Origin: Cinnamomum chago
Taxonomy: Eukaryota > Streptophyta > Magnoliopsida > Laurales > Lauraceae
DNA: 64,000 bases
Direction of reading: 5' to 3'
Assembly (NCBI GenBank): GCA_038049695.1
Contig: CP142456.1
Coordinates: 20,184,501 to 20,248,500, forward strand
Below, in pieces: positions 1 through 64,000 of the stretch. Positions within the stretch are counted from its first letter, which is position 1; each line of letters starts with the position of its first letter. The translations under genes and the position numbers were made by a program. The notes under the pieces are model-generated. The model saw only the letters and a program-made list of their open reading frames with translations, was not told the DNA's origin and did no database searches.

Positions 1-171
1 AAAGGAGAATGGTCTTCCACCAACTGTGAACCCAATTACAGCCACTTCCACTCCAAAATCCACTGCCAATTTTTTGGCCTTCTTAAACAGACCCTCTTTT
101 CTCTTCGAAAGTGTGACAAATCTCTTTTGCTTGTCCTCAATTTTTTTCATTTCTATCTTCCTCTTACCCAT
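1..171 (-). CDS. Type I (M-alpha, AGL62-like) MADS-box transcription factor, 5' part
   Basis: The first 57 codons of an intact reading frame run off the left edge of the window. They begin MGKRKIEMKKIEDKQKRFVT, continue with SKRKEGLFKKAKKLA, and end in GGRPFSF. This is the N-terminal MADS DNA-binding domain: the basic helix (KRF.TLSKRKEGLFKKA) and the following hydrophobic strand (VEVAVIGF). The family binds CArG-box DNA as dimers in the nucleus. The KIEMKKIE start and the GGRPFSF end are typical of type I M-alpha proteins of the AGL62/AGL29 group, many of which act in female gametophyte and endosperm development. The start is the first ATG in frame; an isoleucine-asparagine-asparagine run and then a likely 3' splice site lie just upstream. 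The C-terminal part is outside the window, so nothing can be said about whether the whole gene is intact. Confidence 0.93.
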   Translation of the reverse strand, partial: MGKRKIEMKKIEDKQKRFVTLSKRKEGLFKKAKKLAVDFGVEVAVIGFTVGGRPFSF

Positions 172-3100
172 ATTATTAATGTGAAAATAAAACCTGAAAC
201 ATGAAGAAGAGAATTTAAAGAATTAAAAAATAGATCAAACAATAAATTGGATAGTATAAAAATAGTAGCAACTCGCATCAATCTCATCAAAACAGAATTT
301 GTGCAGGTCTGAAGATGAATATGTTAAAAAAATGGCATGCAAGGGCACCCGTCCAACAGTTGAAAGCAGACAACATAAGGACTCATTTTGGAAGACTACT
401 ACATTGTTACCACATGGCTCTGCATAATGGGAGTATAATGACACATTATAGAGCTCAGATCCTCCTGTTGCTCAACCAGACAACTCCCTGAATATGAGGC
501 TGATATTTAACAATTCACACCTCACATTGCATAAGTATATCACGAACGACTTCATTGGAAATATTCCTATAGTTTTATAGTAAAAACACTTGTCAATGTA
601 GTCTATTCCACTGCACGTATCACCCTAGGTTCTCACAAACCTATTAAAAAGAATACACCATTCTACTCAGTTTGGAACTTAGTTATTGCTTAATAGAAAA
701 AGAAGCCATAAACATGTTGACATGAGTCAAGTCAATGCTTCAAGAACTGAACAACATGATAAGAATATGCGGAATCAATTCTAAAAAATTGGCTAGGATA
801 ATGCAAAACTAATTTTCAAAAGATTTGGTAGATAAACATAAATTTTTGGGTAGGCATTTTTAACTCAGCTACCAATGTGATATCTTTTTCTATTTTTGAT
901 TTTTCTTAATTCTCACCATTCAATCTAATTATGTTGACATGGTCATATTAACTAATCTAGATTGTTACAATCCACTAAAACACACCATGGCCATGTTGGA
1001 CGTAAAGCGCCTATTGTTGGCTAGTCATCTTTCAGTCATCATTGATGCCTTATGCCATCTATTTCAAGACTGCTTCCTGAGTTCCACTTTTTCTACTAAT
1101 GGCTAGTTGTCTTCAATTAATACTAACGTGAACAAAGAAAGCAAATTAGCTGAATCCTGAAAATCTAGATCATGGAACCTTTCCTTGGACATAGATCAAA
1201 TATCTTCTCACTGAAGTCAATATTTAAAAGCAAATGAGCAACCTACTCATATCATCCACATCAAAAGGATTCAGATGATTTTCTCTTCTCTATTTTTTCA
1301 ACAGATGGCAATAGATTGGGTTACACAATTCACAGTTCGGGTTCATTAATCATATAGATTCCAAACTATGCCGTCTTCTTTTTGGGCGGTCCCATTTAAT
1401 GATATTGTACCCCACCTGTTTTAAATCCAAAGTATCATATTAAACACTAGCTGCAATGATATTGCAAATCCTAAAACTTTGCTTTGATAGCAGCAGCAAT
1501 CATTGCTAAATTTATCATTCGTAAAATGCAATTTATTTCAAAAGAAAATTAAAACTAATTGTGTGTTTATAGATTCAGTGGGATGCAAGCCCATCAATTG
1601 GAAGTTGGGCCGTTGGGGTCTACCAACTAAAGGGGCAAGCTTTGATTTATGAACCTTTGTGTACCAGTTATAAGAGGTAACTAATTATTTTCTGCTTTGC
1701 TGTGGGAAACCGTTTCTTACAGGGTTGGAAAGGCTTATTTAATCTGTGGAAAGAGGAAGCCTACACAATAAATTTTACAGAAAAACTTCTTGTTCGCGGG
1801 TTAATTTCGAAAGGGTGAAGTCCTATATCAGGTAATATGAGGAGAGCCAACTTGTGTTCTGCTGAGCCACAGCAGTTCCGGACTTATTCCGACTCGAGTT
1901 AGGTTCAAGCAGCATCATTTTCTTTCCCTTCTTCTTTTTTTGAACAGTAACAAAAGATTTTATTAAAAGAGAAGCTTGTGTTTTTTCAACAATAAATTTC
2001 AAAATAAATTATAATTCATGCTGCACAACAAGCTACAAGCTCCAAGTGTTCCTTTTAAGTGATAGGAAGATCTTCAACTACACCGAAGCAAATTTCTCAG
2101 TTTGATGTATTAAGGGCGTGTTTGGCACTTAATCAAGTTAAAGTGAAGTGAAGTGTATCCAGACAAGAATTGACAAGGGTCATATCAAAAGTACACAATT
2201 TCAATATTTCCTCCATCTTTTAAAAAAAAAAGTCAATTTTTTTCCCACTAAAAAACAAAAAAAACTCCACTTTTCTATACAAAAAGTCAAAAAGATTCTA
2301 TACCAAACAACTAAAAACAAAACATCATCATAACACTTTATATTTTATTCTCTCTTGATTTGATGCTTCACCTCACTTCACTTCAATTTATCATACATCC
2401 AAACAGGCCCTAAGGTTGGCAGCACCTGCCACGAAGTTCTGAAAATTTCCAACACAGACACAGATTGCATACTTGGTGTATTATCTTTGCAACTTTGACT
2501 ATTTAAACCTAGTCCAGTGGCCACGATAGTTCAACAACCGATTCCCACTTCCCACTGCTAAGTCAGGGCCATTTGGATGAATCCCATATGGCAATTTCTT
2601 CGGTAATTGACGGTAAAAATAGAAATCTGACCCCTCAACATTTGGTGTAACGAGTAAAACAGTAGCGCAGCGTAAAATTCAACACTTGAAAAAGAAAAAG
2701 ACAAAAAGGAACACTACTGCATGATATTCAGGGAACTATCCAAACTAACCCCAACATAATCCAGTGCTAATTGAAAGGGAACCAAAAAGGCAAAGAAGTT
2801 ATAGCATTCACAAATCCAAAACTTAAGATTCAATCAAACCACATCTTCCTCACCCAAAAAAAAAAAATCTAAATTATAGCGAAAATTCTACATCCATCAA
2901 TTCAACACTAGATCAATGAATTCTATTCATTTCCAAAGAACTTTAATTATCCAAAATTAAAAATAAAATAAAATAAACAATCCTACCGGCTTGAATTGGA
3001 AGAGTAGACACACAAAATCCATGTTTCCAACAAGAGTGGATCATGAAATCATAAGGAAATCAAGAAAACAACATAATAGAAGGAAGAATTCATAAATTCA

Positions 3101-3738
3101 ATAACAAAAATATTCATTCAATTCAATCAAATGAGATGGGATTGGAAACAGGAAAAGATGAATAGAACCCATTAAAAGCCCCAACAGATACCTATTCTAT
3201 TCAACCCCACACATCGTGAGTGGAAACCATCAACACTTACCCAACCCAACTACTGTTCTCAAAACCCAAACACACCTGACGCAACCAGAATTGTATGAAA
3301 ACTTTCCTCCAAAATTGGAATTGCAGATAAACAAATATACACAGAGAAGAAAGAAAACCTAAATCACCAACCCCAAAAATCCTAAACTCCCCCAGAATTC
3401 ACCAAGAAATAACGGGAACCTCAAATTTCCAAGTCTTGAAATTGCAGCACGAAAACAATCCAAGAAACCCCCCCTAATGCCCCAAAATCTCAAGTTGCAG
3501 ACACTCACTCTAAAGGCTCAAATTGGAGAAACCCAAACGCCAAAACTCCAAATAAAAGAGAATTCAGACTTATAAAAGTCTTGAAATCGCACAAACCATA
3601 AAACCCAAGAATCCGAGAACTTAAAGCGATTGCATGAACTCAAAATGTCATAAATGGCAACAGAGAGTCAGACAGGGAGCTACAGAAATAGAATTAGAAG
3701 AGGAAACAAAAAACAAGAAGTAGGGTTTATGACTGTAC
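172..3738 (-). other. Probable 5' leader intron of the MADS gene (no coding seen)
   Basis: On the minus strand a pyrimidine-rich stretch ending TTTCAG (CAG at 194-196) lies 22 bases before the MADS ATG and looks like a 3' splice site. A matching donor, AAG|GTACAG, sits at about 3733-3741. I infer a 3.5 kb intron in the 5' leader. I see no coding potential inside it apart from a Tourist-like MITE; the rest is AT-rich with purine/pyrimidine runs. Type I MADS genes are usually intron-poor, so transcript data would be needed to confirm this. Confidence 0.4.
2114..2410. mobile_element. Tourist-like MITE (PIF/Harbinger)
   Basis: A 297-bp element with terminal inverted repeats GGGCGTGTTTGG and CCAAACAGGCCC (one mismatch), flanked by TAA at 2111-2113 and 2411-2413. 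Subterminal GTGAAGTGAAGTG and CACTTCACTTC extend the inverted symmetry. A three-base TAA duplication and GGGC-TGTTTGG ends are typical of Tourist elements of the PIF/Harbinger superfamily. It has no coding capacity. Confidence 0.85.
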
Positions 3739-3880
3739 CTTACAAAATGAGAATGAAGTTGATATTTTCTTGCAAGAGCTGCTTCAGAACTACTAGATCA
3801 TGCAGAGGTTGTTTCTTTCTTACATGAAAGGAAGAAGACATATGGCAATGGTTACTCACTCACCATCTATATATACAGAT
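3739..3880 (-). promoter_or_regulatory. Probable TATA promoter and first non-coding exon of the MADS gene
   Basis: On the minus strand TATATATA (3868-3875) lies about 30 bases before a likely start near 3840. A leader of about 100 bases follows and ends in AAG|GTACAG. TATA and donor are both conserved in the duplicate at 42298-42442, which supports them as functional sites. The leader contains a short ATG frame of about 33 codons that is not conserved in the duplicate. The link to the MADS coding exon 3.5 kb away is inferred. Confidence 0.5.
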
Positions 3881-4027
3881 AGAAACCGCGCCGTTTCTTT
3901 TTAAAAGTTTTCGTTTAGACGAAACTGCCACAGCTTGCATTAATGATAAGGGAGGGCAACTCAGTAGTTTCCGTTGTCAAGATCATAAGAATTTTTTCGT
4001 CAGAGGATCATAAGATTAAAATATCTA

Positions 4028-5193
4028 AAGGTTTTTACGGGGAAAAAACCCACTTTATGTGGTCAGTACACTGAACAGTAACATTCAGCAAATATGCACC
4101 TAACAGGAAATCCGTATAGGATTCTTAATTTTTTTTTCCCAAATTTTTTTTTTGGTCAAATTCGACCTTCAGTTTCAGCGTTGGAGGTTGAATTCGACCC
4201 TGGGATAGAAAGTGACCGTAATACATTTTAGTTGTCTGCGTCGAATTCGACTTTGTAAGAAACACCCGAAGGTCGCATTCGATCAAAAATGTACATGAGT
4301 TTTTCTGACTTTAGGTACTGGGAGGGCAGTACATATTTTTAAAACATAAAAATATCCCCTATTTTGAGTCTTACGAGGGCAAATAAAAACATAAAGATAA
4401 AGGCAAAGGATGTCGTATAATTTTTTTGATGAAAAAATATCCCCTATTGTGAGTCTTTGTAAAATTTTCTGTAAGAAATTAAGTTGCATTTAATTAATCA
4501 TATTAATAACGATATTAGAGGTTGTAGAGGTTTAGAACCAAGTCAGTTATATTTTTCCACCTCATGTAAAAATTAGAAGGTCTAATTTGCATATATGGGT
4601 TGCGATATGGCAGGCCCTTTCCTTTCCTTCTCCTACTACTTCTTTCCTCTTACTCTCTTATACATTTTTCTCTTATCTTCTCTATTTCACCATCACCCCT
4701 ATGTTTCTTCTTTTTGTGTTTTTTTTTTCTCTCTCTACTCTCTTCCTACTTTGGGATGTTCCAGAATGACACTGGTTATTGATTCGCTCTTTTAATGATT
4801 GTTCCTAGAATTCAAACAAGAGGGATCCAAGTGGGATGAGTAGAGCTTCCTTTGTTGGGTTCACTTAGAACGCAAATTCCTAAAAATGATAGCCCTCCCA
4901 GTACCTAAAGTCAGAAAAAGTCATGTACATTTCCTGTTGAATGCAACCTTCAGGTGTTTCTTACAAGGTCAAATTCAACACAGAGAACTAAAATGTATTA
5001 AGGTCACTTTCTCTTTCAGGGTCAAATTCGACCTCCAACGCTGAAAATGAAGGTCGAATTCGACCACCAAAAAATGGTAAAAAAAATAAATAAATTAGGA
5101 ATCCATACGGATTCCTTGTTAGGTGCATGTTTGCCTAATGTTCCCTGTTCGATGTACTGACCACATAAAGTGGTTTTTCCTGTAAAAAACCTC
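4028..5193. mobile_element. MULE-type foldback MITE with 9-bp target duplication
   Basis: Two inverted arms of about 300 bp (4028-4335 and 4888-5193) surround a 550-bp spacer. The arms start AGGTTTTTAC and end GTAAAAAACCT, and share ACTTTATGTGGTCAGTAC and a GTACCTAAAGTCAG block. The 9-bp direct repeat AAATATCTA is perfect at 4019-4027 and 5194-5202. Long inverted repeats plus a 9-bp duplication are diagnostic of Mutator-like elements. The spacer has a pyrimidine-rich tract (4610-4750) and no transposase. Each arm carries palindromes derived from GGTCGAATTCGACC, mostly altered at CpG. Confidence 0.9.
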
Positions 5194-5261
5194 AAATATC
5201 TATAATTTTTTTTGGCAAATAAAATATCTATATTCATTTATGAAATGGTTGGGCTTTGGGG

Positions 5262-5626
5262 TAGAGGCGCTCATCAGCTGGGCCAGCCTGAGCCCGATTC
5301 GGGCCTAGCCTGCTTTGGGCCAGGCTTGGATATGTAATGAGAGCTCGATTAATAATTGGGTTGGGGCTTGGCTTGGATTAAGTGATAGAAAGCCCATAGC
5401 CGGGTCCGGCCCAACTTGTGTAAGAAATGCATGTAATTTTATTTAATTAGTGCTCTCATTCCCACAAAAGTGATGAAAAAGCCCATTTCGGCCCAGCTCG
5501 GTTGATTAAATAGGCGGGCTCGGGCCCAACTTTTATGGCTCGTGTCGGGCTTGGGTTGGGCCTGTGCCAATGTTTCTAAAGTCGGGTTGGGCCTGGATAT
5601 ACCATAGCTTGGCCCATGAACCTCTA
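5262..5626. mobile_element. hAT-like MITE rich in GGGCC words
   Basis: Ends TAGAGGCGCTCAT and ATGAACCTCTA form an imperfect inverted repeat. Flanks CTTTGGGG and CTTTGGCA agree at six of eight positions, as expected for an old 8-bp hAT duplication. The interior repeats GGGCCTGGC/GGGCTTGGG words, as in the better preserved hAT MITE at 53246-53722. Confidence 0.6.
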
Positions 5627-6441
5627 CTTTGGCATGGGTTCCAATAAAGTAAATGGATTAGTTCCAGGCCATAACCATATTGGTCCCGGACTAGTTACTT
5701 GTTTTCAAATGACAGTTCCGAGTCCGAAACCAATCTCGACTCAGAACCTAATTTGTAAGTTCCATGCCCATTTCCGGTAAGAGGACCCAGATCCATTTTA
5801 GAATCGAGTCTGACTAGAGGAATATGATCTAGCTCCAAAATTGGTTTTGACATTTTTATTATTTCTTTCTTAAAATAAGGATATCATTTAACTTATAACA
5901 ATGCATCAAGTCCATTATCTTTAAATTTAAATATAAAAATGCCAAACTAAAGCTGATTTTGAGCTACAGTGTGCAATATTAAAGGCTTTTATGCCAGGTA
6001 TTGGGTCCATAGGTCGTAACTCGTATGGAACTGGGACCGGACTCGTTTATCAATTGAAACCTAACTTGGGTTTCAGACACAGAACTATTTATAATTGGAA
6101 CCTAAAATCGGAAAATCGGATATCCATTTACAACCCTAGGTTCCAACTTCCATGGCTCCATCTTTTCTAAGCTAGTAGGGATACGAGCAAATCCGAGTCC
6201 CCAATGTCTCCCACATGCTTCTTGTGAGTGGAACGTGCGGAACTCCACCATAGGGCCCACTTATTAACAATCTAGACGGTTCAAAATGAATGTTGTATGT
6301 GTTAGTGATGTATCTATAATTTTACTCTAATATGTATTAGTGCCATCATAAGATTGAGCACATGATAGAAAATATATAGCCTAAGAATACAAACGGTCCT
6401 CTCGTGACCGTTCCAAGAAAATAGCATGTTGGATTAGGAAT
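5627..6441. other. Non-coding; includes a piece shared with 42.9 kb
   Basis: No gene is seen. From 6262 to about 6385 the sequence (from TAACAATCTAGACGGTTC to CATAAGATTGAGCA) matches 42865-42990. This extends the MADS-promoter duplication upstream, beyond the two MITEs inserted in this copy. Confidence 0.7.
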
Positions 6442-6743
6442 GCATCCATTTGGCATTTTACTTTTAAAATAAAGTGGAGTGAAGTGAAATAAAAAGAAGG
6501 AATAAAATATAAGTGGGTTATATGATGGTATTTTGTTTTTAGTTGTTTGTGATGGAATATGTTTTACTTTTTTGTATGGGGAAATGAGGTTTTTTTGTCT
6601 TTTAGTGAATAAAGGTAGTTGCTTTTTGACTTTTTTTAAAAAAAAAAAAAAAGATGGAGGGAGTTTTGAATTAAAGTGCTTTTGATTTGATACTTGACTT
6701 GACTTGACTTTACTTTACTTGACAAGTAAAATTACCAAAGGGC
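6442..6743. mobile_element. Second Tourist-like MITE, related to 2114-2410, inverted
   Basis: The internal order of this copy (AGTGGAGTGAAGTG, TTTTGTTTTTAGTTGTTTG, TTTTTGACTTTTTTT, AGATGGAGG) matches the reverse complement of 2114-2410. Ends GCATCCATTTGG and CCAAAGGGCATG are diverged. Its target duplication is not clear, so it is the older insertion. Confidence 0.75.
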
Positions 6744-9438
6744 ATGATCCCTTGTGGGCGATCACATGTGTATATATTAACAACCTTTTATATGGCAAGA
6801 AATGTGCCAGAAAATTGTAAAGCCCAATAAAGCAATGCTTATGAAGATCCTGGTGAATACAAAGGACCACTTCTTGACGGCAAAGGTGAGGAGCGGGACC
6901 ATTTACCCGTTAACTTTTTTAATTTTATGTATATTCTTTGTGAGTTTTATTAAGTCATATGTGTTGATAATCAGAGTTTTTCCATTAAAGATGTAAGAGG
7001 AATTTCAAAAAAAAAAAAAAATTAATGCTGCCATTGGACCGAATCTGACAAATTATCTATACATGCATCGAATAGGGCAATTCACCCCAAAAACATTTTT
7101 TTGATGGTCGATATCGACCCTCATTTTAAGTGTTGAGGGTTGATATCAACCCTAGGCAGGCAGAAAGAAACAATTTTCCTCATCTCCTTCCTTCTTCCTC
7201 TCTTCCCCAAACCCAATCCAATGATGGAAAAAAACAATTTTGGGGCCTCTTTGGATTTGTTCTGCTCTGGAATGAGGAAGAAGAGAAATGACAGTCATTA
7301 ACATTCAACACTACTGAGAGTGATTCATTGATGCTCTATTGTAAATTCTCAGCCAACATAGCACGAAAAAGTCACGTATCTCACGTCCAAATAATTCAAT
7401 CAAATATCTCTGAAGGCCTCAAAAACTGTTTGTGGCACATGGGGTCTCTTTTCATCCAACCTTCAAGCAATCTTCAAACGTTCTTAGTGCTTCATGCATA
7501 AGTAGAGACGATTGGGTGATCTTGTTGTATTGGTGTAGATGCCAGTATAGGCTTTGGAATTTGAAAGAGATTCATTGAATTTGTCCAAAGACAGAGCATC
7601 ACATAGTTCTTGCCTTGCCATGTGGATGGAGATTGATCGGTTTGATTTGTGACCTTCTACTTACACTTTTTTTGCCGATACTAATCGAGCTGTGGACAGG
7701 ACCCATTTTTGGATGATTGTGTGGTTTTTTTTTTTTGGTAAAAGGATGATTGTGTGTTGCTAATTATGATAACGCTTGTTCTATTTCTTGATAAAAATAT
7801 GAAGCAATTGTTTAATTAGCAATGATGAGACCTGTTGTTTCAAATATTTGAGATATTTTGAACGTACAGCACGGGTTCCCAAATTAGTACATGCAATGAT
7901 TTGTGGTTTTTTAATGTACTTATAGAGAGGCCAATGAACAAGAACACTAGCTTACAAAGCAGGGATTCCCCAAATCATTACATGCTTTAGATTCAATTTC
8001 CATCAAGGTATCTTGATTCGCATAAATTTGTTGCAGGGTAAAAAGGAGTTGTGGTATGTGGACTAAGGCACTGGAAATTGCATTACTGGTAAGAGTTACT
8101 TGTGCTACTTCCATGCATTCATGCACACACCAGTACATCAAATACTGCTAAGAGTTACTTGTGCTACCTCCGTGCATTCATGCATACACCTACACATGAA
8201 ATCCAGCTGCTACATATACATTCTTTTATTTCGCCTCTTTCGTTTCTCATCCACTCATATTACTCTCATTTCGCAGAAGAAAACTACTACTTCAAATCAA
8301 TGTCAAACATCCAATCAATGTTCATATCCTTCAAAACCCAGTTCTCAAATCAGTTTCTAATCTCTGAAACTCCCCACTGCATAAACCATCTCTCACACTC
8401 TCCTAGCTCATCAACTCATGTTGGTTGACTCCAGAATATGCCATTTACGCTTTAGGCGATGCAGATGGATGATTACAAGCCATGTGAAGAATCGAATGCA
8501 GTCCAACAACGCCAATTTGAAATCATATGGGCTACCTGATTTAAAGGTCACTAATATAGCCTTGCTTAGGCAGGCCGTTCTAGCGCAGAAGATGGATACA
8601 TTGATATAGCCTTGTTTATGTTGTTTTCATCACTATACATGGATTTGATGCATTTAATTTTAATGGGTTATACTCTGATTAATGATATTGTAGTTTTACT
8701 TTCTGTTTTTCCTTTTCTTTTATAGTATCTAGATTTTAGTTATTTATGCTAACATACCTTATTGCTATTTTATCAATTGGGGCTAATGTGTTTTTACTTT
8801 CAATGTTTGGTTGCAGTTGAATTGGTTCTTACTTGAATAATTCATGAAACTAAAGGTAATTTTCTGCCTTTTGACTATATTATTTCACCTGCAACCATAT
8901 CTTCTAGTGCTTTCCATACGGTTGTGGTCATTGAACTTTGTGTTTATGCAGGTACTTAATCTCAATGGTATGGTTATTGAGATTATTCAGAAGAATTTAA
9001 AAAAATGAAAACTTATTATCACTGAAGGGGATGGATGGTTAAAGTTAAAACTATGATTGATTCTTCAAGCACACAAATTATCATCTTATTATTTTACAGT
9101 TGCATGCTACATACTGTTCATAGTGAAAATAGAGATTGAACCTTTTTGATTGATACACGACGCATCAACTTAATTATGGCTGTATTGAAGCCTTGACTTG
9201 GTCTCATTTGATATGAACCAAAACTCATTATCTGTAATGTGTTTTAGATTTACTTTTTAAATACTCATTTCCCATCCTTGACTTGCCCATTTGATATGAC
9301 CTTTTCGCCAAATTCTATAGGTATTGTTTTTATGAGCATGATTTTTTTTTCATAGTGTGCTCAGAATACTTGGCTTCAATAACTATGAATTTTTTTCCAT
9401 TGTTGTCCTATTACCATCTTGGTTTAATTAATTTCCAG
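6744..9438. other. Non-coding AT-rich DNA; palindrome module and a short direct repeat
   Basis: I recognise no gene here. At 7100-7160 two perfect palindromes, GGTCGATATCGACC and GGTTGATATCAACC, are separated by CTCATTTTAAGTGTTGAG. The arrangement is homologous to a block in the MULE MITE at 4028-5193, but with a different palindrome centre. At 8092-8207 a 58-bp unit starting AAGAGTTACTTGTGCTAC occurs twice in tandem. Open frames in 8100-8609 resemble no family I know. The stretch just before 9439 should hold upstream CUL1 exons if the gene were complete; I find none. Confidence 0.6.
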
Positions 9439-9630
9439 GAAAAAGCTTGCTTGTAGACTTCTTTTTGACAAAAGTGCCAATGATGACCATGAGAGAGGAG
9501 TATTTTGACCAAGGGAAAGCAGCAATGTGGCGGACAGTTCACGTCAAAAATGGAGGGAATGGTCTGTTGATACGAATCATCTTTCATGAAGGGCATTTCT
9601 TCCATTTACAAATCCAAGCAGTTACGATTT

Positions 9631-10119
9631 GTGCTTACATTTGTTGTTTTATTGCTTATTATAGGTGACAGATTTGACAATAGCTAGGGAAAATCATGTA
9701 AGCTTAAGATCCCTCAATCCACAGAAGGATCTCCTTGGGTCTAATCCAAATGTCACAATGAAGTAAACATAAATAATCTGAGAATGGGCAGGAGTACCTG
9801 ACTCCATAGATCTTTCTTGAAGTGATAGAAGCTCCTTGAAACGACAGAGGCTTGGAACACACGTAGGGTTTACAGTGCTTACATTTGTTGTTTATATTGC
9901 TTATTATAGGTGATAGATTTGACAGTAGCTAGGGAAAATCATGTAAGCTTAAGATCCCTCAATCCACAGAAGGGTCTCCTTGGGTCTAATCCAAATGTCA
10001 CAATGAAGTAAACATAAATAATCTGAGAATGGGCAGGAGTACCTGACTCCATAGCTCTTTCTTGAAGTGACAGAAGCTCCTTGAAAAGACTGAGGCTTGG
10101 AACACGCGTAGGGTTTACA
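9631..10119. repeat. Tandem duplication of 244 bp across the exon/LTR junction
   Basis: Unit 1 (9631-9874) and unit 2 (9875-10119) both start GTGCTTACATTTGTTGTTT. Each contains the end of the CUL1 intron, the first 32 bases of exon b, and about 180 bases of the copia LTR. The copies differ at several positions. The duplication must postdate the copia insertion because each unit spans the junction. Confidence 0.9.
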
Positions 10120-10396
10120 ACTCCTTGGCCTTTGCTATTCTTTCTTGCTTAGTGATGGAGGTCAAGAAACTATTAACCAAAGGAGTTACCCAAGGGGTCC
10201 TTTTATAGGAGATTCCTACCCATCAAGGAACCATTAACCCCCAACTATCACCTAACCCTTTAATCTCAACCCATTATTAATTGGTTGGCAATTGAGCTCA
10301 AAATAATTAGGCCTTTTAAATGTGCAGACAAGTGGGTATGATTAAAGATCCTTAATGGGCTTGTGGTCATGTGGACCACACTCATTTAATCCAACA
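9942..10396 (-). repeat. 3' LTR of the copia element
   Basis: Bounded by TGTAAGCTTAAG and TTTAATCCAACA on the plus strand, as is the 5' LTR. An extra partial copy (9697-9874) lies beside it because of the tandem duplication. The polypurine tract follows at 10397. Confidence 0.93.
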
Positions 10397-10827
10397 TTCT
10401 CCCACTTGATCCATATTACCATGAAAACAAAATCCAAAGTTTTAGTTTAAGGAAATCCATTTTCAACTAGTACTTTGAAAATCGATAAAGCGACCTTGAC
10501 CGATGCACATCGACTTTAAAATAACTGCCAACGTGTCTATCATGCTGAGCCTTAATACTCTGACTAAATTGGTTTACCAATGTGAACCATAGCGGTTACA
10601 TGTCTTTAATGACATGCTCCCTTCCATAATTACTCCACTAGCACCCCAACATAACCAAGTCTCCTTGATAAGTGTAAAATAGGACATTTTCAATGGCCGT
10701 CCTTTTTAATTGGGTACGATAATGCCATTCTCTTTAATATTCTTATTTTATTCAACTTAATACATGTAAATATTTGACAAAATAAGAATTACGAAATCAT
10801 TACTGTAATGATGTCCTCAATAATAAG

Positions 10828-13800
10828 TGTAACGCCCCAATTCCGGATACCGAGAAAGTCGTCGGAATACCCGAAGTTGGCGCGCTACTTCCCGGAAAAT
10901 CTGAGAACTTCCAAGATCGTAGGCCCGTAGTGAGGTCCAATTTAAAACTTTAGAACAATATACTATCAATGGTTAAATTGCGGAAGCATAAGAAGTAAAG
11001 TGTAAGCAATAGGTATCAATATATATCAAATGTGAGTAGAACTGTAGTCTAGTTTTAAGAGTATCAGTTGATAAGAACAACAAAAGTTAATTACATAATT
11101 GATAACTAACCGGCTCACTACAAAATTCGCTCAAAGGCCCAAATCAAAGTAAGACTCTCAAAGCCCTGGCCCTGGTTCTCCACCCTCCGGCTCGACATCT
11201 GGGTCGGCCTGGCCCCAAACGTAATCTCCGACAACAGGCGCCTCTACGAGCGCAAGCGCGTCCTCCGCATGCTCAGGGTCAAGGCCTAAGCACCAAAGAT
11301 GGGTCAGATATAAAGATCTGGCAAGTCACAGTATACAAGTAACATAGGACATATATATCAAAAGAGTAGAGACATGTATGTAAATTAAGGAATAACAAGA
11401 TAAAATGATCTAGGCAGTTGAGCAAGATAACATATAGAATCAGGATAAAATACAACATCTAGTCTAATACAAAATGGCACATTCACACGAGCTAGATACC
11501 GCGGGATATTATGCCGCAGCCCTCCCATACTGAACACAGTTGCGGCGGGGAATCTCACCAGTGCTGGGGATTACTAACCCCGCAAAACACTCAACAGTCT
11601 CACCACACTCATCACTCAGGGAGACTGGATTCGGTATCGCACCGTCCGTCTAAAACATAGCTCATCATGATAGCCCACTCTACACTCATAAATAGCTCCT
11701 ACGGGGGATGATCAGTCCACAGGATGAGCTTAAATCAACCGAGTGAATGTCTATGCCGACTCGAGGAAACTCTAAAGGTCTGTGTCTGTCTAGGCTTTGC
11801 CTTGCGTGAACAAGGTCCTAACCAAGTCTCTAAGAGATTCATATAGCAATCAGTCCATGGATTACAATCCAAGTCCAAGCCCACTCGTTGGATCCATACC
11901 AAGGCCCATCAACACATGGCCTGGTCTAAAACGGTCCAAACGAGGCATCATATCCATTCCTACTGATAAACAGTCAACTCTCATCCAAATGAGTTATAAG
12001 TCAATTACAATACACCTCTCCAATTCTAAGGGTACAATAGATCCATACTTAGGCCATAAAAGGGCCCGCCTAGCCACAGACACGGGTCAGTGTTCTCCCA
12101 ATCACACTATCGGGTCACCTCTAAGATATCCTAGGTTCAGGTCCTCAATTTCCATTTAATTAACAGTTATCAACTATAGTAAAGATATAAGAGTGACAGT
12201 AATAAGGAAAGGTGAAGTGTGAACTTCGAATATGAGAATCAATAGGAAAATAACAACAGTCCAACCTAGGTAATAGACCACATTCAGGTTCAGGTCCATC
12301 TCCGGTAATTAGATCTCTAAATGAAGTCTCAGATGCCAAAGGATACTGTGTTTGGTGCTCCTGAGGTTACGGGCATCATTGACAACATTTAAGGATCGAA
12401 TCATCTTAGATTAAACAACCAAAACCCTAATTGGTGGTCCCCACGAGTCAAGGTTGAGCCACACCGTTGACTCGGGCTTGGCACGTCGATAGAAGTCCAT
12501 TTGGATGGTCAATGGGCCCTACAAACAATCACAACTTCAGAATGTTGAAAACTGGAAAATAATAATTCCCAGTGTGCTCGGTCGACCTGGCACAGGGCTC
12601 GGTCGATCGGGTACACTAGGGGTTGACTCCCAGGTCGACCCAGGTGCAGTGTGCTCGGTCGACCTGGCTGCAGGTCGGTCGACCGAGTGCACTGGAAAAT
12701 TTGGTCAAGCACCTGGAAGGCATGATCCAATCTCAGGGAAATTCCTGTGTGTTCGGTCGACCTGCTGGCCTGGGAGGTCGACCGCATACACAGAGAATCC
12801 TGGAAAGTAATGTCCCAGCTCTCAGGCAATTTTCCTGTAAATCCTGTGTGCTCGGTCGACCTGGAGCAAGGCTCGGTCGACCTAGCACTCAGGGTTTCTG
12901 GACCTGATGAAAAATCCATCTCCCAGTTGTTTTCTGCAAAAATAGTGTGCTCGGTCGACCTGGCACAGGGCTCGGTCGACCTGGCACACTGAACTTTCAG
13001 TCTGCAGAAAAAATAACTGAGACTGGGTTTTCTCCCAGTTTCAGTGTGCTCGGTCGACCAGGCACACGCAAAACTGCAGAAAATCCAATTTTCAGGGTTT
13101 CATCTTTTCAACCCGTTTTTCCACCAAAACACCTCCAATCTCTCCCAAACATCACCAAATCAATGAAAAACATATAAAGACTACAATGCACCATAATCCA
13201 ACACCAAAAAGGGGCCTTTAATCTTCCAAATGGGTAAAAACCCATCCATCAATGCCAAAAATCCATGAAAACTCAGCTCAAGGTAAATCTAGCACATGTT
13301 ATTGACTGAATTGAAAATTACAGATTCAAGAAGATAGAAACATATATCCTAAGTTAAATCAGTATATTGTACTTGCCTTAGTTGAGGTGAAAGGTTGTAG
13401 AGAGAGAGAAGAGAAGAGAAAACCCAAGCTAAGAAGATGATATTGCAGCTCCTAGAGTCCTCTCCAGCGCAAACCAGCTCAAAGCCTAGTTCTAAAAGAG
13501 AAATGAGAGAGAGGAAGAAGAGGGAAATGGAAGAGATGAAGAAGATGAATAGTAGCTAGGGCTGTCTTGGGAAATGAGCTACATTTATAGATTTGGGGAT
13601 GGGCTAAGGACTGAAATGCCCTTTATGTTTGTATGGGATTAGGGTTAGGGTAGAGGGCTTTTAGGTCATTAGGTGGGAAGGTTCTAGAAGAGTGCTTTTT
13701 ATGGATACCCCCCTATGGAACACTCTAATTCCTAGCTAGGGCCTCCCCTCACTAACTAACCCTAGAAATTGCAAAAAGGACCCCTATGACCCTAATACTA

Positions 13801-13939
13801 ATACAATTAGGCTAATCTAACTCAACTTAGGAAAATATAACTACCCTTACTAATCCCTTAATTAATATAATTAACTAATATATACTATTAAATAGTATTC
13901 AAATTCAAATTAAGGGCCCACAAGGGGTGGGGCCTCACA
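10828..13939 (-). mobile_element. Solo LTR 1, Ty3-type (Tekay/Del-like by size), 3.1 kb
   Basis: Starts TGTAACGCCCC and ends GGCCTCACA on the plus strand, with a perfect 5-bp duplication ATAAG at 10823-10827 and 13940-13944. A single LTR with a target duplication and no internal region is the product of LTR-LTR recombination. The minus strand has TATA box CTATAAATG at 13582-13590, about 350 bases from its start, followed by a CT-rich stretch typical of plant transcript starts. I therefore read it as minus. Its frames of 60-140 codons are by-products of repeats. The length and end style fit Tekay/Del chromoviruses, but no internal region is present to prove the lineage. Confidence 0.88.
12578..13066. 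repeat. GGTCGACC palindrome cluster in solo LTR 1
   Basis: Eleven perfect GGTCGACC octamers and one variant (GGTCGATC) occur in 490 bases, often within GTGCTCGGTCGACCTGGCAC. Several are paired, with GTGTGCTC on one side and GGCACAC on the other, giving larger dyad symmetry. The cluster lies 0.5-1.0 kb downstream of the probable LTR promoter. Confidence 0.9.
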
Positions 13940-13944
13940 ATAAG

Positions 13945-15027
13945 ACAAATCAATAAGGCCCATATTTCTCACATGCTCTCTATAAGCCTTTGGCGCTAAT
14001 GCCTTTGTTAACGGATCCGCTATCATTTGGCTCGTTCGAGCCCCAACAATAGAAGCCAATCGATCTCGAACCTTTTCCGTTAATGCAAAGTATTTAACTT
14101 CCAAAAACTTTGATTTACTCAAAACTTTGTCATTCTGAGTAAATCTTGTTGTTGCATCATTATTGTAAAAGATTTTAAGAGGTTTAGAAATTGTATTCAT
14201 AATTCGTAAACCTGTGATAAAATCTCGTATCCATAATGCATGACTTGTTGCTTCAAAACACGCCACATATTCGGCATCAAATGTGGATGGAGGCACTAGG
14301 GTCTGTTTCGCACTTCTCCATGATACTGCCCCACCAGCTAACAGGAAAATATATCCTGAAGTCGACTTTCTTGTATCGAAGCATCCAGCGAAATCTAAGT
14401 CTGAATAACCGATCGCATCTAATTGATCAGATTTTCTGTATGAGAACATGAAATCCCTAGTGCCGTTAAGATATTGCAAGACTTTCTTAACTCTTGCCCA
14501 ATGTACCATTGATCACTTTGATATCTACTAAACATGCCAACTGCAAAACTGATATCAGGTCTAGTGCATGTTTGTACATACATCAGACTCCTTACTGCAG
14601 CAGCATAAGGACATTGGTCCATTTGACGTCTTTTGATTTCATTTCTTAGACTTTGCGCTTCACTAAATTTGTCACCCTTAATTATTGGTGAATCTTAGGG
14701 CCTACATCCTTCCATGCAGAATCCTGTAAGAATAGTTTTGATATAGGATTTATGTGATAACCCAAGTAATCATCGAGATCTATCCTGATATATCTTGATT
14801 CTTATTGCAAAGGTTGCTTCTCCTATGTCTTTTATATCAAAATTATTCTTAAGATATTCATTGGTTTCATGAATTATACCAAGGTTATTACTAGCTAGCA
14901 AAATATCATCGACATACAGTATCAATATTATAAACTTGCTCCCACTAACCTTGAGATAGATGCAATGGTCTACTGGATTTTCAGAAAAACCGAATATTGT
15001 GATAATGTGGTTAAATTTAAGATACCA
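13945..15027 (-). pseudogene. Copia RNase H and reverse transcriptase region (fossil)
   Basis: RNase H motifs such as GYSDLDFAG, RKSTSGYIF and a DAEYVA segment are visible at 13960-14450. The reverse transcriptase YVDDIL block lies near 14900. This is the 3' half of pol of the 9942-24956 element, in order behind the integrase part. It is broken. Confidence 0.88.
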
Positions 15028-17168
15028 CTAGCAAAACATGCCCGTGCTAATATAATTTATAATATTAAAAATAATAAACTTTTAAATAATAATTAGTGCA
15101 TAGAATAACTAAAATACTTTATGCAATAATTCAATAAGTATAACTAAAGAAAGATTTTGAAAAGCAAGGTGAAATATAAATGAATTCAAAGAAATAAAAA
15201 CTAAAAATGAAAGTAAATGATGATTATGTAATCTGTATTCAATTCATATACGAAAAGTGGGCTTCATTTCTCATAAAGGTGAGAGCTATGATGGTATGCC
15301 TCCTAGTGAATCAAGACCACTCACTCTTAACTCCTTTCATAAATATCTATTCCAATAACCTTCTTCTTTAGAAAAACAACAACAAATTATAATGAATAAT
15401 AGTAAGTTAACAGGCTAAGTTCAAGATCATAGATTTTGGCATGAAGAAAAAAAATTACAACAAATCTCACGAAAGCTCAACAAAAAATAAATAAATTTAA
15501 AATCTACAATCTTGACAACAAACTTGCTTATTCCATATAAAAGATCCATATAATCGAAATTAAAAAAACAACTTCTAAATAGTGAATGAGTATCCTTAAT
15601 ATTACCATAACGACCTAGGAAAAAAATCAGCTCATAAAAAGAAATACACGACTAATAGCAAGAAAGAGACCAAGAGCACAATAACAACAATCAATATTTG
15701 GAAAATAATGCAGAAAAACAAAGGATGGTAGAATGTGCGACTCACCAATAATGTTTATTCATCTACCTTATAGTTTCAATCCTTTGATTTTATGATAATC
15801 GATATATAAGAATAATTGATGAAACAACTTTTAATGAATGTGTGGAGAAATTTTAGGAAGGCAAGAGTTTGCATATTCCAAGATTTTCTTTTGGATTTTA
15901 GGATTTGCCAACTTCTTATTATGTAAAACGACCTTCATAGTGTACAAAATCTAATATATAGGTTTGAGTTTCTATGAGATTTGTATTATCAAATGGAGAT
16001 AAGGTAGGAGATATATTAGGAGGTAAGAGATATTTTATGAACCATGCTAATTCACTTGGAAGAGTAGTTATGAGAAAGACAAAGATGGATCATTATGGGC
16101 AAGATGTTGAAATAGTTGGACCCAGTAAGAAAATTTTTGAGACTTGAAATTGATAGAGAATAACATTAGTGGGCCCACCGAGTGCAAATTTAAAGTTTAG
16201 GCCCCATATAATCAACACTAACTGGGTAGTAAGTAAAAGGCAATTCCTACAACAAAATTTTTAAGGCATGTAATTGATAGAGGTGGACCCCATAAAAATC
16301 TTTTTTATGGCTTTAAATTAATGGATAATAACATAAGTGGGTCACACTTTAGATATTTAGGCTAAGAATAAAAAAGCATTAGAAACGTGTGCCCATGGCA
16401 AATCCTCTAAATGATTGGCTGAACTGAGCAACATGAGTAGGGCCCATTATCAATACCCTCATTAAATTAGAAGGGTTAGTAATTGAGAGAGTATTGCTTG
16501 TCCTAGAGTTTGGATAAAGAATGAATGTTGCTACTGAGATCAGGTGGGCCCATTGTACGAAATGATAAAAGAAAGTAAAAAACTAAAAAAGAAACAAATC
16601 AGAGAATAAAAAGTAAAATGTTTCTCTATTTTTCCATATTTCAAAGATTCCACTTTGATTGGTTAGATAGGGCCCACAAAGATGTGATATAGTGACTTAA
16701 ACCAAATCTAGGAGTTTCCAATCACGTGGTTACTTAATTAGATGGGGCCCAGAAAGACATGATGATGATCCATCCAACGGTCCAGATCACCTTGTCTGTG
16801 AGTCCCACAATATCTAGCTTAAGATGTCAAGGTTTAAGTGCAAAACTCTTCTAGAAATGATAGTGTAATCATCTTCCTAACTAACAGGGTTGTATGCATC
16901 TTCGTATTAATGGGCCATGTAAGGGATATGGCTTAAAAAAAAAAAAAAGGGATAGGACTGGAATGTTGTAGTTTCTTTCCAAGCACAATTAGGACTCTTA
17001 GAGACTCTTAAATTCTCTTAAAGAAGATTAATAAAAGTGGACTCTCTATGTAAATCCCAAGCAAACTTAAAATTCATCTCTAATCAAAATTGAGCTCCAA
17101 TTTTGCAATCAATTGCAAAATTAGAGCTCAATTTCGAAATCGATTCATACATCTATAATATATAATAA
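15028..17168 (-). mobile_element. Helitron, non-autonomous, 2.1 kb
   Basis: It sits in the reverse transcriptase region, whose sequence continues on both sides. On the minus strand the insert ends GCACGGGCATGTTTTGCTAG followed by T, the typical plant Helitron 3' end (CTAG, insertion between A and T). The other border is A then TTATTATATATTATAG; the usual 5' TC is not seen. There is no target duplication, as expected for the class. The interior is AT-rich with no gene I recognise. Confidence 0.68.
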
Positions 17169-19628
17169 TTGCCTAGAAGCATGTTTCAAACCATATATCA
17201 ATTTCTCTAATTTGCAAACTAATTTATTGTCATTCTCTTTTATGAATACTTCCGGTTGTTCACTGTATTCCTCTTCTTCTAAATCTCCATTTAATAACGT
17301 TGTCTTAACATCCATTTGATGTGCTCTAAATTGAAATGAGCTACAAAAGCCATAGTTATCCTAAATGATTCATTTTTAGACACCGGAGAGTAAGTCTCAT
17401 TATAGTCAACTCCCTCTTTTTGAGTAAAACCTTTGGCCACGAGCCGAGCATTGAATCATTCTACCTTTCCTTTCGAGTTCCTTTTAGTCTTGAAGACCCA
17501 TTTACAGCCTACGGCCTTGGAACCCTTGAGTAGTTCGATAATATCCCAAACCTCATTGGTAGCCATTGATTCCAACTCTTCTTTTATGGCATCCATCCAT
17601 TTATCAGAATTCATACTTTCTATAGCTTCTTTGAACGTTTTAGGATCATCTTTTATCCCAATATCGGCTTTCTCTAAATATACAACATAATCATCCGAAA
17701 TAGCAGGTCTTCATATCTGAGTTCACCTCCTTAATTCTGGATCATTAGGAAGTGGATTATCATGATGTTCTAGGAGTGGATCATTGATGAGCTGACCATT
17801 ATTATGTTCACTTGATCATTTTGTGATTGTTATATCTCTTAATGACCATTGATGATATCAAGTGGAACAAACCCATTTTGTGTATTAGATAACACAATAT
17901 TTCCCTGATTTCTTTATAAACTATATATCTTCCTTGAACACTCCCACTATTCTTATAATTTTTCAGAAACTTTGCATTTCCCGATTCTACAATCCGAGTG
18001 GTATGATTAGGATAGTAAAACTTATACCCTTTATACCTCTCAAGATAACCAATAAAATATCCACTAACAGTTTTAGGGTCTAACTTTATTTCATGTGGGT
18101 TATAAATCCTCACTTCAGATTGGCAACCCCAGACTTGAAAATGGTTTAGGCTGGGTTTCCTTCGCGGTCTACAACTCAAATGGTGGTTTTGGCACCGCTT
18201 TACTAGGGACACGATTTAAAATGTACATTGTCATCTTAAGTGCTTCACCCCACATTGATTTGGGTAAAGTGGTGTTACTTGCCATACTCCTAACCATATC
18301 CATAAGCGTCCTATTTCTTCTCTCAACAACACAATTCTGCTGAAGTATTTCAGGCATTGTGTATTGGGCCACATACCCTCTTTTTCTATAAATTTAGCAA
18401 ATGGGCCTGAGTTACGACCCAATTCGTTGTACCTTCCATAATACTCACCACCCCAATCAAATCTCACTTCTTTGATTTTTCTCTCTAATTGGTTTTCTAC
18501 TTGTGCTTTAAATATCTTAAAGACATCTAAAGCATCAGATTTCTCTCTGATCAAATAAACATAATCAAATTGCGAAAAATCATCGAATGTAATAAAGTAT
18601 TGTTCATCTATAAAACACGGTATATCTATTTTTCCACATATATCAATATGGATTATTTCGAGGAGTTCAGAACTGCTTGTGTCACCTTCCTTGTTTGTGT
18701 TTGACTGTTTTCCCTTTATACAGTCTATATAGACACCATAATCATTGAAATCAAGATTAGGTAATAATTCATCTTTCATTAATCTGAGCATTCTCTCTTT
18801 TGAGATATGCCCCAGCCTTTTATGCCACAGCATAGAGGAGTTCTCTTTAATTACCCCTCTCTTATTGCCAATGCTCAATTCACAACTAATGTGTGGTGTG
18901 TGCAATGATTGTTCATCCATAGAATTTGACTTTAATATATACAATCCACCACATAAATAACCATTCCCAATTAAACATTCATTTCTATAATTTCTCATAA
19001 AGTTTTGTCCAAAAATAAATTCAAAGCCTTCATGAACCAACTTTGAAATAGAAATTAAGTTTTTAGAAATCTCGAGAACAAGGAAAACACTATGGAGGTC
19101 CAAAATAAATCCGGTGTCCAGCACCAGTCAATAACCTACTGCTTCGACTCGTGACTCCTTCCGGTTCCCCATGGCAATAGTCATTTCTCCATCATTTGGT
19201 TTCTGGCTTGAAAGGAATCCCTGCACACAACTAGTTACATGAATGGTTGCACCAGAGGCAACCCACCAAGAACTTGGTGGAACATAGGTTCAATTGGTTT
19301 CATGACATACCAGAGATAAATTTGTATCTCTCTTTTCAAACCAATTTTTCCAATTTAGGCAATCCTTTTTGAAGTTACTCTTCTTTCCATAGAAGAAGCA
19401 TTTCTTTTGTCCTAGTTTTTCCTTCTTTTCTAACTTTGCAATTTGAACACTTGGCCTTTTCTTGTTCATTTCCTTTCCGTTGGACTTGTTATGAGAGACG
19501 AAGTTTACCATCGATTGCCCCTCAGCCTTAAGCCTCCTCTCTTCTTGATTACATCTAGCAATTAATTCTATTATGGTTCAATTCGCAATTTTTTCCTTTT
19601 CATCACTAGATGTTTCATTTATAAGAGT
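17169..19628 (-). pseudogene. Copia integrase, RT N-part and gag zinc knuckle (fossil)
   Basis: The order on the minus strand is a gag CCHC-like knuckle (near 19380-19410), the GAG-pre-integrase motif LWHKRLGHISKERM (near 18800), the integrase core, and the start of reverse transcriptase (near 17170-17500). It belongs to the 9942-24956 element and is broken by several changes. Confidence 0.85.
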
Positions 19629-19633
19629 TAGGG

Positions 19634-22600
19634 TGTAACGCCCCAATTCCGGATACCGATAAAGTCGTTCGAATACCCGAAGTTGATGCGCTACTTCCCG
19701 GAAAATCCGAGAACTTCCAAGATCGTAGGCCTGTAGTGAGGTCCAATTTAAAACTTTTTGAACCATATAGTAATAACAGTTAAATTGCGGAAGCATAAGA
19801 AGTAAGCGGAAGCAATAGGTATCGATATATAAGTAAAGTGTGAGCAGAACTACAGTCTAGTTAAAAGTATCAGTTGTTAATCAAAGTTAATACATATTTG
19901 TTGGCTACCCGGCTCACCTACAAAATTGCTCTCAAAAACCCAAAATAAGATGAACTCTCAAAACCCATGTAGATCATCTCTGCCCTCTGGCTCGACATCC
20001 GTGTCGATCGGGCCCCACGCGAACTCTCCAGCAATCGGCGCCTCTACCAGCGCTAGTGCATCATCTGGGATCCCTGGGTCAAAGCCTAAGCACCAAAGAA
20101 GGGTCAGATCTAAAAGATCTGGCAAGTCACAGCATACTACTAACATAGGATATACATATCAAGTGAATAGAGACAGGTTAAGTAAATTAAAGAATGACAA
20201 GGTAAAGAACTAGGCAGTTGAGCAATAAAAGCCTAAGGAATCAGGATAATATAAAACATCTAATCTACTACGAAATGGCACATTCACACGAGCTGGAATA
20301 CCGCGGGATATTATGCCGCGGCCCTCCCATACTGAACACAGTTGCGGCGGGGAAATCTCACCAGTACTGGGAATTACTAATCCCGCAAATCACTCATTAT
20401 CTCATCATCTCATCACTCAAGACCGGACACGGTATCACACCGTCCGTCTTAACCACACAGCTCATCATGATAGCTCCTCAACACTCATATAGCTCCTACC
20501 GGGGATGATCAGTCCACAGGCTGAGCTTAAATCAACCGAGTGAATGTCTATGCCGACTCAAGAATACTCTAAGGGTCTGTGTCTGTCTAGGCTTCGCCTT
20601 GCGTGAACAAGTTCCTAACAAAGTCTCTAAGAGGTCTGTACATCAATCAGTCTATGGATTATATTCTAAGTCCAAGCCCACTTGTTGGATCCATACCAAG
20701 GCCTATCAATACATAGCCTGGTCTAAAACCGTCCAAACGAGGCATCAAATCCATTTACTACTGATAAACAGTGCATTCTAATCCAACATGACTTAAAATC
20801 CCAATATAATCTACCTCTTCCAACTAAAGGTACACATCTCCACACTTAGGCCCAATAAGGGCCCGCCTAGACACAGACACGGGTCAATGTTCTCCCAAAT
20901 CACACTATCGGGTCACCTCTAAGATATCCTAGGTTCAGGTCCTCCAATTTCCATTAATTAACAGTTAACAGCTACACTAGAGATCTAAGATTGACAGCAT
21001 TAAATAAGGTGAAGTGTGAACTTCAACATGAGAATCAATAGGGAAATACAACGGTCCAATCCTAGGTAATGGGCCACGTTAGGTTCATGTCCATCTCCGG
21101 TGATTTGATCCCTAAACGAAGTCACTGATGCCATATAATACTGTGTTTGGTGCTTATGAGATTACGCGCATCATTGACAACTCTTAGAGGTCAAATCATC
21201 TTAGATTAACAACCAAAACCCTAATCGGTGGTCCCCACGAGTCAAGGTCGAGCCACGCCATTGACTCGTGCTTGGCACACTGATGGAAGTTCATTTGGAT
21301 GGTCAATGGGCCCCACAATCGATCAATCATAAAACAAAGGCTAAACTCACATCTTAGTGTTCACAGTGTGGCAGGTCGACCTGGCAAGGGTCGGGTCGAT
21401 CTGCTCCACGGGAATCAAAGTTGGAACTTGGTTTGGATTCTGGAATTTCCAATGTACCCGATTGACCAGGTGGCCAGCCAGTCGATCTGGTACACAGGTG
21501 TACCTGAGTCAACAGATTCCAGGCCAAATCTCAACTTTTGCACTAAAATCTGGGTTTGATGGAAAAAGAACCAGGTCATACACAAACTATTCTAATTGGG
21601 TTCAAACTCAATTTAGGTTAAATAAAGACTAATGGGTCTATAATTTCTAATTTCTAAAATTAAAGAGGTCAAGAAATATTATTTTAAAGGTAACAAGTTA
21701 ATTTATTCTAATAGGGTTCCATAAAGGCTAAGGGTCCTACTTTCCTGATTTTCTAAAACTAATGGGTCCCAGGTTCCAGTATCTTTTTCCTGAAATTCCA
21801 GTCACTGAGCTCGGTCCAGCACTGAGCTCGGCCAACACTGGTATTGGCCATGCACTGAGCTCGGTCCTGCACTGAGCTCGGCCAACACTGGTCTCGGCCA
21901 TGCACTGAGCTCGGTCCTGCACTGGTCTCGGCCATGCACTAAGCTCGGTCCTGCACTGGTCTCGGCCATACACTGATCTCGGCCATACACTGGTCTCGGC
22001 CATACATTGAGACCTGTTTTCAGGTTTTCTCCATTTCAACCCGTTTTTCCACCAAATCACTTTCAATCACTCCCAAACATCACTAAACCAACATAAAACA
22101 CAGAAATACTCCAATGCACCTCCATCCAACATTAATTTGGCCCATTGATCTTCCAAATGGGGGTGAAACCCATCCATCAATGTCCAACCATCCATCTATA
22201 CTAAGCTCCAGGTAGTTCTAACAAAATGAATAATAACATAACTGAACTAAAATCACTGAATCAATGAAACAGAACATACATTCTATGTTAAGAGTATAGT
22301 GCACTTGCCTTGAGAAGAGAACGTTGTAGAGATAGAGAAGAGAAAAGAAGAAAACCCAATCCAAATGCAAGAGGAAGAAGATGAAGTCGTAGCAGCTCCT
22401 AAGTGTATCTCTCCAGCACAACAGTAGCTCACTCACAGCTCTACGGGAGAAGAAATGAGAGAGAGGAAGAAGAGGGAAATGAGAGAGGAATAGTTGCTAG
22501 GGTTTTTCTTGGGAATAGTGTTATATTTATAGGATTTGGGGGTGGCTAAAGTCTGAAATACCCTTTAGGGTTGCATAGGATTAGGGTTAGGGTTAGGGGC

Positions 22601-22909
22601 AAATGGGTCTTTAGGTTAGAAGGTTCTAGAGATGCACTTTTTACACCAAACCCCCTATAGATTACTAAAAACCATACTAAGGGCCTCCCTACACTAAATA
22701 GACCCTAGGATTAACAAAAGACTACACCAAACCCCTAATACTAATACAACTAACTAGTCTAACACTAACTTAGGAGATTAGCACATAACTACCCTGATTA
22801 ACCCCTAATTAGCATAATTAGCTAGTAATTAGCAATAATTAGCAATAATTAATATTAATTAGCATTTAAAAATATAAATTAGAGGGCCCACAAAGGGTGG
22901 GGCCTCACA
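19634..22909 (-). mobile_element. Solo LTR 2, Ty3-type, same family as solo LTR 1
   Basis: Starts TGTAACGCCCC and ends GGCCTCACA, with a perfect TAGGG duplication at 19629-19633 and 22910-22914. It is collinear with solo LTR 1 over most of its length, including the region around TGGTCCCCACGAGTCAAGG. The minus-strand TATA box (CCTATAAATATA, 22521-22533) lies about 380 bases from the LTR start. It lies within the gag region of the copia element. Confidence 0.9.
21368..22012. repeat. Decayed GGTCGACC sites and a GAGCTC-based 16-bp array in solo LTR 2
   Basis: At 21368-21500 one intact GGTCGACC and several altered ones (GGTCGATC, GATTGACC, AGTCGATC) remain where LTR 1 has its cluster. At 21803-22012 there is a different array of about 13 units of some 16 bases alternating CACTGAGCTCGGTCCTG and CACTGGTCTCGGCCATG. 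The array is absent from LTR 1. Confidence 0.85.
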
Positions 22910-22914
22910 TAGGG

Positions 22915-24500
22915 GCTTAGCCTCTTCAAAGACTATATCCACGTCCAAGAAGGTAATGGCTATCATTAGCATGTCCACCCATTCTAGAAAATTTGACCCA
23001 TCTAAGGTAGGAATGGTCCCTAATGTAGAAAGTGTTGCTAATGACTTAGTTATTGAAAATAAAAAATAATATCCACAAGTTACAATCTATTCTTAATCAT
23101 GCAACAACAATAAAAGTAAAAGCAATTGTACATCATTGTAAATCTACCTTTGGGGTATGAAAAACATGCATAATAATCACTTTTCTTTAATTAATAAGAC
23201 TACATTAATAATATGGTGCGATTAAGAGGACTATTCCTTTGAGCATAAATCATTCTTAATTACATCAAATTACAAACATTATCTTATTCCGGTTTCTATT
23301 CCATGAAGTCTCATATCTTTTATGAAGTCAAAATTTAGTGTTATTATAATCACTCAAATAATGGTGACGCAAGGTCTAGAAATCGAACAATCTTTCATGA
23401 CTTGGTTGCTTTGGCAGCTATCAAATCAATCCAAATCATTCATTTCTAATTGAAATTATAATCACAACACTTCCATCATGACACATCCTTAATTGGAATC
23501 TTTATTTTCTTTAATGATCCAAGGTGACATAAATTTGTCATAACAATACATAATTAGCTAAATTACAAGCTATTATACACTTTGATAGTATAAAATAAAT
23601 CATCCATGATGCAGAAATAAACTTTAATGACTTATTTGAACATTTAAAAGAATGTGCCAAAAAACTAGAGACACTCCATAATTTATCCAAACTATTCAGA
23701 TTAAAGATCTCTTTAATAGAAATTCATATGAGAAAACGGTTCAAAATTTCGAGTTCCCATGAGTCTGATATGATCAAAACAAATTATGGATCACCCATTT
23801 TGACTAATATGATCAATACTAATAATTGGGTCAGTTCTGGAACTCATTTGGGTTAATTATCCATGCTAATAGACAACATTTAATCAGTAGAATATTTTGA
23901 AAGTTTGCTTCCAAAACTATACTGGGCTCAGGGGGTCCTTAATGGGTCAGTTCTAACCTGACCTTTCTTGCCTGGCCCAACCACCATTTGAAATGGTGGA
24001 GGCAGGGCTGCCTCCATTATCTATTTAAGATGACGGAGGCGGGGCTGCCTCCATTCTCCGTCATTTAAAAAAAGAAAACTTTAAAAGATATCCATAAAAT
24101 AAAATAAAATACCATTATATTAAAATACAACTTTCATCATCATTTTCTCATTTCATGCCCATCATCAAAATGACAGTAAACCAAAATAAAGAAATAACAG
24201 TGATAAACCTACAAAGGTTTCAACTCTATTTAATTTCTTAGACCATGAAAATACAAATAAACAGAAAATGATCTTTTATTTCCATCTCTTCCAAATTGGG
24301 TTGGGCGCCATGATACTCGATTTGTGAGTCTCTTCTTTCCAATAAAATAAAATACCTTTTATCAAATACCCAAAACTTCTTTTATTTTGGCATTTGGTTT
24401 GATTTCCGAGAAGAACTCGGAAAGCCCCAAAATCTCAGAATATGTAAAACAAAACTTAAGCGATCATTTGGCTATATCAAAAGATGGCTCTGATACCACA
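22915..24500 (-). other. Copia gag remnant, long untranslated leader and primer-binding site
   Basis: A short gag remnant continues to about 23050. About 1.4 kb of AT-rich leader without coding signal follows, then the primer-binding site at 24487-24498, complementary to initiator methionine tRNA, two bases from the 5' LTR. Confidence 0.75.
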
Positions 24501-24956
24501 TGTAAGCTTAAGATCCCTCAATCCACAGGAGGATCTCCTTGGGTCTAAACCAAATGGAACAATGAAGTAAACATAAATAATCTGAGAATGGGGAGGAGCC
24601 TACCTGACTCCAAAACTCTTTCTTGAAGTGACAGAAACTCTTTGAAATGATAGAGGCTTGGAACACACGTGGGGTTTACAACTCCTTTGCGTTTGCTATT
24701 CTTTCTTGCTTAGTGATGGATGCCAAGAAACTATTAACCAAAGGAGTTACCCAAGGGTCCTTTTATAGGAGATTTGTTCCCATCATGGAACCATTAACCC
24801 CCAATTATCTCCTAACCCTTTAATCTCAGCCCATTAGTAATTTGTTGGCAAGTGAGCACAAAATAATTAGGTCTCTTACATGTTCACACAAGTGGGTATG
24901 ATCAAAATTCCTTAAAGGGCTTGTGGTCATGTGGGCCACACCCATTTAATCCAACA
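24501..24956 (-). repeat. 5' LTR of the copia element
   Basis: 456 bp bounded by TGTAAGCTTAAG and TTTAATCCAACA on the plus strand, followed by the target duplication AATCA and then CUL1 exon sequence. Confidence 0.93.
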
Positions 24957-25309
24957 AATCAAACAAACTTTGAGGAGTATCTTAACAATAACCCTAATGC
25001 AAACCCTGGGATGGACTTGACTGTCACTGTCCTGACCACTGGATTCTGGCCAAGTTATAAATCATTTGATCTCAACCTTACTTCAAAGATGGTAAGGGCG
25101 TAGGTTTTTGGTCACTATGTGTCTAGAGTATAAATGAATACGTTGTAAATTAACTATGGGTGTTTGCATCTCAGGTTAAACGTGCTGAAGTTTTCAAAGA
25201 ATTCTATCAAACAAAAACCAAGCCTAGAAAACTTACATGGATCTATTCACTTGGTACTTGTAACAAGTTTGAACCGAAAACAATGGAGGTCATAGTGATC
25301 ACATATCAG

Positions 25310-26160
25310 GTGACTCCTTCAAATCCATCACCTGCCAATTTCAGAAATGTGGTGACTTGGAACTTCAAACTTAGTTGAGGAGACTTTGCATGTAACTCGA
25401 GTCTAAGTGGGGTGGCAAGTGGTCTAGGCCAGCCCAAGCGTGGCCCCAGTATAGCCCGCTTTGAGTTGGATTTGAACATGATTAGAATTGTAAAAGGAAT
25501 ATGATTTTATGGTGAAAGTCACTTTTTTCTAAGCATGTTTTTAATTTGATTTGTTGGACATGTGTGCTGGATCAAGAATCATATTAATGCCATTTGGTAG
25601 GTGTAAGATAATGGATGGGTATTGCTAATGATGAATGATGATACACCAAAAATGTCTTTGTCTCTCTCCCACCTTTTTGTAAAACATAATATCATGATGA
25701 ATGAATGAATGTTGGTGTGAATGTAATGATAATGATATTGGTGGTAGTATGGTGTAGTTGAATGTAAGGGTGAAGGTATTGCAAGTTGTTTGAGCCTAGC
25801 ATCGGAGCCAGGAGAGCATATAACTAGAGTGCTTTGTGCATTATGTGATTAAAGAACACTTTTCCTATAGCCGGATCCACTGTGATGTTGGTCAGCGACC
25901 TGTGAGTCCATCTAACTTGGACTGTAACAACTCAGATGCTTGGGGTGCTGGAGTTATAATCATTTGCTTGACTTAATGGGGATGCAAGTCCACAATGGTG
26001 GGCACTATCCTATTGTTTAGTTGTACCTCAGGCAAGTTATGATGTGCCGTCTGTTTAAGTATTTAGATATGCAATGCTTTGATTATGAGCAAGATTTGTT
26101 AAGCATAGATCATGTACCAAAAAACAAAAAAAAGGTTAATATACATGAAGTTTATTTTAA
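25310..26160. other. Non-coding DNA after the CUL1 fragment
   Basis: After the last cullin exon an open frame runs on to a stop at 25378 without cullin similarity. The next exon, which should begin with an alanine- and leucine-rich stretch, is absent. The rest is AT-rich; I see no gene. Confidence 0.6.
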
Positions 26161-26464
26161 GTAATTTAAAAAAAAAATATTGCTTTTAGTGACGACCACA
26201 TGACCGCCACTAAAAGCAGTATATTTAAAAGAAGGCGCATTCGGCTACAGGTCCTTGAACAGGCCTTATATCCACAATCTTTTTTCATAGTGTGGTAGGT
26301 CCTTTTTCCAAAATTTGAAAACCTAAAATGTTCAAGTTTCGCTTTCTTTAAAATTTCTTATTTATTTGAAGATAAATCATATCCCATGATTAGTGGGATA
26401 TGCCATTAATAATGGTCAACTACCATTTAATTGGCCACGACTAATGAAAATCCCATTAATGAGA

Positions 26465-27150
26465 TTTTCAAATAAATTTTAAAAAGACACAATAAATTTC
26501 AAGAAACGCAAACAATTATCAGAACGTAAATAAATTTCAAAAGACGCAAATAAATCTCAAAAGAAAACAGATAAATTTAAAAAGACGCAAATAAATTTCA
26601 AAAGATTCAAATAAATTTAAAAAAACGAAAATAAATTTCAAAAAATGAAAATAAATTTCAAAAGATGTAAATAATATTAAAAAATGCAAATAAATTTCAA
26701 GAAGTGCAAATACATATTTCAAAACTCAGTTAAATTTATTTTAGAAAATGCAAATAAACTTGAAAAGACGCAAATAAATTCAAGAGACACAAATAAAATT
26801 AAAAAACGCAAATAAATTTTTAAAAAAAACGCAAAAAAATTTGCCAAAAAAATCAGATAGATTTTCCAAACACTCAGATAAATTAAAAAAAACTCAAATA
26901 AATTTGCCAAAAACACAGAAAGACTTGATCAAAAATTTAGTTAAAATTTCCAAAATAGAGATAAATTCTCCAAAAACTCGGATATATTTGCCAACAACTC
27001 AGATAAATTTGCCAAAAACTCAAACAGATTTGTCAAAAACTCAAATAAATTTTCCAGAAACTCAGTTAAATTTATTAGAAATTCAAATAAATTTTCAAAA
27101 AAACTCTAATAAATTTGACAAAAACAAAGAAAAATTTGACAAAAATTTGA
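26465..27150. repeat. 21-bp minisatellite
   Basis: About 30 diverged units of the form CGCAAATAAATTTCAAAAGA cover this stretch. Because 21 is a multiple of three, it opens heptad-like frames on both strands (for example PKTQINL repeats at 26841-27130) that are not genes. Confidence 0.9.
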
Positions 27151-27629
27151 CCGTAGCCGACATCAGCCTTGGCTTTAATTGTTGGGCTTCTGAACTGGGT
27201 CAGGCCAAGACTGACGCAAGACTGAACTGGGGGCTAAAAACCGACCCAACATCCCTCCTCCTCTGGTTACGCGAAGTCCTGGTGACGTTTGTGGTGGCAC
27301 CGGAAACAACTAATAGATACTCTCTCTGTTAATTGAGCCCACTGCAACACGTTAGACTTTTCTTCTCTCTGCGTCTATGAAATTGTAGAAACCAGACTCC
27401 GAGGGGGCGCTAGCCTCTCCTTCCCTGACGACAATGGCATAGCGGGCGGCAACAGAGATCTCACCCTTTTCTGGTCTCCTTTTCTGATTCCGGCAATCGA
27501 CTTCCGGAACCCAAACCAACAGAGATTTGATTCCTCTGTTTTCTCTGCAATAGGAACAGGGCACATTGGCCTTCTCCTTCTCTGCGACAACAACACCAAG
27601 AATCAAGGAGTCCCTATTCTTTGTTTGCT

Positions 27630-28080
27630 TCCAAAAATAGGACTAAATCAACCTGCATCGTTTCCCTTCGCTTATCATATCGGGGCTGAGGCCCTTTTCC
27701 TAATGTTCTGCCTCTCATTGAAATGGAACTGTGGTCTATTGATGACTTTGCCATCAACGAAGAGATCCTCTCCATACTCCTTATTGGACACAGCAAGATA
27801 AGAATCAGGCAAGACCCAAAGAACACCAGGTAGCCCTTTAACATTGTAAGAAAGCTTTTCTGATCTCAATGCACCAAAACCTATATAAGTCATCGTACAA
27901 ACTAAGTAAATATTCTTCTTTGCTTCTTCTTCACTTCCGACAACAGCGGCAAGTGTCTTTAAGTATGAAGCAATCATCTCGCCATTAGAGGATTTAGGGT
28001 TTCCAGAGAACTCCATGACTATGAGCCAATGCTTGTAGTCTCAACCATTGAGAAGGATTGTCTCCTTGGGGGGGTCTGTT
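27630..28080 (-). pseudogene. MORF/DAG-family organellar RNA-editing factor pseudogene
   Basis: The reading starts PPKETILLNG, continues DYKHWLIVMEFSGNPKSS, and includes YLKTLAAVVGSEEEAKKNI, LPGVLWVLPDSYLAVSNKEY and GKVINRPQFHF. This is the MORF (RIP/DAG-like) domain of plant proteins that partner PPR proteins in plastid or mitochondrial C-to-U editing. A TGA stands where the family has the conserved cysteine (NGCDYEHW), and a frameshift after FNERQN moves the C-terminal RYDKRRETMQ tail to another frame. No transit peptide or upstream exons are seen. The domain is continuous; whether that reflects loss of introns needs comparison with a MORF gene. It lies between CACTA-like repeats and may have been captured. 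Confidence 0.88.
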
Positions 28081-28560
28081 GCTCTAGTTAGGAGATGGAT
28101 TGTTCAGGGGCGACTAGCCCGACCTAGATGTGGTTCTCCACAAGTCGGGATTTGACGGAGAATGAAAGATTTGAAATTTTAAAATTCAGAATTTTATGCC
28201 TAAATAGTTGAAAGGGCAAATCAGTCATGAGATGTCATGTTGCATATCTAGGGACCTTTCGCTAAAATATATGCAGCTATATAGACTATAGGCCTTAGAG
28301 AAAAAGTTATTGGACATGAGGCCTTACAAGACCCTACTGAGGGACTTTTGGCTAATTATCCCTTAAAAAAAATACTTCTTTTAGTTGCGGCCATTTGACC
28401 GCCATTACAAAAGCTACTTATTTTAGCGGTGGCCATTCTCGCTTTTACTGGTGGCCGCTGGCCCCCACTAAAAGTTTCCTTCGTAGGCCGCAAAACTACT
28501 CAATAGCGGTAGTCGCCGCCCGTCACTAAAACCTTTACCGACTTGACCTATACCTCAACA

Positions 28561-29115
28561 AGTGATGGACACCATGATCGACGCTAAAGAAAGGATGTTC
28601 TTCTAATCCTTCTTGGTTATACCAGTGATCTTCGATGACTTGAATTAAGAAGATCAAGTCAAAGAAAGATAAAAAAACCAAGAAGGATTAGAAGATCAAG
28701 TCAAAAAAAGAAAGGAGATAACAATCTGTCACTCAAGAAGAGCCAATGATGTGGAAGTCCAACCCTGAGGCCCACTGCCCTTGGACGTCCACCTCATCCC
28801 CTCTCTATCTCCTCCTCTGCGCAATCCACACCTCATCCCCTCTTTTTCCTTCTCCACACTTTCTCCTCCTCTACGCAATTTTCTGTGAGACTCGTTGCTC
28901 ATAGATGTGTTCAAGATAAAGAAAGAAGATCAAATTAATTCCAATTCCAATTACAATTGCTTTTCTTACAAGTTTAAGGTTCTTTAAGACCTACTAGAAT
29001 GGATGCTAGTCTAATTAATCAAATCAATGTGGCGGATGTAATCAATCAAACAAGATAGAACTAGCAAATAAATCTACCAAGCAATAACCATAAGAAGGCA
29101 GACACAAATATAACA
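28561..29115. other. Non-coding, with a local inverted repeat
   Basis: Inverted copies of AATCCTTCTTGGTT and AACCAAGAAGGATT lie at about 28597 and 28676, beside direct repeats of AGATCAAGTC. No gene is seen. Confidence 0.5.
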
Positions 29116-31497
29116 TGAAAACCCTTTCCAGGGAGAAAAACCACGATCTAGAAATCAAGATTTCAAGAACAGTTACAAGATATACTCACGGCTCCTTTAC
29201 CTCAGTCTGTACCTCGACTTAAGGACCGTAGGTGTTCTTACACAGAATCCACTAACACGACTTCCACAGTGCACCATTCTCCTTACTGGATCTCCTCACA
29301 CCTTGCCAACCAAGATGATCAATCTTCTACAAGAGAGTAGAAGCAACAAAACCTTCTAGAGCAACCCTTCAGAATAATCTCTCAATGGCTCTAGAGAAAC
29401 AAGGAAATCTCTCTCACCGTATTCTAACCTTATACTAAGAGAGAGAATTAACTTCTTGTGTTGTGTCTTTTGGTGGAGAGAATCACCCAATTTATAGCCC
29501 TAAGTTCGTCCCCCCTTAGTCTTCTAATAATAACCCACTAAGAATCTCAATTCGTCTTAAACTCTGTCATAGAGTCCAGATCGAACCGGGCGTTAGCTCC
29601 ATTCTCGCTATCTTGCTATATCGAGACACTTCTGTCTCGGCCTGACAGATTTTGTTCTGTCATGGTTTTTAGCCTAACAATCTCCCCCTTTTGGCAATTC
29701 TTGGATAAAATCCCTTAGAACAATACAATTTGATCTACCCAGAAGTAAAACCCAAAATACATTAAATTTAAAACAAAAGAAATTCAGCACTGTAGATCTT
29801 GGATTGCCCTGCATTGTATAGCTCCCTTTAACTCCATTCTTCTCCCCCTGCATTGTATAGCTCCCCCTAACTCCATTCTTCTCCCCCTGCATTGTATAGC
29901 TCCCCCTAACTCCATTCTTCTCCCCCTCCATTTGTCCATAATTGACAAACAAATATCATCATGCAACTTCTGTTAATCTGGATGCAGTAGCTCCCCCTCA
30001 ATATAATCTTCGTATCAGCACTAGGGTGGGGGCTTGATCTTGCGGATTAGAGGTGATGAAGCTTAGGCAAACACACTTGCAAATTAAAATATTTTAGCAT
30101 AGTGTGTACCAATACAGTAGGTATGTCTTCTTTCTTGACCCAAACAACTTTGGTATTCTTCTTTTTTACCTTATTAGCATTATGCGTTTTCCATTACTTT
30201 TGATTCGGTAAACTTCGCAGCTTGTTGCAATGGGGTCGAATGTGTCCTTTAATTCCATAATGATGATAAGTGGGAATTCATTCAGGATGTGACACAATAA
30301 ACTTCTTTGGAGTTTTCTTTGCAACACTAACAACATGATTAGTAACAACTGAATTTTTAACAAAACAATATTTACCTTTGGCATTCGAAGTGGATAATCC
30401 GTCAGCGTAGCCAATGCCATGCTTGTCAATGAGTGCCTTTTGATTGCACAGGATGTCATCTAGTTTTCTCGATCCAGTGTTCTTCCTATCAATGAAGCTT
30501 TAGCAGTATTTCACTTAGATGGAACCATCTTGAGTCTTCCATTCAGATCATAATTCTCTGCTATCAAAGTCTTCATATCAGAATCAAGTAAGTCACACTT
30601 TTGTGATTCTACAGTCAATTTGTCAACCAACTTGTTATTTTCATCCTCCAGTTTTTGTACTTTAGCAAGTGAATCTGCAAGTTCAGCTTTAAGGGAGGAA
30701 TTCTGCTCTTCAAACTCTTTATACTTATTGGTTACTTTTTCATTCATCTTCAGCATCTTCATGGTCTTTGCAAACAATGTTTGATATTCAGCTTGCCAGT
30801 TATGCTCTGTTTTTTACTCACTATCTTCATGATCAGTCCCATCATTAGAAGAAACAGGTGGAGTAGCAGAAACTGAAGTTGCCATGAATGCGATGAATTT
30901 TTCTTTGCTAGCTTTAGGCTTCTCATACTCAAACCCTTTCAAAGTAAAAGCCATTTTCTTTGGTTTTCTATTACCACAATTACTAGCAATGTGTCCATAG
31001 CCTTGACACTCATAGCACTTAATCCCTTTAGAAGATTTCTTCTTCACACCAGATTTAGGGATTTTGGTAAAAGTGCCTTCGCGATAGATATCTATTCTAG
31101 CAATATTTGGATCAATGCAATAAAATAGTGCAACCCTCTCTTATACCAATTGAAGGTTTTCTAGGGAGAAAACCACGATCTAGAAATCAAGATTTCACGA
31201 ACAGTTACAAGATGTACTCACAGCTCTCTTTTACTTCAGTCTGTACCTCGACCTAAGGATTGTATTTATTCTTGCACAGAATCCACTAACACGACTTCTA
31301 CAATGCACTGTTCTCTTTACTTGATCTTCTCGCACCTTGCCAACCAAGATAATCAATCTTCTAGAAGAGAGTAGAAGCAACAAAACCTTCTAGAGCAACC
31401 CTTCAGAACAATCTCTCAGCACCATGCTCGCTATAGCGAGACACTTCTCTATTTCGGCCTAATAGATTTTTTTTCTGTCATGGTTTTTGGCCTAACA
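29116..31497 (-). mobile_element. LTR retrotransposon with SIRE-like copia gag (fossil, internally shortened)
   Basis: Two related LTRs face the same way: 31151-31497 (5') and 29116-29679 (3'), both with the block AAACCACGATCTAGAAATCA at one end and GCCTAACA at the other. On the minus strand a purine tract (AAAAGGGGGAG) adjoins the 3' LTR, and TTGGTATAAGAGAG, a primer-binding-site-like stretch, adjoins the 5' LTR. Internally a CCHC knuckle (CYECQGYGHIASNC) lies near 30980, a coiled-coil segment at 30511-30777, and a second knuckle-like stretch near 30240. Knuckle followed by coiled coil is characteristic of SIRE/Maximus gag. No pol is left and the element is broken. No clear target duplication was found. 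Confidence 0.78.
29809..29935. repeat. 39-bp tandem repeat next to the polypurine tract
   Basis: About three and a half copies of a unit containing CTGCATTGTATAGCTCCCCC and TAACTCCATTCTTCTCC. On the element's sense strand this is a series of GGGGGAG purine tracts. Confidence 0.85.
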
Positions 31498-33597
31498 CAA
31501 GTCAAGCCAAGACAGAGTTTTATTTTTGAAAGAGTCTCAAGCCAAAAAGGAGGAAAAGACTATAAATAGACCCTTAGCGGGGACCCCCAAATGCTCCCTA
31601 GACTAGGTCGTCCTCCCACCCCCCCCCCCCCCCCCACCTCCTCTTCCCTCTTCCTCTCTTCCCCACTTTTAGATCTAGGTCCTTTAGTTCTATTTCTCCA
31701 CGTTTTCTATTTTTCTTAAGGTAGCTTTGGGCCTTGCCCAAGCAAAACTTAGGTTTAGGAAGAGCAGAAGTTGTACTTAAGAATGTTCTTAATGAAGATC
31801 CTTTTTTTTCTTACGTGCAATGGTTGGTTAACGTAGCGATTGGAGCTCTAGATGAAGTTAAGTATGCCATAATTGCTCTCTATTCATGTGAATGCTTGTT
31901 GATCTAGTTGTTTTATTTTATGTGCTTGAATGTTAGAATAGGCTTGTCTTCATACCAACAGGTGCCTTTCTTTTTGTAGCTCACAATGTTAAAATAAGCC
32001 TTTTATCATCTATGCTTACTTTTGAGAGATTATGCTTGGGAACATGTTTTCTCTTATAGTCTATGCTTAGGTTTGATGGGTGATTATTAGGTAATTTTAA
32101 CACTTTTATAAAGGGAATGAGGTCTTGGGTGTTTTGATAAACCTTTTATAGGAAAACCATCTCTAGTAATGAGAATATTGATTTAAAAGTTAGATTATCT
32201 GGATTTGGATGCCTTGAATGGGTCCGGATTTGAAGTATAAAAGTTGATTAGCATGTGTTTGCATGAAAAAAAGGATGTTTTGGAATGCTTAATGGATTCT
32301 TGATGCTCTGGTCTAATTATTACTATTGATTATCTTTTTATTATTATCAACATCTCATATTCTATTAACTTTAGTTTTATGCATTGTTAATGTTTGATGC
32401 CTTTAGATTTTTATTCTTGATTTGCTATCTCTGGGTTCGACCCGTACTTGCCGCTATATATTTATAGACGCCATTCACTTGCGGTATGCCATAACTTTAG
32501 AACAAGTTTCAGCACTAATATTTTGACAGATTTGGCTTGGTTTTTATCCCAAAAGTTCGCACTTTGAAAACCAGTCAAACGGACTCTATTTGACTCAAAA
32601 TTTTCCTGGATTGAACCTTGATATATAGATTTTGAACCCTCTCAATTTCAAAAAAATATACTTTCAAGAAGTCAGACTTGTACCGTAAACATGGCCAGTC
32701 AATCAGGCAAATTCTGTAATCAACAAAAACACTTGTTTAATTGGCCCACTTTACAATAGCATAACTTCTTTGTTTTTTTATTCTTTTTCATCTCTATTTT
32801 TTTATTTTTTTTTATTTTTCCATATTAGGAAACTAAAATCCAACCATTACTTTTAGGTTTTGATTAATCTAAGTGGGTCATATATATCTGTAAACTTGGG
32901 CCTGTGCAACAGTCCCAGCACTAGGAATTTTTTTAGCACTTAAAGTGTCCATTCAACTTAGGACTACATTAAGAGTTTTAGCGTTGCATCTTTCACTCAA
33001 ATTTCATTAGTTTAGGGTTTTTAAATTTAGATTATGTTGATGTTTCAATTAATGGATTTTACTGAAAATTGTTAGCTATTTTCAATAGTTTGTTTAGATC
33101 TAACTTTTTAGTTGTTTTCTCTTAGGTAAAATTCCAGGTTTGGAAGGACTCTAGAATGAAAGGAATTGAGGAATTGCTTTTAAGAAAACAAGTTGCTCTC
33201 AGAATTGCCAAAAATAAAAATTGATTTTAGAACCGCAACGAAAGAAAAAAACATGTTAAAGATTAGCATGGACCTGCTGTAAGAGTTTCTAAACTTTACC
33301 CCACGAATCTTTTACTTGCAAGTAGTGCTTGATTGACTTAAATTTTTGCAAAGTGTGATTGCTTGATTGACACACAAGTAAATTGGACTCACACACTTAG
33401 TTAAGGGCAATTGACCCCAACAAGATAAGGATTGGATTTCATCAACTTGTCCTTGTCCAATTAGGTTTAATCACATCTCACATAGGTGCCAAGCTTTAAT
33501 TAAAATAAAATAGGAACGAGACCCTAGGAATTCGAGCTCATTAGGACGAAGACCACCAAAGGTTGCACCAGTTGCATTCTTTGGTCAAGCGGGAGAT
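31498..33597 (+). other. LTR-like leader with TATA box; limits unclear
   Basis: A TATA box (ACTATAAATAGACCC, near 31558) is followed by a C-rich tract including an uninterrupted poly-C run (about 31619-31637) and CT-rich DNA. At 32431-32475 the phrase GGGTTCGACCCGTACTTGCC resembles the end region of plant Ty3 LTRs of the Athila/Tat kind. I could not define ends or a target duplication. The rest to 33597 holds no gene; its last bases (GCGGGAGAT) are the purine tract of the next element. Confidence 0.35.
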
Positions 33598-35318
33598 TGT
33601 TAGATTGTATGGTCTCAATCCATCAGATGATGTAATAAATTGATTAATTTCTTTATTTATCAATAAAATCATACTTTCCTTTCATGAGATGAATGGTGTT
33701 TTATTACTTAATACACATGACCAATACATATGACATGATGGTTTATGAGATGAACTGGGTCCCATTAGTAGATTAGATGTGATATATGTATATGGATGAG
33801 ATCCACATACGGGAGACATGTGTCACAAATCTTATACTTAAAAATATCTTCACAACCAGTGATGAGACTGGGCATTTCATTTAATAAGGTTGCAGTACTT
33901 TGATCACTATGAGATAGTTTGATTTGTCTCGATCGTCAGAATGTAAGATTCTGGATCATGGCGCTGATACATTAGATGTATTGAATGACCATGCGAAGCA
34001 CCTTATGAATACTGTCTTGATTTTAAGGCCTGCTCTCATAATTCTCTAGCAATAGACTCTCAATCCTAAGACATTGATGAACTCAAGTTTCTATCTATTC
34101 ATTTGCTTTGAGTCACTAATGAGTGAGGCCAACTGTAGGTCAACACAACGATGTCTTGGGTACGTGATAGTAGGACTGTGGGAACATCCAATGATCAAGA
34201 TGAAATCTACCTATATTATCCCCTTGTGCCAATTAATGGATTTGTCATTAGTAAGTGCGCACCCATCTTGATTAAGAGTTAATTGGATGGTACTGATGAT
34301 CATTGTGATTAATTGGGGCTCAAAGATAATAAGATGTGGGTCTAAGATTGGATGGGATAGATTTATTCCAATTGATCCATGGATAATGATGGAGGGGCCT
34401 ACTTGTGGTAATGTGGAAGTTTAGGGTCTTCATTGTAATTTATTCCTAAGACTGGAGTGCAATTGCATTTATATAGTGGTGTTATTTGCAATTAACTGTG
34501 GGCCCGGATTGCACATGAGATATGGGGTCGCGATGTCCCAGTTGGAGCCAACTTTCTAAGGAATCCCTTGTGGTCCCCACGCTACCCCAAGATATTCAAA
34601 AGATATTAATCCTACTTGAACTCCAAAATGAAGAAATTAGAAAGTTTCCATTTCTATTTGAAGTGAGACTTCTAATAGTGGTAATAGTATGTTACTAATT
34701 AGTATGGAAGTGAGACTTCTAATATAATTAGTAAGAGAGACATAAGAGGAGGCTTGAGGGTTATTTAAAGGGGACACACCGCTTGGACGTCCTACACACT
34801 AATAGTATTGGACATTCAAAGCCTTTAAGTGCAAGAGTTGCACATCTCTCCTCTTCCTCTCTCTCTCTCTCTCTTCTAGTTCTCTTCTAGTTCCTCGAAG
34901 TTTCTAGTAGGATTTTCTCTTGGAGATTCCACCCATCTTCTTGAGAAAAGAGAATCTGATACGGGTCATAGCATGGAAGATCAGAAGGTCTTAGAGATTC
35001 CTATTTGATACGTGAAAGAGTTTCATCATCAAAGAAAAACGCAACTTCTCCATTAGAGCACAACCGAGCTCCAAAGGTATAATCTACTTCCTTACATGTT
35101 GTAGATTTTATGGATGCTTGTTGGCTGCTGTTCTATCTTATTGATAGGTTTATTTACTGATCATGATGGTTGAGATTAAGGACATGGATCCTGGATTGGA
35201 TTTATAGCTTTCTGAATATGGTTTATGGCCTTATGGATACTTGATCCCTAAGTCAAGTGGGTCAAAAATTTTAAAAATCTGTCCAAAATCTGTCCACAAG
35301 GCCCACCTACTTCCAACA
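33598..35318 (+). mobile_element. Copia 3' LTR, 1.7 kb (Angela/Tork-like), fossil
   Basis: It starts TGTTAGATTGTATGG directly after the purine tract GGTCAAGCGGGAGAT and ends CTTCCAACA. A region with GAGCTCCAAAGGTATAATC near 35070 is like the end part of Angela-type LTRs. No primer-binding site follows the end, and the preceding sequence has a purine tract, so this is a 3' LTR whose internal region has been lost or is unrecognisable. Confidence 0.65.
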
Positions 35319-36646
35319 ATCGACGTTTATGTAAGTCCTGTCCCTACAAGAAAGGGTGGCAGTCTCTGTTCTAGGAGTTTGGTTCTTAAGCGAGACCCTT
35401 GCCAAGTGCATTGTGAGTCCACCTCTCATCCTGGGGAACTATCTGGTTGAGTTGGCTTCATAAGACCAGATTGAAGGCCTAGGTGCATTTTTCAAACTAG
35501 TTAGGAGTTGTCTAGAAGTTAAAAACCTACTAGAAATTTCTCTGTGTCCTAGTCTTTGCTTGATTGCTTGCGCTTCATATTAGCATAATAGGACCTTGCA
35601 TATAGATTGGGTTAAACCATTACACGAGAGCTAGCCCAGAGAGAGAAAAATCTTGGGAATGTAGAAATAGAAGGTTGATTATAATAGAGCCCGAATTAAC
35701 CGTACTAATTTTTTTAGTACTCGAGTGAACCGGAATTTTTTTTTAAGTTTTTTTTTAAGAACGTACTAATTCATAGAGGGAGAATTGAACCGACAGTTCT
35801 GGTCCAAGTAACGGTGTCATCATTCTATGGAAAGTTCTATTTTATGAAGAAAATATGATTAGCATATTATCTTACACATATTTTGGAACTTTCCTAGACC
35901 AAACTTCGATATTACGGCCAACCATTGACATAAATATCTTAGCACAGGTCACCACATTTTTTGAACTTACTGTCCATCAAGCCTAATACAACCAAATCTA
36001 CTCATATTCACCTAGCCTGAACGGGCCACGAGCCTGGTCGACACGGCCCACCAGGGGTTTGCCATGGCACGGCACAGCCCGCGACGGGACGGGCCGTGCT
36101 CTGCATGCCTCTTTATTTTATTTTTTTCCATGCATCTATGTCAAAGGCCGTGTAGGCAAAGGCCCTTGAATTGGACAAGTTCTATTCTAGTGTTAGAATT
36201 GAACTTCTGAATAGGTAAATGCCAACCTTTCTAAAATCTAGGTGTGTAGCAACTCATTTTTAGGTCATCGACGACGCTAGATACCCTGGGCTGGGGGACT
36301 GGGAGTAACATGGGTAAATATGATCTCATAAGGTAGGGCCATTGACATAGATGCATGAGCCCTGAATTGGTGGGCTTATCAATTTTGTGCCCTTTGAAAA
36401 GTGGTAAGTGTTCAAGATAGAGTATTCATATGTCGACATCGCGATGTTAGGCCCAACAGGCAATAGATGAACAGTCCATGTCACATGTCAACAAATGAAA
36501 GTATTGGTAATATCACGTGTTTTTTTATTTCATTTATAAAAACTTCTTAAATTAAATTCTATTATGCTTTAAGCAAAATATCGTTCACCCCCACACTAAA
36601 GTGGAGACACCATCAACCATCCTCTCTACAATTATTTGAAGCATAA
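35319..36646. other. Non-coding, with GC-rich hAT-like words
   Basis: No gene is seen. At 36010-36115 a GC-rich block (GGGCCACGAGCC, GGGACGGGCCGTG) resembles the interior of hAT-type MITEs, but no matching ends were found. Confidence 0.45.
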
Positions 36647-37002
36647 GAGCAACTCCAATAGAAACTGCTTTTGGCCATGTCAGCACTTTTTCTCTAATTG
36701 GTATATGAGAGAGACTCCAACAATTACTTCAAGTCCTACATGGATTTGAAGTATGTGGCATACCATAAAGTGAGCTGCCATTTCTTACCTTTTAAATAAA
36801 ATAATGGCGATGGTAAGTGAATGTTGGTACATATGTAATAAAGCACATCAGGGTTAAAATAAATAATAATAAAATAATAATTTGACATCTCTCATGGAAT
36901 GGTTAAGTGAGATGTCAAATTTACATAAGCTTTTTTTTTGCCGCATAAGCCTTTGTTTTGAAAAAGGCATATCCAAATTTGAAGTGTCTCTTGGAGATGC
37001 TC
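36647..37002. mobile_element. Tourist-like MITE (GAGCATCTCCAA type)
   Basis: Ends GAGCAACTCCAA and TTGGAGATGCTC are inverted with one mismatch. TAA flanks both sides (36644-36646 and 37003-37005). The 356-bp interior is AT-rich and non-coding. Confidence 0.8.
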
Positions 37003-38110
37003 TAAGGACCACAAATGATTCTTCCTCATAGAGAAGGTGCTTTTGGCCAAGCCCATTAAATATCTTTTTTGTAGGCCCCGACCGGCCGGCCTGTAACCAC
37101 CAAGCTCATTAATTATCTGGTTTGTAGGATGTCTATTGGTACATTACCCAACTGAATTGTGAAAATTTAGATTAGAAAAGAGGAAGTGCCTGCCATAGTT
37201 GTTAATATTATTTCAGACCTCATTTCGCTCTAACCTACAAAATGAAAAGTTTCGGCCAATTCGGGATTTCAGCGAAACTTTTCGAAATTACATTTCAAGG
37301 AAAATATAACATAATATATATACATGTATAAGTAAAAAATAGAAAAAGTATTAAATATAGATTTAATCCATTATAGTAATTTTTTTGGAATTATATTTAG
37401 TGAAAATATAAGAAGTACAAAATATATATGTGTAAAAAGAGTAAAAAAAATTAATTATGTAAAATTTCATTTCAGCCGAAAAGTCACATTTCAGCCAAAA
37501 TCTCGAATTTCGGCCGAGATTGACCGAAATTCAAACCAAAAAGTTTTGGCCAAAATTTCGTTTCAGCCACTTGACCGAAACGAAAAAGTTCGGCCATTTC
37601 AGCCGAAACAAAACGAAATTAATAATTATGGTGCCTGCGGGGCGACCGTTGTGGACAGGTCGGCCCATCGCCTGCCGTGTCAAAACAAGCCAGTCGTGCC
37701 ACATCCCTCGGACCAGCATGGCGCGTGGCACGGGCCATGCCTTGTCGTAGGCCGTTGACTAGCGGGCTGGGCCATACCGTCACAGGTTGGCCCGGCCCAT
37801 TTGGCATCCCTCGTCACCCAACTTTAAACGATTCAAACCACTCTAAGTTATGACATACAGGTTTTAGCTATTCCAATATTGATCATTGACTAATTAAATA
37901 AAATTTTGATTAAAGTATTAATAAGTAAAATTGTGATTCGTCTTTCCAAAATCAGGTATTGACCCAACCCAAATTATATATGGGGCAAGCCGGAGCCAGT
38001 GCTCAAATACCTCGATCAAGCCAACATTCAAAATCAAGCTTGAAATGAAGCCCGAGAGGCCAAAGAGGCAAAACTCACCACTCAAGGTTGCATCAATCCT
38101 GCCCGTATTT
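37003..38110. repeat. TTTCGGCCGAAA palindrome-rich repeat and a hAT-like GC-rich end
   Basis: From 37220 to 37620 the word TTTCGGCCGAAA and its CpG-altered forms (TTTCAGCCGAAA, TTTTGGCCAAAA, TTTCGGCCGAGA) recur about ten times. From 37625 to 37811 a GC-rich block ends GGCCCGGCCCATTTGGCATC then CCT, which resembles a hAT-type terminus, though no partner end or 8-bp duplication is clear. The frames at 37520-37807 come from this composition. Confidence 0.55.
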
Positions 38111-38588
38111 AATCTCAGCCATTAATAGTATATATGTTCCTCTTAAAAGAAGTGACACAGAAGACTACATTAAGATTCTGAAGACAACTATATATGAGGC
38201 TTCAAACTAATGGCCAGCTCCAAAACCAAGCAAAAAACAATAAAATCATAAAACTAAACAGTAATGCCACATCTTATTGGATTCAAATAGCAATCCATGG
38301 TTCCAAAAGAAGAAATTATCTAATAGAACTTCCCTTGGAAGAAAAACCTAAAGACTCAGGTCAAGAGGAGTTGAAGGAAAGATAAACACAGATCCATTGT
38401 ACATACACTACAAAAAAACTGCTTTTCACTTCCAAATTTCCTTCATCTAAAATGAAACACCTAAATAAATATTACACTTAAATCTCAATCTTTCAAATCA
38501 AAGAGACATAAGAAGCAGCAGCAGTAACTGATAGCTAGCTGATTCTCCCACGACATTTCAGACAATTGTATTTTGAGAGAGAGTAGGA

Positions 38589-38670
38589 TTAATCAACACA
38601 GGTTATTGAAACCTGCTCATCTTCAAAATCAAGACCCTCAAATTGCCAGATCACGCAACGAATGACTCTT
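38589..38670 (-). other. Possible terminal exon of an unrecognised gene
   Basis: A minus-strand frame reads RVIRCVIWQFEGLDFEDEQV and ends SITCVD then a TAA stop. A pyrimidine-rich tract and AG precede it. The following 450 bases look like a 3' untranslated region. I do not recognise the protein. It lies downstream, on the same strand, of the duplicated MADS-type leader at 41.5-42.5 kb, with a solo LTR between. Confidence 0.3.
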
Positions 38671-39622
38671 GGGGATCAATCAACAGAGAAAAGAAATTTC
38701 GTAGGAAAACAAGCCTAATGACACGACCCGAGCCCGAGATTATAATTAATCCGAGATAACCTCGAGTCGCGTCGCATACTTACTCCCGTGAATCTCAACA
38801 CATAAAATTCACAAGGGATACCAAAAATACATTATGCGGAAATAACAAATAAACATTGCTTGAGTAATACACAAAATCATTTACATTATGAACAAACTAA
38901 TCACTTGCATATTTATATACAATGCAAGGATTAACAGTGTAAAATGTCATTCTATTTACAATAAAGTTTTCTCTTTCAAACTCTCATTTGTTTCCTATCA
39001 TTTCCATTCCACTAATCCTCCTGGATGAACCATAATGGACGTCTCCAGCGGCACTGTGGCATCAGAAGGACCGGCATGAGCAACTGTGCCTGTAATGCCA
39101 TCAATAACAATATGAATTTGACAATTCAGCAATGTATAAACAATCTTATGACTAAACATGTTAATTACACATTTCATTCATCTAACTCATGATTAGACAA
39201 TACAATTCTCATTCACAATCAATAGGAGTCTTATATTTGGCAAACTACATTAGTATTTCAATTTCAATTTATATTCCATCTTCCATAATAGGAAGTGTTT
39301 CCATCTTCCACACAGAAGGATTCATATCTTGTGGGACTTATCAGAGTCCAGGCCAGGGACAACTGATATCACCACGGAGTTCCGGAGCACCCCAAATACT
39401 CTGCTGCAGCAGATACAACTTCAATGAGCTTACAGAAATCACCATGTAGTGCCATATTCAACAGTAACAATATAACAATTCCATTCCATTCCAATTAACG
39501 GATTCAATTTAATTTTGATTTACAATTCAACTTGGACAGAAATCAATGTTCCATTATCTAATACCAACCATTAGGATGTAATCATCAGTTATTTAATGTA
39601 CATGCTATTTTTTATGACAATC

Positions 39623-40224
39623 CAGTTTATGTGAATTTTGTACATTAAAATCCCTTAATCAACATCCATGGTGGTAAAACAACACTCTTAGCCTTGAGAT
39701 GAGTCTTGAGATGATCAATACGCTTTGTCTTTCAAATTCAGGAAGACATTCTTCATTTATAATAACTCCGTACAAATTTATCAACGTATTATCAATTAGT
39801 TTTGAAAGCTAATCGTACCATTGAGTTATAATCATTACCTTGGTTAACATACACTTTTCTTTGGATCAAATCCAAAGATCATATTTTATAGAATAGTAAT
39901 AAAGTCCTTATTCACTAACCACATCACAGTTTATGTGAATTTTGTACATTAAAATCCCTTAATCAACATCCATGGTGGTAAAACAACACTCTTAGCCTTG
40001 AGATGAGTCTTGAGATGATCAATACGCTTTGTCTTTCAAATTCAGGAAGACATTCTTCATTTATAATAACTCCGTACAAATTTATCAACGTATTATCAAT
40101 TAGTTTTGAAAGCTAATCGTACCATTGAGTTATAATCATTACCTTGGTTAACATACACTTTTCTTTGGATCAAATCCAAAGATCATATTTTATAGAATAG
40201 TAATAAAGTCCTTATTCACTAACC
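39623..40224. repeat. Perfect-looking 304-bp tandem duplication inside solo LTR 3
   Basis: Unit 1 begins at 39623 and unit 2 at 39927, both with CAGTTTATGTGAATTTTGTA and both ending TATTCACTAACC. By eye I find no difference over about 298 bases. Six extra bases (ACATCA) separate the units. Confidence 0.92.
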
Positions 40225-40321
40225 GTACTAGAATTAGTCGTTAAACTAATTTTCATAGTCCATTTATGATCCTAAACCAAAATCTAACTTAAAAGATGAC
40301 CAATTTTCACTGGACTCAAAC

Positions 40322-40385
40322 TACGGTCCGATCGATCGGTCCGAATTTTGTCACAGTTAAGTGACAGTCCGATCGATCGGACCTG
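40322..40385. repeat. CCGATCGATCGG palindromes in solo LTR 3
   Basis: Two copies, GGTCCGATCGATCGGTCC and AGTCCGATCGATCGGACC, 45 bases apart. A stem-forming GTCACAGTTAAGTGAC lies between them. They are 0.75 kb downstream of the probable LTR promoter. Confidence 0.88.
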
Positions 40386-41540
40386 CAACGAATCCAGTTG
40401 CAGAACCTGAAACCGATCTTTTTCTTTCCTCTTTCTCTACATTCATTTCATAACCTGCATAGTAAAAAATGGAACCTCCTGTTCCCCATCAATAACCATC
40501 TCCATACACATCAAAATCACACTTATATTCATCATGCAATCCATTTAAACAATCTACAACTCAAATAACATTCTAAACATAAGGTGTAAACCAAGTAACA
40601 ATAAAGCTCAAGAAACACCATACTAAACACAAATCATTATTTATACTTGCCTCTAGTTGCAATTTGACACAAAACCCCTTTTTCCTTGAGGTTGATTTGG
40701 TATAAACCACCCAATTGAAACCCTAACACCATGTAACAATTCCAAAACGAATCCTTTATGAACTATCTATGACAAACATTAATTCTAATCACATATGAAC
40801 ACTTGTAAATCTAACAAAGAGTCTCAACTACTCACTTGACAGTTTGGTCAATGGAAATTTGAGATTTCCCTCAAACGTACTCCAAGAACTCTAAACACCT
40901 TAGTGAAGAAGATGATCCTTCTCTTGAAATTGAAGAAGAAATCATTTGAAAACCTCAAATCTGATCACAAGTGATCACAAAAAGAAGAAATGAAGAAGAG
41001 CAGCTCTCAACCTCTCTCTTTCTCACTGTTGCTAAGAACTCACCGACTGAACATCTTCTGGGGTTCATGTAGAGCCTTATGGAATACAAGTTTTGCACAT
41101 AAGCCCTATAGTCTCAATATATTTATAATATGAGTCAACTCAAGACCCACTTGACTCACTTTAAGTCCAATGGAAATGTGTATCTTATGAAAATCATTGT
41201 ACCCATTGAGATACACCTGATAGTATCAATTTCCACCACATTCAACGAAATACACATAATTTCGTATTTACGAAAAAGTCTTTCATCTCACTAATTTGAG
41301 TCTAAATTCAACTCGATTAAGCCAATCTCTTCCAAATTCATTCATTACGCTTAATTCATTCATTCAAGACTAATCTGATCCGTTACAATCATTAATCACT
41401 ATTAAATTGACTAATCATGCTTAAGATGCATTAATCGTGATTAATTAAAGTTAAGCTCGATTAACTCGGGTTGGGGTGTAACACCTAACAAGAAAACATA
41501 AAAAAATGTTCTCGATTTTATACTTTTTCTTGTTAGGTGT

Positions 41541-42540
41541 TACAAAAGATTTCTTAAAAGAGAAGCTTGGATTTCTTGAACAATATATTTTTAAATAAAT
41601 TATAAAAGGAACCCTTTAAAAGCCCCAACAGATACCTATTCAGCCCAACACATGGTAGAACGAAGAATTCAAAAATCCAACAAGAAAAATATTCATTCAA
41701 TTCAATCAAATGAGATGAGATTGGAAACAGGAAAAGATGAATAGAACCCATTAAAAGCCCCAACAGATACCTATTCTATTCAACCCCACACATCGTGAGT
41801 GGAAACCATCAACACTAACCCAACCCAACTACTATTCTCAAAACCCAACCACACCCGACGCAATTAGAATTGGAATTGAAGAAGATATAAATAAATCTAT
41901 AGAGAGAAGAAAGAAAACCTAAATCACCAACCCCAAAAAACCTAAGCTCCCCCAGAATTCACCAAGAAATAACTGGAACCTCAAATGTCCAAAATTTTCA
42001 AATTGCAACACGAAAACAATCCAAGAAACCCCCTAATTCCCCAAAATCTCGGGTTGCAGACACTCAATCTAAAACTTCAAACTGGAGAAACCAAAACGCC
42101 AAAACTCCAAATAAAAGAGAATTCAGAGTTATAAGAGCCTTGAAATGGCACAAACCATAAAACCCAAGAATCCTAGAACTTAAAGCGATTTCATGAACTC
42201 AAAATGTCATAGATGGCAACAGAGAGACAGACATGGAGCTACAGAAATAGATTTAGAAGAAAAAACAAAAAATAAGAACTAGGGTTTGTGCCTGTACCTT
42301 ACAAAATGAGAATGGAGTTGATGCTTTCTTGCAAGAGCTTCGTCAGAACTCAGATCGTGAGAGGATATAATGCAGAGATTGTTGCTTTCTTACATGAATG
42401 AAGGATGCATAGTTGGTCACACACCATCTCTAGATATATATAGAGACGGAGACCGCGCCATTTGTTTTTAAAAAGTTTCGTTTGGACGAAACTACCCTCC
42501 TTTTGATAGCTTGCATTCATTATTATGGAGGGCAACTCAG
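41541..42540 (-). repeat. Segmental duplication copy B (MADS-type leader/promoter)
   Basis: Collinear with 1950-3960. A 52-base phrase around AAAAGCCCCAACAGATACCT is present twice here (41608 and 41735). No MADS coding sequence is found downstream within the window; solo LTR 3 lies immediately next to it. Confidence 0.85.
42298..42442 (-). promoter_or_regulatory. Duplicated TATA promoter and leader exon
   Basis: TATATATA (42435-42442) and the donor AAG|GTACAG (exon end at 42298) match the pair at 3739-3880. Conservation of both signals in two diverged copies suggests the copy could still start a transcript. Which product it would drive is unknown. Confidence 0.45.
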
Positions 42541-42577
42541 TAATTTCCCTTCTAAATATCACCTAGATGTATCCTCA

Positions 42578-42826
42578 TTGGAAACGGATCCCGTCATTGG
42601 ACCAAACAGGGAAACCTGTTTTGACCGATCATGGGGGCCACATGGGAGAGATGCTCATCCATGAATTAAAAAAATATCCTTTCCTCCATGTGGCACATCT
42701 ATGAATTAAAAAAATATCCTTTTCTCCATGTGGCACATCCTCCATGTGGCACATCTCTCCCGTGTGGTACCCCCTGATATGTCCCAATAGGGGGAAATCT
42801 GTTTGGACCAAACGGAGGATCCAGAT
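42578..42826. mobile_element. Small inverted-repeat element with internal duplication
   Basis: Ends GGATCCCGTCATTGGACCAA and TTGGACCAAACGGAGGATCC are inverted with mismatches. Inside, a 39-base unit around CATGAATTAAAAAAATATCC occurs twice. It is absent from the homologous place of copy A. Confidence 0.5.
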
Positions 42827-42864
42827 CCATTTTCATTGTAAGGGGATCTAAAGTCAAAATTAGA

Positions 42865-42990
42865 TTATAGATGGATGTGTTAATAATTTAGACGGTTCAA
42901 AATGAATGTTATCTTTGTCAATGATGTATCTCAGATTATACTCTAATATGGGTTCGTCTTATCATAAGATTGAGCAAATGATAGATGATA
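42865..42990. repeat. Upstream piece of the segmental duplication (copy B)
   Basis: Matches 6262-6385 (TTTAGACGGTTCAAAATGAA, GATGTATCT, CATAAGATTGAGCA). This shows that the duplication extended beyond the promoter and that the MITEs of copy A were inserted later or lost here. Confidence 0.8.
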
Positions 42991-43065
42991 TGATTAGCAC
43001 AATCTTTCGCATTGTTAATTAAATACATTAATCATGTTATTCTATATATATATATATATATATAT

Positions 43066-43455
43066 GGGTCAGCTCTCCTAAGCTCAAGCTTAGGATAAGG
43101 TAAGCTCAAGTATGTGGTGGGGCCCACCTGGGGACCCACATGGGGATGGGGTTGGAGGGATTTCAAGGACTCCCTGAGATCTTCCTCTCTACAAAAAATC
43201 AGCCCCAAACGTGATTTCTATCATCTCCATATAGGCCCAAAAGCTTAACGGTCAACGGTCCATTTGGATTGATACATAGTAGATCCAACGGTCCAGTAAA
43301 TTCGGATTTGACCAAAAGTTAGTGGATATATGCAATTTAGGGAAGTCATGTGTTTGGTCGATTTGGATGGACCAAATGAAGGCCCCACAAGCATGAGCTT
43401 ACGAAAAAATTTTCTAAGCTTGATTTTTCCTAAGCTTGAGCTTAGGAGAGTCTTG

Positions 43456-43458
<3 letters not shown>
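43066..43458. mobile_element. Micron-like MITE in a TA microsatellite (first of two)
   Basis: Inverted ends CTCTCCTAAGCTCAAGCTTA and TAAGCTTGAGCTTAGGAGAG enclose about 390 bp. Both sides are (TA)n: 43043-43065 and 43459-43492. It has no coding capacity. Confidence 0.78.
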
Positions 43459-43492
<34 letters not shown>

Positions 43493-43494
<2 letters not shown>

Positions 43495-43665
43495 GAAATG
43501 TTCATATGCATCTATCCCTCACCATAGGGTGAGGGATATTTCCATAAATGGGGAGTTTCAAGTACAAAAGGAGGATTTCAGGTACATAGGGTGTACTTGA
43601 AACCCCCCATTTATGGAAGCATCCCTCACCCTATGGTGAGGGATAGATGCATATGAACATTCCCC
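43493..43665. mobile_element. Micron-like hairpin MITE in the same TA microsatellite (second)
   Basis: A nearly perfect foldback: GGGAAATGTTCATATGCATC to about 43568, then its inverse to 43665, with a loop of about 25 bases. Each arm contains an inner small palindrome (CCCTCACCATAGGGTGAGGG). It is flanked by (TA)n on both sides and is unrelated in sequence to the element at 43066. Confidence 0.85.
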
Positions 43666-43686
43666 TATATATATATATATATATAT

Positions 43687-44101
43687 TGCTAACCGTGGGT
43701 ATCCAAAGTCTCTTGGAGCACCTGACTAAATTCCCTAAGGTGGTGGCCTCCCCCTGTTTCCACTCACCGAGTACGTCGGGCTAGAATAGCCTGTGTCCCA
43801 ACGCATTGGTAAACTTCGATACTGAGACCTCCGGGTGGTTACGGAATAGCCCAACCAATGGTGCTACCAAGCATTGGTTGTGTTATACTATATAAGATTG
43901 GCAATGGTTTGGGGTAGCGTGTAAAGCCATTGAGTCGGGCCCTCTTGAACATGTTCTTTTTAGGCCCTTGGACTAGGGACAATCCAAAAAAGCAAAGCCC
44001 ATTTGCATGATGGTTGGGCATCAGCTTTGACATGAAAGCCAATCGCTTAACCCAGCCCTAGCCCATTTTATGACCTACCATATTTTTAACATATATGTAG
44101 G
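43687..44101. other. Non-coding
   Basis: No gene or repeat boundary recognised; moderately GC-rich unique-looking sequence. Confidence 0.4.
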
Positions 44102-44300
44102 GAATCGGGATCATATGAGGATTTTCCCCACGGTGACCGTGAGTAGACCAATCACGGTCCGCCACGTCACCATGGGCAACCCCTGCCCGGATGTATGGCA
44201 AGTTGTCTGTGTGCCTAGCTAGCTGCCCGCGTTGACGTGGTGGACTTTGATTAGTCCACTCATGGTCACCGTAGGGGAAATCCTTAGAGGATCCGGACTC
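44102..44300. mobile_element. Hairpin MITE
   Basis: Inverted arms of about 68 bases (44102-44170 and 44230-44300) share ACGGTGACC, GAGTAGACCAATCA-like and CCACGTCA blocks, starting GAATCGGGATC and ending GATCCGGACTC. No clear target duplication. Confidence 0.7.
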
Positions 44301-45034
44301 ATATGTGGGGGGTTTTTTCTCCAACGGGAATCTTGCATTGATTGAATATAAAAAATTCATAGATAAATCTCAAGTATCGACAAGACAACTCATAGTATTA
44401 ATCATGGAGCTTATCACGTTTACAATTAGATATAATGATCTAAATCCATCGCAACAAACTAAAGATTTCAGGCTCACAAAAACAAAATATTGAGTTAATG
44501 GGATTATTCATATTTTTCATGTCAAAACTTAAACAAGTTATGCTATGTGGTTAAATGAATTTAATTTACGCAGTTATATAGAAATAATTTAATGTTTACT
44601 AATTTAAACAATTGGGCCTAGTCTTTGGCTTGAGGTTGACATTTTTCCCGACGACTGAACTTGAGCTAGACATATTGGTCGGTAGGCACTGCGGGGCCTA
44701 ATTTCGAGGCCCTATTATAAATGAGTTACACTTGAACACACCTCAACCCGACCCTAGCCAGGCCCTTCGACAACCCCATGTCCAAACTTACTTGCAATAA
44801 TAAAGGACAAGGCTTGGACCAAATAGGTCCAAATTGTATATTTTTTGGATGGTTGAGCCTCAAAAGCTTTGGGCTGTCAATGAGCTAAATTGATCTTAGC
44901 GTTGTTGTAGTTGTTATTATTATTTGCTCAACTGGAACAATGTTAAGAGAATAATACTTCCAAGTTCAAACCGTGTTCTTTTTCTTTGTGATTGTAGCAT
45001 GATAAATTACTTTTTAGGTGGCATATCAGACTAA
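44301..45034. other. Non-coding AT-rich DNA
   Basis: No coding signal. Around 44610-44780 there are GGGCCT/AGGCCC words like those in hAT MITEs, without ends. Confidence 0.4.
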
Positions 45035-46033
45035 GGGGACGTTTGGTAATCATCCACCGAGAGGAATCCCAAGTGATTTTTCGCTAATTTGCGGAAAATC
45101 CATGTTTGGTATATACATGAATAGTGTCATGTGGATTCCTTGCATCTATGGGATTGAGTATTATGGGGATTAGACCTCCCCCCATCGGAACAAAGGAATC
45201 ATCTCATGTCGAATTTGCGGAGCTATGGTAATGTGGGCGTCATTTGTGGAACTACCGCCTGCTTTGGATTTTTTTTTTTTTTTTTTTGGGGGTCCCATAA
45301 TGATGATCTGAACCGGTCATCATGTTTAGAATGTCCAAAAGGGCTCATATCTCAAATATCAGCCGTAAAATCATCTTACATTCTCAGATATTTATGAAAA
45401 TGTCCAGACCGTTGGATCCATAGATCTGGACATTTGTGGGTCCCTTTTGAAAAATCCAAGCCGTTAGATGTGATCAGGAGACCCAAACGGTTATGGGATT
45501 AAATTTGAGAGCATGATTCATCACAGATCATGAGATATTGACAAAAAATGCTCAACTGTCGATCACTTATGGTGTATACTAACGTTATTGTTTTGATAGT
45601 CCCTTTTTTCCAATTTTTTCACTATTATGGGCCTCAAAATAATTATCTAAACCGTCAATAATTTAGAGGAGGCTAGACACAGCTAGGGGATGAATTTTCA
45701 ACCGTTGATCCCTCTTAGATTTTGAGATATTTACCCCCCAAAAAAAGTACATTCTTTAAATCTTTTTTTTTTAATCTCTGTGGACCTCCTTTCCATGATC
45801 AGAACCGTTCAAATCCTTTCAAAAAGCTCTACATAACCATATATTGACAACTCAGCCGCTGATCCTTTATGAATTATGCGAAACTTTCGAAATCTCTAGA
45901 TCCTTCATGGGATTCCTCTCTTTTGCCAAACTTGGAAAAATCATGATAGAGGATGGCTTGATTCCATTGGAATAAAGGAATCATCTGGAGCATAGAATCC
46001 CCTCCCTACCATGGATGCTTACCAAATGTCCCC
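45035..46033. mobile_element. PIF/Harbinger-type non-autonomous element, 1.0 kb
   Basis: A 22-bp terminal inverted repeat (GGGGACGTTTGGTAATCATC and GATGCTTACCAAATGTCCCC) has two mismatches. TAA flanks both ends (45032-45034 and 46034-46036). The interior contains several diverged repeats of the type CATAATGATGATCTGAACCG and no transposase. Confidence 0.85.
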
Positions 46034-46403
46034 TAAATGTACCTGGCCTTGGTTGGACTTTATTTGCCTAAGCTTTTAAGCTTTATGACTTGATTTCAAG
46101 CTCTGTTGCAAAGCATTTAACTAAATTTAAGATAAACTGAAAATTGGCTCGATCAAATAAACTACAAGCTGAGTGTGCTTAGGTGAGGCCAAGAAGTATT
46201 TAATTGAATTTGAGATGAACCAAAACTTGACTCAAATAAAATACAAGCCAAACGAGCTTAGTTTAGCTTAAGCTTGACTCAGTTCAAGATTTATATACCT
46301 TAACAAACATGGGTTCAACTCAAACTCACCTTAATGTGTGTTCAATAAATTAATATATGGAGATATATAAAATACCAAATCAATGAATATGTATCATTAG
46401 AAA

Positions 46404-46440
46404 CTAGCAAAACATTCTCGTGCTAAGTACAAGCAATATA
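46404..46440 (-). mobile_element. Helitron 3' terminus (element extends rightward, limit unknown)
   Basis: On the minus strand the end reads TAGCACGAGAATGTTTTGCTAG followed by T in two pieces (TAGCACGAGAATG, TTTTGCTAG). It is close to the end of the Helitron at 15028, with a short stem formed by GTACTTAGCAC upstream. The 5' end was not found. Confidence 0.5.
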
Positions 46441-47253
46441 ATTCACAAATAGAAAAATATAAGAATTTAAGGATATATAAGAAATATAAAATATGATATG
46501 ATTTGTATAAATTATATTGAAATGGAAAAAATATAGAATTATTTTAAAATATGAACTCTTCCTATGAGGTGTTAGTTTTGGTAGTCAGTTGGTAGGGTTC
46601 AAGGAGGATATGGGTTTCTGTATGAATTATATTGAGATAAATAAAATTACGATCAACATAAACAGGGAAAAGAATTGGCTTCATGGACCTAGGTGGGTAT
46701 GGGTTTTTGGACTTTTCTGAAGCAACTTTAAGCTTTTGGTTTTAACTTGACCGGGCCATCCCTTCTACCTATAACTTGTATATTACTTAGTAAATCTTTG
46801 AACATGAATAGCTTGAGCTTAGAGGGTTGTTCTATACATACATAAAGAAACAATGGGATAAAAATCAAAATTAATAAAATCATGACATGCACATCGGCTC
46901 CTTATCGAATGATAACATGAACACAAAGCTAGTAGCTGTTCTCATTATTTTCTCAACAGTTAGTTTGAGATAATTAAGGATTTCTCAAAACTAATCACAA
47001 CCACATAGCACAAACATACACAGATAACTGGATGGAGATAAAATCATATTGATTACTATATCAAAATGCATTACAAGATTATGCTTAAATGGAGGACAAG
47101 ATCTACATACTATGTAAATGCCCACTACACCATTGTAGTAAGTATTCTAAATGCCCAATTCCCTATGTGTACGTTTCATATTTGTAAATGCTTCTAAATG
47201 ATCACTACCTATTGTAACATCTAGTTACTAAAGTGAAGCAATTGCCCACTACA
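46441..47253 (-). other. Non-coding; probable copia LTR remnant at its right end
   Basis: The minus strand near 46950-47250 has the look of a copia LTR (repeated GTAGTGGGCATTTAC-like words, then AATCAATATGATTTTATC). This would fit the copia pol remnant that lies on the other side of the MULE at 58418. I cannot set its limits. Confidence 0.3.
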
Positions 47254-47262
47254 AAGATGCAA

Positions 47263-47590
47263 GGGACATTCACTTCAAAAATCCCCTTAAATAGTTTAAT
47301 AACAGCTGAGGACCCTAAATTTTAATAATAACAGCCAAGGACCTCTTGCCCAAAATCCTTTTTTTTTTCATTCCATTTTTTCCCTTGGTAAGTTGATGTC
47401 GACATAACCCTAAGAAAAGAAAACGTCCTTCATCCCAAATCTACAGTGAAGAGAAGAAAGAGAGGAAGGAGAAGAAGGAGATCGACGCCCTATCCATTTT
47501 TTCTCAATCACAGTGAAAGGAGAAGAAGGAGGTCGATGCCCCACCCATGTGAAAGGAGAGGAAGGAGAAGAATGCCCATCTCGAACCCCA
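47263..47590 (+). repeat. Left TIR of the 11.1 kb MULE
   Basis: Inverse of 57940-58408. It carries about two units of the 60-bp repeat that is expanded in the right TIR. It contains AGTTGATGTCGACATAAC (47390-47407), a palindrome variant of the internal array. The arginine-rich frame 47446-47691 is a product of these repeats. Confidence 0.88.
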
Positions 47591-47699
47591 CATCACCATC
47601 TCTCCTGCTCGTCCCCCTCTTTTCCTCTGCATCAAAATCCTCAAATCTCAAGGTAAGAAACCTCCAACAGTTTCATTTCGTTGAACTTTAGAATTCAGC

Positions 47700-48524
47700 A
47701 TGGAGTTATTGATATGCATGTATTTTGCTTTCTTGGGTTTTGAGGGATTGCAAGTTTTTTTCTAGTTTCCTTGCATATTTGATTCATATTTTTTCATCAG
47801 TTTGCGTTATTGCTCTGAATCTTGGATTTTTTTAGTGTGTGACTGTCTTTCATCCATCTATTTTGTGATTGTTTTTCATCCACCTACTTCTATAATCTAT
47901 TGCTTTGTTCTTTTCACCGAATCTTCTTTTTGGTTTTTCTTCAGTTTCCATTATCAAATTTCTCTTGTTGAATAATACCCTTCTAGACCACAACAACTTG
48001 CAACCCTCTTCTCTATGCACTTTTGTCGAATAGGTTCTGTGCGCAGGGGTGGTTACAGAATAGGAAATTTGATATTTGATTGTTTTTTAAAGAGAAAAAG
48101 AAGACATTAGCATGTGAAATCACAGATGAAATCGACAACTTGGTGGACATTAGCACGGTAGAGAAATCTGCACTGGTTTCAACATATTCAGCATGGTTCT
48201 ATGACAAAAATAGCACGGTTCAAGATAAGTCAAAACATGTTATTTTCCTGAAATCTTTGGGGAGCTAAACATTGATAAATTTACTTTGGAACCCCAGAAT
48301 TTTGGCTAAGAACAATTTCGGGAAGCTGAGTTTCCAATAGCCTAAACATGGCTAATCAGTCACACCATGCAGATTTTCTGTAGCAAAACATGGTCAGGTA
48401 GGCATTTCTAGACATGCATATCTTTTTCGTTAGCATGGATTTTTCACTTCTTTTTTCTTTTTTGTGTTCATTCATCATTGAAGATTCAAATCCAGCCATG
48501 GGATTTAGAATTAAGTCATATTAG
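47700..48524 (+). other. Probable MULE leader intron (non-coding)
   Basis: AT-rich with T-rich runs. I find no MuDR similarity before the solo LTR. Confidence 0.4.
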
Positions 48525-50137
48525 TGTTAGAGTTTTTGTTTTGTTGCAATTTGATAGGATGCATTCATTTTCATAGCTTGACCTCTCATTCTTTCATGTT
48601 CTTATTCTTAAGATCTCCATGCATATTTCTCTTTCATAATCTTTGTTTTTATCATATGTTATGCATGGTTTTCAAATCAGTTTGTCTCTTATGTTCACAA
48701 AGGTTTGAGTTCAGTTTTCAATCTTCCATATGTTTAAACCTTAAGCTCAAATCTATTCAAGCTTTCCAAATGCTTTATCTTTCAAATCCTTTCTTTGGTT
48801 TAAATGTTTCATGCTTTTAAAATTCTCTTTATCATCATATTTTAAATCATGATTCAAGCTTGGTTAATGTGCCTCAAAGTCCCCTGGAAAGATGCCCTCA
48901 TAGTTGCAAGTTTTTGAAATTTCAGAATTTCTGGCCAGTCTTTAGGTCGACCTGCCTGTGTGGCCGGTCGACCGGTCACACTGCTGGTCGACAGGGATTT
49001 TGAGTTGTAAACTCCACCAACAGGCATTTTTATAGCCGTTGTGTGTACCCGGTCGACCCGGCCCTGTACCAGGTCGACCGGGCACTAGCCGTTGGGAACT
49101 TTTTCTTTATAAAAAGTGGCTTTTTGTTTGGAAAAAATTGCTGAACTTTCAAGGACTTTTGAGGCCAAGGACTTACAACTTTTCTAGAGTATTATTGAAG
49201 GGATTATGAAGCTATTCCATTGATTCAACCTTTGATCTTCTAATGGGTGTGCTTCCTTTATCCTAAGTCTTTTAAAATCATGCTTTGTCTCTTTATCTTT
49301 GTTTTTCTTCAATGCATGATTAAATAGATGCTTACCTTTTGAAGTGTTGTGTTTCATAACATGCTTTGAACTTTGAAATATCATAGCTTTATGAATCCAA
49401 CATATAGTTTTTGTTTCACATGAAATTGTTTTCTTGTTTCAAAACTAACTTATTAGACTTAAGTTTATTTTCTTTAAAAACAAGTTAGTTCACTTTAAAA
49501 AATTCATGTGCTTGTCAAACAACTCTTTCTGATACATATGATTATCAGCTTTGCATCAATTTAAAGTTTCATCTTTCTAAAAAGAGATAGAGTGATTTCT
49601 AGTATATGCATTATTCATAGATTTTGTCATTCATATGCATGCTTCTAGAAGTTGAGATTTTATTTTCTATTTAGCCTATTTAGAGGCACTCATTTGCACT
49701 TACATTGTTCTCTTAATCCATGCATTCATAGGCATTTTTCTTAAGAGAAAATCTTCTTGTTGTAAAGGTTGGTGCTTAGCCTTGAAAAGCATGGATAGTG
49801 TTGTAAAGGTTTATGCTTAGCCTTGGAAAAGCATAGTGATGTATTTGTAAGGTTGAAGGTGAACCTAAACCTTAGTTTGAGTTAGTGAAAATCCGGTAGG
49901 GACACCGGGAGTGGATGTAGGCATGTTGGCCGAACCACTATAAATGCTTGTATTATGGTAATGGTCTTTATGCTTACTTTTCATGGATGTTGCTCTCTTG
50001 TTTGATTCTATTATTCTTCTTCAAAGCATAAGAGATTTAAAAGCAAAGTGAATTAAAATTGGTCTAGTTATTTGAGCTCACCCTATTCACCCCCCCCCCC
50101 CCCCCCCCCCCCTCTAGGATTTGATCTTGGACTTTCA
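48525..50137 (+). mobile_element. Solo LTR 5, SIRE/Maximus-type copia
   Basis: Starts TGTTAGAGTTTTTG and ends CTTGGACTTTCA, with a perfect ATTAG duplication at 48520-48524 and 50138-50142. The stretch GGGAGTGGATGTAGGC, a GCCGAACCAC block, and a final CTATTCACC plus poly-C plus CTCTAGG are hallmarks of SIRE/Maximus LTR ends. TATA box TTTATAAAAAGTGGC is at about 49110. Five GGTCGAC-type palindromes (48945-49085) lie just upstream of the TATA box. The poly-C run at about 50091-50112 may be of uncertain length. Confidence 0.88.
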
Positions 50138-50567
50138 ATTAGGTCAATCGTTCAAGTTCAAAAAGTTGGGCCTGTAACACAGTATTGCAAACTTCAAAAT
50201 TCATGCATTCATTCTAAGAGTTTGATATTTTTAGAATTGCATTAGTTTCATTTTAGGATTGCATAATTCATTCATTCTTGCATCAATAAACAACTTCAAT
50301 TTAGTGAATCTTGCTCAAATAAAGCACAAGTCATAGTTAAAGGAGCTTGCAGAAAGCTTAGATAACTAGTTTAATGGATCATTGTAACTAATTGATTGAA
50401 ATATACATATAAAAACTGTCATAAAATATTTTTTTTTAAAATTTAGCTCTATGGATTGCTTAATGTCTACATGACGTGGTTTTATTATTGATTTTCTGAA
50501 ATAATGGCTTCAATTGCTTTTTTTATGACATGGTTTTATTTTATTTTATTTTTGCAATGTCTACAGG

Positions 50568-51065
50568 ATGTCAGAGGAAGACATTGAAGCCATTTTTTCC
50601 TTTTCGCCCAATCACTTGTCATCGGAAGATTTTTTGCGAGAGGTTGTTAATGATGGTCCTCCATTAGGGGAAAAAATGCAAGATGATTTGGGATCTCATG
50701 CGGAACCGTCGAATGTTATTAAACATACTAACATGCCAAACACTCTTGTACCCATTGACGATTTCAGCAGCGAGTTACTGGAGAGTACTGCGCATGAGTT
50801 GTGGAAAGGGCAAGTGTTTCTATATCGTGATACATTTAGAAATTTTTTTGCAAAATTTGCAATGTACAAGAATTTTGTGTTGAAGCGTCTGAAGATTAAC
50901 AACTACAAGGTTACTACACGGTGTGGCAATGAAACATGTTCGTGGCGTGTACATGCTTCTATTGTGGATTCAGGTCCACAATTTCAAATCCGGACATACA
51001 TCCAAATCATTCATGCTCAAAACCAACCATGGGGATGGCACACAAAGAAGCGACATCAGCCTTGA
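50568..51065 (+). pseudogene. MULE transposase (MuDR family) N-terminal part, broken
   Basis: The start ATG follows a 3' splice site (TCTACAG|G). The protein has an acidic N-terminus, then HELWKGQVFLYRDTF and FFAKFAMYKNFVLKRLK, and the cysteine pair CGNETCSWRVHASIV, then FQIRTY. This is the MuDR N-terminal DNA-binding region. A frameshift just after IIHA moves the continuation (KPTMGMAHKEATSALITKQQ) into another frame, and the catalytic DDE domain does not follow; a minisatellite takes its place. The gene is therefore a fragment of about 165 codons against 600-900 in intact MULE transposases. Codons fit the family, so loss was not ancient. Confidence 0.9.
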
Positions 51066-51105
51066 TCACTAAACAACAAACTATGGCTCTTATCTTTTGG
51101 TAATA

Positions 51106-51480
51106 GCAGAGCCATTTCTTTTTGCAATGGTAGAGCTGATGTTCTCTTACTACTTTTTGTAAAGGACTATCGAAGGACTTTTTGTCAATGTGGCACCATG
51201 TTTTTTTGTAAAGGTGGAGTTGAAGTTCTTTTGCTACTTTTTGTAAAGGATGGCCATTTGAGATTGTGAATGTGGCACCATGTTTTTTTTGTAATAGTGG
51301 ACTTGAAGTTCTTTTGCTACTTTTTATAAAAGAGGGCCATTTGAAATTGTGAATGTGGCACCATGTTTTTTTGTAATGGTGGAGTTGAAGTTATTTTGCT
51401 ACTTTTTGTAAAGGAGGGTCAATTTGAAATTGTAAATATGGCACCATGTCTTTTTGTAATGGTGGAGCCTCATCTTATTT
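51106..51480. repeat. 83-bp minisatellite replacing the transposase C-part
   Basis: GGCACCATG recurs at about 51191, 51273, 51358 and 51441, each in the context TTTTTGTAATGGTGGAGTTG and TTTTGCTACTTTTTGTAAAG. Four to five units with period 82-85. Confidence 0.9.
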
Positions 51481-51789
51481 AGAAGGTTGTAAAGGAGCAT
51501 AAATGTTCTCTTTTTGTAGTAAATCAATTTGGATACTAATGTCCTTCTTACTTTTATGTTTTTGGTTGATTATTTATTTTCGATAAATCTGGTTGATGAC
51601 CCCAAGTTTTAACAAAGAGTGTATTATTAATGTATCTCCCAAATGCTTTCTATGATGATGGTCGGATATGCAACAATTTCTGAAAAATGTGATTGGCTTA
51701 AATGTGCATTTGACGTAGGAGTTTTGTCGTACCACCAAAATTATTAGTTCACAACATTGGAAATATCCTTGTACAGAACATGTTTTAAA

Positions 51790-52272
51790 AATAGGATTTG
51801 TTGACATCGACACAAAATTTGTCGATATCAACATAAACTTTTGTTGACGTCGACACAAACGCCCAGTTAGCACTATAAGTCACCATGTGAATTTGTTGAC
51901 GTCAACAAAAGCTTTGTTGACATCAACATAAACTTTTGTTGACATCGACACAAACGCCCAGGTAGCACTATGAGTGACCCTGAGTTTTTGTTGACGTCAA
52001 CACAAGATTCGTCGATGTCAATATAAACTTGTGTTGACGTCAACAAAAACTCCCAGTTAGCCCTAAGAGTGACCCTGCGTTTTTGTTGACGTCGACACAA
52101 GATTCGCCGACGTTAACATAAACTTGTGTTGACGTCAACAAAAACTCTCAGTTAGAACTAAGAGTGACCCTGTATTTTTGTTGACATCAACAAAAATGCC
52201 CAGTTAGCACTATAAGTGACCTTGTGAATTTGTTGACGTCGATACAAGATTCGTCGACGTCAACATAAAATA
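51790..52272. repeat. Array of CpG palindromes (ancestral GTCGACGTCGAC), about 94-bp period
   Basis: Fifteen 12-mers of the form GTYGAYRTCRAC in about 480 bases, many within TTTTGTTGACGTCAACAAAA, separated by CCCAGTTAGCACTA-type spacers at about 51856, 51950, 52042, 52138 and 52190. Thirteen of the 15 differ from GTCGACGTCGAC only at its three CpG positions. It lies between the transposase and Ulp1 remnants. Confidence 0.9.
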
Positions 52273-52704
52273 ACCTATTCGGCAATTTTCATCTTGCCAC
52301 ATATACAACAAAAAATTAACTTGTTGAGTGAAAGCATTTAGAAGCTCCAAAATACACATTCACCACCCATATTTACAAGTTTTTCAAAATACCCTATCAC
52401 ATTGACCATCCTCACCTTCGAAAAACATTCATATCAACATCTATTTTTGTCAACATCAACCTGGCATTACAAGTTCTCATCTGTTGAAGCTATGCTACAA
52501 TAGTATATTGTATTTCTCATTAACAACTTTTTTAGCAATTTTCATCATTATTACCAAAAAAAAAAAGTAACTTTCAATTAGATTCAACATTCAAAATCAT
52601 ATACATTAACAAAAATAGTTCTATCAAATAATCTAAATCACACAAGAGTCCTCAACGTTTTAACACCTTCTTCTCCACTCAAACCATGACTCAAAACACT
52701 TGAC
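52273..52704. other. Non-coding DNA 3' of the Ulp1 exon
   Basis: AT-rich. One more weak palindrome variant (GTCAACATCAAC) lies near 52458. No gene. Confidence 0.5.
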
Positions 52705-52968
52705 TCACACAGAAGATCTCAATCTTTTCTCATACATTTCACGCTGCTTGATGTAGAGGTCGACAACTAATTTGCACTTGTAGTACATCATGTCCTATTG
52801 AGTGAAAGAAATATTTCGGTTAAGGACAGGATGCTCTACAAATCCCATTACAAAAATTCCACAATTGTTTGAATTATCTTGTATTGGTGTGTCTTCAACA
52901 TGGTGCCTTGTCCAACTTTTAGGGTCCTCCCATCCAAACTCGGCGAAGCAGTCGTTCAGCCAAATAAT
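52705..52968 (-). pseudogene. Ulp1-like (C48) SUMO protease C-terminal exon, captured by the MULE
   Basis: After a 3' splice site (TTTTTCATGTAG) the minus strand reads IIWLNDCFAEFGWED, then WTRHHVEDTPIQDNSNNCGI, FVMGFVEH, and after one stop DMMYYKCKLVVDLYIKQREM to a final stop. Q-(D/N)-NSN-(D/N)-CG-IFVM is the active-site cysteine block of Ulp1/SENP cysteine proteases, which remove SUMO from proteins; the last helix also fits. A TAG stands in the FTQ.DMMYY segment, so the exon is broken. Upstream exons with the catalytic histidine and aspartate were not found within the MULE. Ulp1-like genes carried by MULEs are known in plants (Kaonashi type), so this is probably a cargo gene convergent with the transposase. 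Confidence 0.87.
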
Positions 52969-52980
52969 CTACATGAAAAA

Positions 52981-53245
52981 CAAGATATAGTTAGAAAAGT
53001 CTTAAGGAGATACAAGTATTTAAAGCATAAGAGATACATGATACAGTTAGGAAAGTCTCAAGGAGATACAGTTACGAAAACTTTGAAGCATAAGATAGTA
53101 CCAGATGATCTCATATTATAATAGTTTTGACTCTTAAGTCTTAACCCCTTACATCTAAAATACATTACTTGTCGCTAATATTGTTTAGTCGTTTTATGAA
53201 AACAAACATTCCATAAATGGGCATTTCACCTTTATTTCTCCCAAC
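52981..53245. other. Non-coding, short direct repeat
   Basis: A unit of about 58 bases with AGATACAGTTAGGAAAGTCT and a partner at 52985 occurs about twice. No exon recognised. Confidence 0.5.
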
Positions 53246-53722
53246 TAGGGGTACTGTTCATGGGAGGGTTGGGCGAAGGTGAGTAATATCTAGGCCCGGC
53301 TTGGATTTTAAACCACAAGCCCAAGCCCTACTTGGGCCATAAGTACCTGGCCTAAGCCCGCCCACCTAAAATAGGTTAAGCCCCAGCTCGTCTAGTTATT
53401 ATATTTTAGAAAAAAAGGACAAACATTAACTGATTCAACTTGTAGCTCATCTAGTTAGGATGCTTGTTTGTGTGTGAGAGTACATGTGTTCATCTCCTCC
53501 TTCCAACAAGAAATTGTTGTTTTTTCTTGAACAGTGCCTCTCACTCGGTTCAGGCCAGGCTTTAGGGTTTCTACCACTCAATCCAAGTCCGGTCCATATA
53601 TTTAATGCGCCCAAATTTTATGTCCATGCCCAACCCGAGTACCTAAACTTAAGGCTAAGCCCGGACCAAGGCGGGCTGGCCCCAATTCTCACTTTGGCCG
53701 GCATGGTACATGAGCACCCCTA
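53246..53722. mobile_element. hAT MITE with perfect 8-bp target duplication
   Basis: Ends TAGGGGTACTGTTCATG and CATGAGCACCCCTA. Flanks CTCCCAAC at 53238-53245 and 53723-53730 are identical. The interior has AGGCCCGGCTTGG and CAAGCCC words. The frame 53484-53786 is spurious. Confidence 0.92.
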
Positions 53723-53730
53723 CTCCCAAC

Positions 53731-54409
53731 ATAAACAAGAGAGTAGTGACGGTTTAAAACCTTCCTTCCTTTTTGATAGAAAATGATTATTCACCTCGCT
53801 AAAATGAAACCTAGCACCCCTTCATGTAATCTACAGGTTAAAAGACTTCGAACTAAAAGTACTCCACATTGAAGAGGCCATACCTTGAGATATCAATACC
53901 CAGGCAACTGGGCAAGTAAGATTATAAAGTTGGGACATAATCACCAATCACAACAAGGGCAATTAGTCCAAAAACCATAGAAAGCTAGATTATTCACGGA
54001 AGTTGAGCTTTTATATATAGTCCCTGCATAAGGGAGTTACCCCTGCAAGTGTGAAAAATCTCATTTCCAAGTATTTTCATGCATAACTTGTTGATGAAGA
54101 ATCAATATTTACAAAGGGGAATCTATGTTCTGGAGTTGTTAGTATACACTAATTCATAGCAAAAGAGATCAGGTAAAAAATAAAATAAACTGAAAGACAC
54201 TCCTAGAATCATGCCCCAAAAAGGAATTTAGTGGCTAGATGGTAGCTATTAGACAAAAAAGAAATAGTCAAACCAAGAAGATCAGCTAGAGTTATGGTAG
54301 GTGCGAGGAGCATTGGTCATGGTCATCAGGGATAACTCCCAGATATTGGACTACATGAAAATAGAAAATTCCCAAGAGGAATTCCAATTATACCATATTA
54401 AAGCGGAGG
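53731..54409. other. Non-coding MULE interior
   Basis: No exon, repeat or site recognised. Confidence 0.4.
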
Positions 54410-54414
54410 GTTGT

Positions 54415-57398
54415 TGTCACGTCCCCCGAACCCGATTAGAGAATAAACCGGATCCGGAGAGTGAAATTTAGGACTAATTAAAAATTTTGTCCTTTAGGCC
54501 CAAGGATCGTAAGTCCGCTGTGAGGATATAATATTTCAAACCTCAAGTAATATAAACTGCGGAATTCATACAATTTGAGGCACATTGAATTTCAAGGCAA
54601 TGCATAATAAATCTCATTAATAATTGAAGTTGCACAAAGAAATAATAAAACTAACCAAGGAATTAAAGTATTAACAAAGGCCACCCCAATAACCAAGGCC
54701 TTTTAAAAGAACATGATGTCAATAAATGAAAGGTCCAACGATAAAATAATAAATGAAGAAATAAAAGAATCTAATGAGGTCCCCATGAATCTCTCCCGTG
54801 CCAGGATCAATGACGCTACTCTACGTCATCGGCACGCCACTCTCGTTCCTCCTCAACCGGTTGGAGATCCTCTGGGATCTCCTCACCTGATTGCTCCTCG
54901 TAATAGTACTCACCTGAGGAGTCTGCACACCAAAGGATAGAGTCAACGACATGTTGAGCAATAGATAAGCAATATATAAATAATCATGACATGCATCAAG
55001 TATAAGAGTAATGACAGGTATAATAATCAAGAGAATACAAGGAACAATACTAGGCATGCAGCATGAGTAAATAACCATCAGGATCATAAATAGAAATCCT
55101 AGCAATACTAACAATCACCACTACCAATATAATGCAATGCACAAGAGGGAGACTCCGTGGATGTCCTAGCCACCTCACGGGGTACCAGTAACAATCCTAT
55201 CCAGACTACTGATACCAAAGTCCGGCTCCAGGGGGATCCCAGCTCCCGGTCCTGGGAATAGTAGCACGGTCCTAGCCCGCTCCCAACTATTCAACGCCAT
55301 GGACGCCGTCCAAAGCCGACTGCCCACCCCGATGTCCGAGTAACCGGCCCATCAATAAACCCCCAACTGCAGCTGGCCATGATATGCAAATAATAATAAT
55401 AATAATGTGGTGTTGACACGAGAATAGACCAAGACAAGCAAGTCTGGCTAGCTCAATTTGCAAGACATGTTCGTAGGGATTATCTCATTCAAATCAATAC
55501 ACGACAAAACCAATCACAAGATAATCCCTTCAGTCTAGCCAGTCATGTTCATCAATTACATAACACGGGGTACTAAGGTACACTCTAAGTCCAGTCCAAG
55601 TCCTAATTCTACAAGGGATTATGTTTCATAAATAGTTAAGTGTTTTATGCCAAGAGAGAGTGTACAAGGAATTATAACAACGGATACGATTAAATAAGTC
55701 AAGGAGGAATTACGATCCAAACCTAGGTAAATGGTGTCATCCATGTATTTTACATGTTCTAACGGAGTACGTGTGGAATTGGATCAACGATGCTTCTAAG
55801 AAAATCCCTTGGTGTACAATCATGTTAAGCATCCATTAATTCAGTTCCATACGCATTCGGGTACCCCATGTTTAATACACGAATACCTAGACACCTAATC
55901 GAAGCACACCAAGCCACGTGCTACGAATTAATCCTCATTAATGGTCAACTGATAGTAGTTTCATGGTTTCCAACATCTAAGGCCCAAACCTAAGTTACTA
56001 GTCTCATTTCTACTAAAATATAGACTGGGTCAATAATTTGAGTATTTACATCACTTCCCGACCTCCGATCGTGATGAAACTAGAACCATTGGATTCTACA
56101 TCTCAAGAGCTTTCCAACGGTATATTATATGTAAAATTCCGACGGGCGGATTAAAAGTTACGGGCGTTTCAAAATGGTATGTTTATATACCCCTCGGGTT
56201 CCCGGCGTCCGGACGCCCGGAACCTGGCGTCTGGACGCCCGGAACCAGTAAGGGTGCGCAGAGGTTCTGTGTTCTGGCGTCCAGACGCCCGGGACCTGGC
56301 GTCTGGACGCCCGGAGACAGAAACCCTCCGCTGACGTCCGTTTTTGCCCTGTTTGTTCAACTAGCCTGCACAAACACTGTACCCTGCACGAAATTGAGCC
56401 TCCTGCTCTCCCAAAAATCCATTCTCATCAATTTTACATCCATTCTAACACATTAGAAACATCAAAAAGGGGACCAATTTAATAATTAATCTAATCCATA
56501 CCACAAATCTAACCTAATCCAAAATCACTATCCTAACCAGGCTTGGTATTAGGGAAATCTAACAAGAAAATCAGTACAATCAATGAAGAAGCAAACACCA
56601 TGCTTAATTATAAATTGCAATCTACTTGCCTCAACCAAGGAGATGATTAGAAATTGGGAAAAGCTTGAGGAGAAGCTCTCTTTCGCAAAACCCACAATCT
56701 AATCCAACCAAACGCAATCTAAAACGCAACGGAGAAGAAAAGAAAGAAAAAGATTAAGATCAAGCCTAAATCTAAACCAAAGAGAATCGATTGAAAAGAT
56801 GAAAGTGAGTAAAACTTACCCAAACCAGGATCAAGAGAGAGAGAAGATTGAGAGGAAGAAGATAAGCGGTTCCGATCGCGGAGGTGATCTCTCCCGGGTA
56901 GAGTTCTGGGCTTGAGAAGAGAAGAGGAAGAAGAAAAGGCTGCTGTAACTCTTGTTCGTTGCAGAGATGAATAAAGATTAGGGCTAATCCCTGATTAAGA
57001 AGAGAGGGAAGGGAAAAAGACTAATTTGCCCTTAAGTGGGTCCGGCGAAAGAATGGGCCATTAGAAGGGTTTCTGATCGTCGGATCGCGACGAGCCAGAA
57101 GACAAAAATGATCAGCGCGACGAGACCTTTCTAACGAACCCAAAATCACGGTGATAGAAATTTTTCCAGAAAAACACTCAATTTTCCCTAATTAGCAAAC
57201 TACCCCCCTGCTAAGATCAAACGAACTCGAAATCGAACGAAACTTCGCAGACACTATCCTAACACTAAAAGAAACTCGCTCAAAGACTAAACCCACTTAA
57301 ATATCTAAAATACAAATAATTATAATAATAATAAAAATAAACGGGTCAACGGGCCTGATATTGGGCCCAATTGACCCAGTAAGGTCGCGGACCTTACA
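54415..57398 (-). mobile_element. Solo LTR 4, Ty3-type, 3.0 kb
   Basis: Starts TGTCACGTCCCCCGAACCC and ends GCGGACCTTACA on the plus strand, with a perfect GTTGT duplication at 54410-54414 and 57399-57403. On the minus strand a CT-rich leader-like stretch follows about 400 bases from the start, but the TATA box is weak. It is a third family, different from solo LTRs 1/2 and 3. It lies inside the MULE. Confidence 0.88.
56204..56312. repeat. GGCGTCCGGACGCC palindrome cluster in solo LTR 4
   Basis: Four copies: GGCGTCCGGACGCC, GGCGTCTGGACGCC, GGCGTCCAGACGCC and GGCGTCTGGACGCC, each followed by CGG and AACC/GACC words. Three of the four show a CpG transition at the centre. Relative position in the LTR is as for the clusters of LTRs 1-3. 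Confidence 0.9.
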
Positions 57399-57403
57399 GT
57401 TGT

Positions 57404-57939
57404 TGCTTAGATTTTGAATGCTAGTTACGATTTTGACTAGAAATGAAGTTAGATCCTCAGTCTTTAGAACATATGGAGAAAACATGGTCATGCACCGGTT
57501 GTCCAATGTGCAAGAGAATAGAGCAGGTTGAAATGGCAATGGAAATGTGTAATAACCATGACTCATACAAAATAACTCATCGCAAACTGTTAATAATGCC
57601 AGGAGTTAAAATGTTTGAACATATAAAACATGTAGTCAATTGTAGCCTAAACAATGGTGCTCCTGCATAAATTTTGGTTAAAGCATGCTTAGCAATTTAA
57701 CAAGAGTAAAAGAAAAAGAGTGCATATTAAAAAGAAAAAGAAACAATGCATCTGTCCCTTGAAATAAGTTATTCACAAAACATAATTACCAAAAAAAAAA
57801 AAAAAGCCAAATGGTAAAACCAGTACAACAATCGGAGGATATACCTTCGCATGCTACCCGTGTTCAACAACACACACGAAGTAGAAAAACAAATCTCTGA
57901 CGATGGGGATGGAGATCTCTGACTTAAACGATTGGGGTG
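57404..57939. other. Non-coding MULE interior
   Basis: A 75-codon frame (57443-57670) with a WSCTGCPMCKR stretch resembles no family I know and is probably chance. A poly-A tract lies near 57790. Confidence 0.4.
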
Positions 57940-58408
57940 GAGCCTTCTTCTCCTTCTTTTCTCTTCACTGTGATTGAGAAAAAAAAATGGGTAGGGCGTC
58001 GATCTCCTTCGTATCCTTCCTCTCCTTTCACTATGATTGAGAAAAAATGGGTAGGGCGTCGATCTCCTTCTTCTCCTTCCTCTCCTTTCCCTGTGATTAA
58101 GAAAAAATGGTTAGGGCGTCGATCTCCTTCTTCTCCTTCCTCTCCTTTCACTGTGATTAAGAAAAAATGGGTAGGGCGTCAATCTTCTTCTTCTCCATCT
58201 TCTCTTTCCTCTCTTTCTTTTCTTCACTGTAGATTTGGGATGAATGACGTTTTCTTTTCTTAGGGTTATGTTGACATCAACTTAGCAAGGGCAAAAATGG
58301 AATGAGAAAATCGGATTTTGGGCTGGAGGTCCTTGGCTGTTATTATTAAAATTTAGGGTCCTCAGCTGTTATTAACTTATTTAAGGAGATTTTTGAAGTA
58401 AATGTCCC
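57940..58408 (-). repeat. Right TIR of the MULE with 60-bp minisatellite
   Basis: Four to five units of 60 bases (each with TCTCCTTCCTCTCCTTTCAC and GAAAAAATGGGTAGGGCGTC) occupy 57945-58205, against two in the left TIR. Then comes the terminal 150 bases shared with the left TIR. It contains TATGTTGACATCAACTTA (58267-58284). Frames on both strands here come from the repeat. Confidence 0.9.
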
Positions 58409-58417
58409 AAGATGCAA

Positions 58418-60060
58418 TTATATGCATGAAAAAGGGGATTCTTTTTCATTGCAATTCTAGCCTGATTATCATAATTAATTGTTGTCACATTTTCTAGAAC
58501 TTGCTGCATTTCTTTCAAAACTCTTCTAATCCAAATAGCTTGGCAAACTGCTGTTGTAACCGCAATGTACTCCGCTTCTGATGATGACAAGGCTTTGGAC
58601 TATTGCTTCTTTGAACACCATGAAATTGCTCTCAATCCAAGAGATATGGCCCGAATTATTTTTGCTATCATCAATAGAACCTACCTCATCACTATAAAAA
58701 AAAAATCACATAATTCAAGGGCCCGTTTGGATGCACAAGAATGTTCAAGATTCTTATATTTTGTAAGAAAGTTGTCTTAGCCTTCAAAATTGGGTTTTTT
58801 TGGCAACTTAAGGAAGTAAAAGAATACTTCCTTTTCAATTAAAATATCCAAAGATTTCTCCCTACACCCCTATGGTGTAGGAAAGAATCTTGCAAGGATA
58901 TATTATTTTATTTCACATGTTGATATTCATGGCATTCCCTCTTTGTGAAACTCCACTAATGTAAAACTTCACACCTCCTTTTTCTTCTTTCTTCTTCTCT
59001 TTCCCTCTTCCTCCCATACCTCTTGTCCTCCTCTTCCTCTTATTTTCTTTTCCCCTCCTTTGATACCTACTCCCATGCAATAAACGTATGTCTTCTTTTC
59101 ATCTTTTCTTTTCTTTATTTTGGAAAGCCTTTTATTTATTTATTTTTATTTTGATAACACTCTTTATGCATATGGTGCCATGGTTACCTGATTCGTTGCT
59201 ATGGGCGTCAAATCACAAACCATTTGAATCGAACTATTTGTGATTTGATTCACTGTAATTCAGAGATTTGAGAATAGGTAGTTCGTTGCATTTTGACATG
59301 AGGAAGATGAGTATACAAAAAGGTCTTATCAAGCATGATAATTTACATATATTCACTTGCAATGGTGCAATTTACTACATTCGGACTAGTTGATGGCCAA
59401 GAGTTCTCATCACAAAAATAAGGGCATCTCAGATTAACAATTAGTAAAAAAATCAGTCTCATCACATATTTTGACCCATCTGTATAAAAAAAATGAACGG
59501 TGGAAAGAGAAGCATGAATGGTTGACAATCATTACCTTTAATTGAATGGCCAAAAATGTCCGATGAGGCCTATTTTTTAAAGATGGCTTATCCATTAAGC
59601 TTTCATTTGTAGGGTGAGACCCCTAAGGTAATTTCCAGTGCGACTTGATCGCCAAATATGTGATGACTTTATTTTAGTATATATTATAATGTTCAACAAC
59701 TGTCAAAAAACTCAGTTTAAAATCTTTAGCATTCTTAAAAAAAGGCCAAATAGCGGCAATGTTGTAATATTATAATATTGCACTATTATATTCTACAATA
59801 TTTGATTGTGCTATTATTTAAATCTGAAAATATTATATTCTACGTACATCCAAACGGGCCCTTAATGTAGCAAATATCTTAGGATTTGGTCCTCTTTAGG
59901 TATCTTAACACTCCTTTGGCAACACCACAATGAATCCTTCTTGGGCTCTGCATGAGCCTTGCTTGTATGATGTCTAGCTTGGTGTGTGTGAGATACAACA
60001 AGCTTCCAACCAAACTTTGATAAACATGAGAGTCAACCTTTTCTACCCCGTCATTGGAAT
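58418..60060 (-). mobile_element. Copia pol remnant (fossil), target of two DNA transposons
   Basis: An RNase H motif SSSEAEYIAVTTAVCQAIW is at 58540-58590, and the end of reverse transcriptase lies at 59870-60050 (SLVGSLLYLTH-like). A 1.15 kb TIR element separates the two parts, and the MULE is inserted in the RNase H part at 58408. It is broken. Confidence 0.8.
58717..59863. mobile_element. 1.15 kb TIR element (superfamily unclear)
   Basis: Perfect 17-bp ends AAGGGCCCGTTTGGATG and CATCCAAACGGGCCCTT. The interior is AT-rich with CT-rich tracts and no transposase. Flanks do not show a clear duplication, so hAT or PIF cannot be chosen. Confidence 0.8.
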
Positions 60061-60109
60061 GACATTAATGAACCCATTAAATAGGATTGTCATGAAAGGT
60101 ATCCTATTT

Positions 60110-60751
60110 TACCCTTAATAAAGATTTGGTTAAGTGAATATGGAGATGCAGTGATTATGGAAGGGAGCATGTCATTTAAGACATGTAACCGTCATAGTTC
60201 TCATCAACATGCTAACTTAATCAGTGGTTAAAGATGAGCTTAAAAGTTAACAAGTGTTTTGAAAAAATGGTGCGCACAAATCAGAGTCTTGTTTTAAATT
60301 TTTTTTAATATATATATATATAATTATTTTATCCTATGTGGTCATTGGACCAAGTGGGAGAATGTTGGAATGAGGGAGTGTGGCCCACCTAACCACATGG
60401 GCTCACTTTTTTCTAGAACATCCAATAAAGGATATTTTCCCCATGGTCAAAGGATTTAAATTCTTGCCTTTGTAAGTTGCTCAATTGGGTAGATATGATA
60501 AGAGATATTTTAGATTACTTATCTTTATGGGAGGACCCTCTCTCTATAAAAGAATCTCTTGGGTTATTTCCTTGCCCACGGTGAATTTTCTTGGCTATTA
60601 TCAATTTGGTGGAGAGAAAAGAAAAGGGTTCAAGGAAGTTATAAATCCCTCCTCTATTTAGCCCCAGCCATGGAATTAGGTATGATCTTAATTAAATTAA
60701 GTGTTATTTGTTTGTATCCAATGAGATCTTGGCATCATAGAAATTCTAACA
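60110..60751 (+). mobile_element. 3' end of a plus-strand copia: purine tract and LTR (fossil)
   Basis: The purine tract CCAAGTGGGAGAA precedes an LTR from TGTTGGAATGAGGGAG (60363) to ATTCTAACA (60751). The upstream phrase CATGTAACCGTCATAGTTC and the LTR start resemble the corresponding parts of the 9942-24956 element, so it is a relative in the opposite orientation. Pol is missing here. Confidence 0.72.
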
Positions 60752-62345
60752 CAATATACATATATCAAACATGTTTAAAACTCTCACGAGACGAATAACA
60801 TGCAAGAAATAAATTTTATGTTTCATATTTTCATTTTTCTTCAAAGAAATTTGTATGTTTTTCTTAGACAAGACAAAACCTTGAATGTGACCGAATTTTT
60901 TTTAGTACTCTTTAAGGGTATGTTCAGGTAACATCCTTGGGGTGGAATCCTTTTTAGTTTTCCTTGATTCCACATTTGGATGAAGATAGGAAAATCGAGA
61001 GAAGATTTTCCTAATCCTCCCAATCCCTCAAAAATACCAATTAGGAATGATTCCTCAGTCTGCACCTCTTCCATCGGATTTCCTCTCTCCTCAAAAGTGA
61101 AGAAAAGCGGCAACACAACGGACGAACAATGTTAATGGCGTTAACTTTAGAGGTTACTTTTTTTTTTTTTTTGCTTTCAAAAACTGTACTTATGGGTCTC
61201 ACAATTACAATCCAAATCGTTGATCTTATTTAAAAGATCTAAAGCGGCCATTGGGTGAATTTTCAGCCCTGATTGCTCATATAGTTTGAGATATTTTTAA
61301 AATAGTTCTGATGTTGGATAAACATTTTTGGATTTTTAAGGGGCCCCTTTGAAAAATCCTAACCGTTCAATCTCTTCAGAAGGCCTAGGACATTTATATG
61401 GTCAAATTTGGAGGGCTTCTAAATACACAACGATTTTAGCCCTTTATACACAAATTCTATCTACACTCATTATAAAAAATTTAAAATCCTGGTTTTGCTT
61501 TCTACACACTCAAAACATACCTAAAATAGTCATTTCCTTTTTCTTACGCAACTTACCACCATCATTTGGAGCTCTCATTCCAATCGGTGAAAACCCTCCT
61601 CCTTTTCTTTTTCTGCCTCTCTATCTGTCATATGGTGAGTGAACTCAAGATCATCATCTTCTTCGTCTCCTTCTCTTCTATATATTTTTCCAGCCATCCA
61701 TCCATCTATCATTACCAACCATTCTCTCTTGCCCACTTTCAATCAAGTAATGTTTGCGACATTTTAATTTCTCCATTTGTTGTTCATCTCTGAATGTGTC
61801 TTTGAGCTTCGTCATAGATAGGGTCATCATATGCTATGATCTGCCATGTCTAATCAGGATTTAGCACTTACGACCAATCCACAATAAAACCCACAGTAAA
61901 CTCGTTGTTGATTACAAAGTAAAAGAAAATGAGAGAAAAGAATCGATATGTTCAACCAGATATGGCTAAACAAAATTGATACATTCAGTTATAAGAGGCT
62001 GAACATTGGTAGTTTGTTCTACACTGAAAGTTCGAACGTTTCGTGGCAACAAAAATTAAAAAAGGCTTTACAAGCTTCGAGAAATGGCGAAAATCAAAAT
62101 AAACAACACAAGAACTCATCTTCTCACTGATGTTATGTTCAGAAACTACACTTTTCTTATTAGTTTGCTCATCCATTAGACAAAAAAAATGATATTGAGA
62201 GTGAGAGGTTTCACTAAGAAGTAATATGTTTGACAATGGTGAGATGTGAATGGAGAGTAGCATGTGATAAATGGAGAGATGGTGATGTGAAGGAGAGAAT
62301 GAGATTGGAGGAAGAAGGGAATGAGAGTGAAGGGATGAATGAGAT
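60752..62345. other. Non-coding; one end of a Harbinger-type element near 60914
   Basis: TAA then GGGTATGTTCAGGTAACATCC at 60911-60934 resembles the TIR of the 45035-46033 element, and the poly-T and CAAATCGTTGATC-type interior (61145-61400) also matches it. The other end was not found. From 61400 to 62345 I see no gene; frames at 61349-61793 are short and unlike known proteins. Confidence 0.45.
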
Positions 62346-64000
62346 TGTCGTGATCTAGGGCCTAACAGAAGAGATCAAGCATACAAGAAGAACACCGGGA
62401 TTTACGTGGTTCGGCTTTTGGCCTACGTCCACGGGGAAGACAGGAGAATCACTATGCAATCAGAGGTTGTACATCCTAGAGACTCTAGGTCTCTATTTAT
62501 AATCAGCCCCAAACCCTGTTACACTCAAACCCTACTTCTAATCACAGTAGACTTGGGCAATCCAGGGGCTCGGTTAACCAAAATTTACTAATTACTAGTG
62601 AGTCATACTAATTAACAAATCTCCACCTTGGCGAACATTGAAGCTGATCCTCATACACAAAATAAGTCTCACCGTCTCCACCTACCCTGAGGGCACTCAA
62701 GTACTGACCACATTGATCAAGTCCAAGCAATGCTTGAACTTGTCTGCTGGAATAGTCTTGACCATCATGTCTATTGGATTATCTGTCGTAGCAATCTTAA
62801 TCATTGCAATAGCACCCTCGACGATGACATCTCGAATGAAGTGTGCCCTAACATCAATGTGTTTGGTCTTTTCATGATACTTAGGATTGTGTGTCAGATC
62901 GATTGCACTCTGACTGTCACAGAAAATAGTTGTCAGCTTCTGTTCCAATCCCAGATCTCCAACCAAGCCTATTAGCCAAATAGCTTCCTTCACTACCTCT
63001 GTAGCTACCATATATTCTGCTTCACTGATAGACAAGACAGCTTTGGATTGCAATGTTGCCTTCCAACTAATGGCACCGCTAGCAAAAGTGATGACATAAC
63101 CTGTTAAGGACCTTCTTCTGTCTAAATCTCCAACAAAATCTGAATCAACATATCCAATTTGAAATGGGTTGTCAATGGAGTGTTCACAGGTTTCGAACTT
63201 TGCATACCAAAGCGCTCCAGAACCTTCTCAAGGTACCCCTTTTGTGACAAAGACAATTTGCCCGTTTTTCGATCCCTTCGTATCTCCATTCCAAGAATTT
63301 TCTTTGCAGCACCTAAGTCTTTCATATCAAATTCACTATTTAACTGAGCCTTTAACCTGTTGATCTCAGACATGTCCTTTGCAGCAATCAACATATCATC
63401 AACATATAACAGCAGATAGACATACAAGCCATTTGAGTGTTTCTTGTGATAGACACAACTGTCGTATGCACTCCTGCAATAACCGTTTCCAACTATAAAG
63501 GCATCGAAACGCTTGTACCACTGCCTAGGAGACTGTTTCAGGCCATACAACGATTTCTTCAGCAAACATACGTGGTCCTCCTTTCCATGAATTTCAAACC
63601 ACTCTGGTTGATGCATACAAATCTGTTCATCTACCTCGCCATGTAAAAACGCAGTCTTGACATCAAGCTACTCCAGTTCTAAATTCAATTTAGCAACCAT
63701 AGCAAGTAACACCCGGATAGAACTATGCTTCACCACAGGAGAGAACACTTTATTAAAGTTAGCATCCTCCCTTTGAGTATAGCCTTTTGCAACCAGTCGT
63801 GCTTTGAACCTAGCATCCATCTTTCACCCCTGGAGTTCCTTCCTTTATCTTGAAGACCTATTTGTAACCAATAATCTTCTGGCCTTTTGGAGGTTTCACC
63901 AACTCCCAAGTTTGATTTTTGTGAAGAGATTCAATCTCCTCACCCATGGCTATAGCCCATCTTGCTGATTCTTTCCTAGTGATGGCATCCTGATATGTAA
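62346..64000 (-). mobile_element. Tork-type copia, 3' half, continues past the window (fossil)
   Basis: The 3' LTR is 62346-62617 (272 bp; ends TGTTAAT and CACGACA on the minus strand; TATA box TTATAAATAGAG). The purine tract AAGGTGGAGATT adjoins it. RNase H (SISEAEYMVATEVVKEAIWL, then FCDSQSAIDLTHNPKYHEKT) is at 62697-63053. Reverse transcriptase (SLYGLKQSPRQWYKRF, LLYVDDMLIAAK, FDMKDLGAAKKILGMEI) is at 63122-63616, with further pol to the window end. Motifs agree best with the Tnt1/Tork lineage. It is broken in a few places. Confidence 0.9.

Follow-up and report, generated by a model that had tools for sequence, protein, structure and literature searches.

Known repeated boxes in transposons

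Clusters of palindromic boxes are already known from one retrotransposon group, the Sireviruses (Bousios 2010, PMC2829016). In the parts of that study drawn on here, the LTRs carry "repeated motif" (RM) boxes that are palindromic, CpG-bearing and clustered just upstream of the LTR TATA box, with a poly-C signal near the LTR end, and CpG islands are bounded by the boxes. The RM criterion there asks for at least eight copies in an element, beginning 200-400 bp inside the LTR; Sorghum and Citrus have 3 and 4 LTR copies. RM boxes are absent from the other Ty1/copia elements of that study, and DNA elements are not treated in those parts. The maize Sirevirus hairpins (Bousios et al. 2016) are likewise clusters of palindromes in LTR cis-regions with strong predicted structure, and the excerpts cited report them as small-RNA hotspots. 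That work covers one genus in maize with small-RNA data, whereas ours uses sequence alone.

Two systems in Mutator-like elements (MULEs) are also comparable. The VANC target arrays of Arabidopsis VANDAL MULEs are short tandem motifs in non-coding DNA that vary between related families, and the VANC21 motif (YAGTATTAY) and VANC6 motif (AGTTGTCC/AGTTGTAC), unlike the boxes reported here, are not described as palindromes in the passages cited (PMC5735166, PMC10398659); the string "palindrom" occurs in neither text. In the mosquito Muta1-type MULE, short subterminal motifs are repeated in tandem within long TIRs (PMC5225508). There a 12-bp repeat occurs 9 times with spacers of 3-4 bp, whereas the boxes here are CpG palindromes with helical spacing.

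Clustering of CpG palindromes in the window

All counts were made within a window of 64,000 nt from Cinnamomum chago (CP142456.1). It contains 59 perfect CpG palindromes of ≥8 bp, compared with a mean of 26.1 (maximum 39) in 200 local (500-nt) dinucleotide shuffles, so that the shuffled controls did not reach an equal density. Non-CpG palindromes were likewise in excess (328 versus 260.4), and clustering is therefore a better test than the raw count. When a locus was defined as a palindrome with a second near copy ≤130 bp away, AT-only palindromes being left out, 12 repeated-palindrome loci were obtained. Ten of these carried CpG, whereas 60 local dinucleotide shuffles gave a mean of 0.17 and never more than 1; the two without CpG were at chance level (mean 1.63, maximum 5). 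With the ten cluster regions masked, 29 CpG palindromes remained against 22.5 expected, a number reached in 15 of the 200 shuffles, and there is no clear excess outside the clusters. A chance origin of the clusters was rejected, as the palindrome counts, the clustering test and the scan of half-site classes described below were all above the shuffles. The original prediction had held that the palindromes exceed chance, bear CpG and are found in both LTR and DNA elements (solo LTRs, MULE, MITE), and on these points it was borne out.

The clusters collapse into about six families: a 3.1-3.3 kb solo LTR in two copies (A1 and A2), two further 2.8-3.0 kb solo LTRs (E3 and E4), a Sirevirus-type solo LTR, a large MULE, and a MITE with a related fragment (Table 1). 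Two of the ten CpG loci are the arms of one MITE; they were rejected as independent clusters, and the four slots per arm count as one observation, because an inverted repeat copies any palindrome by definition. The locus at 28782, a single 10-mer with one imperfect neighbor, may have arisen by chance. It is doubtful, as is the cluster at 37.4 kb, where TTTCGGCCGAAA, as given originally, is represented by three one-mismatch copies and no exact one. The description of the elements as unrelated was too strong, since A1 and A2 form one family and the 7.1 kb motif is part of 62 bp that match the MITE arm at 76% identity. The partner arm of this fragment was not found in the window.

Of the repeat counts given originally, 11 in A1 and two of CCGATCGATCGG were confirmed, and others were corrected. 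Recounting led to the rejection of 4 and 15 as exact-copy numbers for two motifs: GGCGTCCGGACGCC occurs as one exact and three one-mismatch copies, and exact GTCGACGTCGAC is absent, the large MULE array having 15 variant slots of which four are the perfect palindrome GTTGACGTCAAC. The "five or so" copies in the Sirevirus-type LTR are four exact and one with a mismatch. Rfam and tRNA scans found nothing. A scan of viral contigs for paired GGTCGACC gave at least 119 stretches, none of which was used as evidence; a pattern of just 16 bases can be expected at random in large GC-rich collections.

Table 1. Positions of the elements and their box arrays in the window
Feature	Position	Strand	Description
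MULE-type MITE	4028..5193		9-bp TSD AAATATCTA; 4 GGTCGAATTCGACC-type slots per arm
MITE-arm-like fragment	7106..7151		GGTCGATATCGACC and GGTTGATATCAACC 32 bp apart
Solo LTR A1	10828..13939	-	3112 bp, TSD ATAAG; strand deduced from a TATA box that A2 also has; TATAAAT at 13589 on -
A1 array	12580..13059		GGTCGACC x11, all exact; most form pairs (20-21 bp), with 99 bp from pair to pair
Solo LTR A2	19634..22909	-	3276 bp, TSD TAGGG; same family as A1
A2 matching region	21374..22011		one exact GGTCGACC; decayed copies at 20-bp distance; next, at 21803-22011, a 17/34/50-bp tandem array lacking GGTCGACC
Solo LTR E3	38719..41483	-	2765 bp, TSD CCTAA; TATAAAT at 41127 on -
E3 array	40326..40382		pair of GTCCGATCGATCGGAC-type palindromes, spacing 41 bp, hairpin between
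Large MULE	47263..58408	+	TIRs 83% identical over 343 columns; 9-bp TSD AAGATGCAA
Large MULE left TIR box	47392..47403		GTTGATGTCGAC; partner at 58270-58281
Sirevirus-type solo LTR	48525..50137	+	1613 bp, TSD ATTAG; 23-C tract 50090-50112; TATA at 49108
Sirevirus-type array	48945..49079		four exact GGTCGACC plus one GGTCGACA; spacing 21 bp within pairs; ends 28 bp before TATA
Large MULE array	51799..52265		15 TGTYGAYRTCRACA-type slots, 95-bp tandem array; spacings 21, 22, 52; fold z -12
Solo LTR E4	54415..57398	-	2984 bp, TSD GTTGT
E4 array	56204..56311		GGCGTCYRGACGCC x4 (one perfect); spacings 22, 50, 22

Boxes in the solo LTRs

Judged by its sequence, the cluster in the Sirevirus-type LTR is the published RM box in its published layout. 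CCGGTCGACCGG at 48964 carries CGG-CCG, as the palindromic RM box does; TATAAAAAG lies 28 bp past the last octamer (about 37 bp after the RM/CpG island in the published layout), and the 23-C tract lies 25 bp before the LTR end at 50137 (about 21 bp for the C-rich integrase signal). There are five RM copies, at LTR positions 421-555, in a solo LTR whose internal part is missing. The Vitis RM box CGGTCGACCG, as given in PMC2829016, contains the GGTCGACC found here. The statement that no description of this as a shared feature was known is in part contradicted by this literature.

The other LTRs differ from this layout. A1, A2, E3 and E4 are 2.8-3.3 kb long, outside the 0.54-1.68 kb of the Sirevirus table excerpted from Bousios 2010 (PMC2829016), and their printed ends have no long C run, i.e., no Sirevirus C-rich integrase signal. 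The A1 and E3 arrays lie away from the best TATA box; on the - strand of A1, A2 and E3 this box precedes the array by 0.5-1 kb, so that the array would be leader and not promoter. In E4 the TATA box TATATAAA begins 14 bp past the array (- strand, 56189). Apart from A1 with A2, comparison of the A, E3 and E4 LTRs gave short weak matches only (best E 0.11).

Within six A1 units the octamer is 100% identical, the preceding 9 bp 90% and the flanks about 31%, in an ungapped comparison anchored on the octamer (a MAFFT view was made besides) among copies in one window, family-wide conservation lying beyond such a sample. Paired octamers are nested inside matching GTGTGC/GCACAC arms. Compensatory changes in these outer arms were judged by eye alone and are not claimed. 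A1 and A2, which are hosted by a copia element to which the surrounding pol fragments belong, are 83% and 73% identical on the two sides of the array, yet the cluster is lost in A2. Copies without clusters had been named as evidence against the original prediction, and A2 is partly such a case: it keeps one GGTCGACC and decayed relatives, with a different 17-bp array in the same place. The 3' part of A1/A2 has 28 decayed and 38 shared CpGs. The CpG-decayed forms GGTTGACC and GGTCAACC do not occur in the window, against 16 intact octamers, and looser decayed forms do occur.

A half-site pair in Mutator-like elements

The large element at 47263-58408, which hosts the Sirevirus-type LTR and E4, has the long TIRs, roughly 9-bp TSD and MuDR-type transposase of a MULE, the last represented by its N-terminal part only (MuDR transposase N-terminal domain, 50529-51062; PF03108, E 7.9e-8). 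Its array motif differs from the VANC motifs in the portion of PMC5735166 cited. Including CpG-decay variants, GTCGA-NN-TCGAC occurs 23 times in the window, against 0.365 (maximum 3) in 200 shuffles, a count swollen by tandem copies in one array. All 23 copies lie in Mutator-like elements or in the MITE-like fragment. The motif was noticed before it was counted; to offset this, all 2552 half-site/spacer classes were scanned, and it ranked top (shuffle maximum 9).

Spacing of the boxes and putative binding sites

The shortest box distances per family, 21, 21, 41, 22, 32 and 21 bp, are near whole helical turns. Monte Carlo tests of 10.5-bp phasing gave p 0.00005 for these and 0.00025 for the 12 distances listed, in a test devised after the spacings had been seen, with few families, two of which (A and Sirevirus) share one motif, and with distances of 12, 20, 24 and 26 and those of A2, 7.1 kb and 37 kb left out. 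Distances of 12, 24, 26, 65, 66, 78 and 50 are off phase or at best close to it.

The boxes have dyad symmetry, are clustered and carry CpG, the A1 core is better kept than its flanks, and the nearest spacings approximate helical turns. We consider the chances about even that the clusters are arrays of putative target sites of dimeric DNA-binding proteins and serve as platforms for cis-regulation or anti-silencing. A docking-site role, suggested originally, fits the conserved cores, dyad symmetry and helical spacing, and binding itself is what we infer. Each array would offer candidate sites in a regulatory non-coding part of its element: close to TATA in E4 and the Sirevirus-type LTR, midway along the long LTRs and, for Mutator-like elements, within the TIRs and the non-coding interior. 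Tandem duplication may grow and replace arrays while selection for binding keeps the core; neighboring dimers would share one helix face, and through the CpG in the box binding would respond to methylation, tying occupancy to silencing or its reversal. The likely outcome would be transcriptional control in LTRs, and transposase binding or VANC-like anti-silencing in MULEs, and different families may use different proteins.

Several observations support the binding-array reading: the limitation of clustering to the CpG class, the identity of the A1 octamer amid diverged flanks, the intact octamers despite the 28 decayed CpGs, the helical phasing and recurrent half-site pair, the Sirevirus-type and E4 arrays 28 and 14 bp before TATA, and the precedents of RM boxes and VANC motif arrays as far as cited. 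Against it count the absence of the array from A2, which was presumably mobile, the leader position in A1, A2 and E3, and the fact that every LTR here is a solo remnant.

One other possibility, which we regard as rather unlikely, is that the boxes act as RNA, forming transcript hairpins for dimerization or packaging or a small-RNA source that draws silencing. This is consistent with the fold z-scores from 40 dinucleotide shuffles (A1 about -13 on each strand, MULE -12, E3 -7.6, E4 -7.0, Sirevirus-type -5.7), the nested A1 arms, the leader position of three arrays if the - strand TATA is used, and the small-RNA hotspots reported for maize. However, TATA follows closely on the Sirevirus-type and E4 arrays, which places them outside the 5' part of the transcript, the z-score is just -2.9 for the A2 region and -2.95 for A1 flank3, TIRs of DNA transposons require no transcript, and folding explains neither the 21-bp phasing nor the CpG restriction. 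Neutral tandem growth, in which a functionless chance palindrome is multiplied by slippage and unequal exchange, is somewhat less probable still. Most clusters contain tandem repeats, A1 and A2 differ in array content at one place, and a 304-bp exact tandem duplication adjoining the E3 array shows such growth to be active; yet it should multiply non-CpG palindromes equally, and it sits poorly with an unchanged A1 octamer and with the same half-site pair in three Mutator-type elements.

It could also be speculated that the arrays work as CpG islands, either seeding methylation or escaping it, and that palindromy is a by-product. The Sirevirus array has a CpG observed/expected ratio of 0.89 and its two sides 0.08 and 0.14; the ratio in the A1 array is 0.68, with 0.06 on one side, and RM boxes are reported to bound CpG islands in the cited parts of PMC2829016. 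This is improbable, as the other A1 side has 0.69 and E4 0.77-0.85, so that the array is not special there, and a CpG platform requires neither dyad symmetry nor fixed spacing. That the palindromes are landing sites for other elements is very improbable: plant LTR elements weakly favor palindromes where they insert, an effect that the passages cited from PMC6911290 themselves call slight, and none of the five solo LTRs with fixed ends is inserted in an array.

Implications for plant transposons

What goes beyond Bousios 2010 is the presence of boxes in long LTRs without the Sirevirus poly-C signal, the Mutator-limited GTCGA-NN-TCGAC and the helical spacing. Neither the same layout in other elements nor one box shape common to three cut-and-paste elements was found in the literature searched. 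A bolder and unlikely proposal is that retrotransposons and DNA transposons of one plant independently acquired helically spaced CpG dyad arrays, read by one methylation-sensitive host factor family or by convergent factors, as a common regulatory language with GTCGA/TCGAC half-sites at its core.

If dimeric proteins do read the arrays, the boxes and their spacing would be probes for the switches that turn plant transposons on and off, and would show whether LTR and DNA elements share them. A feature reported to be specific to Sireviruses among Ty1/copia elements would then be shared by Mutator-like elements and other long LTRs, and the methylation sensitivity of the boxes would become directly testable.

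Clustering of CpG palindromes

The original prediction held that many unrelated elements of the window each carry a cluster of CpG palindromes that chance cannot explain. Perfect CpG palindromes 8 bp or longer number 59 in the window; 200 local dinucleotide shuffles averaged 26.1 and never exceeded 39. Non-CpG palindromes likewise exceed their shuffles (328 versus 260.4) and the palindrome count alone is therefore not specific to CpG. Clustering, unlike count, is specific. When a cluster locus was defined as a palindrome that has a near copy no more than 130 bp away and compared with 60 shuffles, 12 loci were obtained, ten CpG (0.17 in shuffles, maximum 1) and two non-CpG (1.63, maximum 5). 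Two of the ten are the arms of one MULE-type MITE and one (28782) is weak. With ten cluster regions masked, 29 CpG palindromes remained (22.5 expected; at least 29 in 15 of 200 shuffles). The predicted excess over shuffled controls was borne out, with clustering as its CpG-specific part.

The CpG ratio was 0.89 in the Sirevirus-type array versus 0.08-0.14 beside it, and 0.68 in the A1 array, with 0.06 on one side and 0.69 on the other.

The window is plant-like DNA packed with nested mobile elements, whose borders were set by terminal TG...CA and target duplications. It also contains the start of a MADS-box (SRF-TF) domain (1-222, minus strand, E 1.3e-17), a tandem array of a ~42-bp AT-rich unit outside the MULE (26469-27125), and ~260-bp direct repeats of 90% identity, 2.03 kb apart (29125-31418), which may be a small LTR element and show no clear palindrome cluster.

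Elements and their arrays; array positions are numbered from the presumed 5' end of the LTR, read on the minus strand
Element	Coordinates	Target duplication	Array (LTR positions)
Solo LTR A1	10828-13939	ATAAG	881-1360
Solo LTR A2	19634-22909	TAGGG	897-1536
Solo LTR E3	38719-41483	CCTAA	1102-1158
Solo LTR E4	54415-57398	GTTGT	1088-1195
Sirevirus-type LTR	48525-50137	ATTAG	
Large MULE	47263-58408	AAGATGCAA	
MITE	4028-5193	AAATATCTA	

Arrays in the LTRs

A1 and A2 belong to one family, so that not all of the elements are unrelated as predicted. Both lie in a copia element on the minus strand, whose LTR copies are at 24499-24956 and ~9940-10396 and whose primer site, an exact match, is at 24487-24498; its 3' LTR region holds a 245-bp tandem duplication (9631-10119, 96%). 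A1 carries 11 exact copies of GGTCGACC, mostly paired at 20-21 bp, with a pair-to-pair distance of 99 bp. In six units anchored on this octamer, the octamer was identical, the preceding nine bases were 90% identical and either side 31%.

Sequence flanking the array is 83% and 73% identical between A1 and A2, while the array regions did not align (22-56 matches per 100 columns versus 61-92 elsewhere, full windows). A2 has one exact octamer with one- and two-mismatch relatives 20 bp apart, then a 17/34/50-bp tandem array (21803-22011) in place of the A1 octamers. The array position was therefore kept and its content was not. The expectation that other copies keep the cluster holds only partly; the content has turned over within one LTR family. 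One ~0.9-kb end of this LTR (13071-13938; 22017-22909) is almost CpG-free (observed/expected 0.06 and 0.12) while the rest retains CpG.

E3 carries two 16-mers 41 bp apart, and E4 four 14-mers, one of them perfect, at spacings of 22, 50 and 22 bp. We infer the minus strand for all four long solo LTRs. A1, A2 and E3 have TATAAAT ~350-380 bp from the minus-strand 5' end, then pyrimidine-rich DNA; E4, unlike these, has TATATAAA 14 bp beyond its array. Adjoining the E3 array, a 298-base sequence is present in two identical copies spaced 304 bp apart (39623-40224), a very recent tandem duplication within the LTR, and a short inverted repeat, TGTAACACCTAACAAG / CTTGTTAGGTGTTACA (41476-41544), bridges the terminus of E3 and the adjoining target duplication.

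In the Sirevirus-type LTR, four octamers are exact and a fifth is a variant (LTR positions 421-555); a TATA box follows the array after 28 bp, and a 23-C run stops 25 bp short of the LTR end. This is the layout in the relevant passages of Bousios et al. 2010 (PMC2829016), which describe palindromic boxes with CpG islands (CGGTCGACCG in Vitis), a TATA box on average 37 bp after the boxes or CpG island, and a C-rich signal whose mean distance from the LTR end is 21 bp. A cluster of this type is therefore already known.

A half-site pair in Mutator-type elements

The large MULE encodes a MuDR N-terminal domain (PF03108, E 7.9e-8), has TIRs of 83% identity and includes a tandem array of an 83-bp unit (51182-51467). 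The half-site pair GT(CG/TG/CA)A-NN-T(CG/TG/CA)AC has 23 copies in the 64 kb compared to 0.365 (maximum 3) in 200 shuffles: six lie in the MITE, two in a fragment at 7.1 kb and 15 in the large MULE, whose two TIRs hold one each of these. A scan of the 64-kb window found none outside these three. The same half-sites with other spacers (0 to 11) gave 0-3 matches each, and GTCGA-NN-TCGAC ranks first of 2552 CpG half-site/spacer classes (shuffle maximum 9). Within the window, the pair is a feature that the Mutator-type elements have in common and that is their own.

A 62-bp stretch of the 7.1 kb fragment is similar to the MITE arm (76%), a second departure from the predicted unrelatedness; the large MULE has no comparable match to either. 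The pair centre is AT in the MITE, TA in the fragment, and CG or its decay products in the MULE. A TA centre can be derived from CG by two deaminations, and a symmetric switch of centre is therefore not proved. Sections of earlier reports describe VANC motif arrays in MULEs (PMC5735166, PMC10398659) and subterminal repeats (PMC5225508). Open-access literature searches that did not include the motif string itself returned no report of GTCGA-NN-TCGAC in MULEs.

Spacing, folding and the role of the arrays

The shortest box distances in six families are 21 bp (A), 21 (Sirevirus), 41 (E3), 22 (E4), 32 (MITE) and 21 (MULE). Monte Carlo tests of 10.5-bp phasing gave p 0.00005 for these six and p 0.00025 for a set of twelve that includes 78, 65 and 50, in a test that was devised after the spacings were seen, that excludes distances of 12, 20, 24 and 26 and those of A2, 7.1 kb and 37 kb, and in which the A and Sirevirus families have one motif in common. 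Periods of 10 and 11 fitted less well. Whole-helical-turn spacing is thus a lead, not proof; open-access literature searches returned no report of helical phasing of LTR palindromes.

RNA folding z-scores (40 shuffles each) were -13 for A1 (both strands), -12 for the MULE, -7.6 for E3, -7.0 for E4, -5.7 for Sirevirus, -4.7 for 7.1 kb, -4.4 for the MITE arm and -2.9 for A2, against 0.4 to 0.6 in three neighbouring controls and -2.95 in one; since palindromes fold by nature, strong folding cannot tell RNA from DNA roles.

The clustering of CpG palindromes in this window is real and partly known. The claim that it was undescribed fails for the published Sirevirus-type cluster, while the similar boxes in long LTRs, the common Mutator-type half-site pair and the helical spacing look new against the portions of the literature consulted. 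The likeliest mechanism behind the clusters is that they are arrays of putative dimer-binding sites.
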